64,000 nucleotides of DNA from Apostichopus japonicus (taxonomy: Eukaryota; Echinodermata; Holothuroidea; Aspidochirotida; Stichopodidae): NCBI RefSeq assembly GCF_037975245.1, contig NC_092575.1, positions 28,233,341 to 28,297,340 of the forward strand, written 5' to 3'. Of the stretch, positions 1 through 64,000 are shown piece by piece. The notes beneath the pieces were generated by a model. That model ran no database searches. It was not told the DNA's origin and saw nothing but the letters and a program-made list of their open reading frames with translations. Within the stretch, counting starts at the first letter, position 1, and each line of letters starts with the position of its first letter. A program made the translations under genes and the position numbers.

Positions 1-2794
1 GATATAACTTACCGCCATCTTGGGCTTCGCATGTTGTTATGATACACGTTAAATAAAGAAAACTCCACAGCGAGCAAGAACATGTCCAACGCAGATTCCG
101 TAATTTCATCGTAATTTCAGCTCATAATCCTGGATTTGATTGATCTAAATTCATCAAGATACCTTCAATGAAAAGTTGTCAACTGTTATGTTTTCACTTT
201 ACGAATCACCGAGGTTTACGATATGCCACAGTTAAGCATTCACGAAGAAAGGCAGATACTGTTATAACTGTGTCGAAGAGAGGGAGATAGACACTACCAG
301 AATGGAAAGGGAATGATTTAACTTCACAAAAACTTATTTGCTCTTCCTCTCACTCCTTAAAAAATTAGTCTGTCCGACAGTTTGACCATATATCCTCTCA
401 AAATAAGTTCGAGTCCCGGTCCAAATTGATAAACTGTAATAAATTGATATCAGAGAGCTGGAGACCCGTGTGACGGAGATGAACTTAAAAACTCCAGGAG
501 AAGAGGATAAGAAGGGTGCAGCTTCTGAATACGTCACATTAGACAAGTATTGACATCTCAAATAGCTTAAATAGCGGACAAATATTGGCGCGACTTATAG
601 AAAATGAGGACTTTGAATAAGCCAAGGAGTTTTAACAATAGGGTTGGATGTGTGTTTTAGCTCCGGCATGGAGGAGTCTGTTTTGCATCTGATATCTCGA
701 AGAAAAGACTTTCTCCTTCAAACGTTCATTGGGCAAAGTCTATTTATTTATAGGCTTAATAGTAAACAGTGTAACGGTATATGCATAATCCAATGCAGAG
801 AGGTCCATGTAGGGGGAAACGTGATATCGCCTATACTAGTACAGTATAGAAGCAATGGGAAGGTATATAATCCACTACTGAAGAGAAATCACATACTGTA
901 GCATTATTGGAATAAGAAACTCAATCGCTATGCTATCCATTGTCAAAATGCAGTCCCAAAGCACAGCCTCAATCTCTGCCCTTAGATCAGAACCAGGTAA
1001 GGCAAGAGGGGCGGGTAAGGGGGGGGGGTTCCCGGGGTCCAGGGTCAATTAGGAAGCCCGAGGAATTATGGGATACCGTCTACATCATAGTTTATGTTCA
1101 TTTTCACAGTTTTATAATATACTTTAAAAGGGAAATTGAATATTTCAGGAAAGGCCCTGTTACATAGTTTCTATGGGGATCGACCTCCTGTCGACGCCAC
1201 TGATCAGGCCTACCGTCACGTGTTACTGACGATGCTATGTCACGTGACTTAACTGAGGCATTAATAGCAGAGCCACACTGACACAAGAGAATAGGCAAAC
1301 GATTAATAATATTGGGCAGGGTATTCCCTTTTTTTCTTAAATTTACGAAAATGAGAGCAAAAAAGAAAAGAAAAAAAGTGACTTTCAGTTTAGTAATCTT
1401 TGAGTACTCTTAGTACTCTTTGAGAGCTGATGTCTATGAAACATATTATATGTGACGTACGAATGTTAGTCAAGTTCAGTTCAGTTAATATATTTCGCAT
1501 ATACATAGACATACAAAAACAGTGCAGTAATAGTATATACAGGATACTACAAAAAACATAAAATGTTTATCAAAGCTAGTAACCCTAAAGAAAAAGAAAG
1601 AAAATAACAGAACAAAGTAAGAAAGAAAAACAAAATGAACAAAACAAAATAGACAATAATATCAATCACGGTACTTGGAAGTTAGATAACTCTTTAGTTG
1701 ATACCTAAATGAAGCACATGATTTCGAATGTCTAATACCAGTTTGGAGATTATTCCATATTTTATAACAGTAATTGTTTAGCAGAAACTTCCCATGTTTA
1801 GAGCGGTGTCTATAGTGACAGAGAATAGTAGGCTACATTTGTTCTCGTGACGTTTGGGACATCTGACTCAAATCTTGGGTGTACAATATTTCAAAAGACA
1901 CGAGGCAGTGCATTGTTAACGCATTTGTAAGAATACAGTATATGTGTCATAGGATTTACAGTGGATAGGACCGTACCCAGGAGATAAATTTACAGTGACG
2001 CCTTGTATTATGATGTGCAGTACTATATGCTGTCATTATAAGAGTTTATTAGTTTCTCTATCTAGCTTGTTTATTTCATTCCACTGTACTTGAAATGGGT
2101 TAAAATGGGTTAAATCGCTTGCCATAGAAGGCGCCATATAGCGTGTATAAGTTATTTGGTATAACCAAAATAAGGATTTATCTATGAAATTTCCATGTTT
2201 GGCAGGAAACTGAATGCGCCATAGCCTATATGATAAGGGCTTCATGAATCACACTAAGTATATAGAACACGTTATCCTTTGCCTATACGTGTTTTAAGGT
2301 TTCATGCAAATTCAGGTTAAGAGATAGTCACACACAACCAGTATCCAATATAACGGATCAAAAGAAGGTTGCGAAATATTTTCAGTGGGTCGCGTTTTAT
2401 TCACCCAGACGTAGGAAAATTTATCTACAGTTTTCGTAGATTTCCGAGAGAAATCGATTCAGTCAGTTTTATAACATCAAGTCCATATCACAAGCTAGCT
2501 TTCATTCATTAAATTCTGAGATCCGATTCTGCATTATGATCGTGTGTATAGTTTGTTGACGTTAGGAGAGCTTAGGAGTTTATAGCTGAATAAGAACCAC
2601 TCCACACACCGAGACTTTAATTTTCCTTTACTCGGTTCACTTTAGGCATTATTCAGTCACGTTTGGTAACATATAACAGGTGCTTCGATCCCGGTGTCTC
2701 TGTTTGACACTTCTGATGAGAGATTACAATTGGGGGATTAATATCGATGCTATGCTACATCTGTTTCAGAATTAGGAAAGTGGAGAGGTGGCTG

Positions 2795-2935
2795 GCGGGG
2801 GGGGGGGGGGGAGGTGGTATGCTACCTCTTACCTTCATCCTGCGGGGATATCAGCATAGGGGGGGGGTGGGGGTAGGCAGGGAATTGATTGGTTAAATGG
2901 AATATATGTGGTGGGTCGGGGTTGGGGTTTGGGAG
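2795..2935 (+). repeat. G-rich tract
   Basis: Several runs of five to fourteen G on the plus strand with short spacers (near 2798-2812, 2860-2870 and 2915-2932). It could form G-quadruplexes; no function is implied. Confidence 0.6.
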
Positions 2936-3198
2936 AAGTTCATGAATGTTGATTTAGTCACCTTCAATGAGGAATAGTTTTACTTGGCAACATTTTTAAA
3001 TCAAGGCTTTGCTCCAGAAGGGACCTTTGTATTTATAATGCTCAGAGCTGCAGAAGCTAAACGCCTTGACGTTTATATAGATATTTCGTTCTACTTCTAA
3101 TAATTTCCTTTTACATGATAATTGATTTATATCATATATATTATATCCCTCTTAATGTTTACCAAAGAAGTCAAATTTGAATTTATGTCAGGAAAGTG

Positions 3199-3204
3199 TT
3201 TATT
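3199..3204 (-). promoter_or_regulatory. Possible poly(A) signal of the minus-strand gene
   Basis: AATAAA on the minus strand, about 390 bases downstream of the stop codon at 3595. It is the nearest perfect hexamer noticed. In AT-rich DNA this motif occurs often by chance. Confidence 0.25.
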
Positions 3205-3594
3205 ATTTAAAAAAGAAAAGACAACCTCCTAATTGACCACCTTAGACAAGGAAAAGATGATTAGTGTTTGTTTATGTAATAGTTTGTATACAGTTTGACT
3301 CTCACGGTTTTCCTTGCTTTAGATCAAAGATGGTCGACAGGAAGGAAATCCCCGTAAATGGTAGTTAAACTTTGTTTACTCCAAACTTGCACGAAATGTT
3401 TTTGTTTAAAGGTAACGAGTCACAAATTTTTGAGGGACTATTATATGGGTAATGGCATACGATCTCTGACATCCTGTTGCCCCCGTTAACCGGCCACTTT
3501 AGCCCCTCTTCTGAAGATGATTGCCTTTGAACGGAAGACACTGTTCAAGATGTCTTCACGTGGGCGGTTTATGTTCTTTAAGTCACGTGATGTA

Positions 3595-6839
<3,245 letters not shown>

Positions 6840-9467
6840 AGCGCCTAGATTTCCACTGTCACATGACAACGGCTTCACCTGAGGTTGCAGAGTTGTGCTT
6901 TAGCATAAAAAATATCCGCGGATATAATGAAAACTCTACATCAGCCTACATGTGCGATATATGTGGTTGGAGAAAGTCAACAGTTTGTTACAAGCAAGAC
7001 ATAATCGGAACATATAGTTAATACATAAATTACCGTACTATGACGATGATGTCTTGTGATACAATAATGATCATCTGAACAGAGTAACGGTTCTTCTCTA
7101 AACAGACTATTGGTTCGGCCTTGCGACTTTCAGAGTGTCTCTTTGCTATGTAATTAATTCTAGAGGGATCACGTTACTTGCTTAATCGTCATGTTTACTA
7201 AGTCAAACACTGCAGTCTTTTACAACGATGCGTACATCGCTTCAGCCTTAAAGCGGCTATATGTGCAGTCAAACATCACTTACAAATATGATATGCATGA
7301 ACAAGGGCGGCGGAAGCACTTTTAATTTGGAAGGGCACCGACGTCGAAGGGCACTTTGCAGAAATTCGATTGCCTGATATTTTTTCTACCCTTTATAACT
7401 CTTATTATATTATCTTATTTGAGTATACACATCACTTCATCAACGCCCCCCCCCCCCCCTTAAGGAAAAAATGCATACTAGTGTGCCGTTACAACGACGA
7501 TTTGTTTGCCAAAAAGGACTGTCAAATTCCAATTTACTTTCCCGCTGGGCTCACTTTCTTGGTCCTCTGACGCCCGCTACAAAAAAAGTGCCCCCTGGAT
7601 AGCGGAAGAAGGGTGGGAGAGGGTGTCCGTTACAATGCCGTTATAACGACGATTTTTTTGCCAAAAAGGCCTATCAAAGTCGCATTTACAGTTTCCCCGC
7701 TAGGCTTACTTTCTGGGTCCTCTGACGTCCGCTGCGAAAAAGCGTCCTCCGGGATAGCGGAAAAGTGGTGTTATAGGGTGTTACCCTTTACTCGAAAACC
7801 CCACATGGTATGCCGTAACAACGACGATTAATTTGCCAAAAAGGCCTGTCAAATTAGCATTTAGTTTCCCTGCTGGACCTACTTTCTGGGCCCTCTAACG
7901 CCCGCTACAAAAAAGTGCCCCCCCCCGGGCAGCGGACGGGAACCAGGGAATGTCTGGTACATCCCCACCCCAAAAGCATCCGTAATCGACCTCCCTCCTG
8001 ACGAGATTCCCAACAATATTGCGCTACCTGTGACTGAAAAAATGGTCGCAGCAAGCAGCGTCGAGCCCCACGTGGAAGTGTGAAGACGTTTATTCTCGAC
8101 TGGCTTCAAAGAACCCAGTGACAGGATAATGGTAAAATATGGCCTTTTCACTTCACCGTAGTAATTTTCTGCTTTTGGTTTCTGCCATTGTGTGCTCTTA
8201 TTGTCCGCTACTATTGTCTGCGCTTAATGTCCGATAGCTTCTACTGAGTTCACTATACAAGTTGATGTTTGATTGGCGTAACCATTTAGGTACTTATACA
8301 AAATGCTAATTGTTAAAGTAGGAATCTGCCGAATTGCTGAGAGTTTATTGTTTATTTCTTGTTAAGAGCTTAACAATTTTTTTCCATTTGAAATAGCTTT
8401 GAGCTTGACTCACAGAAATTCATTAATAGTTCTAAATTAGGATTATATCTCTTACTGAAATATCGCTGACCTATTAAGGTGATCAAGAGTACAATTTTTA
8501 TGTAGAAAAAAGGCACATTTTTAACCTGAGGAAAAGTGTGGGGGGGGGGGGACACGTGCCCCTGTGCCCCCCGGTTCCGCCGCCCTTGTGCATGAGAACA
8601 AACATTTTTATAGTTTCTTGCTCCTACAGTCAGCTTCAAGCTTTAAAACATAGATGAGCTAACATTAATTGATCGAAACTTAAAAAATGTTACACTTCAC
8701 TCAGACGTTTCATTGCATTCTCGAATGTGAAAAATAGAGATTACATTCGGTAGCTTAAACTTTATCAATTGCTGGAGGTTCCAATGTTTATAAATTGCCC
8801 TCGGTTGACAAGTTAGCAGAAGTTTGTTAAGAAAACAACCAAGCGCACAGCCTATTGCCACGCTAGTAAATATATCGGCTCAGTGACGTGTTTTTTAGTT
8901 ATGTATATAACATACCAAAATGCGACGTATGAACTCTACTGGGAACTAACGTGAAATGCAAACAATAGAATCCCTGTGACTAACGATTCAATAATATTCT
9001 TTATTAACGTCGAACAATCGCAAAACTACTGAACCTGAACATTAGCCTTGAATCGATATTCTCCACATCCTTTATATAGCCTAACAGTAAAATAGTAACA
9101 GTAAGCAGTAATGTAGGCTTCGATATTATGCGTATTATATGTATATTAAGTATATGGGTTGCTTCAAGACAAGAACACTATTTGTCGCAATAGGTTTATA
9201 ACACGCATTAAGGACGGGAAGGATTCTTTCTTAGGAATATCGTATTTTCCAACAGGGATGAGAACATCATCGCACCAACAGTAAAGAAGCAATTTATTAT
9301 TTTTATTGACAACATATCTATTGTTTGGTATTGGTTACCAAGGGCTGCTAGTGACGATATTTGTAAGCCAGGAGAGAGAGAGAGTCAGGATATGGGTCTA
9401 CCAAAGCGAGCATCCGTGTTCGCCCACATGACTAGCTCCTACCAATTGCTTAGTGATTTCCCTGCAG
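6840..9467. other. Divergent intergenic region or upstream intron
   Basis: It lies between the minus-strand membrane-protein gene and the first recognised exon of the Reeler-EGF gene. The signal-peptide exon of the latter should lie here or further upstream, but no convincing ATG plus hydrophobic stretch plus phase-1 donor was found. It contains a triplicated repeat (7440-7925) and two inverted copies of a short GGGCGGCGGAA-containing motif near 7300 and 8578. Confidence 0.4.
7440..7925 (+). repeat. Three-copy tandem repeat, unit about 150-175 bp
   Basis: Each copy carries GCCGTTACAACGACGATT (or close), TTGCCAAAAAGG, a CCCGCTGGGC-like block, GGTCCTCTGACG and CCGCTACAAAAAA. Copies are anchored near 7483, 7636 and 7811 and are well diverged, so the duplication is old. 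Confidence 0.75.
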
Positions 9468-9593
9468 TTGATCTCTCATCGATATGTTCACACCAGGTTA
9501 GACACGGGAATTTGCAAGCCTCCCTGGACTCCCCAGTCACCCTCCAGCTGTCGACGAGCTCTTATCAAGCAGGAAGCAATAACGTGGTTAGAG
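9468..9593 (+). CDS. Reeler exon 1 (N-terminal part of the domain)
   Basis: Acceptor TTTCCCTGCAG, donor GAG/GTAAGTC, phase 1-1. It encodes ICSHQVRHG, the usual Cys and His-Gly at the start of Reeler domains, then STSSYQAGS, matching the 'Y-x-x-G' turn. The open frame continues upstream to ATGs at 9392 and 9428, but those give no signal peptide, so the acceptor at 9466-9467 is preferred. Confidence 0.75.
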
Positions 9594-12500
9594 GTAAGTC
9601 GAAATCACGTCTAAATTATTTGAAAATAGAATTTAACATTTCCAAGTGTTAAGATATGATTCACATAGTTTATGATAGATTCACCGTCAGCATTTTAAAC
9701 ATCAAGACTAACTAGCACTGTGACGTATAAATTATAACCCCATTTCAACATTCATGTTATATAAACAATGGCCGAGTAATCGGACCAGTTTGCAGCGTTT
9801 ACGTATCATTCAACATTCATGTTATAAACAATGGTCGAGAAATCGGACCAGTTTGCAGCGTTATCGTAACATTCAACGTTTTTGTAGTGAAACGAGTGGC
9901 CTTTTGTATTAGTAAATTTTTCATGGTTGTCTAATACAGCAAAACAAAACATATTGATTTGTATTTACTTCGATTTATCAGACAATAATATCGCTTTTGT
10001 TACGTACAACACAGAAGCACAACATTCATTTCCGATTTTTCGTTTCCGAACCTGATACTTAACTCCGTACCAGTAAGATGGTTACTATTTTGAAAGAGTC
10101 GACGTAGTATATTTATTCAGTTTGGAGTGAAAACTATGACAAATAAAATTCACATGTTTATATTACATTTCCAGAGTTCATTAATCAAGTACCCCGAGTT
10201 CAACAAGTATAAATTCAATTTCGCTTCCATTCATTCTCCAAGAAGCGTCACGTGATATATTCATAATAGCTTAAGGTATATACAGTGATCTCGGCAAATA
10301 TATTCATTATTTGACACTGACTTGCAGCAATGCCAAAATACGATCAAAATTAATTAGAAGTGTGTCAATTAGTTAATGCAATGTATCCCCTATTTCTGTA
10401 ATGGAAAAGTGCCCTTTTGTTATTTAAAACATGAAATTTTTTTTTATTGTTGTTGAGATTTAAAATGAATTGCGTTGAGAAAGTGCCTTTTTTGTTGAAA
10501 AAAAACTAAAAACAAAATAATAACTACAAAGTGTTGTTACTTTGAAAGGCTTTTTAATACTAGAATTTGTGGTACACCAGTCACAGAACATACATTTCCT
10601 GGAATGTATTGAATTGAATTTGCTGTTGACTTCCTCAAAATCACATGTCCCACTGCCCTTCGAAGTATATATTCCCATACAGCACGTGAACCCTTTGCCC
10701 ACGCCTCTTATGACCCTTTCATATTGATAATTGTAATTTTTGAATTGCTACATGAGTGGTATGTCTCCTCTACGGTACCTCTCCTTTTCATGTGGGGAAT
10801 AAATTCAATGTACGGCTTAAATGGCTTTCAGATGCGTGATATTTATTGAGGGTGCCAACCTTAAAGTTATACAATTACGCTTTACGACAAATGCATTCCG
10901 TAAACACAATGTCTGTATAAGACATTGCTTTTCTATTTTTCTCAGCAAGGAGACACTTTAACCTACATAATTTAAACCTACACTACTATAACATACATTA
11001 CTATAACCAATGTTAATTTAACCTACACTACTATAACATACATTACTCTAACCTAAATTACATTAACCTACACTTCTATAACATACATTACTCTAACCTA
11101 AATTACATTAACCTACACAACTATAACATACACTACTCTAACCTATATTACTTTAACCTACACTACTATATAACATATAGGCTATTACTACAAACTATAT
11201 TACTTTAACCTACACTACTATAACTTACATTACTCTAACCTATTACTTTAACCTACAATACTTTAACATGCTACAGCAAAAGGGCTCAATTTTAAATATG
11301 AAATGGCATTGGTATATTACGATAATGAAAATGGTTATTTTTGTAATGTAGAAAGGGCTACCGATCTTATTGATTAAAAGGGACACGTTTGACTTTTTTT
11401 ACACAAAGTAGAGGGATAAAAGCCTCCCGCCCCCTCACTCCCTGAAAAAGATAAACACACGTACACAGGTAAACATTTGTAAAGAACTCTATAAAGAAGA
11501 CTCATGGTTGCCATAGGAATATTATTTAGTAAGCAAACAGTACATGAAGCTCAATCATGAGCTGCGTTGCATTTGATTCATTATTATTATTATTATTATT
11601 TTATTCAAACATTATACGGCTTTTAGAAAAGGCAAAGCAAGAAGGTGTGAATTGTATTATAACTGGCTGTACACAGTCAAAGCCAATGAAACCCAACTTG
11701 AATATGATAGAAGTAATCAATATATCGAATTTGTTTCGCCGGTCACCATGGTGACCACATTTATTTTCATCTCAAGTAAAGAACCTGCAAAATCTTTATG
11801 TCGATGTAGTTGTCCTTAGATTCAGGGGTAGTTACTCTCGATAAGTTGGATTTTTCGTGTCATGGCCTCTTTAATTTCTAATTAGTCCTTGAGGTTTTCA
11901 AGGTGATGAGGATAGTTTTGAACATAGATTTTCTCATAGATTCAGGGGTAGTTACTCTCGATAAGTTGGATTTTTCGTGTCATGGCCTCTTTAATTTCTA
12001 ATTAGTCCTTGAGGTTTTCAAGGTGATGAGGATAGTTTTGAACATAGATTTTCTCATAGATTCAGGGGTAGTTACTCTCGATAAGTTGGATTTTTCGTGT
12101 CATGGCCTCTTTAATTTCTAATTAGTCCTTGAGGTTTTCAAGGTGATGAGGATAGTTTTGAACATAGATTTTCTCATAGATTCAGGGGTAGTTACTCTCG
12201 ATAAGTTGGATTTTTCGTGTCATGGCCTCTTTAATTTCTAATTAGTCCTTGAGGTTTTCAAGGTGATGAGGATAGTTTTGAACATAGATTTTCTCATAGA
12301 TTCAGGGGTAGTTACTCTCGATAAGTTGGATTTTTCGTGTCATGGCCTCTTTAATTTCTAATTAGTCCTTGAGGTTTTCAAGGTGATGAGGATAGTTTTG
12401 AACATAGATTTTCTCATAGATTCAGGGGTAGTTACTCTCGATAAGTTGGATTTTTCGTGTCATGGCCTCTTTAAGGTATTTCACCGTAGGTTTGTTATAT

Positions 12501-14461
12501 CAGATATACGACCAACAAGTTAACAGTTATAGGACTACGTTACCAAGGCCATAGGCGTTTCACCGAACAGGAAAGGGAAGAACACGGATATTGGATATTC
12601 GTTAAGCAATTTGCAATGGTTTGTATATACAACCAAATCTATTGCGGTTATGAGATAATAAATTTTGACAAATTACAAAGATTTTCGATGAAAACAATTT
12701 TTCTGTATAATCCAAAATCATACAAAAACTTTCCATTGAGCTTGAAAAGAGACCGCGTAAGCATGTATACATATTTTGAGAAACAAACCTGTATGTATAA
12801 GCACATTACAATATTAGGGAGTAATTCCAATAGAAGTTTCATGTCGCCCCCCCCCCCACACACACACCTATATGTACGCCCAGACACACACACACACGCA
12901 CGCACGCAACCTTGTTTTCTATTATATTAGCTACAAGCGATGACCTTTCCCTTTATTCTAACCCTTTGTCTGGACAACCGATGACTATTGTTCTTTATTG
13001 TTCGAACAACTGATTAAGTGGTATTTCTTTTGTCCCATGTCACCAGTGTGAAGCATAGACATGCCCACCCACACACGCAGACGCACCCACACATATTTAT
13101 ATATAATTAAGGTTGCAGGAGTTGGAAAATACAGAACAGTGAAAAAACTTCAAGCCTCCAACATTCGAGATCCGGCTTTAGGAATCACCGCAAGCGATTT
13201 CGAGTTGGATAGTATCATGATTGATCTCTAGAGTACGGCGGTCATAAGGTGACATCCGAGATGTAGAGTTACCATGTTAGCATAACACGGCATCTCGACA
13301 AAATTTTGATTTTTGTCGAGATACCGACTTACGCTAACTTGACATCTCGGTAAAATTTGTTCCAAATGTCGAGTTGACATGTTTCACCTAACTCGGTATA
13401 TCGACAAAAATCAAAATTTTGTCGAGATGCCAAGTTAGGTGTAACATGGTAACTCGACATTTAGACAAATTTTACCGAGATGTCAAGTTAGCGAAAGTCG
13501 GTATCTCGACAAAAATCAAAATTTTGTCGAGATGCCGAGTTAGGTGTAACATGTCAACTCGACAATTAGACAAATTTTACCGAGATGTCAAGTTAGCGAA
13601 AGTCGGTATCTCGACAAAAATCAAAATTTTGTCGAGATGCCGAGTTAGGTGTAACATGTCAACTCGACAATTAGAGAAATTTTACCGAGATGTCAAGTTA
13701 GCGAAAGTCGGTATCTCGACAAAAATCAAAATTTTGTCTAAATGCCGAGTTAGGTGTAACATGTCAATTCGACAATTAGACAAATTATACCGAGATGTCA
13801 AGTTAGCGAAAGTCGGTATCTCGACAAAAATCAAAATTTTGTCGAGATGCCGAGTTAGGTGTAACATGTCAACTCGACAATTAGACAAATTATACCGAGA
13901 TGTCAAGTTAGCGTAAGTCGGTATCTCGACAAAAATCAAAATTTTGTCGAGATGCCGAGTTAGGTGTAACATGGTAACTCGGCATTTAGACAAATTTTAC
14001 CGAGATGTCAAGTTAGCGAAAGTCGGTATCTCGACAAAATTCATTATTTTGTCGAGATGCCGTGTTATGCTAACATGTCAACTCTACATCTCGGATGTCA
14101 CCTTATGACCGCCGTACTAGAGTAAGGCAAAATATGTCACCAAAACAGAACTAGTATTGTTCGATACAGGTGACGAACGCCTACAGTGGACATGTCAACC
14201 CCGGTGGAGGTTGGAAGTTTTTTCACTGTTCTTGATTTTCCAACTCATTACTAATTCGTATGTCCTAGATAGCTCTATAAACAAAGGATCTATCGTGGAC
14301 AGGAACAGGATAATTGGAACCAGGGAGTTGTTATGGAACAACTCCCTGATTGGAACCACTGTACTGTACTGCATGTACTGCGCTGTCCTGCCTACCGCTT
14401 TATATGCTGGCACACTAACCAACTAGGCCTTGGACACTGATAGTCACTCTGTCCAGTGGTA

Positions 14462-14516
<55 letters not shown>

Positions 14517-14998
14517 CTGGACTATTTATATACATAGTTGAAATCGTAATGAGTTGGAAAATCAAGAACAGTTGTTAAAACTTCCAGCCTCCACCGGGGT
14601 TCGAACCCGGGCCTCCCGCTTTATATGCGGACACCCTAACCACTGGGCTATGGACGCTGATTGTATGTCCAGAGGTTCGAAACCGGTAAGGAAGGTCGTA
14701 ATTCCACTGTTTGTTACCTGTATCGAACAATACTAGTTCTGTTTTTAGTGACATATTTTGCCTTTCTCTAGAAATCAAACAGGATGCTAACCAACTCGAA
14801 ATCATTTGTGATTCCTAAAGCCGGATCTCGAAAGAAATACTTTGAACAGACTTTATGTTAATGAAATGAAGGTAAACGACAAAGGCAAATGAATATATAT
14901 ATATATAGTTGGAATCGTAATAAGTTGGAAAATCAAGAACAGTGAAAAAACTTCCAGCCTCCACCGGGGTGCGGAACCGGGACTCCGGCTTTATATGC

Positions 14999-15047
<49 letters not shown>

Positions 15048-15048
15048 T

Positions 15049-15085
<37 letters not shown>

Positions 15086-15171
15086 CTCATGATATGTACC
15101 TTAGGTCGACAGTTTATGGTAAATTTAGTGTGTAAGTCAATGTAACTGTCGACCTAAGGTAGGATCCATAG

Positions 15172-15241
<70 letters not shown>

Positions 15242-15439
15242 TAGTGGTCCATACTGATAATATAAAAGATAAACAAGCGAATATTTTTAACAACGACATA
15301 CTGCTATATTAAGGAGTGGTCACCACTCCATCGTCAGGCAATTGTACTAATGCATATATCAATTGCCTGACGATGGAGTGGTGACCACCCCGAAATATAG
15401 CAGTATGTCGTTGTTAAAAATATTCGCTTGTTTATCTTT

Positions 15440-15525
<86 letters not shown>

Positions 15526-15632
15526 TAGGTTGGCGTCTATCTTGGCGCAGAGTGCTCTATGTCCATTGGACAGAGCGTAATATATGTTGATACTAGATGA
15601 GACTAGTGGAACACTAGTAGTTATATAGGTAG

Positions 15633-15699
<67 letters not shown>

Positions 15700-18600
15700 C
15701 ATACATATATATATATATATACATACATATACATACTTATATAATTATTTATAAGTAATAAATAATCAATGGATATATGCATTTACTTATACAGTGACGT
15801 TATCGAGTGCAGTTCCGGGATCTATCATTGCGGTAAAAGGGTTTGTACTACAGGCACAGACGGTATCTGGTGCTGCAATGGATGGTTCTTGGGTGCCTTT
15901 ACCGGGACAACTAATATACAATGGATGCGGCAATTCTGTGTCCACGGTGATACATGATGGAAATGCAAATCCCTTTACGCTTCCATTAATGTTCGATTTC
16001 TCAGTTCCGTCCACAAATTCTGGCAATTTGGAATTCAGGTACAGTTGTGAAAGTATGATTCTTAATGTTACAGCTGTGCTTTGTGTATGCGCAACTGCTC
16101 CCGCGGAAAAATCCCTGTTATGTTATAAAAAAAAGAAGCGAGACCATGTGGCTAACAGCATACACTGAGATCCGCGGCATGTGTATTGGTATACGGAATG
16201 AGTGTTTCGTGTTCGCGGCATGTGTATCGGTATACGGAATGAGTTTTTCGTGTACGCGGTGTCGGAATCCTTGGATGGTGTTTAAAACTTAAGAAGGCTA
16301 GTTACAATAATTAATGAAACTTTTCAAATTATTTACTTCCTGTAGATTCTGATATTATAATTAACCAACAGGCCTATTAAATGCCTTGTTGAAGAAGAAT
16401 GTTTAAGAGTCTCGGCAACACCTAACGACTATTGAAATATCATCATCATTTTAATGACCATTATTTTGATTTTTTATAAACACATTTGTGGTCAATACTG
16501 TTGACCATTGATAGAAAATGTTTCAAAATTGAATGTTAATTGTAAAATATGTCACCAACTTCTTGAGCAAAGCAAGTCTAACCAAATCGAATGATGTAAA
16601 CTATTTAATTATTTTTTTTGTTATATTTTAGGTTGACAGTTGTGCAGAATTTTGCGACGTTCTGGGAAAATATAATATTTGACCAAGTTTTAGTTCCGCA
16701 AGGTAAGCAGGGTTTACCTTTTCTGCATTTCTGCAGCACTGTGCACTGTGTACTGTGAACATTAACTGACCAGGATAATTCCAAGATAACTGGGTACACG
16801 TCATAGGCGTAGTAACGATGGGGGGGGGGGGGGCAGGGGAATGCTCCCACTCACTTTGCCTCAATGTTCTACCCAAGGATACAATCAGCGGCATTGATGC
16901 CTTCCGTTGGATACGTACATTAGCAAAAAACAGGCTATAATGGACCATGTGTGCGCAATCAAATAATTTATTTTTCATAGAAAGTGTACATATCGTTATA
17001 AACGTTGAAAGTTTGAGAGAAAAAGTCGAAAGTTGAAGGAAATTTAACAACATGTTGAGACAAAGAGGGAACATTTCAAAATCCAGGTCGTGCTGGTTTT
17101 CATTTCTGCCCGCATCTTTTCAAAGCATCCTAATCAAGTACTGTATCATGGGTGGGAGGATTATTGGCACGTTATTGGAGAATGTCCTAAAAAACAAACG
17201 ACTCCTGATTTCTGCAGTATCAAAGCGCCGCATAAAAATAATTTCTTAACAACATTCTTTTCACGAAGCCTTATCAATCAATTGTTATATAAATAGATAT
17301 AATTCTTCGTTATTAACTTGGGGAGGGGGTTGAATGGGGATGTAAACCCCAACACACCTGAATCCGCGCCTGTTTTACCAAAAATAACACTTCTATGTCC
17401 ACTGCTATGTTCACCAGATGTATAACAAGAAAGTTCTGTGGTGAAAATTGCAAGCAGATGCGGCCTGTTTTGCAGTCTTTACCTCAAACTGGCATAACCA
17501 AAAATAGTTCGAGCTATGTAGCTTCAAACGCTTGCCTAACATTCAAAGGTTGCGCCTATACTTAGGCCTACCTATTACTGGACTTCATGTGCAGTGTAGG
17601 CAAGGTTATGACGCACTGAAATACTATACTAGGCCTATAGGCTAATAATATAGTAGTATACTGGGGCTACTGTTTGTGTCCTGTATACACAGTACAAGCT
17701 CTTCCCTACGTAGCGTATAAGAGCAATAGTAATGTTTATGTTCTCACAGAGGGTTGGTGCACCCTAATTAGCGTATTCAGACTGCTGTGAACAAAGTGAA
17801 CAGGCATTTATATGGTGCCTACATACGTATAAACTTTTAGAGTAAGAATGTATTTAAAGCCTATAGACTTGTCCTAACTTCTTACAACAATGGCATAGCT
17901 CAGCGGCGTGCACAGGATTTCAAAAATAGGGGAGAGGGAGGGTTAATTTATATTTTCCCTTGAATTATTTAGGTACGGCTGGATCTTTTATGAAAGGAAT
18001 ATAATTTTCAATTGCCTACAAATGTGCGGACGGTTTTAAAGTTGCTACTAACCCTTAATATCATGTTAAATAATGCCTGTTTATATTCCAGCTTTGCTTT
18101 TAGTTCATAATGAAATGATCTTCAAATATCTTTCCATTTGCTAATTAGATGCTGCATGTAACCTATGCAACGGAGGAACCTGCTTAAGCCTCCCTCCTCC
18201 TGGTGTTGGGTTCATATGTTCATGTCCACCATTATTTACAGGACGAAACTGTGAAATACAGCAGGGTAATTGCTTTCCTGTGTATAGCAATATTAATGTT
18301 CATTTATATTTATATTTATTTACTAATCACAGCAGGGTAATGGCTTTCATGTGTACATTTATACTAATTGTAATTGCATATACCTCAAGTAGTAAAAGGA
18401 ACTATTGGTATATTTTCTTGTGTATGGATTTTGTCTGTGAATAACTCTGAAGTGTTATTTAAAAAAAAATGTCAGACATTTGGGCTCAGAGATGCAGCAA
18501 TAAAAAATGTTGCTCTCCCTCATAATTCTATCTTAACAAAAAAGAAGAAGACAAAGAAAAGTAAGGAGAAATTGTAATGAAAATTTCATCTCACTGTACA

Positions 18601-21600
18601 TTCGGCCATGTTTTCTATGTAATTAATACTAGAAACTTGTCAAGCTTTGTTGACAAAGGGATCCAAGATTGATAATGCAATACCTTATATTTCACTTCTA
18701 AATATCTTAAAATATCAAAAAATCAAAATATAAACAAAATATAAAATATACAAAATATCAACAAACTACAAAATATACAAAAATACAAAATATCTTAATT
18801 AAAACTCAAGTGTGATCTACAGTACTATTCATTCTCGCCTTTGAAACTTTAACTTCTCTTAAATTTATTCTTGCTCTATAATTGTCTCAGTTTTTATTTG
18901 CAATTTTAATTGTAGTTTAAAATGTTTAGATTTGTGGCAGTCTTTTTCTGTATCCATATCTATCTGCCTATCTTTTTGGTGCTTTTTTCTTTAAGCATCG
19001 AGTAGTGTAGTATGCCGTTAGAGTCATTATAGTACATCATCCATTCACTAATTGCCAGGGATTTACCTGGGGGGGAGGGGGAGGGGGAGAGGATACGGGT
19101 GGGGGATTGACACCAATTATAATGTGATGTCAAAGAATCTTCTTGATCTAAACAATTACATGCAGTCGAAGGGTTTCCTAACAACCATGATTTTTGACAA
19201 GGGGAGACTTGACGATGCAGTAAATAAACTTGCAAGATGTAAATGGTTTGGCGATGCGAAAGACTAGCAAATGAGGGGAGAGTGGGCCCATTGGGGATGG
19301 CAATGAGCTGATTAGAAGGGAAATGGGTTTATGAGAAAGGGAGGGCCAATTGTCTTAATTCACCTCTTCTCAGAAACCTCTTCATGCAAAGTTGATTCTC
19401 CAAATTCATCCTCTTCCTTTAGCGTTTTTGAAATTGCTTTCATACTTGCTTTCTGAGCTAAATTCTTTTCTTGACTGTTAGATGAACATCCTTGTGATGT
19501 TATTCAGTGCTTCAATGGAGGTCTCTGTGTTTTCATGGGATACGGCACCTGTCAGTGCCCTCCTGGTTTCTCTGGACTTCAATGCGAGAATGTTGGTATG
19601 TGAGCTAAAACTAACTGCTGCGTAATAGTTGAATTTGGTTGGTTTACTTGAACTGACTGGAATCAGGTTTTTCTAAAAGCAACCATTATTTTTTTTATTG
19701 TGTGCTTTAAAAACTAGCCTATTGTAAACTTATAACAATTGCTATGGCTTACTTAAGGTGGGTACCACTCATGCAAACAACTCACTGCTCTATTCTTTCT
19801 TTTAAAAAGTTTGTTCACTAAACCTATTTGAAATCCAATTACACCAGCCTTTCTGCTGTATGTTTGAGGCAATATATATTGTACAGATTCACACTTAACA
19901 AAGTTCTCTGAGTGTATAGTTTCTTTAATACACTATAACTTGTATGTAATGACTCATTGCTTCAGACAAGAATTTTCAGTTTATTTGTTCAGTCAGTTCA
20001 TTTTTGTTATAACCTAAGGTTACACGTGTATTGTTAGAGGGTGTTGGTGGGTGGCACAAATATTCTTTGGCTAAGAGTGCTTTCATTTTCAAATGCAAAA
20101 TGATGGCATCTAATTTTTAGCAGGTCATGGCAATTAAAGACAAATGTTCTTGGAATAACTGAAACATGTTATGATATAAATTGCTGATTTCACTGTGGTC
20201 AGTTTTAAACCGGTAAATCGAGACGAGTTCTGCTGTGTTTCTTATTTTTCTCAAGTTGTTTTTCTGCAAGGCACTCATATAACTCACCAAAACTAAAAAC
20301 AGAAATTGTTAAAAGGTTTGCAATATTAACCTTATTTTATTATTCCCTCTATTGGTTTGCAAAAGGAACCAATTATTTGCATTATTCCCAAAATTGATCT
20401 GGAAGGTCCACAAAAATATTTTCTCTTGGAAGGGAATTTTACGCAACAATTCCTGATACATTCCGCAATATGCACCATTAATGAAGTTACAAATCTTGAC
20501 AATAACAAGCTGGATATAGTTAAGTTTTGGTGATTTTCAAAAGGAAAAATGTGATTGATCAAATCTTTCCAAAAAGTAAACATTGGCGTCAATAGTGCGG
20601 CACTGCACACAGTGTTTATTGGTTCCAATGGTCGATTATGTGTACTATACACTGTCTGTACTATATATATATATATATGTGCGCTAAATCTCTACCTACG
20701 AACATCAAGAAATCCCAACCCCTCCCCCCTTACAACAATTATTTTGTTTTAAACCCTCCCAAAATTTGAAAATCACCCCCCCTCCAAATAAATATGATCA
20801 GGGAACCCCCCCCCCCCCTTATCCTTTTACAACATCCTAGCACTAACAATGCCTAGAATATGATTGAGAGAAAGATGAAGGCTGTGAAAGACTGTAAAAC
20901 TTGCAATCCGATAAAAATTGTCTACAAATTCAGGCGGTGACAGTCCTGAATATCATTGAATGAAATCAGGTGATAATTGGTATAAATATTTCAAAATTAC
21001 AAGGTATAAGCTCAAACCCTGTCATAATTGCATTATTTGCATGATTTGCATAATTTGCATAATTTGTATGCTGCTCAATTAATGCTTCATATATGCTACG
21101 ATGTATAATCGATATATAAACAATTTTAAGCTTTTTCTTTAATAGATAATGCAAATCCTTTTTGTGATTCGGTGGAATGCTTCAATGGTGGCACCTGTGT
21201 GTTTATTGGATTTGGCTTCTGCCAATGCGTGCAAGGCTTCTCCGGGATTCAGTGCGAGAACAGTATGTCTTCATATGTACATATATATGTATATTCGTCT
21301 CTTACTGTAATCTATGGAAAATGGACTATTTTTTATTTGTTTTATAAATTCCTGCTACATCAGTTGGTGGTTGGTTTAATTCATTGATATATAATGATAT
21401 TTATTACAAGTTAAAGAATGGTCATATTATCATTGCCATTTTGTGTGTATAATTCACTTGCACAATCACATGAAATTCCAAGCCTTCCAGCTTTCTCATG
21501 TCACTGTGGCCAAGCTTTGCTTTTAGATGGTATCTGCCAACAGGTGGACATGGCTTAAAATTGAACAGTCTTCTCGTGGGTTGTTCTTCTTTTTCAACAT

Positions 21601-24600
21601 GATGTTAAAAGTTGAACAAAATCTTCTCAACACTATAAACGTTTAATATCTGAGTAATGTGTCACTTGATCAATCAAATGGTTTATCACGTCTGGGCAGG
21701 TTGGAAGAGGTCTGATAACATGATGAGGCGGGGGTTAGCAATGCTTGGTCTGCAGTGGTAGATAGTGCCAGTTGTGTGGACTCTAGTGTGACCTTTGACA
21801 TGGTACAATAAAAATAATGTTACTGAGATAATGGATCTCTGATTTGGCTTAATTTTTGTATTTGTTGATTGATTGAATGAATGATTTCAATTTCACTATA
21901 TCCCTAAATGGGTAAAATACATGCTCACCATTTGTAGATACATCATTAAAAGTAAAAATATACAAAATAGTAATATAAAATATATACATAAAATCATATA
22001 TAAAATAGTTATTAACAAATAATATGCAAAGCAAAGTGAAGTCTAAAACCCAAAACGATAGGAAGACAAAATCCTTTAAAAAATAATAGGATGTTTGTCA
22101 AGAATGCGTCAAGCAATTTAGTTTATTAATAAAGGGTAGATTTAAAACGACGATGTTTTGGTCAAAACTGATAGTTATGTGGTTATTTCCCATGTAAGAA
22201 AATAAACTTGAAAAAATCTCAAAGTTTGTCAAATTTTGTTTCAGGTTTGATCATGGTGTGTTTATTTTTCAAAATTATAGAATGTTAAAATTAATGTTAA
22301 AAACAGTGTTTTTAATTTTTGTTAAAAAATTGTTGTTTAAAAATTGATGTTAAAAATGTTAATTACAGAATTATTATGTTATCAAACCTGATGAAGTAAT
22401 AATGGTTATTCAGACATCTAGTCAATTCAAAGGATGGTTTGAAATAGGGTCACAAGTTCCGGCCTGTTTGGAGCAAAGGGGAGGAGGGCGGGAAGGGGGG
22501 GGGGTGGGTGGGTGTATGGATAAAGACCCAGTGATTACTGTACATTAGAAAAGCAGGCTCTTGATTCGCCAGGCATGCAGATGGTCTGGATGCATCGAAG
22601 ATATTACCATCATCTATGATTGTCTATAATTGAAATTGATATTTACCATGACACACATAAATGAAATATTAGATTTATTAAAAATGTATGATAGTTATGA
22701 AAATTTCAACACCCTTTTTCTTTCATTATTGTTCTGCTGTACTTTTAATTAGTACAATTAAAACTTGCAAAATGGATATAAATGTTTTGATCTTTATTCA
22801 ATTTCTCTATAGACCCGTGTGATCAGATCTCCTGTCTAAACGGTGGCACTTGTGTTGTGGCGGGTGGTGTGGCAATGTGCATGTGTCCGGGCACCTTTTT
22901 TGGAGATGATTGCGGCATGATAGGTAACTGTCATGAAATTAATTTAATTTGTCATAAATTATTGCACCCTGCTCTTATTCAAACATACTCTGTATGTATT
23001 GATTTTGATTTTGAGTCTCAGAGCAACTGATTGGCTGCTGACATTTCAAATCTTATCATGACCTGGCAGAGGAAAACTAGATTAAAACTTCCTGTCAATC
23101 TTTAAGCAGAGTTTTGATGTGTGTATGCTTGGTTTATGTACGATTCTTGCCACGCAAAGATTTTAGTAAAATATCATCAGAAGAAAGTTTCATCCTGTTC
23201 TCTTATATCCAGATGCTGGATAATATACAGATCTGAAATGAACCATTTATAATTGTGTAACAATTATACAATGGTATACTTCGAACTCCATTGATTAATG
23301 GAATAATAATACTTTGGCATCACAAACTACAAGTCAACCTTTCTTCCTTTTTGCTCCACAGACTGTAAGCCACCTGTCCAGTATTTCACATTATAAGTAA
23401 AGTTAGGCTGTGTGTGGTAGCATGTGCTTTAGTAACATTAATCTAACGTCATTAATCGTGCAGCACCAAATTTCAAAAGTGAATTAGTGACTAACCAGTT
23501 TCTCAATTTTTAAACTATAGAGAACAGAATGGTTCAATTAATCAGTGACATGACCTGCCGAGTGAGGAATATCACTGCTAGCTGTGACTCAACTTTGACC
23601 TTGAAATGAAGTGCTATAACTCGGATGTATTTAGTATGATGTTAATAGAAAAGATAAGATAGAAAGGGGCCCCTTTCATTATCTGGACTTGTTCCATATT
23701 GAGACAGTTGGAATAGCCAAGGTGTTATTACAATGCAAGGTTCATCTTAGATATTCTGTTGCATTAATGTTACATTTCGGTGTTTAACTGAAAGAATGAT
23801 AGCTGACATCTCCTCATGGTGGAACATTTAAATGTTTACAGCATATAGTGCTAGGCTGGCAACTCTTTGACAGCAGTTCTACAGATTACTTAAAGAGTTT
23901 ACTTTTGAGTTATCATACAGGTTGTACACTGTTAAAACCACTGCCCAATTTAATTTGTCTGAAGTGGTCTTTTATTCATTCGAGGCTCATTAGTTAAAGC
24001 GGCTGGACCAGTCAATTCAACACATTGTATACCACCATGTTACGTCAATTCCTCAGAAGAAAAACAAACTTCAGTAGGAAAACCTTAAAGACGTTATAGC
24101 TAACTCAAATGACATGTTTACAATTATTTCAAATTTGTGAAGGAAGAATGATGCTGTACGTCATCCCAGGATTCTGCTTTTCATATGAAGTCAACATAAT
24201 ATGTCTTGTGTTTATCAGAAATCTTTGAAACTTTAAATTAACCCCAACATTATGTAGGCCAGCACCATATTTGAATATTGTTTATATCTGTTTGTGTATT
24301 ATTTGCTTTAAACAGACAGCAACCCATGTGATAATCTTCTTTGCATTAATGGAGGTTCTTGTACTTCCATGGATCAGACAGCTTTTTGTAACTGCCTGCC
24401 AGGTTTCACAGGGACACTTTGCGAAGTACAAAGTAAGTGGACGATACTAGCCTTCTATTTATGTACCCCTTTGTGATACTTTCCTGTATACTCAAAGGTG
24501 ATGAATACACAGTAATACTATAGAGAGATAATATAATTGATACAGTCATTAATAATCCCATTGTCCTAAAATAAGAAAAATAGATATCCCTTTGGTTAAA

Positions 24601-27600
24601 AGCTGTGCTAGGTACTCATGGCTTAAGTGTCTAATGTTTCTAATGAGATAATATGAGAAAATCAATGAAACAATCCAGTCACTGAGAATGTCACAATTAC
24701 CTCATGTCAAGAATGATCCTCAAATAAAGTAAATAGAGCATTTGTGAAGATTGCTCCATAATTTCATATGTGTTGCTTCTCCTATTGTTAATTGCATGCA
24801 GTGTATGGCATTGTCTGTGTGGGTGACAAACAAAGGTTGCTTCATAATTAAACACGGGTTGCTTCTCATATTCTTGTTTGCATGCAGCATATGTCTTTGT
24901 TTACATTCCAGGCTAAGGTTGCTCCATTATTGGATAGGGATTTTGCTCATATTTTATTGCAGCATGAAGCATGTGGCGTTGTCTGTGTATAGGTGTATAC
25001 AACCTGCAATATTATTTAATCAATCCATTGATCATTGCCTCACATCTTCTTCATGATTTCTCTGTAAGTTATAAAAATCAATGTACTAATGGTATCATGA
25101 TTATTTATTTGACTGCCAATATAATCTCTCTGAATCTACTTTTGGAGATGGCGGTGGTTTTTGTGATCAAATAACCTGTTTAAACGGAGGTCTATGTACT
25201 GAGGCTATTGGATTTGCATTCTGCTTTTGCCAGACTGGCTTCACCGGTGCTGATTGTGGGATCCAGATGGGTATGTGGTCTTTAAGTAATCTATTGTCAA
25301 GATTGTTCTAGATAAGGTCTGCATTTCATGCAACTCAAATTCAACGATCAGAATGGCATCCTTAAACCAATCATTAATTATGTGAATGACACTTTCTTAT
25401 AACTGTAAATTTCTGAATCAATTTTGAAATTTCCTTTCTTTAGAACTTGCTAACAATCCATCATTGGTATCCATTTATTGTGCTGGACTAAATTCATATC
25501 CAATAATCTCTCTTTTTCTGCTTCCCTGTTTCAAATTTTTAGTTTTTTTGTTTTGTACTTGTTTTGCTTATAGTCATCTTTGGGATTATATTCTTTGCAT
25601 GTTTGATTGTCTGTCATGCTACTAACATGTACAAATTTTAAACATCATTGATACATATAATGTATGTTTGATTGGCTATGATGCTAATAACATGTACAAA
25701 GTATTAACATCATTGATACTTATAATGCATGTTGGATTGACTCTCTTGTTAATAACATGTACAAAGTATAACCATCATTGATACATATGATAAGGTTTTC
25801 TTTATAAAGTGAACTCAATGCCAAGGCTTATACTATCTGAACAGTTTTGGAAGACTGTTTTTCTAATAAAGCAGACAGACAATTTAAAGTTGTAAATATA
25901 TTGGCTAAAATAACATTTGTTAAGTATTTATTAGTTGCAGCACTGTTGAACAACTGTGTTGTTTGTAATATGAAAGGTATAACCATGTTGAAGCTCTTCT
26001 CATTCCAGTGGTTGATTGCTCTCATTGATCAAACATCACCGCGCACCTACCCTTTGTTTTCTTTCCTATCCTTCCCTTTGCTTTGCTTTGCTTACCTTAC
26101 TTTACTTCACCTTTCTTGATTCTAATACCTTCACTGAAATTTTTCAAAGAAGCTATAGATGATGCCTGAGATCATTGTGTAGATTCTGTCCTTTCCAAAC
26201 AAAAAGGAGGTATCCACGTGTATGAATAATGACCTTGTTGCTATGGAGATGACAATACCATCAGCTGGTGACTACCTCCGATGAAAGCAGAACCACTCAC
26301 CTATCCTGCTTAATTCAAAACCCAGCCTAGCTTCCAGTAGATGTGATGTGTTATTAGACTCTTCCACATGGAGCAAGGTGTACAGATGAAACACGGCATT
26401 TGTGATCAACTATCCCAGATGAGCACAGAAGACATAACCTGTTAGTAAACCCAGCCTAGACTATAGCTTCCAGTAGATGTGACTTGTTATTAAAGCATTC
26501 ATAATACTAAATGCTTGCCTGTCAATGGAGGTGTGCCTATACATATCCTGTAAGTAAAAACAACCTAGCTTCTAGTACATGATACTTCCTACTTATGTAA
26601 CTGGTATATTTGCTTGCCTATGGGTATAGTGGATAGATAGAGGAATACTGCCAGGTGCCACACGACCTGCTGATCGTCCTTTGCTTATCCCCATGACTAC
26701 CATTCCAAAATGGAGGATGCTCTGTACTTGATGATTTCCTCCTACGTGGTAAGCTGGTGCTTTGAATTCCTCTCCGATTTAGAATCCCAATTGTTTCACT
26801 TTGAGAATAGGCTTTAAATTATGAGAAATATGCAGCAGATATTTAGCAATAAAGATGTTGTTGCTTGTGTGCAATTATAGTAGGTACGTGCAAATGATCT
26901 TGCTAATAAGGAAAATGACTGACTAATCATGAAGTGATCTAGAATGTAGTATATAAAGGCATCAAAAGAAGGTATCAATTGATGTTATGCTACCACTACT
27001 TTCTGCAATGTAAATCTTTGACTTGTGTTTCTTTTTAAAGTTGTGTTTTAAATGGCGATAGCAGAGCTAAGAGCATGAATTCATTGTTATATAGTAAAAT
27101 ATCAAGGTGGTTTTAAATAATCTGAATCAAAAATACTCTTGTAACAAATATAAAATAATCCTTATGATTACTTAAAGGCTTTCCATGATGATATCAATAT
27201 CTTACTTAAAATAACGTACTCCTATGATATTTATAAATATTAAGACAACTATTTCTTAGTTTAAAGTAAAGTACTCCTATGATATGTCAAATATAATAAG
27301 AGAACTATTGTTTAGTGTAAAAACTACCCTCCTATGATATGTTATTTATGATAAGATAACTATTGCTTAGTGTAAAATAAAGAATCCAATGGAATGTTAT
27401 AAATAATAAGTACTTGCTTAGTGTAAAATAAAGTACTCCTATGATATGTTATAAATAATTAAAGAAATATTGCTTAGTGTAATATAAAGTACTCCTATGA
27501 TATGTTATTTGTAATAAGAGAACTATTGTTAAGTGCAAAATAAAGTTCTCCTTTGATATGTTATAAATGATAAGAGAACAATTGCTTAGTGTAAAATAAA

Positions 27601-30600
27601 GTACTCCTATGATATGTTATTTATAATAAGAGAACTATTGCTAAGTGTCAAATAAAGTTTTCCTTTGATATTTTATAAATGGTACGAGAACTATTGTAAG
27701 TGTAAAATAAAGTACTCCTATGATATATTATAAATAATAAGAGAACTTGCTATGTGTCAAATAAAGTTTCCCCTTGATATTTTATAAATGGTACGAGAAC
27801 TATTGTAAGTGTAAAATAAAGTACTACTATGATATGTTATAAATAAGAAGAGAACTACTGCTTAGTGTAAAATAAAGTACTCATATGGTATGTTATAAAT
27901 AATTAGAGAACTATGGCTTAGTATTTTCATTTAAGATGTACTGTTGCCATTTGTCTACTAAATTTGGTGACTTTATGTCATTTTTACAGAGCCTTGTGCC
28001 AGTAATCCATGTCAAGGTGGCCAGACTTGTATGATTACAGCAGATGGACTCTCATATATATGTTTGTGTATGACTTCTATTGGGATGCTATCCTGTGACG
28101 TAATAGGTAATTCCTTTGCTATATATCTATAGGGTAAGGGTCCGGTTGTATTGTCATCAAGTTTGTGGTGAATTTCATGTCATTTGCTCAGGAAATAATC
28201 AGGTATTCTAAGGTTATTGACCAGCTAAGAGCTATAAAATAGCATCTGTTTCATGAAAATATAGGGACCACATACTGTGTCAGGACTAGGAACTAGCATA
28301 GTGTCATTAGAATATGAACCACCATATTGTGTCATTAGACTATATGGACAAGCATAGTGTCATTAGAATATAGGGAACACATACATTGTCAATACTAGGA
28401 ACAACCATAGTGTCATTAGACTAGGAACCATGCATTATGTCATTAGACTAGGAACCAGCATTGTGTCATTAGACTAGGAACCAGCATAGTGTCATTAGAA
28501 GTAGAACTAGCATATTGTCATTAGAGTAAAGGGACCACATGGACAAGACTAGGAATCCGTATATTTCATTAGTAAGGGGACCAGCATAGTGTCATTATAG
28601 TATAGGGACCAGCATAGTGTCATTAGACAAGTGACCAGCATAGTGTCATTAGATGAGTGACCAGCATAGTGTCATTAGACTAGGAATCAGCATAGTATCG
28701 TTAGAAATGGAACTAGCATAGTGTCATTAGAGTAAAGGGACCACATACTATGTCAAGACTAGGAATCAGCATAGTGTCATTAGACTAGCAATCAGCATAG
28801 TGTCATTAGACAAGTGACCAGCTTATTGCCTAAGTGTAGTAACCAGAGTATTGTATCATCAGTCTAGGACCATCATACATGATTTCTTTAGCTATGGACC
28901 ACCATACATCATCAGGTTAGGGCCCAATATACCGTTTCATTAGTTGAAACCATCGTATTGTGTATTAATTAGCTAGGGACCAGTATATAGTGACGGTCCT
29001 GATGTGCACACATTTCACTTGTAATACTGAATCCCAGTAGCTATATTCTTACTTTCATTTTTTTCCTCAGGAAATCCTTGCATGAGTAACCCTTGTATGA
29101 ATGGAGCCACATGCATGAATGGAGCTGATGGTCTCTCCTACATCTGTGCCTGCATGACACCTACAGGCATTCAGCCATGTGCTCCCACTGGTAGTTACAC
29201 TTATTATGAAAAATTCATGTTGTTTAGTTGACATATTCTTTACATTAATATACATTGTTCTGAGACATAAGTCAATAGAATATTCTACAGTTGTGCCTGC
29301 ATGACACCTACCAGCATTCAACCATGTGCTCCCACTGGTAGTAACACTTATTATGAAAAATTCATGTTGTTTAGTTGACATATTCTCCTTCATTGTTCTG
29401 AGACATATAGGGCAATAGAATATCCTATACAGTTGTGCCTGCATGACACCTACCAGCATTCAACCATGTTCTCCCACTGGTAGTAACACTTCTTATGAAT
29501 AATTCATGTTGTTTAGTTGACATATTCTTTACATTAATATACATTGTTCTGAGACATAAGTCAATAGAATATTCTACAGTTGTGCCTGCATCACACCTAC
29601 AGTCATTCAGCCATGTGCTCCCACTGGTAGTAACACTTATTATGAATAATTCATGTTGTTTAGTTGACATATTCTTTACATTAATATACATTGTTCTGAG
29701 ACATAGGTCAATATAATTTCCTGCAGTTGTGCTTGCATGTAACCTGCAGATCTCAACTATTCTGGAAGTATCATTCAATATTAATATATATTCTCTACGT
29801 TATTGGAATGCAGTATCTACTTAAGTTTACTCTCTTAAACTCTTATCATGTCCTAGCTGCATTTGATCCTTCATGGCAAATGCACTCATTAAAACTTAAA
29901 CTTGTTATTTTTTTTTTAACAATTTTGTTGTCAGCTCATTGACCTGTTTACTTGTTCTTATTTTGTGTCTCTTAAACTTGGACCTGGTAATTTCATGATT
30001 TCCATAGCTTGATCATCTTTAAGCTGTTTAGTTTTTTGTTTTATGGTGTTTTCCTGTCTTAGTTTGTTATATATGGTGTGTTCTATATTGGAGCCTGCAT
30101 TACACCTGCATTCAGTTCTATGGAATGTGAAACAAACATGATGTTTACATCAATTATGCTGAGTTGTACGGGTTAGGGCCCTAACCCCTACTGTGGTATG
30201 CTTGTATACATGACAATATATACACAGTTGAAACCTGTCAGTTTAGCACTGTCTATATAGTCTACTTTTTTTCTGAGGTATTCTTTTAGGCTATATGGGG
30301 TCCGATCTAAACTTATACTTACATCATACCTGCACCTTAGATGTGTATTATGGTGTGCATAGCCTATCCTATGTGCACTTGTACCAAAATCACATCTGTA
30401 CGCAACAGTAGAATTTATAAGTACAGATACCTCAATTATTGACATTTCTTAAGATTCTCTGCATAAGCTAGAGCTTGCCGGTTTGCACGTGACAAATCCT
30501 TCAAGTAAACACACAATGTTTGTGATCAATTCCAGCTTTACCATATGCTATTTAAAGTTTGCATTCTATTTTTATATGTAATCGGCATAGCTCCTTAAGT

Positions 30601-33600
30601 CGTTAATGCTCCTTTGATATTAATACTTTATGAGTGGAAGTTGACATGCATGTTTCTGGCTTCTGTTTCATGCACATTGTCCAGATGTAAATCAAGCCTG
30701 TGCAAGTTCACCATGTCAAGAAGGAACTTGTATGGTTTCATCTGATGGTATGAGCCACACCTGTATCTGTGAGACACCAACTGGACTTCAACGTTGCAAC
30801 CAGCTAGGTACACCTAACGTTGTTACCATGGCTTCCTGTTTGTCCAGAATTTCATTGAACTGGACTTTCCTTCTCAGTACTTGATCTAGCTTTCTTACTG
30901 TACATCATTACCATGGTAACATAAATTGAATGTTTATGTTTGTCCAATATTTATTTTTGATCGGACTTACTCACCTGAGCTACTTACTATTCAAATAATC
31001 AGGAATTTCTAAATTTAAATTTCTTTGAAAAACCTTCATTTGTGTAAAGTAAGTGAATGTTAGGGTATGATTGTATGTGCTGAATAGCTTTAGCTGCAAG
31101 TTTACTTGCTGCATGTAATCAGTAGCCATACTTTCTAATCAATATTCATTAGCTAAAATTAGCCCCAATTTAGTGGCAACTGTTCTCTGTTGGCATGCTT
31201 TAAAGCATAATTTTGTGCTGACAATATTGTCAGTATGAATACCCTGTTTCTATTAGATACAGAATCTATTCAAACTGTCAGTATGATCAGTATGAATATC
31301 CTGTTTCTATGAGATAAGGCTTACAAACTGTTCATACTACCAGTATGAGCAGTATGAATATCCTGTTGCTACATGAGAACAGGCTTACAAACTGACCATG
31401 CCAATACTTGTGATTGAATTTAAAGTATGATATAAGGGTACAGTATATAGTGGTAGTAGCATTCATGTCCTAACTGGTTGCTCTTGCAAGAAAGGTGATA
31501 AATTTTCCATCTTTCATAAAGATCGAATTTTGAGCCTAAAGAGCTTCAATACATTAATTTACAGCTGGAAATGACTACACCCAAATATTTTCCATACACT
31601 TTGTGAGGATTTGCTTAGTTACGTTTCCCACCTTGAAGAACTTTTTAATGTAGCAATCAAGTGTGTAAATTTACATATGACCCCTGCCCTCAAATGTGTC
31701 TGTGTGTTTTATTATGATTTTTTTTTTCAGTTTTGATGTAAATATTATTTTCAATTGTTCTCACAAGGTATTGTTTATTTTCCTTTTCAGTGTTTAGTAA
31801 TTTCCTCCCATTTCCTTTGTTTCTTCATTTCTTGTTCTTCTGCTATTTCACTTCTCATTCATTGTGCATGACTTCCACACCCTTGTTCATGAATCTCATT
31901 ACACATTCACTTGTATGATTTCATGTTAATTCTCCTTGCTTCCAACTCTATATCGCTACACGTTAATCCTCTTTGCTAATCCACATAATCCTTATGTCTA
32001 TTTTCATTTCTTTCGTAAGATACTACCCTAGCATAAAGCAGCTGTAATGTGTTGTACTTTTCATTAATTATGCATGACTTCTGCACCCTTTTTCATGAAT
32101 CTCATTACACATTCAATTGTAAGATTTCATGTCAATTCTCCTTGCTTCCAACTCTATATCGCCACACTTTAATCCTGTTTGCTAATCCACATAATCCTTA
32201 TTTCTACTTCCGTTTTGTTCTTAAGATACTACCCTAGCATAAAACAGCTGTAATGTGTTCGGAGAAAAGAACTTTAAAATTCAAATTTATAAAGAACAAA
32301 ATGATCGAAGAAATATTAAAATTTTATACAATTTATTTACAACTTTTTTTGGCAGCTCTTACCTCATACTGTGTTTTATGATAGATTTCTGAGAATGTAA
32401 CTTAGTATTTATTATATATATATGATCCTATAAATGTATCTTTACAGGTGACCTCTGTATTCCTAATCCTTGTTTCAATGGTGGGAGCTGTGAAGTAGAT
32501 CCGTTGCTGGGTTTTACTTGCAGCTGTGCGCCAGGCTTCCGAGGTGGCATATGTTCAGGTAATTGCCATTATAGCAGAAAGCATTGTGTATGTCTTAAAT
32601 AACACATCAGACAGATGCCATAATTTGTGTAATGAATAGTGTTTTGTACATCACTGGTCTATTGTAGAACACTGCAGGTGTTTGCGAAAGGTTACTTGCT
32701 TGAATAATCTGGAAGCTTCGTTGGCATGCATCTTGAGGCACATAAGCAATTGCCACGAATATCCACATACGAGGCTGTGCAAAAATCAATTTTTTACAGC
32801 AAAGCAGTAAATGAATCTTAAGAGTTTGTTTTATTGGGAGGGGGGGGGGGGTGGGGAGGCTCATATATCTCTTCTGCTTTGTTGTTGTGGTTTGAATTCT
32901 AACTTTAAAAGGCTATAGGTTTTCAGTCAGAAGTTTATGTGAAAAATACTGTAAATATGTGGATTCATGAAGTGAAAACGTTGATATTGGTTGGTTACAA
33001 CTTCTACCAAATAGAAAGTAAAGTTAATACTAATTTGCAGCCAGAATAGTGTTTGACAACTAACCTTTCGAAGATTATTGCTTAATTTTATTATATTCTT
33101 GGTCCATGAATCACTACTTTAACAGTGACAAGATAGGTGTACACCTCCTAAAAGTGAGTCACCTAAAAAGGTTCCTGTGGGTCAAGGCTGTGATTCCAGT
33201 CATTATATCTCATGTATTCTTAACGAAGGAGGGGGGGGGGTGTCGGAGGAGGCCTGGTGGGCCATGACTCGAGCCTCTTGGAAGCATTATATGCAGTATG
33301 CAGTATGCAGAGCACTGGAGTACTACTTGATACATTTGATGTGTTTTGTCATGAATTTGCGCAGAGGAGTGTTTTGTATGGCTAGCAATACCAACTTGAG
33401 TAGATATCCAATCTCCCCTTGTTTTTGGCCTTAAACAGGGGACTCAGGTGGTATTTGCTATAGGCAGGGGGGGGGGTCGTAATGTGTACTCAATATCTCT
33501 TTAAACCCATTTAGTATATTGCAAATTTGTGTTTCTTTGTCTTCTCAGACTCTGTGAGGCCCTGTGACAGCCAACCTTGCATGAACCAAGCAACTTGTCT

Positions 33601-36600
33601 GAATAGTGCAAACGACGAATTATTCATATGTTTGTGTCTGCCTGGATACACTGGACAAACATGTGGAATGTGTAAGGTCTCATAATCTTCAAGGCAATTA
33701 ATCAGTCAGGGGTCACTGACACTAAAGCCTTTCCAATTTACATACCCCTATTAATGAACTTTTAAATAATGGAGTGTATTGCTCGTTGGTAATTATCGAA
33801 CATGGTCAGAATGTATGTTCAGAATTCTTGCACTCTCATGGGACAAATTGAATGTTTCAGTGCTGCATGTGTTGATATTAAACTTGAGTCGCATCATTTT
33901 GTGATTTCATTGAGACTTGACTTGGACTTACCCTCAAGGACGTTGATAGCAAACGAAAGGAACTGTTTTTCTTTTATTAATAACAAAGTGCTCTGCATAA
34001 TGTGCATAATCAGTGCCTATGCAGTATCAAGTTTTAAGGGAGCAAAACTGAGTGCAAACGAACATCCAACACACCTGGAATATGCAGTATATGATTGTGT
34101 TAATTGTTTCCAGCACATTTAAAGATCAGTAACACTGTTTCAGTGTAACGAATGGAAAGACTATAGAAGACAGAATTACTCCATGCTACTGACAAACTTG
34201 CAGCTAATGCACATACATTTCTTTTAGGAACATTGATATGTTTTTGAAGTGATATAAAGATGCAAATAAAATTATTTTAGCAAGCTGACAGAAGTTTTAC
34301 AACATGCGCATTGATGAACGGAAGGGAAATATATGTTAATTTCTGCAATGAACTTACAAAGAGAATAGGAAAGAATATAACTAGACAACCAGTATTGCCT
34401 CAAGAACAGGGAGTGGAGAGTTGCTTAATCCTGTCCTAGAACCAAAAATAATATCACTTAGCAACCATTATAGCCTCCAGAACAGGTTATGGAGAGTAGT
34501 TAAATCCTGCACTAGAACCATGCATGTGCTGTACAGTAAAAAAGTTTCTTGTAGCTGTAACCATTCTTTCTAAATCATAAGTATGTTTAAGAACTGAACC
34601 TCCTGCCAGCATTCACTGAGTTGCATATTCTGAAAATCACATGAATATTTGTATTAGCAATTATGCAAACTATTCAAAATATAGATCAACATTTCATAAA
34701 TGGCAACCGCTGTCTATTAGCATCAAGGGGACTTTAACCTGCAAGTCAAGTAACCTTTTTTGAAATGACTTTGAAGCAAACCTTGAAGCATTTTAGTTAG
34801 GTTTTCAACTTTAGATCCAAGGTTGAAGACTTTATAGTTTTTAACTGTTCAGACTATCAAACTGACAAGCAGTGTACTTACGATGTATTGAAATATATTT
34901 TATAGATTTTTTGCAAATTGCTCAAGTAACTACACAGTTACTTAAAATCAATGGTACTGTACATGTAGCACATTGTAAAGTTGAAACATATTACTCTATG
35001 CTTTACTGCCTAAAGTTTTGTCTATTCTTGCAAACTTACCCGCAGTCGATCCTTGTAGCAGTAACCCCTGTCAGAACCAGGGCACATGTATGGGAATCGA
35101 GGGAATGGACACGTTTGTTTGTGGATGCGCAGTGAATTTCTCTGGCGACTTCTGTGAAATTTTTACAGGTCAGTTTAAACAAACATGGTTCGGGACATGC
35201 TTAATCACTTAAAACATGGGTTGGGGCATGCTTAACCATTAAAAACATGGGTTGGGGCATGCAAAACCATTAGAAACATGGGTTGAAACATGCTAAACCG
35301 TTAAACACATGTGTTGGGATATGCTAAGCCATTTCAAACAGGGGTTGGGACATACAAAACTGTTACAAACATTGGTTGGGACATGCTTAACTATTAGAAA
35401 CATGTGTTGGGACATGCTAAACTGTTACAAACATGGGTTGGGACATGCTTAACCGTTAAAATCATAGGGAACATGCTAAAGTGTTACCAACATGGGTTGG
35501 GATATACTTAACCGTCTAAAACATGGGTTGGGACATGCCAAACAGTTACAAACATGGTTTGGGACATTCTTTACCCCTTAAAAACATCAGTTGGGACATG
35601 CTAAATTGTTACAAACATGGGTTAGGACATGCTTAACCATTAGAAACATGTTTTGGGACATTCTTAACCGTTAAAAACATTGGTTTGGAAATGGCAAGCC
35701 ATTAAAAACGTGGGTTGGAACATGCTAAACCTTTTAAAACATGGGTTGGGACATGCTAGGCCATTTCAAACTGGGGTTGGGACATCCAAAACTGTTAAAA
35801 ACATTGGTTGGGACATGCATTAACCCTTAAAAAACATGTGTTGGAACATGCTTAACGGCTACAAATATGGGTTAGGACATGCTAAACTATATAAACATTG
35901 GTTAAGACATGCTAAACTGTTACAAACATGTGTTGGGACATGCTAAACCGTTAAAAACATGGGTTGGGACATGCTAAACAGTTACAAACATGGGTTGGGA
36001 CATGCTTAACCGTTAAAATCATGTGTTGGGATATACTAGACAGTTACAGACATTGTTTGGGACATGCTTAACCCCTTAAAAATATGGGTTGGGACATGCT
36101 AAACTGTTAGAAACATTGGTTGGGACATGCTAAACTGTTAGAAACATTGGTTGGGACATGCTTAACTATAACAAACATTGGTTGGGACATGCTAAACCAA
36201 TAAATACATTGGTTGGGATATGCTTAACAGCTAAACTGTTTCAAACAAGGGTTGGGACATGGTAAAATGTTACAAACATTAGTTGGTTGGGACATGCTAA
36301 ACCGTCTAAAACATGTGTTGGGACATTCTAAAATGTTACAAACATTGTTTGGATCATGCTAAACCATTAAAAACTTTGGATGGGATATGCTTAACCGTTA
36401 AAAATATGGGGGACATGCTAAAATGTTACAAACATGTGTTGGGACATGCTAAACTGTTACAAACATGTGTGGGACATGCTATACCATAAAAAAAACATGG
36501 GTTGAGTCATACTAAACCGTTAAAAACATGGGTTGGGTCATACTAAACCATTAAAAATATGGGTTGGGACATGGTTAACCGTTACAAACATAGGTTGGGA

Positions 36601-39600
36601 CATGCTCAACCGTTAAAAACAAGTTTTGGGACGTGCTATACCATAAAACATGGGTTGGGTCATACTAAACTGCTAAAAACATGGGTTGGGACATGCTTAA
36701 CCCTTAAAAGCATGGGTTGGGACATGCTCAACCAATTAAACAAACATGGGTTGAAACATGCTAAATCGTTAAAAACATGGGTTGGGACATGCTTAGCTAT
36801 TTCAAACAGGGTTTTGGACATCCAAAACTGTTACAAACATTGGTTTGGACATGCTAAACCATTAGAACCATGTGTTGGGACAGGCTTAACCGTTAAAACA
36901 TGAGGTGGGACATGCTCAACCCTTACAATCACTGGTTGGAACATGCTAATCCGTTACAAACATAAGTTGGGACATGCTAAACCATTAAAAACATGTGTTG
37001 GGACATTCCTTACCGTCACAAACATGGTTTGGCACATGTTAAACAGTTAAAAACATGTGCTGGGACATTCTTAACTGTTAAAGACATGGATTGGGACATG
37101 CTAAACCGTTGAAAACATGGGTCGGGACATGTTTTACTGGTAAAAACATGTAATGGGACATTCTAAACCGTTCAAATCATGTGTCGAGACATTCTTAATC
37201 GTTACAAAAATAGTTTGGCACATGTGTTACTGTTAAAAACATAGGTTGGGACATTCTAAACCGTTCAAATCATGTGTTGGGACATTCCTTACCGTCACAA
37301 ACATGGTTTGGCACATGTTAAACAGTTAAAAACATGTGCTGGGACATTCTTAACTGTTAAAAACATGGATTGGGACATGCTAAACCGTTGAAAACATGGG
37401 TCGGGACATGTTTTACTGGTAAAAACATGTAATGGGACATTCTAAACCGTTCAAATCATGTGTCGAGACATTCTTAATCGTTACAAAAATAGTTTGGCAC
37501 ATGTTAAACCGTTAAAACATGTTGGGACATTCTAAACTACTAAAGACATGGGTTGGGACATGGTAAATGGTTACAAACATTATATGGGACATGTTTAACT
37601 GGTTAAAACATGTATTGAGACATTCTAAACCATTCAAATCATGTGTTGGGACATTCTTAATCGTTACAAATATGTTTTGTCACTTTCTAAACCGTTAAAA
37701 ACATGGGTTGGGAAATGCTTAATTGTTAAAGACAGGGTTTGGGACAAAACAGGGTCGGGACATGCTTAACTGTTACAAACATTGGTTGGAACATGCTCAA
37801 CCATTACAAACATTGGTTGGCACATGCTTAACCGTTAGAAACATGGATTGGGACATGCTAAACCGTTAAAATCATGTGTTGAGACATTCTTAGCCGTTAC
37901 AAACATGGTTTGGCACATGTGTAACTGTTACAAACATAGTTTGGGACATTCTAAACCGTTCAAATCATGTGTTGGGACATTCTTAACCGGTACAAACATG
38001 GTTTGGCACATTTTTAACAGTTAAAAACATGAGCTATGACATTCTAAACTGTTAAAATCATGTGTTGGAACATTCTAAACCGTTAAACACATGGGTTTGG
38101 ACATGCTAAGCCGTTGAAAACATGGTTTGGGACATGCTCAATTGTTAAAGACATGGGTTGGAACAAAACAGGGTTGGGACATGCTTAACTGTTAAAAACA
38201 TGGGTTGGGACATGCTCAACCATTACAAACATTGGTTGGCACATGCTTAGCTGTTACAAACATGATTTGGGACATTCTAAGCCGTTAAAAACATGGGTTG
38301 GGACATGCTAAACCGTTAAAACATGGGTTGGGACATGCTTAACCATTACTAACAAGGGTTTGGATATGGTAAACAATTAAAAACAAGGGTTGAAACATGC
38401 TAAACCATTACAAACATGTGTTGGGACATGCTAAACCGCTAAAACATGTGTTGGGACATGCAAAACTCTTACAAATATTGTTGGGACATGCTTAACCGTT
38501 AAAAAAAAATGGGTGACATGTTAAGTGTTACAAACATGGGTTGGGACATGCTTAACCGTCTAAAACATGGGTTGGGACATGCTAAACCGTTACAAACATA
38601 GGTTTGGACATGCTTAACCGTTAAAATCATGTGTTGGGACATTCTTAACCGTTCAAAACATGTGTTGGGACATTCTAAACTACTAAAAACATGGGTTGGG
38701 ACATGCTAAATGGTTAAAAACATCAGATGGGACAAGTTTAACTGGTAAAAACATGTGTTGGGACATGTTAAACCGTTAAAAACATGTGTTGGGACTTTCT
38801 AAACCATTAAAAACATGGGTTTGGACATGCTAAACCGTTGAAAACATGGGTTGGGACATGCTAAATGGTTAAAAGACGAGGGTTGGGACAAAACAGGGTT
38901 GGTACATGCTTAACTGTTAAAAACATGGGTTGGACATGCTCAACCATTACAAACATCGGTTGGCACATGCTAAGCCGTTCAAAACATGGATTGGGACATG
39001 CTAGACTGTTAAAACATGGGTTGAAACATGCTAAATTGTTACAAACATGGGTTGGGACATGCTACACGATTAAAAACATGGGTAGAATCATGCTAAACCT
39101 TTAGAAACAAGGTAGGACATGCTAAGCCATTTCAAACAGGGATTGGGACATTCAAAACTGTTACAAACATGTTTTGGGACTTGCTTAACCATTAGAAACA
39201 TGTGTTGGGACATGCTTAACAGTTCAAACGTTGGTTGGGAAATGCTAAAACATTGCAAATATTAGTTGGAAAATTCTAATCCGTTTAAAACATTGGTTGG
39301 GTTATGCTTAACAGTCGAAAACAATGGTTGTGACATGCTAAACTGTTAAAACATGGGTTGGGACCTTCCAAACTGTTATCAATGTGCTAACAGTTCTCAT
39401 TTATGTTGTTTTTGGTATTTTCGTCCTAGTAAACATTTGCCAAATGAAAATTCAGATTAACATGTAGGTTTTGAAAATTTCGAATCTGCAATGATGGGGT
39501 AGTACTTTTTATTCAGCAACAAATGATGGAGAACATGTTTAAAGGTGGGAGAAGCACACAACTCTCAGCTGGATCAGAGAAAAAATGTAAAGGTCATCAT

Positions 39601-42600
39601 AACAGCTCCAAGGTTAACATATTGAACATCATAGCAATGCCGAAACCAGAAATATGAAACGGGGTAAAACTTCCCATGCATTAATTTCTTCACAGCTACT
39701 AATCCTTGTGACAGTTCCCCTTGTTTAGCAGGAGGGACCTGTACCTCTAGCGGCACCAGTTTCACCTGTAATTGCCCTACCTTCTTTTCTGGGCCGACAT
39801 GTGGAACTTTTACGAGTGAGTTTTCACTATGACAATACATCTTTTTGCACTAGTTTACCTTAGGATTATGAGTTGATACATTAACTGTTGGATTGTAATC
39901 AAGTAATTGCATCATTTAAACTGATATATATTCCATTGTGATGATTTGGATTTTGAGTTCTATTTGTCTTTTTCCTTCTGGTTTCTTGAGGACACCTTTT
40001 GAGCCATTTTCCAGAGAAAATAAAAGTTAAACATTGTGAATCGAAATGATCTTGAATGTTTTGCAACTCTACTGGATGTCATTACAGACCATTTGCATTG
40101 AAAGGAGTCTTTCTATGTTGACAGATGTTTGGAAATGTCCAGATTATCTTTCTCAGAAGAGGCATATATACTCAGGTCTTGATGTTCTTGACTCTGTTAT
40201 ATTAAATAACTCTTCATAAATTCTTGTGCATTGTTCATTTTAAGTTTATCTCTTTTCTACCAGACCCTTGCATTAATCCCAATCCTTGCCAATCTGGTGG
40301 CACCTGTGACATAGATGCAACATCAGCTACTGGTTTTACTTGTCAATGTCCAGCTGGATTTGAAGGGAATCTTTGTCAAACTCAGATTGGTATGCTCACT
40401 GTAGCTATTTATAATTCAATCCTGAAATAACATAAATGAAGTGGGATTACATGCTGATCTAATTACTTTCAAATTATACTGTTATGATTACTTTGTAACA
40501 ATTGACAGTAAACCTGATGAAATTAAGATTAATGTTTTGAAGAATTCTTTACCAATTATTTTTTACAACATTACAAATTAAGCCATACAATTATTTGATC
40601 TTTTCCATTGTTTAACTTTTCCCAGTCAGTTTTCGAATATTTGTTTACTTATAAACATAATTACAGACAGAAAACCTCCAGGTCTGTACTTAATCAAACT
40701 TGACTATGTTTAATTATATCTGACGCATGTCAGCTGGTGGACTACATTGTTGCTATATTTAAGTTCCAAACCTGTTGAACATTAGCTATTTAGCTGAAGT
40801 ATGTTTAAGAACTGAACCTCCTGCCAGCATTCACTGAGTTGCATATTCTGAAAGTATAATCTCATGAATATTTGTATTTAAAATTATGCAAATTATTCAA
40901 AATGTAGATCAACATTTCATAGCTGGGGCCAGGGCTGCCAGCAGTCGATCCTTGTAGCAGTAACCCTCGTCAGAACCAGGGCACATGTATTGGAATCGAG
41001 GGAATGTACACGTTTCTTTGTGAATAAGCACCTACTTTCTTTGGCAGCTGCTGTGAAATTTTTACATGTCAGTTTACACAAACATGGTACGGGACATGCT
41101 AAACTGTTTTAAACATGGGTTGAGACATGCTAAACTGTTACAAATATGATTTGGGACATGCTAAACCGTTAAAAACATGGGTTGAAACATGTTAAACCGT
41201 TAAAAGCATGGGTTGGGACATGCTAAACAGTTAAAAACATGGGTTGGAACGTGCTAAACCATCATGGGTTAAAACTTGCTAAACCGTTGAAAACATCGAT
41301 TGGGACATGCTTAATCTTTAAAAACATGTGTTGGGACATGCTTAACCGTTACAAACATTGGTTGGCACATACTAAACCGTTAAAAACATGGGTTGGGACA
41401 TGCTTAACCATTACAAACAAGGATTGGGACCTAGTAAACTGGTAAAACATGGGTTGAACATGCTAAACCATTAGAAACATGTGTTGGGACTTTCCTAAAC
41501 GTTAAACACATGTGTTGGGACATTCTAAACCGTTAAAAACATAAGTTGGGACACGCTAAACCATTACAAACATGGTGCACGGACTCACTACGTTTTGTTC
41601 TTTGACATTATTTTGTTTATGTTTCAGTCGACAGAAATCAAAATAAGACTCTGACAGTACATGTTCGAATAGTAGCCAGGGTCCATGCATTTCTGACACA
41701 AAATGTACATCTCAGCATTGTCATCATCCTAACCTATTTCGGTTATGATCAATTTACTATAAAGTCCTGTTATAATTGCATTCTTTGCTACAAAACTCAT
41801 CACTTTGAACTGACAAACGGATAAATAATATGTTAGTAGCACCTAGGAGCACATCACATGACTATCCATGGTTGGTACGCTTCCCTACTGTGAAGCGAGA
41901 CCAGATCATACACATTATAATGCTTCCTATAGGTTGCAGCCACAACTATATCTACGAGTTATCTTGCTGGTTCCGCCATTTTGTACACCTGGTTGAAAAG
42001 AGGCAATTGAGATTAAGTGTCTTGCCCGACGACACAACATAGTGTTCAGACCGGCCATAGCTCACAAGCCCATTGCCTTTAATACCCTCTCTATCAGCTC
42101 TGTCACCTCACCCTACCAAATCATTCAGTAATTTCACAGCACCAACTTGATCTCCCAGCCCATTAAGTTACCCTACTCTTCCCATAATTCCACTCATCTT
42201 ATCACAATGTCTTTTTGCATCCATATTATTTTGTGTTAAAGGTTTCCATACAATAATTCATTTACCATGATTTTCTTGCCATGATTCCACTAAGATCATC
42301 ACAACTTCTTTTTGAATCAGAAGTTTAAATATTTCTTACAGTTTTCAATGTAAACTTTCCATGCATTAATTTCTTCACAGCTGGTAATCCTTGTGACAGT
42401 TCCCCCTGTTTAGTAGGAGGGACCTGTACCTCTAGCGGCACCAGTTTCACCTGTAATTGCCCTAACTTCTTTACTGGACCGACATGTGAAACTTTTACGC
42501 GTGAGTGTTCACTATGACAATACATCATTTTGCACTAGTTAACCTTAGGATTATGAGTTGATACATGAACAGTTGTATGGTAAGCAAGTAATTGCATCAT

Positions 42601-45600
42601 TTTAAATGATATATATATTCCATTGTGATGGTTGGAACAGGTTTTCCTAAACTTTTTACTTTTAAGAATAATGACAGACAGAAAACACCAGGTCTTTTCT
42701 TAATCAAGCTTGACTCTGTTTAATTATATCTGACTCATGTCAGCTGGTGGACTACATTGTTGCTAAATATACGTTCGAAACCTAGTGAACATTAGTTATC
42801 TCCCAACCCATTAAGTTACCCTAGTCTTCCCATGATTCCACTCATCTTATCACAACGTCATTTTGCATCCATATTATGTTGTGTTTAAAGATTCCACGCG
42901 ATGATTCCTTTACCATGATTTTCTTGCCATGATTCCACTAATATCATGACAACTTCTTTTTGAATCCCAAGTTTAAATATTTCTTACAGTTTTCAAGGTA
43001 AACTTTCTTCACAGCTGGTAATCCTTGTGACAGTTCCCCCTGTTTAGCAGGAGGGACCTGTACCTCTAGCGGCACCAGTTTCACCTGTAATTGCCCTAAC
43101 TTCTTTTCTGGACCGACATGTGAATATTTTACGAGTGTGTGTTCACTATGACAATATATTATTTTGCACTAGTTTACTTTAGGATTATGAGTTGATACAT
43201 TAACTGTTGGATTGTAATCAAGTAATTGCATCATTTAAACTGATATATATTCCATTGTGATGATTTGGATTTTGAGTTCTATTTGTCTTTTTCCTTCTGG
43301 TTTCTTGCGGACACCTTTTGAGCCATTTTCCAAAGAAAATAAAAGTAAAAAATTGTGAATCGAAATGATCTTGAATGTTTTGCAACTCTACTGGATGTCA
43401 TTACAGACCATTTGCATTGAAAGGAGTCTTTCTATGTTGACAGATGTTTGGAAATGTCCAGATTATCTTTCTCAGAAGAGGCATATATACTCAGGTCTTG
43501 ATGTTCTTGACTCTGTTATATTAAATAACTCTTCATAAATTCTTGTGCATTGTTCATTTTAAGTTTATCTCTTTTCTACCAGACCCTTGCATTAATCCCA
43601 ATCCTTGCCAATCTGGTGGCACCTGTGACATAGACGCAACATCAGCTACTGGTTTTACTTGTCAATGTCCAGCTGGATTTGGAGGGAATCTTTGTCAAAC
43701 TCAGATTGGTATGCTCACTGTAGCTATTTATAATTCAATCCTGAAATAAGATAAATGAAGTGGGATTACATGCTGATTTAATTACTTTCAAATTATACTG
43801 TTATGATTACTTTGTAACAATTGACAGTAAACCTGATGAAATTAAGATTAATGTTTTGAAGAATTCTTTACCAATTATTTTTTACAACATTACAAATTAA
43901 GCCATACAATTCTTTGATCTTTTCCATTGTTTAACTTTTCCCAGTCAGTTTTCGAATATTTGTTTACTTATAAAAATAATTACAGACAGAAAACCTCCAG
44001 GTCTGTACTTAATCAAACTTGACTATGTTTAATTATATCTGACTCATGTCAGCTGGTGGACTACATTGTTGCTATATTTAAGTTCCAAACCTGTTGAACA
44101 TTAGCTATTTAGCTGAAGTATGTTTAAGAACTGAACCTCCTGCCAGCATTCACTGAGTTGCATATTCTGAAAGTATAATCTCATGAATATTTGTATTTAA
44201 AATTATGCAAATTATTCAAAATGTAGATCAACATTTCATAGCTGGGGCCAGGGCTGCCAGCAGTCGATCCTTGTAGCAGTAACCCTTGTCAGAACCAGGG
44301 CACATGTATTGGAATCGAGGGAATGTACACGTTTCTTTGTGAATAAGCACCTACTTTCTTTGGCAGCTGCTGTGAAATTTTTACATGTCAGTTTACACAA
44401 ACATGGTACGGGACATGCTAAACTGTTTTAAACATGGGTTGAGACATGCTAAACTGTTACAAATATGATTTGGGACATGCTAAACCGTTAAAAACATGGG
44501 TTGAAACATGTTAAACCGTTAAAAGCATGGGTTGGGACATGCTAAACAGTTAAAAACATGGGTTGGGACGTGCTAAACCATCATGGGTTAAAACTTGCTA
44601 AACCGTTGAAAACATCGATTGGGACATGCTTAATCTTTAAAAACATGTGTTGGGACATGCTTAACCGTTACAAACATTGGTTGGCACATACTAAACCGTT
44701 AAAAACATGGGTTGGGACATGCTTAACCATTACAAACAAGGATTGGGACCTAGTAAACTGGTAAAACATGGGTTGAACATGCTAAACCATTAGAAACATG
44801 TGTTGGGACTTTCTTAAACGTTAAACACATGTGTTGGGACATTCTAAACTGTTAAAAACATAGGTTGGGACATGCTAAACCATTACAAACATGGTGCACG
44901 GACTCACTACGTTTTGTTCTTTGACATTATTTTGTTTATGTTTAAGTTGACAGAAATCAAAATAAGACTCTGACAGTACATGTTCGAATAGTAGCCAGGG
45001 TCCATGCATTTCTGACACAGAAGGTACATCTCAGCATTGTCATCATCCTAACCTATTTCGGTTCTTATCAATTTACTATAAAGTCCTGTTATAATTGCAT
45101 TCTTTGCTACAAAACTCATCACTTTGAACTGACAAACGGATAAATAATATGTTAGTAGCACCTAGGAGCACATCACATGACTATCCATGGTTGGTACGCT
45201 TCCCTACTGTGAAGCGAGACCAGATCATACACATTATAATGCTTCCTATAGGTTGCAGCCACAACTATATCTACGAGTTATCTTGCTGGTTCCGCCATTT
45301 TGTACACCTGGTTGAAAAGAGGCAATTGAGATTAAGTGTCTTGCCCGACGACACAACATAGTGTTCAGACCGGCCATAGCTCACAAGCCCATTGCCTTTA
45401 ATACCCTCTCTATCAGCTCTGTCACCTCACCCTACCAAATCATTCAGTAATTTCACAGCACCAACTTGATCTCCCAGCCCATTAAGTTACCCTACTCTTC
45501 CCATAATTCCACTCATCTTATCACAATGTCTTTTTGCATCCATATTATTTTGTGTTAAAGGTTTCCATGCAATAATTCATTTACCATGATTTTCTTGCCA

Positions 45601-48600
45601 TGATTCCACTAAGATCATCACAACTTCTTTTTGAATCAGAAGTTTAAATATTTCTTACAGTTTTCAATGTAAACTTTCCATGCATTAATTTCTTCACAGC
45701 TGGTAATCCTTGTGACAGTTCCCCCTGTTTAGTAGGAGGGACCTGTACCTCTAGCGGCACCAGTTTCACCTGTAATTGCCCTAACTTCTTTACTGGACCG
45801 ACATGTGAAACTTTTACGCGTGAGTGTTCACTATGACAATACATCATTTTGCACTAGTTAACCTTAGGATTATGAGTTGATATATGAACAGTTGTATGGT
45901 AAGCAAGTAATTGCATCATTTTAAATGATATATATATTCCATTGTGATGGTTTGGAACAAGTGTTCCTAAATTTGTTTACTTTTAAAAATAATGACAGAC
46001 AGAAAACACCAGGTCTTTTCTTAATCAAGCTTGACTATGTTTAATTATATCTGACTCATGTCAGCTGGTGGACTACATTGTTGCTAAATATACGTTCGAA
46101 ACCTAGTGAGCATTAGTTATCTCCCAACCCATTAAGTTACCCTACTCTTCCCATGATTCCACTCATCTTATCACAACGTCATTTTACATCCATATTATAT
46201 TGTGTTTAAAGATTCCATGCGATTATTCCTTTACCATGATTTTCTTGCCATGATTCCACTAATATCATCACAACTTCTTTTTGAATCCCAAGTTTAAATA
46301 TTTCTTACAGTTTTCAAGGTAACTTTCCATGCATTAATTTCTTCACAGCTGGTAATCCTTGTGACAGTTCCCCCTGTTTAGCAGGAGGGACCTGTACTTC
46401 TAGCGGCACCAGTTTCACCTGTAATTGCCCTAACTTCTTTACTGGACCGACATGTGAAACTTTTACGAGTGTGTGTTCACTATGACAATATATAATTTTC
46501 ACTAGTTTACCTTAGGATAATGAGTTGATACATTAACTGTTGGATTGTAATCAAGTAATTGCATCATTTAAACTGATATATATTCCATTGTGATGATTTG
46601 GATTTTGAGTTCTATTTGTCTTTTTCCTTCTGGTTTCTTGAGGACACCTTTTGAGCCATTTTCCAAAGAAAATAAAAGTTAAACATTGTGAATCGAAATG
46701 ATCTTGAATGTTTTGCAACTCTACTGGATGTCATTACAGACCATTTGCATTGAAAGGAGTCTTTCTATGTTGACAGATGTTTGGAAATGTCCAGATTATC
46801 TTTCTCAGAAGAGGCATATATACTCAGGTCTTGATGTTCTTGACTCTGTTATATTAAATAACTCTTCATAAATTCTTGTGCATTGTTCATTTTAAGTTTA
46901 TCTCTTTTCTACCAGACCCTTGCATTAATCCCAATCCTTGCCAATCTGGTGGCACCTGTGACATAGATGCAACATCAGCTACTGGTTTTACTTGTCAATG
47001 TCCAGCTGGATTTGAAGGGAATCTTTGTCAAACTCAGATTGGTATGCTCACTGTAGCTATTTATAATTCAATCCTGAAATAACATAAATGAAGTGGGATT
47101 ACATGCTGATCTAATTACTTTCAAATTATACTGTTATGATTACTTTGTAACAATTGACAGTAAACCTGATGAAATTAAGATTAATGTTTTGAAGAATTCT
47201 TTACCAATTATTTTTTACAACATTACAAATTAAGCCATACAATTATTTGATCTTTTCCATTGTTTAACTTTTCCCAGTCAGTTTTCGAATATTTGTTTAC
47301 TTATAAACATAATTACAGACAGAAAACCTCCAGGTCTGTACTTAATCAAACTTGACTATGTTTAATTATATCTGACGCATGTCAGCTGGTGGACTACATT
47401 GTTGCTATATTTAAGTTCCAAACCTGTTGAACATTAGCTATTTAGCTGAAGTATGTTTAAGAACTGAACCTCCTGCCAGCATTCACTGAGTTGCATATTC
47501 TGAAAGTATAATCTCATGAATATTTGTATTTAAAATTATGCAAATTATTCAAAATGTAGATCAACATTTCATAGCTGGGGCCAGGGCTGCCAGCAGTCGA
47601 TCCTTGTAGCAGTAACCCTCGTCAGAACCAGGGCACATGTATTGGAATCGAGGGAATGTACACGTTTCTTTGTGAATAAGCACCTACTTTCTTTGGCAGC
47701 TGCTGTGAAATTTTTACATGTCAGTTTACACAAACATGGTACGGGACATGCTAAACTGTTTTAAACATGGGTTGAGACATGCTAAACTGTTACAAATATG
47801 ATTTGGGACATGCTAAACCGTTAAAAACATGGGTTGAAACATGTTAAACCGTTAAAAGCATGGGTTGGGACATGCTAAACAGTTAAAAACATGGGTTGGA
47901 ACGTGCTAAACCATCATGGGTTAAAACTTGCTAAACCGTTGAAAACATCGATTGGGACATGCTTAATCTTTAAAAACATGTGTTGGGACATGCTTAACCG
48001 TTACAAACATTGGTTGGCACATACTAAACCGTTAAAAACATGGGTTGGGACATGCTTAACCATTACAAACAAGGATTGGGACCTAGTAAACTGGTAAAAC
48101 ATGGGTTGAACATGCTAAACCATTAGAAACATGTGTTGGGACTTTCCTAAACGTTAAACACATGTGTTGGGAAATTCTAAACCGTTAAAAACATAAGTTG
48201 GGACACGCTAAACCATTACAAACATGGTGCACGGACTCACTACGTTTTGTTCTTTGACATTATTTTGTTTATGTTTCAGTCGACAGAAATCAAAATAAGA
48301 CTCTGACAGTACATGTTCGAATAGTAGCCAGGGTCCATGCATTTCTGACACAAAATGTACATCTCAGCATTGTCATCATCCTAACCTATTTCGGTTATGA
48401 TCAATTTACTATAAAGTCCTGTTATAATTGCATTCTTTGCTACAAAACTCATCACTTTGAACTGACAAACGGATAAATAATATGTTAGTAGCACCTAGGA
48501 GCACATCACATGACTATCCATGGTTGGTACGCTTCCCTACTATGAAGCGAGACCAGATCATACACATTATAATGCTTCCTATAGGTTGCAGCCACAACTA

Positions 48601-51600
48601 TATCTACGAGTTATCTTGCTGGTTCCGCCATTTTGTACACCTGGTTGAAAAGAGGCAATTGAGATTAAGTGTCTTGCCCGACGACACAACATAGTGTTCA
48701 GACCGGCCATAGCTCACAAGCCCATTGCCTTTAATACCCTCTCTATCAGCTCTGTCACCTCACCCTACCAAATCATTCAGTAATTTCACAGCACCAACTT
48801 GATCTCCCAGCCCATTAAGTTACCCTACTCTTCCCATAATTCCACTCATCTTATCACAATGTCTTTTTGCATCCATATTATTTTGTGTTAAAGGTTTCCA
48901 TACAATAATTCATTTACCATGATTTTCTTGCCATGATTCCACTAAGATCATCACAACTTCTTTTTGAATCAGAAGTTTAAATATTTCTTACAGTTTTCAA
49001 TGTAAACTTTCCATGCATTAATTTCTTCACAGCTGGTAATCCTTGTGACAGTTCCCCCTGTTTAGTAGGAGGGACCTGTACCTCTAGCGGCACCAGTTTC
49101 ACCTGTAATTGCCCTAACTTCTTTAATGGACCGACATGTGAAACTTTTACGCGTGAGTGTTCACTATGACAATACATCATTTTGCACTAGTTAACCTTAG
49201 GATTATGAGTTGATACATGAACAGTTGTATGGTAAGCAAGTAATTGCATCATTTTAAATGATATATATATTCCATTGTGATGGTTGGAACAGGTTTTCCT
49301 AAACTTTTTACTTTTAAGAATAATGACAGACAGAAAACACCAGGTCTTTTCTTAATCAAGCTTGACTCTGTTTAATTATATCTGACTCATGTCAGCTGGT
49401 GGACTACATTGTTGCTAAATATACGTTCGAAACCTAGTGAACATTAGTTATCTCCCAACCCATTAAGTTACCCTAGTCTTCCCATGATTCCACTCATCTT
49501 ATCACAACGTCATTTTGCATCCATATTATGTTGTGTTTAAAGATTCCACGCGATGATTCCTTTACCATGATTTTCTTGCCATGATTCCACTAATATCATG
49601 ACAACTTCTTTTTGAATCCCAAGTTTAAATATTTCTTACAGTTTTCAAGGTAAACTTTCTTCACAGCTGGTAATCCTTGTGACAGTTCCCCCTGTTTAGC
49701 AGGAGGGACCTGTACCTCTAGCGGCACCAGTTTCACCTGTAATTGCCCTAACTTCTTTTCTGGACCGACATGTGAATATTTTACGAGTGTGTGTTCACTA
49801 TGACAATATATTATTTTGCACTAGTTTACTTTAGGATTATGAGTTGATACATTAACTGTTGGATTGTAATCAAGTAATTGCATCATTTAAACTGATATAT
49901 ATTCCATTGTGATGATTTGGATTTTGAGTTCTATTTGTCTTTTTCCTTCTGGTTTCTTGCGGACACCTTTTGAGCCATTTTCCAAAGAAAATAAAAGTAA
50001 AAAATTGTGAATCGAAATGATCTTGAATGTTTTGCAACTCTACTGGATGTCATTACAGACCATTTGCATTGAAAGGAGTCTTTCTATGTTGACAGATGTT
50101 TGGAAATGTCCAGATTATCTTTCTCAGAAGAGGCATATATACTCAGGTCTTGATGTTCTTGACTCTGTTATATTAAATAACTCTTCATAAATTCTTGTGC
50201 ATTGTTCATTTTAAGTTTATCTCTTTTCTACCAGACCCTTGCATTAATCCCAATCCTTGCCAATCTGGTGGCACCTGTGACATAGACGCAACATCAGCTA
50301 CTGGTTTTACTTGTCAATGTCCAGCTGGATTTGGAGGGAATCTTTGTCAAACTCAGATTGGTATGCTCACTGTAGCTATTTATAATTCAATCCTGAAATA
50401 AGATAAATGAAGTGGGATTACATGCTGATTTAATTACTTTCAAATTATACTGTTATGATTACTTTGTAACAATTGACAGTAAACCTGATGAAATTAAGAT
50501 TAATGTTTTGAAGAATTCTTTACCAATTATTTTTTACAACATTACAAATTAAGCCATACAATTCTTTGATCTTTTCCATTGTTTAACTTTTCCCAGTCAG
50601 TTTTCGAATATTTGTTTACTTATAAAAATAATTACAGACAGAAAACCTCCAGGTCTGTACTTAATCAAACTTGACTATGTTTAATTATATCTGACTCATG
50701 TCAGCTGGTGGACTACATTGTTGCTATATTTAAGTTCCAAACCTGTTGAACATTAGCTATTTAGCTGAAGTATGTTTAAGAACTGAACCTCCTGCCAGCA
50801 TTCACTGAGTTGCATATTCTGAAAGTATAATCTCATGAATATTTGTATTTAAAATTATGCAAATTATTCAAAATGTAGATCAACATTTCATAGCTGGGGC
50901 CAGGGCTGCCAGCAGTCGATCCTTGTAGCAGTAACCCTTGTCAGAACCAGGGCACATGTATTGGAATCGAGGGAATGTACACGTTTCTTTGTGAATAAGC
51001 ACCTACTTTCTTTGGCAGCTGCTGTGAAATTTTTACATGTCAGTTTACACAAACATGGTACGGGACATGCTAAACTGTTTTAAACATGGGTTGAGACATG
51101 CTAAACTGTTACAAATATGATTTGGGACATGCTAAACCGTTAAAAACATGGGTTGAAACATGTTAAACCGTTAAAAGCATGGGTTGGGACATGCTAAACA
51201 GTTAAAAACATGGGTTGGGACGTGCTAAACCATCATGGGTTAAAACTTGCTAAACCGTTGAAAACATCGATTGGGACATGCTTAATCTTTAAAAACATGT
51301 GTTGGGACATGCTTAACCGTTACAAACATTGGTTGGCACATACTAAACCGTTAAAAACATGGGTTGGGACATGCTTAACCATTACAAACAAGGATTGGGA
51401 CCTAGTAAACTGGTAAAACATGGGTTGAACATGCTAAACCATTAGAAACATGTGTTGGGACTTTCTTAAACGTTAAACACATGTGTTGGGACATTCTAAA
51501 CTGTTAAAAACATAGGTTGGGACATGCTAAACCATTACAAACATGGTGCACGGACTCACTACGTTTTGTTCTTTGACATTATTTTGTTTATGTTTAAGTT

Positions 51601-54600
51601 GACAGAAATCAAAATAAGACTCTGACAGTACATGTTCGAATAGTAGCCAGGGTCCATGCATTTCTGACACAGAAGGTACATCTCAGCATTGTCATCATCC
51701 TAACCTATTTCGGTTCTTATCAATTTACTATAAAGTCCTGTTATAATTGCATTCTTTGCTACAAAACTCATCACTTTGAACTGACAAACGGATAAATAAT
51801 ATGTTAGTAGCACCTAGGAGCACATCACATGACTATCCATGGTTGGTACGCTTCCCTACTGTGAAGCGAGACCAGATCATACACATTATAATGCTTCCTA
51901 TAGGTTGCAGCCACAACTATATCTACGAGTTATCTTGCTGGTTCCGCCATTTTGTACACCTGGTTGAAAAGAGGCAATTGAGATTAAGTGTCTTGCCCGA
52001 CGACACAACATAGTGTTCAGACCGGCCATAGCTCACAAGCCCATTGCCTTTAATACCCTCTCTATCAGCTCTGTCACCTCACCCTACCAAATCATTCAGT
52101 AATTTCACAGCACCAACTTGATCTCCCAGCCCATTAAGTTACCCTACTCTTCCCATAATTCCACTCATCTTATCACAATGTCTTTTTGCATCCATATTAT
52201 TTTGTGTTAAAGGTTTCCATGCAATAATTCATTTACCATGATTTTCTTGCCATGATTCCACTAAGATCATCACAACTTCTTTTTGAATCAGAAGTTTAAA
52301 TATTTCTTACAGTTTTCAATGTAAACTTTCCATGCATTAATTTCTTCACAGCTGGTAATCCTTGTGACAGTTCCCCCTGTTTAGTAGGAGGGACCTGTAC
52401 CTCTAGCGGCACCAGTTTCACCTGTAATTGCCCTAACTTCTTTACTGGACCGACATGTGAAACTTTTACGCGTGAGTGTTCACTATGACAATACATCATT
52501 TTGCACTAGTTAACCTTAGGATTATGAGTTGATATATGAACAGTTGTATGGTAAGCAAGTAATTGCATCATTTTAAATGATATATATATTCCATTGTGAT
52601 GGTTTGGAACAAGTGTTCCTAAATTTGTTTACTTTTAAAAATAATGACAGACAGAAAACACCAGGTCTTTTCTTAATCAAGCTTGACTATGTTTAATTAT
52701 ATCTGACTCATGTCAGCTGGTGGACTACATTGTTGCTAAATATACGTTCGAAACCTAGTGAGCATTAGTTATCTCCCAACCCATTAAGTTACCCTACTCT
52801 TCCCATGATTCCACTCATCTTATCACAACGTCATTTTACATCCATATTATATTGTGTTTAAAGATTCCATGCGATTATTCCTTTACCATGATTTTCTTGC
52901 CATGATTCCACTAATATCATCACAACTTCTTTTTGAATCCCAAGTTTAAATATTTCTTACAGTTTTCAAGGTAACTTTCCATGCATTAATTTCTTCACAG
53001 CTGGTAATCCTTGTGACAGTTCCCCCTGTTTAGCAGGAGGGACCTGTACTTCTAGCGGCACCAGTTTCACCTGTAATTGCCCTAACTTCTTTACTGGACC
53101 GACATGTGAAACTTTTACGAGTGTGTGTTCACTATGACAATATATAATTTTCACTAGTTTACCTTAGGATAATGAGTTGATACATTAACTGTTGGATTGT
53201 AATCAAGTAATTGCATCATTTAAACTGATATATATTCCATTGTGATGATTTGGATTTTGAGTTCTATTTGTCTTTTTCCTTCTGGTTTCTTGAGGACACC
53301 TTTTGAGCCATTTTCCAAAGAAAATAAAAGTTAAACATTGTGAATCGAAATGATCTTGAATGTTTTGCAACTCTACTGGATGTCATTACAGACCATTTGC
53401 ATTGAAAGGAGTCTTTCTATGTTGACAGATGTTTGGAAATGTCCAGATTATCTTTCTCAGAAGAGGCATATATACTCAGGTCTTGATGTTCTTGACTCTG
53501 TTATATTAAATAACTCTTCATAAATTCTTGTGCATTGTTCATTTTAAGTTTATCTCTTTTCTACCAGACCCTTGCATTAATCCCAATCCTTGCCAATCTG
53601 GTGGCACCTGTGACATAGATGCAACATCAGCTACTGGTTTTACTTGTCAATGTCCAGCTGGATTTGAAGGGAATCTTTGTCAAACTCAGATTGGTATGCT
53701 CACTGTAGCTATTTATAATTCAATCCTGAAATAACATAAATGAAGTGGGATTACATGCTGATCTAATTACTTTCAAATTATACTGTTATGATTACTTTGT
53801 AACAATTGACAGTAAACCTGATGAAATTAAGATTAATGTTTTGAAGAATTCTTTACCAATTATTTTTTACAACATTACAAATTAAGCCATACAATTATTT
53901 GATCTTTTCCATTGTTTAACTTTTCCCAGTCAGTTTTCGAATATTTGTTTACTTATAAACATAATTACAGACAGAAAACCTCCAGGTCTGTACTTAATCA
54001 AACTTGACTATGTTTAATTATATCTGACGCATGTCAGCTGGTGGACTACATTGTTGCTATATTTAAGTTCCAAACCTGTTGAACATTAGCTATTTAGCTG
54101 AAGTATGTTTAAGAACTGAACCTCCTGCCAGCATTCACTGAGTTGCATATTCTGAAAGTATAATCTCATGAATATTTGTATTTAAAATTATGCAAATTAT
54201 TCAAAATGTAGATCAACATTTCATAGCTGGGGCCAGGGCTGCCAGCAGTCGATCCTTGTAGCAGTAACCCTCGTCAGAACCAGGGCACATGTATTGGAAT
54301 CGAGGGAATGTACACGTTTCTTTGTGAATAAGCACCTACTTTCTTTGGCAGCTGCTGTGAAATTTTTACATGTCAGTTTACACAAACATGGTACGGGACA
54401 TGCTAAACTGTTTTAAACATGGGTTGAGACATGCTAAACTGTTACAAATATGATTTGGGACATGCTAAACCGTTAAAAACATGGGTTGAAACATGTTAAA
54501 CCGTTAAAAGCATGGGTTGGGACATGCTAAACAGTTAAAAACATGGGTTGGAACGTGCTAAACCATCATGGGTTAAAACTTGCTAAACCGTTGAAAACAT

Positions 54601-57600
54601 CGATTGGGACATGCTTAATCTTTAAAAACATGTGTTGGGACATGCTTAACCGTTACAAACATTGGTTGGCACATACTAAACCGTTAAAAACATGGGTTGG
54701 GACATGCTTAACCATTACAAACAAGGATTGGGACCTAGTAAACTGGTAAAACATGGGTTGAACATGCTAAACCATTAGAAACATGTGTTGGGACTTTCCT
54801 AAACGTTAAACACATGTGTTGGGAAATTCTAAACCGTTAAAAACATAAGTTGGGACACGCTAAACCATTACAAACATGGTGCACGGACTCACTACGTTTT
54901 GTTCTTTGACATTATTTTGTTTATGTTTCAGTCGACAGAAATCAAAATAAGACTCTGACAGTACATGTTCGAATAGTAGCCAGGGTCCATGCATTTCTGA
55001 CACAAAATGTACATCTCAGCATTGTCATCATCCTAACCTATTTCGGTTATGATCAATTTACTATAAAGTCCTGTTATAATTGCATTCTTTGCTACAAAAC
55101 TCATCACTTTGAACTGACAAACGGATAAATAATATGTTAGTAGCACCTAGGAGCACATCACATGACTATCCATGGTTGGTACGCTTCCCTACTATGAAGC
55201 GAGACCAGATCATACACATTATAATGCTTCCTATAGGTTGCAGCCACAACTATATCTACGAGTTATCTTGCTGGTTCCGCCATTTTGTACACCTGGTTGA
55301 AAAGAGGCAATTGAGATTAAGTGTCTTGCCCGACGACACAACATAGTGTTCAGACCGGCCATAGCTCACAAGCCCATTGCCTTTAATACCCTCTCTATCA
55401 GCTCTGTCACCTCACCCTACCAAATCATTCAGTAATTTCACAGCACCAACTTGATCTCCCAGCCCATTAAGTTACCCTACTCTTCCCATAATTCCACTCA
55501 TCTTATCACAATGTCTTTTTGCATCCATATTATTTTGTGTTAAAGGTTTCCATACAATAATTCATTTACCATGATTTTCTTGCCATGATTCCACTAAGAT
55601 CATCACAACTTCTTTTTGAATCAGAAGTTTAAATATTTCTTACAGTTTTCAATGTAAACTTTCCATGCATTAATTTCTTCACAGCTGGTAATCCTTGTGA
55701 CAGTTCCCCCTGTTTAGTAGGAGGGACCTGTACCTCTAGCGGCACCAGTTTCACCTGTAATTGCCCTAACTTCTTTAATGGACCGACATGTGAAACTTTT
55801 ACGCGTGAGTGTTCACTATGACAATACATCATTTTGCACTAGTTAACCTTAGGATTATGAGTTGATACATGAACAGTTGTATGGTAAGCAAGTAATTGCA
55901 TCATTTTAAATGATATATATATTCCATTGTGATGGTTGGAACAGGTTTTCCTAAACTTTTTACTTTTAAGAATAATGACAGACAGAAAACACCAGGTCTT
56001 TTCTTAATCAAGCTTGACTCTGTTTAATTATATCTGACTCATGTCAGCTGGTGGACTACATTGTTGCTAAATATACGTTCGAAACCTAGTGAACATTAGT
56101 TATCTCCCAACCCATTAAGTTACCCTAGTCTTCCCATGATTCCACTCATCTTATCACAACGTCATTTTGCATCCATATTATGTTGTGTTTAAAGATTCCA
56201 CGCGATGATTCCTTTACCATGATTTTCTTGCCATGATTCCACTAATATCATGACAACTTCTTTTTGAATCCCAAGTTTAAATATTTCTTACAGTTTTCAA
56301 GGTAAACTTTCTTCACAGCTGGTAATCCTTGTGACAGTTCCCCCTGTTTAGCAGGAGGGACCTGTACCTCTAGCGGCACCAGTTTCACCTGTAATTGCCC
56401 TAACTTCTTTTCTGGACCGACATGTGAATATTTTACGAGTGTGTGTTCACTATGACAATATATTATTTTGCACTAGTTTACTTTAGGATTATGAGTTGAT
56501 ACATTAACTGTTGGATTGTAATCAAGTAATTGCATCATTTAAACTGATATATATTCCATTGTGATGATTTGGATTTTGAGTTCTATTTGTCTTTTTCCTT
56601 CTGGTTTCTTGCGGACACCTTTTGAGCCATTTTCCAAAGAAAATAAAAGTAAAAAATTGTGAATCGAAATGATCTTGAATGTTTTGCAACTCTACTGGAT
56701 GTCATTACAGACCATTTGCATTGAAAGGAGTCTTTCTATGTTGACAGATGTTTGGAAATGTCCAGATTATCTTTCTCAGAAGAGGCATATATACTCAGGT
56801 CTTGATGTTCTTGACTCTGTTATATTAAATAACTCTTCATAAATTCTTGTGCATTGTTCATTTTAAGTTTATCTCTTTTCTACCAGACCCTTGCATTAAT
56901 CCCAATCCTTGCCAATCTGGTGGCACCTGTGACATAGACGCAACATCAGCTACTGGTTTTACTTGTCAATGTCCAGCTGGATTTGGAGGGAATCTTTGTC
57001 AAACTCAGATTGGTATGCTCACTGTAGCTATTTATAATTCAATCCTGAAATAAGATAAATGAAGTGGGATTACATGCTGATTTAATTACTTTCAAATTAT
57101 ACTGTTATGATTACTTTGTAACAATTGACAGTAAACCTGATGAAATTAAGATTAATGTTTTGAAGAATTCTTTACCAATTATTTTTTACAACATTACAAA
57201 TTAAGCCATACAATTCTTTGATCTTTTCCATTGTTTAACTTTTCCCAGTCAGTTTTCGAATATTTGTTTACTTATAAAAATAATTACAGACAGAAAACCT
57301 CCAGGTCTGTACTTAATCAAACTTGACTATGTTTAATTATATCTGACTCATGTCAGCTGGTGGACTACATTGTTGCTATATTTAAGTTCCAAACCTGTTG
57401 AACATTAGCTATTTAGCTGAAGTATGTTTAAGAACTGAACCTCCTGCCAGCATTCACTGAGTTGCATATTCTGAAAGTATAATCTCATGAATATTTGTAT
57501 TTAAAATTATGCAAATTATTCAAAATGTAGATCAACATTTCATAGCTGGGGCCAGGGCTGCCAGCAGTCGATCCTTGTAGCAGTAACCCTTGTCAGAACC

Positions 57601-60600
57601 AGGGCACATGTATTGGAATCGAGGGAATGTACACGTTTCTTTGTGAATAAGCACCTACTTTCTTTGGCAGCTGCTGTGAAATTTTTACATGTCAGTTTAC
57701 ACAAACATGGTACGGGACATGCTAAACTGTTTTAAACATGGGTTGAGACATGCTAAACTGTTACAAATATGATTTGGGACATGCTAAACCGTTAAAAACA
57801 TGGGTTGAAACATGTTAAACCGTTAAAAGCATGGGTTGGGACATGCTAAACAGTTAAAAACATGGGTTGGGACGTGCTAAACCATCATGGGTTAAAACTT
57901 GCTAAACCGTTGAAAACATCGATTGGGACATGCTTAATCTTTAAAAACATGTGTTGGGACATGCTTAACCGTTACAAACATTGGTTGGCACATACTAAAC
58001 CGTTAAAAACATGGGTTGGGACATGCTTAACCATTACAAACAAGGATTGGGACCTAGTAAACTGGTAAAACATGGGTTGAACATGCTAAACCATTAGAAA
58101 CATGTGTTGGGACTTTCTTAAACGTTAAACACATGTGTTGGGACATTCTAAACTGTTAAAAACATAGGTTGGGACATGCTAAACCATTACAAACATGGTG
58201 CACGGACTCACTACGTTTTGTTCTTTGACATTATTTTGTTTATGTTTAAGTTGACAGAAATCAAAATAAGACTCTGACAGTACATGTTCGAATAGTAGCC
58301 AGGGTCCATGCATTTCTGACACAGAAGGTACATCTCAGCATTGTCATCATCCTAACCTATTTCGGTTCTTATCAATTTACTATAAAGTCCTGTTATAATT
58401 GCATTCTTTGCTACAAAACTCATCACTTTGAACTGACAAACGGATAAATAATATGTTAGTAGCACCTAGGAGCACATCACATGACTATCCATGGTTGGTA
58501 CGCTTCCCTACTGTGAAGCGAGACCAGATCATACACATTATAATGCTTCCTATAGGTTGCAGCCACAACTATATCTACGAGTTATCTTGCTGGTTCCGCC
58601 ATTTTGTACACCTGGTTGAAAAGAGGCAATTGAGATTAAGTGTCTTGCCCGACGACACAACATAGTGTTCAGACCGGCCATAGCTCACAAGCCCATTGCC
58701 TTTAATACCCTCTCTATCAGCTCTGTCACCTCACCCTACCAAATCATTCAGTAATTTCACAGCACCAACTTGATCTCCCAGCCCATTAAGTTACCCTACT
58801 CTTCCCATAATTCCACTCATCTTATCACAATGTCTTTTTGCATCCATATTATTTTGTGTTAAAGGTTTCCATACAATAATTCATTTACCATGATTTTCTT
58901 GCCATGATTCCACTAAGATCATCACAACTTCTTTTTGAATCAGAAGTTTAAATATTTCTTACAGTTTTCAATGTAAACTTTCCATGCATTAATTTCTTCA
59001 CAGCTGGTAATCCTTGTGACAGTTCCCCCTGTTTAGTAGGAGGGACCTGTACCTCTAGCGGCACCAGTTTCACCTGTAATTGCCCTAACTTCTTTACTGG
59101 ACCGACATGTGAAACTTTTACGCGTGAGTGTTCACTATGACAATACATCATTTTGCACTAGTTAACCTTAGGATTATGAGTTGATACATGAACAGTTGTA
59201 TGGTAAGCAAGTAATTGCATCATTTTAAATGATATATATATTCCATTGTGATGGTTGGAACAGGTTTTCCTAAACTTTTTACTTTTAAGAATAATGACAG
59301 ACAGAAAACACCAGGTCTTTTCTTAATCAAGCTTGACTCTGTTTAATTATATCTGACTCATGTCAGCTGGTGGACTACATTGTTGCTAAATATACGTTCG
59401 AAACCTAGTGAACATTAGTTATCTCCCAACCCATTAAGTTACCCTAGTCTTCCCATGATTCCACTCATCTTATCACAACGTCATTTTGCATCCATATTAT
59501 GTTGTGTTTAAAGATTCCACGCGATGATTCCTTTACCATGATTTTCTTGCCATGATTCCACTAATATCATGACAACTTCTTTTTGAATCCCAAGTTTAAA
59601 TATTTCTTACAGTTTTCAAGGTAAACTTTCTTCACAGCTGGTAATCCTTGTGACAGTTCCCCATGTTTAGCAGGAGGGACCTGTACCTCTAGCGGCACCA
59701 GTTTCACCTGTAATTGCCCTAACTTCTTTTCTGGACCGACATGTGAAACTTTTACGAGTGAGTGTTCACTATGACAATATATTATTTTGCACTAGTTAAC
59801 CTTAGGATTATGAGTTGATACATTAACTGTTGTATTGTAATCAGTAATTGCATCATTTAAACTGATATATATTTCATTGTGATGATTTGGATTTTGAGTT
59901 CTATTTGTCTTTTTCCTTCTGGTTTCTTGCGGACACCTTTTGAGCCATTTTCCAAAGAAAAGAAAAGTTGAAAATTGTGAATCAAAATTATCTTGAATTT
60001 TTTTGGAACTCTACTGGATGTCATTACAGACCATTTGCATTAAAAGGAGTCTTTCTATGTTGACAGATGGTTGGAAATGTCCAGATTATCTATTTCAGAA
60101 GAGGCGAATATACACAGGTCTTGATGTTCTTGACTCTGTTATATTAAATAACTCTTCATAAATTCTTCTGTATTGTTTATTTTAAGTTGATCTTGTTTCT
60201 ACCAGACCCTTGCGTTAATCCCAATCCTTGCCAGTCTGGTGGCATCTGTGAGGTGGACGCAACATCAGCTACTGGTTTTACTTGTCAATGTCCAGCTGGA
60301 TTTGGAGGGAATTTTTGTCAGACTCAGATTGGTATGTTCATTGTAGCTATTTATTTCAATCCCGAAATAAGATAAATGAAGTGGGATTTCATGCTGATTT
60401 AATTACTTTCAAATTATACTGTTTTGACTCATTATTTTTTACAACATAACATATTTAGCCATACATTTCTTCGTTCTATTCCATTGTTTAACTTTTCCCA
60501 GTCAGTTTTTGAATATTTGTTTACTTAAAAAATAAATACAGACAGAAAACCTCCAGTCTGTACATAGTCAAGCTTGACTATTGTTAAGACCCGGATCTCT

Positions 60601-63600
60601 CGATCCACTGGCAGCAGGGACCCAAGCACCAATCCACCACGTCACATGTAAAACTGTGAGACGGAGAGAGGAAACCAGTTTCGTTTAAGTTGTTGTAACG
60701 TTAAGGCACATGTTATTCAATCACTGATATAACAAAACAATAACTGTGCAGTCTCACATTTAAACTTAACTGCATATTTGGATAAGGCATCTGAATGGAT
60801 TTTCCTTCTGGCATAAACAAAGGCTACTTCTAGTTCTTAAAATAATAAACTGAAACCTGCTCAATCTTTCTAATAATTCAATACATAACAATACAATCAA
60901 TCTGGCGGACCGTAAATACTTATTTCTATCTGGATCATTTCGGGGAATCCCCTACTCTTGTTACTACGCAATGACGTCACCCCTCATGACAGTTCTAACG
61001 ACCAAATGTACACGCTGTAGCCTATTCATAACGCTATGTCACTGAGCAACATTGCGTACAGAGAAATTACCTAAAATGTCACATCTACGGCATCCTGATA
61101 CATATGATATACTATTATTAACAACATCAAGAATTAAACCACGTTTGTACTGATATGACTCGTGTAAATTATGATTTTGTACCACTAATCGAACTTTAAC
61201 GACAAACAATTGTTATGCGAATATACGTAGGCCCATGATAACACAGACATATCCTACATACAAACCTGACGGTCTCGTTTTTAACGAATATTAACTCTCA
61301 TGTATCGATGGCAAATCTAGACCATCCGTCATAATGAAACACTTTTAATAACGACAAATATTTAATCAACAACCTAGTAATACTTTCATATTCACATGAA
61401 AGGGATTTTAGCATCATCTTACCTGTGAGACCTAGAGAGGAAAACCAGTTTCGTTTAAGTTGTTGTAACGTTAAGGCACATGTTATTCAATCGCTGAGGC
61501 TCAGCCCACCATACACGCTATTGAACGCCAAAACAAACAAATTTTGGGTAGGGCACCGCTAATCATACGAATAACACTATGTTTAATTATATCTGACTCA
61601 TGTCAGCTAGTGGACTACATTGTTGCTAAATATGCGTTCAAAACCTAGTGAACATTAGTTATTTAGGTGAAGAGGTTAGGATTTGCTGATTGGGTAATTG
61701 ATGAATGTTATCACCTAACTTTAACTAAGTGTGTCTATCTGTCATTTAGAAGGTGGAAGTTAATTAAATAACTTGAAGCTGATTGGCTCCCGGACATCTG
61801 CTTGGTTAGCAAAATTATTGCTTTATTGTTTTGGTCTTCGACATTTTTTTGTTTAAGTTGACAGAACTCAAAATAATTTTGTTTGGTGTCTTGACACTTC
61901 TCTAGAAATTTGTATTTTTTGAAATTTGTTAATTTGCCAAAGCAGTAATGCTGTAGTGAAAGATAGTGTAAAAGTTTCTGTCATTGAGAGTCGATTCTCT
62001 TCTTGTCGACTCTGTTCATGTCGATTCCATTCTTGTTTATATATTATTCATATTAATATATTGTTCTTGTTGATATATTATTCTTGTTCTTATATAGACA
62101 CAAATAGCAGACGACATGATTCACTGTTTCTTAGCAACATATGTCTCATTGCCGCTTTGGCACATAACATGATGGTAGTGACCCGCCGAATACACTCCAT
62201 AAGACTCAGACAGTACATGTTCGAATAGTAGCCAGGGTCCATGCATTTCTGACACATAATGTACATTTCAGCATTGTCATCATCCTATCCTAAGCTGTTA
62301 TTATCAATTTACTGTAAAGTCCTGCTATCATTGCATTCCTTTTTCTACAAAACTCTTATCATTTTGAACTGACAAACGGATAAATAATATGTTAGTAGCA
62401 CCTAGGAGCACATCACATGACCGTCCATGGTTGGTACGCTTCCCTACTGTGAAGCGAGACTCCCAAATCATACACAATTCATATGGCGGGCAATCAATCT
62501 CAAATCGTGGGGAATCGACCTGTACCGATTTAAATCGACATATACCAATTTCATTCGACGTTTACCAGTTTCCAGCAGCTTAAATTGACTTCTACCGATT
62601 TAAATCGACATATACCAGTTTAATTCGACATATCATCGATTTAAATCGACATATACCAATTTAAATCGACATATACTACTCTTCCCATAATTCAGTATCA
62701 TTTGCATCCATATTATATTGTTTTCAAGGTAAACTTTCCTTGCATTAATTTCTTCACAGCTGGTAATCCTTGTGACAGTTCCCCCTGTTTAGCAGGAGGG
62801 ACCTGTACCTCTAGCGGCACCAGTTTCACCTGTAATTGCCCTACCTTCGTGACTGGACCGACATGTGGAACATTTAGGAGTGAGTATCACTATGACAATA
62901 CATCATTTTGCACTAGTTTACCTTAGGATTATGAGTTGATACATTGAAAGAATAGTTCAGGTAAAAATTTCTTTTTAGTATGTTGCAGAAGATCATAATC
63001 TCAGCATTCTAGTGAAATTTCCATGCAGTTGCTATGTACCGTTATTGAGATATTAAAAGTTGAAGTTATCTAATATTCTACCAAAAGTGTACTTGAAACA
63101 AACATTTGTGATGTCATAGTTGCACACTGACAAATAATGTTTTGTTTCTTCTTTATTTTTCAGTTTATTGATTTGACCTTGGATTGGATAAGGTTACCAT
63201 TTGTTTTAAAGTGGATGTGAAGTTTATATAATACCAATACATGTGGTACATTCATATTATGGATGCATCCAATTGTGTAGTATAAAATTAGACATAAATT
63301 TTAAAGGAAAAAAAAAACATCATTTAACAGTGTGCAACAATGATGTCACACCTGTTTGCTCTAAGTTTACTTTTGGTACGAAAGGTGGCAACTTCAACTT
63401 TAATATCTCAAAACGGTACAAAGTAGTTGAATGCAAATTTCACCAGAATGATTACATTATGTTCCTCTTTAACATATGAAAAAGACAATTTGAGCTGGAC
63501 TATTCTTTTAACTGTTGCATTGTTATCAAGTAATTGCATCCTTTTAAATGATATATATATATATAAATTCCATTTTGATGGTTTGGAACAATTCATACTT

Positions 63601-64000
63601 CAGCTGTTTTTCTGGTAGGTTGAACACAAGAATACTTTGTTTTCATGATTTGGATTATAAGTTCTATTTGTCTTTTTCCTTCTGGTTTCTTGCGGACACC
63701 TTATTAGCCATTTTCCAAAGAAAAGAAAAGTTGATAATTGTGAATCAAAATTATCATGAATGTTTTGCAACTCGGCTGGATGCAATTACAGACCATTTGC
63801 ATTGAAAGGAGTCTTTCTATGTTGACAGATGGTTGGAAATGTCCAGATTATTAATTTCAGAAGAGGCGAATATACTCAGGTCTTGATGTTCCTGACTCTG
63901 TTATATTAAATAACTCGTCATGAATTATTCTGTATTGTTTATTTTAAGTTGATCTTGTTTCTACCAGACCCTTGCGTTAATCCCAATCCTTGCCAGTCTG
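9468..64000 (+). CDS. Reeler domain plus multi-EGF gene, incomplete at both ends
   Basis: One long gene read from splice sites and phases. Three exons (126, 244 and 71 bases; phases 1-1, 1-2, 2-1) join into a Reeler domain of about 147 residues. Thirty-three complete EGF-like exons of 111-126 bases follow, and one more is cut by the window end. Every EGF exon has length divisible by three and phase 1-1, which is typical of extracellular modules. The product should be secreted or an ectodomain; Reeler domains occur in reelin, F-spondin and relatives, and EGF arrays usually mediate adhesion or ligand binding. Several modules carry the O-glucose motif C-x-S-x-P-C and the O-fucose motif C-x4-S/T-C known from Notch-type EGFs. 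Missing: the signal-peptide exon upstream and everything 3' of the EGF array. The second half is a tandem exon array. No orthologue name is claimed. Confidence 0.85.
9747..9875 (+). repeat. Two-copy tandem duplication of about 62 bp
   Basis: CAACATTCATGTTAT, AAACAATGG and GGACCAGTTTGCAGCG blocks occur twice, with a partial third start (CATTCAACG). Confidence 0.85.
10958..11265 (+). repeat. Minisatellite, about 30-bp unit
   Basis: Degenerate repeats built from AACCTACACTACTATAACA and TACATTACTCT blocks, about ten copies. Confidence 0.85.
11816..12474 (+). repeat. Perfect 120-bp tandem array, about 5.5 copies
   Basis: The unit begins TAGATTCAGGGGTAGTTACT. Five complete units and a final half-unit ending CTCTTTAA show no difference by eye. 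The 5' flank is CTTAGA where inner copies have CATAGA. Confidence 0.97.
12848..12905. repeat. C-run and (CA)n microsatellite
   Basis: A run of ten C followed by interrupted CA and CGCA repeats. Confidence 0.9.
13110..13233. repeat. tRNA-containing repeat, copy B, left part
   Basis: Begins with the trailer in minus orientation (GTTGGAAAATACAGAACAG), then switches to the plus-orientation leader (ATCCGGCTTTAGGAATCAC, TTTCGAGTTGG). It ends at the insertion point of the element at 13234; the copy resumes at 14117. Confidence 0.7.
13234..14116. mobile_element. Non-autonomous inverted-repeat DNA transposon (MITE or foldback type), 883 bp
   Basis: The termini are TACGGCGGTCATAAGGTGAC and its exact reverse complement, and terminal complementarity continues with few mismatches for about 70 bp. 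It is flanked by CTAGAG on both sides (13228-13233 and 14117-14122). The uninterrupted sister copy at 6303 reads CTCTAGAGTAAGG, so the empty site is known. A 6-bp duplication gives perfect TACGGCGG ends; an 8-bp reading (CTAGAGTA) is also possible. The interior is direct repeats of about 105 bp, each with palindromic TCGACAAAAATCAAAATTTT cores. No transposase is encoded. Confidence 0.85.
14117..14250 (+). repeat. tRNA-containing repeat, copy B, right part
   Basis: Continues from the insertion (CTAGAGTAAGGCAA, GTCACCAAA, GTATTGTTCGATACAGG), then jumps to CCCCGGTGGAGG and the trailer, so most of the tRNA-like core is deleted. Confidence 0.75.
14461..14513. repeat. (TA)n microsatellite
   Basis: About 25 TA units. 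Confidence 0.95.
14540..14840 (-). repeat. tRNA-containing repeat, copy C, full leader and core
   Basis: On the minus strand it runs from the leader (CGAGATCCGGCTTTAGG near 14830) through GTTGGTTAGCATCC, CAGAACTAGTATTGTTCG and GGTTTCGAACCTCTGG to the tRNA-like core and trailer. Confidence 0.85.
14587..14657 (-). tRNA. Well-folded tRNA-like sequence, anticodon loop ATATAAA
   Basis: On the minus strand: acceptor GCGTCCA/TGGAGGC (6 of 7 pairs), D-arm GCCC/GGGT, anticodon stem TCCGC/GCGGG with seven-base loop ATATAAA (U33 present, anticodon AUA), T-arm CCGGG/CCCGG with loop TTCGAAC. A and B boxes are intact and TTTT follows within about ten bases. AUA would read the Tyr codon UAU, which is unusual, and the copy sits inside a dispersed repeat. 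It is most likely a tRNA-derived repeat; a real tRNA gene is less likely. Confidence 0.45.
14890..15002 (-). repeat. tRNA-containing repeat, copy D, truncated
   Basis: The trailer and the 3' half of the tRNA-like core (CCTCCACCGGGGTGCGGAAC; the B box is mutated) break off at ATGCGGACAC into a CA run. Confidence 0.75.
14999..15083. repeat. (AC)n then (TA)n microsatellite
   Basis: It looks expanded from the ACAC of the truncated tRNA-like core. Confidence 0.9.
15098..15160. repeat. Inverted repeat with 17-bp perfect arms
   Basis: ACCTTAGGTCGACAGTT at 15098-15114 and its exact complement at 15144-15160, with a 29-base loop. Confidence 0.9.
15172..15236. repeat. (TA)n microsatellite
   Basis: About 32 TA units. 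Confidence 0.95.
15259..15446. repeat. Long hairpin, arms about 86 bp
   Basis: Left arm 15259-15344 and right arm 15360-15446 are nearly exact complements, with a loop of about 15 bases. TA microsatellites lie on both sides. This resembles a small foldback element inserted in TA-rich DNA. Confidence 0.85.
15447..15522. repeat. (TA)n microsatellite
   Basis: TA run directly abutting the hairpin. Confidence 0.95.
15632..15735. repeat. (TA)n microsatellite with TACA interruptions
   Basis: TA run followed by short ACATACATA interruptions. Confidence 0.9.
15795..16038 (+). CDS. Reeler exon 2 (core of the domain)
   Basis: Acceptor TTATACAG, donor CAG/GTACAG, phase 1-2. It encodes [16 protein letters not shown], matching the conserved 'G..I.V.GF.LQAR' of Reeler domains, then [17 protein letters not shown] (the second conserved Cys and the TVTH-like segment) and [16 protein letters not shown] (the beta-strand region before the domain end). 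Confidence 0.88.
16039..16631. other. Intron between Reeler exons 2 and 3
   Basis: AT-rich intron; apart from the 41-bp duplication nothing is recognised. Confidence 0.8.
16173..16258 (+). repeat. Two-copy 41-bp tandem duplication
   Basis: CGCGGCATGTGTATTGGTAT recurs 41 bases later with one change. Confidence 0.9.
16632..16702 (+). CDS. Reeler exon 3 (end of the domain)
   Basis: Acceptor TATATTTTAG, donor AAG/GTAAGC, phase 2-1. Its first base completes Arg with exon 2. It encodes [18 protein letters not shown], matching the 'TVVQ....FW' end of Reeler domains. Confidence 0.85.
16703..18148. other. Intron between the Reeler domain and EGF1
   Basis: A G-run near 16820 and two scraps of dispersed repeat. 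A short open frame at 17090-17296 has no recognisable domain. Confidence 0.6.
18149..18265 (+). CDS. EGF1 exon
   Basis: Acceptor CTAATTAG, donor GCAGG/GTAATT, 117 bases, phase 1-1. Six cysteines are present but C1 and C2 are separated by only two residues ([10 protein letters not shown]), unusually short. The C3-C4 loop is proline-rich ([10 protein letters not shown]). Confidence 0.88.
18266..19481. other. Intron EGF1-EGF2
   Basis: It contains a ~75-bp duplication of the EGF1 donor region (CAGCAGGGTAAT recurs near 18331) and a G-rich tract near 19069-19110. No exon is seen. Confidence 0.7.
19482..19595 (+). CDS. EGF2 exon
   Basis: Acceptor CTGTTAG, donor TTG/GTATGT, 114 bases, phase 1-1. 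Encodes [16 protein letters not shown] and [12 protein letters not shown]; the last fits the C5-C6 motif for extracellular O-GlcNAc (C-x-x-G-F-S-G). The C3 motif has Leu, so the O-fucose site is absent. Confidence 0.93.
19596..21145. other. Intron EGF2-EGF3
   Basis: It has a short TA run (20666-20680), C-runs near 20770-20820 and an ATTTGCATA repeat (21018-21070, about five copies, each with the POU octamer ATTTGCAT). No exon is seen. Confidence 0.7.
21146..21262 (+). CDS. EGF3 exon
   Basis: Acceptor TTTAATAG, donor AACA/GTATGT, 117 bases, phase 1-1. Encodes [17 protein letters not shown] and [12 protein letters not shown]. Closely resembles EGF2 in layout, suggesting an old tandem exon duplication. 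The O-fucose motif CFNGGTC is intact. Confidence 0.93.
21263..22812. other. Intron EGF3-EGF4
   Basis: AT-rich, with TTAAAAA-rich low complexity at 22270-22370 and a strong G-rich tract at 22478-22516 that could form a quadruplex. No exon is seen. Confidence 0.7.
22478..22516 (+). repeat. G-rich, quadruplex-prone tract
   Basis: At least five G-runs of three or more separated by one to three bases, inside the intron on the coding strand. Confidence 0.7.
22813..22923 (+). CDS. EGF4 exon
   Basis: Acceptor CTCTATAG, donor ATAG/GTAACT, 111 bases, phase 1-1. Encodes [16 protein letters not shown] and [12 protein letters not shown]. Confidence 0.93.
22924..24315. other. Intron EGF4-EGF5
   Basis: Unique-looking AT-rich sequence; no exon or notable repeat seen. 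Confidence 0.6.
24316..24432 (+). CDS. EGF5 exon
   Basis: Acceptor TTTAAACAG, donor CAAA/GTAAGT, 117 bases, phase 1-1. Encodes [17 protein letters not shown] and [12 protein letters not shown]. The O-fucose motif (CINGGSC) and the C5-C6 O-GlcNAc-type motif are both present. Confidence 0.94.
24433..25147. other. Intron EGF5-EGF6
   Basis: It contains a degenerate ~95-bp repeat (about 24749-24990, two and a half copies) built round TTGCTCCATAATT, GTTGCTTCTC and TTGCATGCAG. Confidence 0.65.
25148..25270 (+). CDS. EGF6 exon
   Basis: Acceptor TTTTGGAG (weak polypyrimidine tract), donor ATGG/GTATGT, 123 bases, phase 1-1. Encodes [18 protein letters not shown] and [12 protein letters not shown]. 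Confidence 0.88.
25597..25795 (+). repeat. Three-copy ~70-bp tandem repeat
   Basis: Blocks GCATGTTTGATTG, TAACATGTACAAA and CATCATTGATACATAT recur three times. Confidence 0.85.
27200..27920 (+). repeat. Minisatellite, ~55-bp unit
   Basis: About thirteen diverged copies built from TACTCCTATGATATGTTAT, AAATAATAAGAGAACTATTG and CTTAGTGTAAAATAAAG. Confidence 0.9.
27990..28106 (+). CDS. EGF7 exon
   Basis: Acceptor TTTTTACAG, donor ATAG/GTAATT, 117 bases, phase 1-1. Encodes [16 protein letters not shown], with O-glucose (CASNPC) and O-fucose-type (CQGGQTC) motifs. The C5-C6 loop is atypical ([10 protein letters not shown]), lacking the usual Gly-aromatic-Gly. Confidence 0.92.
28107..29070. other. 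Intron EGF7-EGF8
   Basis: Mostly the ~27-bp minisatellite listed separately. Confidence 0.8.
28255..28990 (+). repeat. Minisatellite, ~27-bp unit
   Basis: Degenerate copies of ACCAGCATAGTGTCATTAGA with CTAGGA or AAGTG spacers, about 25 copies. Confidence 0.9.
29071..29190 (+). CDS. EGF8 exon
   Basis: Acceptor TTTTCCTCAG, donor ACTG/GTAGTT, 120 bases, phase 1-1. Encodes [18 protein letters not shown] and [12 protein letters not shown]. Its C-terminal loop resembles EGF7 and EGF9, so EGF7-9 form a subfamily. Its 3' part is the source of the downstream partial duplications. Confidence 0.92.
29145..29760 (+). repeat. Tandem array of the EGF8 exon 3' part plus donor and intron, unit 142-147 bp
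   Basis: TGTGCCTGCATGACACCTAC begins at 29145 (inside EGF8) and recurs, with changes, at 29292, 29434, 29581 and 29728. Each of the first three extra copies keeps CCCACTGGTAGTAACACTT, that is the donor, then the same intron stretch (TTCATGTTGTTTAGTTGACA). The fourth is degraded. Confidence 0.92.
29282..29340 (+). pseudogene. Truncated EGF8 exon copy 1
   Basis: Encodes [12 protein letters not shown]-like residues with donor GTAGTAAC but lacks the first four cysteines. It is preceded by TATTCTACAG, which could act as an acceptor. Similar fragments follow near 29424-29482, 29571-29629 and 29718. Confidence 0.7.
29761..30684. other. Remainder of intron EGF8-EGF9
   Basis: More diverged echoes of the EGF8 3' repeat may be present (GGAGCCTGCATTACACCTGC near 30090). 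No exon is seen. Confidence 0.5.
30685..30807 (+). CDS. EGF9 exon
   Basis: Acceptor ATTGTCCAG, donor CTAG/GTACAC, 123 bases, phase 1-1. Encodes [17 protein letters not shown] and [10 protein letters not shown]. The O-glucose motif CASSPC is present; C2-C3 is one residue short, removing the O-fucose motif. Confidence 0.92.
31220..31400 (+). repeat. Three-copy degenerate repeat
   Basis: CAGTATGAATA, CCTGTTTCTA and GCTTACAAACTG blocks recur about every 60-70 bases. Confidence 0.75.
31867..32255 (+). repeat. ~206-bp tandem duplication
   Basis: CATGACTTCCACACCC at 31867 and CATGACTTCTGCACCC at 32073 start two similar copies that include CCACATAATCCTTAT and AGATACTACCCTAGCATAAA. Confidence 0.85.
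32448..32558 (+). CDS. EGF10 exon
   Basis: Acceptor CTTTACAG, donor TCAG/GTAATT, 111 bases, phase 1-1. Encodes [18 protein letters not shown] and [19 protein letters not shown] fits O-fucose. The NPNPC-like start resembles the later B-type modules. Confidence 0.93.
32559..33548. other. Intron EGF10-EGF11
   Basis: Three G-runs (near 32842, 33231 and 33469); otherwise nothing recognised. Confidence 0.7.
33549..33671 (+). CDS. EGF11 exon
   Basis: Acceptor CTTCTCAG, donor ATGT/GTAAGG, 123 bases, phase 1-1. Encodes [17 protein letters not shown] and [12 protein letters not shown], with O-glucose (CDSQPC), O-fucose (CMNQATC) and C5-C6 O-GlcNAc-type motifs. Confidence 0.93.
33672..35045. other. 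Intron EGF11-EGF12, source of a later duplicated segment
   Basis: The stretch about 34580-34700 (AGTATGTTTAAGAACTGAAC ...) is copied in every downstream cassette just before the dead EGF12 copy, identifying where the cassette came from. Confidence 0.85.
35046..35168 (+). CDS. EGF12 exon
   Basis: Acceptor TTACCCGCAG, donor ACAG/GTCAGT, 123 bases, phase 1-1. Encodes [19 protein letters not shown] and [13 protein letters not shown]-glucose (CSSNPC) and O-fucose (CQNQGTC) motifs are present. It is the parent of six dead copies in the array. Confidence 0.93.
35175..39390 (+). repeat. Large intronic minisatellite, ~31-bp unit, about 4.2 kb
   Basis: The consensus is close to GGGTTGGGACATGCTAAACC then GTTAAAAACAT. 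About 135 diverged copies start within ten bases of the EGF12 donor and fill almost the whole intron. Open frames across it (GWDMLN, VGTCL) are artefacts. Confidence 0.97.
36995..37560 (+). repeat. Internal 279-bp duplication (nine 31-bp units)
   Basis: GGACATTCCTTACCGTCACA occurs at 37001 and again at 37280, and the following ~230 bases repeat almost exactly. Confidence 0.85.
39696..39815 (+). CDS. EGF exon A0
   Basis: Acceptor TTCTTCACAG, donor ACGA/GTGAGT, 120 bases, phase 1-1. Encodes [19 protein letters not shown] and [12 protein letters not shown]. The O-glucose (CDSSPC) and O-fucose (CLAGGTC) motifs are intact. The C5-C6 loop FFSGP lacks the usual Gly before the aromatic residue. First A-type module; not followed by an A2. 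Confidence 0.94.
39816..40263. other. Intron A0-B1
   Basis: This intron type recurs after each A2 exon (AACTGATATATATTCCATTG, GGTTTCTTG, GACAGATGTTTGG). No repeats of other kinds. Confidence 0.85.
40264..40389 (+). CDS. EGF exon B1
   Basis: Acceptor TTTCTACCAG, donor ATTG/GTATGC, 126 bases, phase 1-1. Encodes [18 protein letters not shown] and [12 protein letters not shown]. The O-fucose motif CQSGGTC is present; the O-glucose motif is absent (INPNP). Glu variant in the last loop. Confidence 0.94.
40945..41067 (+). pseudogene. Dead EGF12 copy P1
   Basis: Same length as EGF12 (123 bases) with the acceptor CCAGCAG kept. C2 is changed to Arg (CCTCGT), an in-frame TAA follows TGTGAA, and the donor ACAG/GTCAGT has become ACATGTCAG. 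It cannot be spliced in as a coding exon. Confidence 0.9.
41068..41575 (+). repeat. 31-bp minisatellite piece M1
   Basis: About 16 units of the same repeat as at 35175-39390, in the same position relative to the EGF12-type exon. Confidence 0.95.
41820..42080 (+). repeat. Dispersed-repeat fragment within each cassette
   Basis: Starts GTTAGTAGCACCTAGGAGCA and includes AAGTGTCTTGCCCGACGACA. Copies occur at 45139, 48472, 51791, 55124 and 58443, and a truncated version near 62387. Its open frame ([10 protein letters not shown]) is not supported as a gene. The family is unidentified. Confidence 0.7.
42381..42500 (+). CDS. EGF exon A1a
   Basis: Acceptor TTCTTCACAG, donor ACGC/GTGAGT. Encodes [15 protein letters not shown] and [14 protein letters not shown]. 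Val replaces the Ala of A0; Thr variant in the last loop. Confidence 0.93.
43015..43134 (+). CDS. EGF exon A2a
   Basis: Encodes [15 protein letters not shown] and [14 protein letters not shown]. The donor is ACGA/GTGTGT, weaker than the GTGAGT of A0 and A1, so inclusion is uncertain. Confidence 0.82.
43583..43708 (+). CDS. EGF exon B2
   Basis: As B1 but with Gly in the last loop (GFGGNLC) and GAC for the Asp codon. Splice sites unchanged. Confidence 0.94.
44264..44386 (+). pseudogene. Dead EGF12 copy P2
   Basis: Keeps C2 (CCTTGT) unlike P1 but has the same TAA and the same destroyed donor. Confidence 0.9.
44387..44894 (+). repeat. 31-bp minisatellite piece M2
   Basis: As M1 with a few substitutions (TTGGGACGTG in place of TTGGAACGTG). 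Confidence 0.95.
45700..45819 (+). CDS. EGF exon A1b
   Basis: Same protein as A1a (LVGG, NFFTG), donor ACGC/GTGAGT. Confidence 0.93.
46349..46468 (+). CDS. EGF exon A2b
   Basis: Even-type A2: LAGG and [12 protein letters not shown]. The acceptor is extended by CCATGCATTAATTT. The donor is GTGTGT. Confidence 0.82.
46916..47041 (+). CDS. EGF exon B3
   Basis: Same as B1 (Glu variant). Confidence 0.94.
47597..47719 (+). pseudogene. Dead EGF12 copy P3
   Basis: As P1: Arg in place of C2, TAA, lost donor. Confidence 0.9.
47720..48227 (+). repeat. 31-bp minisatellite piece M3
   Basis: As M1, plus the GGGAAATTC variant near 48170. Confidence 0.95.
49033..49152 (+). CDS. EGF exon A1c
   Basis: LVGG with NFFNGPTC: Thr to Asn (ACT to AAT) relative to A1a. 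Donor GTGAGT. Confidence 0.93.
49667..49786 (+). CDS. EGF exon A2c
   Basis: Same as A2a ([12 protein letters not shown]), donor GTGTGT. Confidence 0.82.
50235..50360 (+). CDS. EGF exon B4
   Basis: Same as B2 (Gly variant). Confidence 0.94.
50916..51038 (+). pseudogene. Dead EGF12 copy P4
   Basis: As P2. Confidence 0.9.
51039..51546 (+). repeat. 31-bp minisatellite piece M4
   Basis: As M2. Confidence 0.95.
52352..52471 (+). CDS. EGF exon A1d
   Basis: Same as A1b. Confidence 0.93.
53001..53120 (+). CDS. EGF exon A2d
   Basis: Same as A2b, donor GTGTGT. Confidence 0.82.
53568..53693 (+). CDS. EGF exon B5
   Basis: Same as B1 and B3 (Glu variant). Confidence 0.94.
54249..54371 (+). pseudogene. 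Dead EGF12 copy P5
   Basis: As P1 and P3. Confidence 0.9.
54372..54879 (+). repeat. 31-bp minisatellite piece M5
   Basis: As M3, including GGGAAATTC. Confidence 0.95.
55685..55804 (+). CDS. EGF exon A1e
   Basis: Same as A1c (Asn variant). Confidence 0.93.
56319..56438 (+). CDS. EGF exon A2e
   Basis: Same as A2a and A2c, donor GTGTGT. Confidence 0.82.
56887..57012 (+). CDS. EGF exon B6
   Basis: Same as B2 and B4 (Gly variant). Confidence 0.94.
57568..57690 (+). pseudogene. Dead EGF12 copy P6
   Basis: As P2 and P4. Last dead copy seen; the next cassette lacks it. Confidence 0.9.
57691..58198 (+). repeat. 31-bp minisatellite piece M6
   Basis: As M2 and M4. Confidence 0.95.
59004..59123 (+). 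CDS. EGF exon A1f
   Basis: Protein as A1a (Thr variant), in odd-type flanks although its position is in an even slot. Confidence 0.93.
59638..59757 (+). CDS. EGF exon A2f
   Basis: LAGG with [12 protein letters not shown], and the strong donor ACGA/GTGAGT, unlike A2a-e. It may be the ancestral A2 state. Confidence 0.92.
60206..60331 (+). CDS. EGF exon B7
   Basis: Diverged B type: [18 protein letters not shown] and GFGGNFC. Ile replaces Thr before C3, so the O-fucose motif is lost. Acceptor TTTCTACCAG, donor ATTG/GTATGT. Confidence 0.93.
60582..61576. mobile_element. Solo-LTR-like insertion, 995 bp
   Basis: It begins TGTTAAGACC and ends GAATAACA: TG...CA with 5-bp inverted ends TGTTA/TAACA, flanked by CTAT on both sides (60578-60581 and 61577-61580). 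Sister cassettes read through the empty site (CTTGACTATGTTTAATTA). Inside, a ~74-bp direct repeat (60654-60726 and 61423-61496, containing CAGTTTCGTTTAAGTTGTTG) is present. No coding capacity. LTR orientation is undetermined. Confidence 0.75.
62505..62675 (+). repeat. ~28-bp array of ATTTAAATCGACATATACC
   Basis: Six or seven degenerate units with TCGACATATACCAATTT or TACCGATTTAAATCGACAT. Absent from the sister cassettes. Confidence 0.9.
62760..62879 (+). CDS. EGF exon A8
   Basis: A type closest to A0: [15 protein letters not shown] and [14 protein letters not shown]. Acceptor TTCTTCACAG, donor AGGA/GTGAGT, phase 1-1. Confidence 0.94.
62880..63967. other. Intron A8-B8
   Basis: Starts and ends like other A-to-B introns but has about 600 bases of extra sequence between about 62945 and 63550. 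Part of that extra looks inverted: a block near 62957-63110 reappears in opposite orientation near 63360-63500. Confidence 0.6.
63968..64000 (+). CDS. EGF exon B8, cut by the window end
   Basis: Acceptor TTTCTACCAG followed by the first 33 bases of a B-type exon ([11 protein letters not shown]), most like B7. The array therefore continues beyond the window. Confidence 0.9.

Follow-up and report, generated by a model that had tools for sequence, protein, structure and literature searches.

The 64,000-nucleotide stretch of Apostichopus japonicus DNA analysed here (the window; C15:28,233,341-28,297,340) raises the question of how a higher-order tandem repeat with coding exons came to lie inside a gene, and what its repeat number means for the encoded protein. 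We conclude that it is probably a coding VNTR that expanded recently and is organised in higher-order repeats, located in a large multi-EGF gene that most likely encodes a membrane protein. Genome-wide searches covered 671,581,487 bases on 35 contigs.

Using the B exon start as anchor, the steps between successive B exons were 3319, 3333, 3319, 3333, 3319, and 3319 bp, followed by 3762 bp (Table 1). An initial reading of the sequence alone had proposed a higher-order repeat with a true period of 6652 bp, and this period was borne out. Identical 24-mers occurred 12,570 times at lag 6652, whereas five first-order Markov controls had none; exact identity at this lag extended without a break for up to 9,746 bp (42475-52220), and 16.4 kb was exactly periodic. 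Units u2 and u4 were identical (0/3333 differences), as were u3 and u5 (0/3319), and u1 differed from u3 at 3 of 3319 positions and from u5 at three sites as well. Alpha and beta units were separated by 44–47 substitutions and four gap events (~1.4%), and similarity between higher-order copies far exceeded that between the monomers of one copy (0–3 vs. 44–47 substitutions). Each 3.3-kb half-unit contained two A exons (120 bp) and one B exon, the cassette composition proposed initially, and the 6652-bp unit contained four A and two B exons. The A/A-prime pair represents an internal duplication of ~0.65 kb with 89–92% identity.

The array comprised two complete dimers, u5, and a mixed u6. The span first suggested for it was 39660 to 64000; the homogeneous part began near 39.67 kb and ended at ~60.59 kb rather than at 64.0 kb. 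The proposed alternation of 3319- and 3333-bp steps held for the first five steps; the last was again 3319 bp because u6 is mixed. This unit carried the beta state at 21/21 informative positions up to position 1627 and the alpha state at 21/26 from position 1987, with private differences near its end. From this pattern we read u6 as a probable product of exchange between alpha and beta types. The alpha state of its tail may instead be ancestral, which would weaken the recombinant reading. A rough alignment over the whole of the older cassette u7 showed 28–29% divergence, its recognisable parts being 77–95% identical, and piecewise homology revealed neither the dead exon psi-C nor the 31-bp minisatellite in it.

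Table 1. Features of the locus (window numbering; positions beyond 64,000 lie in L001-L003).
Feature	Position	Strand	Remarks
Eleven single EGF exons upstream of exon C	18149..33671	+	Exon scan, Pfam
EGF exon C, intact counterpart of psi-C	35046..35168	+	
31-bp minisatellite block between exons C and A1	35181..39378	+	
Homogeneous tandem array (A1-B1, six AAB cassettes to B7, flank)	39668..60587	+	Self-BLAST, lag identity
EGF exon A1	39696..39815	+	
EGF exon B1, 126 bp	40264..40389	+	Further B exon starts at 43583, 46916, 50235, 53568, 56887, 60206, plus 63968
Unit u1 (alpha), 3319 bp	40264..43582	+	Measured between successive B exon starts
psi-C, dead EGF exon C copy (TAA in frame)	40945..41067	+	Also at 44264, 47597, 50916, 54249, 57568
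31-bp minisatellite in unit intron	41080..41575	+	Also at 44399, 47732, 51051, 54384, 57703
Interspersed repeat in each unit intron	41643..41914	+	Relative at 62199-62476
EGF exon A-prime of u1	42381..42500	+	Copies in other units at 45700, 49033, 52352, 55685, 59004
EGF exon A of u1	43015..43134	+	Copies in other units at 46349, 49667, 53001, 56319, 59638
Unit u2 (beta), 3333 bp	43583..46915	+	
Unit u3 (alpha), 3319 bp	46916..50234	+	
Unit u4 (beta), 3333 bp	50235..53567	+	
Unit u5 (alpha), 3319 bp	53568..56886	+	
Unit u6, mixed alpha/beta	56887..60205	+	
Unit u7, older diverged cassette (B7, interspersed repeat, single A)	60206..63967	+	Rough alignment, piecewise homology
Single A exon of u7	62760	+	Piecewise homology
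Ser/Thr-rich exon	82,558-82,791	+	Added by hand
Last exon, hydrophobic helix and stop	88,214-88,395	+	Our placement, added by hand

The location of the array inside a gene, also part of the sequence-only reading, was confirmed by a plus-strand model of EGF exons that spans it and places the host gene at ~18–88 kb, an extent that the first reading had not recognised. A tblastn search of 224 kb with the A and B modules, which applied no splice criterion, located 40 sites in the interval from 18 to 84 kb, each of them on the plus strand. All 40 were recovered by an exon scan and are present in the gene model. The scan required AG and GT borders, phase 1, and an EGF pattern, and therefore misses exons of other phases; it returned 46 rows from 18,149 to 93,325. 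Of the 48 exons in the resulting model, 46 encode exactly six cysteines each, one is rich in Ser/Thr, and one is transmembrane. Segment 85,958-86,050 was likewise added by hand, and the scan row at 93,194 was omitted because the last exon's stop precedes it. Nearer acceptors were chosen manually for the starts of C, the 67-kb exon, and several A exons. Up to the last exon, all 47 exons have AG/GT borders and a length that is a multiple of three, which the scan itself required of most of them.

Symmetry of the modelled exons (phase 1, length a multiple of three) means that the reading frame is preserved whatever the number of cassettes; in this sequence-derived model, multi-kb units of exons and introns thus lie within one gene and are frame-safe at any copy number. 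No 5' end could be located for the gene, and the predicted protein has ~1,970 residues excluding its N-terminal start. The array and its two trailing exons provide 14 A and 8 B modules, i.e., 22 of the 46 EGFs and, by arithmetic, 896 residues. The tail predicted after the membrane helix has only ~20 residues, and the gene product is most likely a membrane or cell-surface protein. Past the stop of the gene, at ~92,781-94,046 (L003:8781 to L004:46), a second Ser/Thr-rich open frame, the EGF-like exon at 93,194, and a frame with a hydrophobic helix were observed, which represent either another gene or an alternative 3' end.

All 14 A and all 8 B exons, including the older pair beyond the array at 62,760 and 63,968, were open, bordered by AG and GT, and encoded six cysteines. 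The EGF spacing of these cysteines and the Pfam EGF match identify them as EGF-like domains. Pfam scored EGF far over the cut-off for one cassette and for both flanking chains, and the flanking chains matched EGF-type families only (E 0.01). The closest PDB structures by sequence were EGFs of Delta-like 1 and Notch. Among the 150 of 1,671 candidates scored genome-wide for A-type modules, the best 14 matches all lay in the array gene and the others reached at most 68% identity; for B-type modules (150 of 1,200 candidates scored), the best 8 all lay in this gene and the others reached at most 66%. By consensus patterns, Notch-type O-fucose sites were predicted in 37 of the 45 EGFs caught by the EGF pattern and O-glucose sites in 22 of the 45.

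Fibropellin and Notch genes encode chains of Notch-type EGF modules with one module per exon, and the host gene resembles them in this respect. Fibropellin additionally has an avidin-like domain, and Notch receptors have LNR modules after the EGF chain and intracellular ankyrin repeats. At E 0.001, no avidin-like domain was found within C15:28.153-28.377 Mb (12 Avidin matches in the genome), and no LNR in the 224 kb around the gene (two genome matches, on C7 and C22). Because both matches were absent, the identities of fibropellin and of Notch were rejected and the gene was filed as neither. Elsewhere, at C19:12,891,128-12,894,325, matches to EGF and to an avidin-like domain lie ~3 kb apart and mark a candidate fibropellin gene. 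The references of PMC10381214 include a 2015 study of Fibropellin-Ia in the regeneration of A. japonicus.

A feature of every cassette that is new in the present analysis is the dead exon psi-C, which follows B in 6/6 units. Its copies differ from exon C at 16–17 of 123 bases and share the same in-frame TAA; in u1, u3, and u5 a cysteine is also changed to arginine, a change that u2, u4, and u6 lack. The AG and GT borders are retained in 6/6 copies, but the pyrimidine content of the acceptor was 0.39 in the two units tested, compared to 0.56–0.89 in 28 live EGF exons. Additionally, the ~340 bp directly before exon C are missing before psi-C. Loss of this segment in the copy would be simpler than its gain at the working exon. 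Homology resumes farther upstream, where 34,579-34,698 matches 40,797-40,921 with 91% identity. We dropped the idea of a duplicated block starting exactly at the splice site of exon C, because 34579-34698 has a homologue in each unit. In the simplest account, psi-C would have lost its branch and pyrimidine region, fallen silent, decayed, and then been amplified as a passenger. The dead exon in every unit shows that amplification proceeded without exon-by-exon filtering.

Exon C and each psi-C adjoin the 31-bp minisatellite, another feature absent from the first reading. It is private to the host gene: 81/81 genome matches with at most three mismatches lay there, all on one strand, and the pattern read backwards gave 0 matches in the whole genome. 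The interspersed repeat of the unit introns had at least 38 matches elsewhere in the genome among the 39 of 653 candidates scored.

Recent amplification with introns as alike as exons, as initially proposed, agreed with the comparison of u1 and u2, which differed at 6 of 366 exonic (1.64%) and 38 of 2952 intronic positions (1.29%). This near-identity of units, introns included, is as expected for copying of DNA blocks and shows that such copying took place. Unequal crossing-over, or replication-based copying, between 3.3-kb repeats probably produced the alpha-beta dimer, and further unequal exchange probably added dimers. With each extra cassette the extracellular EGF rod would gain 122 residues, and with each dimer 244. 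Copy number would then set the distance between tip and membrane and the count of Notch-type O-glycan sites predicted by consensus patterns. Differences in copy number and protein length between alleles are likely.

The best-surviving alternative, which is compatible with the proposed mechanism and which we nevertheless consider unlikely, is that the array is neutral baggage, the gene tolerating cassettes whose copies are skipped or functionless. The dead exon in 6/6 units would fit such tolerance, as would the lack of a clear pN/pS signal. Ratios ranged from 0.31 to 1.16 in six B pairs and from 0.15 to 2.0 in 18 of 21 A pairs, the remaining three having no synonymous change. Among the older copies, exons were more alike than their 200-bp flanks in 7/8 comparisons, often by little: A1/A14 showed a clear exon excess (92.5% vs. 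78.3% and 83.4% in the flanks), B1/B7 hardly any (92.1% vs. 93.0% and 86.9%). Because neither pN/pS nor the exon/flank identities are decisive, purifying selection is not claimed as proof of function. Against neutral baggage stands the intactness of 22/22 A and B exons in reading frame, cysteines, and splice borders, while psi-C, copied along in the same units, is broken. This difference favours the reading that the A and B exons are in use.

Less probable still is that the array owes its apparent size to the assembly, with dimer copies over- or under-counted since the exact repeats are longer than many reads. The published Apostichopus japonicus assembly that matches ours (671.6 Mb, 34 scaffolds, 23 chromosomes) was built, according to the accessible text, by hifiasm from HiFi reads with a mean of 14,729 bp (PMC10344927), a length below that of the exactly periodic 16.4 kb. 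The number of copies in the assembly hinges on reads that cross this stretch, and mis-assembly could have occurred. Nevertheless, u1 differs from u3 and u5, u6 is mixed, and u7 is strongly diverged, which argues that several distinct cassettes are real, and the 224-kb region contains no Ns. A role of psi-C as a repeated poison exon tuning full-length output via nonsense-mediated decay would agree with its retained splice borders but is highly improbable given the pyrimidine-poor acceptors of the two copies tested and the missing ~340 bp.

Read as a recently expanded coding VNTR, the array is a young addition to a known class of intragenic coding repeats, with a well-preserved history. The nearest likeness is the KIV-2 array of human LPA, for which the accessible text of PMC11462820 describes 5.6-kb units with two exons each, 1 to about 40 units, and subtypes A and B. 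Both systems consist of highly alike multi-kb tandem units with short exons and long introns in one gene; in both, the repeats make up a large share of the protein, units fall into subtypes, and the unit introns contain a simple repeat (PMC11462820). Unlike the kringle-encoding KIV-2, the sea-cucumber array encodes EGF modules, its subtypes alternate as dimers, and its unit contains three live one-domain exons and one dead exon. LPA copy number is known to vary among individuals, whereas the sea-cucumber array is known from one assembly.

The layered, intragenic higher-order structure itself resembles that of NBPF genes. Their 3mer higher-order repeats (Olduvai triplets) consist, in the part of PMC9584774 available, of ~1.6-kb monomers with exons and introns within genes, and the copies in NBPF20 are ~1% apart, compared to 17–19% between monomers within a copy. 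The present array differs in domain and phylum and is dimeric, with monomers ~1.4% and higher-order copies 0–0.1% apart. This lower divergence at both levels indicates that it is much younger. Canonical NBPF copies, as described there, number at least three complete ones in tandem, compared to the two complete dimers, u5, and mixed u6 found here. As for psi-C, it resembles the decaying duplicated exons of mammals, which are disabled by a stop inside a gene (PMC2718932), but unlike these it has itself been re-amplified with the array. The same source, in its accessible part, reports that mammalian dead exons tend not to associate with EGF-like domains.

In a literature search covering titles and the beginnings of abstracts, with subscription journals mostly outside its scope, no description of such a sea-cucumber array was found. 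The accessible text of the sea-cucumber genome preprint PMC13228809 contains 0 occurrences of 'egf'. Nameable precedents for large intron-bearing coding VNTRs are human, and such arrays are poorly visible in short-read assemblies. One locus here preserves a parent exon with its dead copy, a minisatellite private to the gene, subtypes that alternate, a unit of mixed state, and a dimer in two exact copies.

Regular EGF series, which the first reading had not included, were also found on other contigs among the candidates scored with the A module (150 of 1,671) and the B module (150 of 1,200). At C19:22,982,378-23,004,871, a query from that array detected at least 17 cassettes (150 of 2,097 candidates scored), each of ~1.4 kb and with three EGF exons in the 10 kb read. 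Two of its cassettes, v6 and v3, differed at 2 of 1406 positions; the other 14 of 15 pairs differed by 0.99–6.21%. Cassette spacings of 1406, 1418, and 1353 were followed by 1406, 1418, and 1352, indicating one three-cassette block in two copies, and 20-mers peaked at lag 4177. On C9, three tested 1410-bp units showed 1–2 differences, and on C3 nine 455-bp units fell into at least two classes; both of these arrays were read by sequence comparison of their units. Cassette amplification thus appears to be a recurring process among the EGF genes of the genome. By their coordinates alone, EGF-like matches at C3:4.766-4.783 Mb and C3:5.149-5.171 Mb were partly regular, with spacings of ~1.93 kb and 3.73 kb.

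It is conceivable, but in our view doubtful, that EGF cassette amplification is a genome-wide habit, in which young, homogenised, and in some cases nested arrays within several multi-EGF genes yield length-polymorphic glycosylated surface rods that differ between individuals and maybe function in recognition or adhesion. Such a genome-wide set of length-variable EGF rods, if true, would be of greater interest than the single locus. The host animal is farmed and easily sampled, and the locus and the three other arrays, which were read in part, allow testing of the rate at which multi-domain surface proteins change in length.

Several minor observations were made in the window and elsewhere in the genome. 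Upstream of the gene, a (TA)n microsatellite of 276 copies (5752-6302), an apparently very young 120-bp tandem repeat (11817-12474; 5.5 copies, 100% match), and a 105-bp tandem repeat with internal inverted symmetry that aligns to its own reverse complement (13367-14088) were present. A 137-aa open frame at 15755-16165 (+) looked Reeler-like by eye; this assignment was rejected, with 0 Pfam families matched and the site absent from the 10 genome-wide Reeler matches. COX1 fragments with TGA codons at C29:14,745-31,219 are possibly copies of mitochondrial DNA. The mitochondrial genome itself is C35 (16,099 bp), which reads sensibly with NCBI table 9 (echinoderm and flatworm code). Reading AAA as Asn restores the expected COX1 start, and the gene order, judged from tRNAs and long frames, is that of sea urchins and sea cucumbers.
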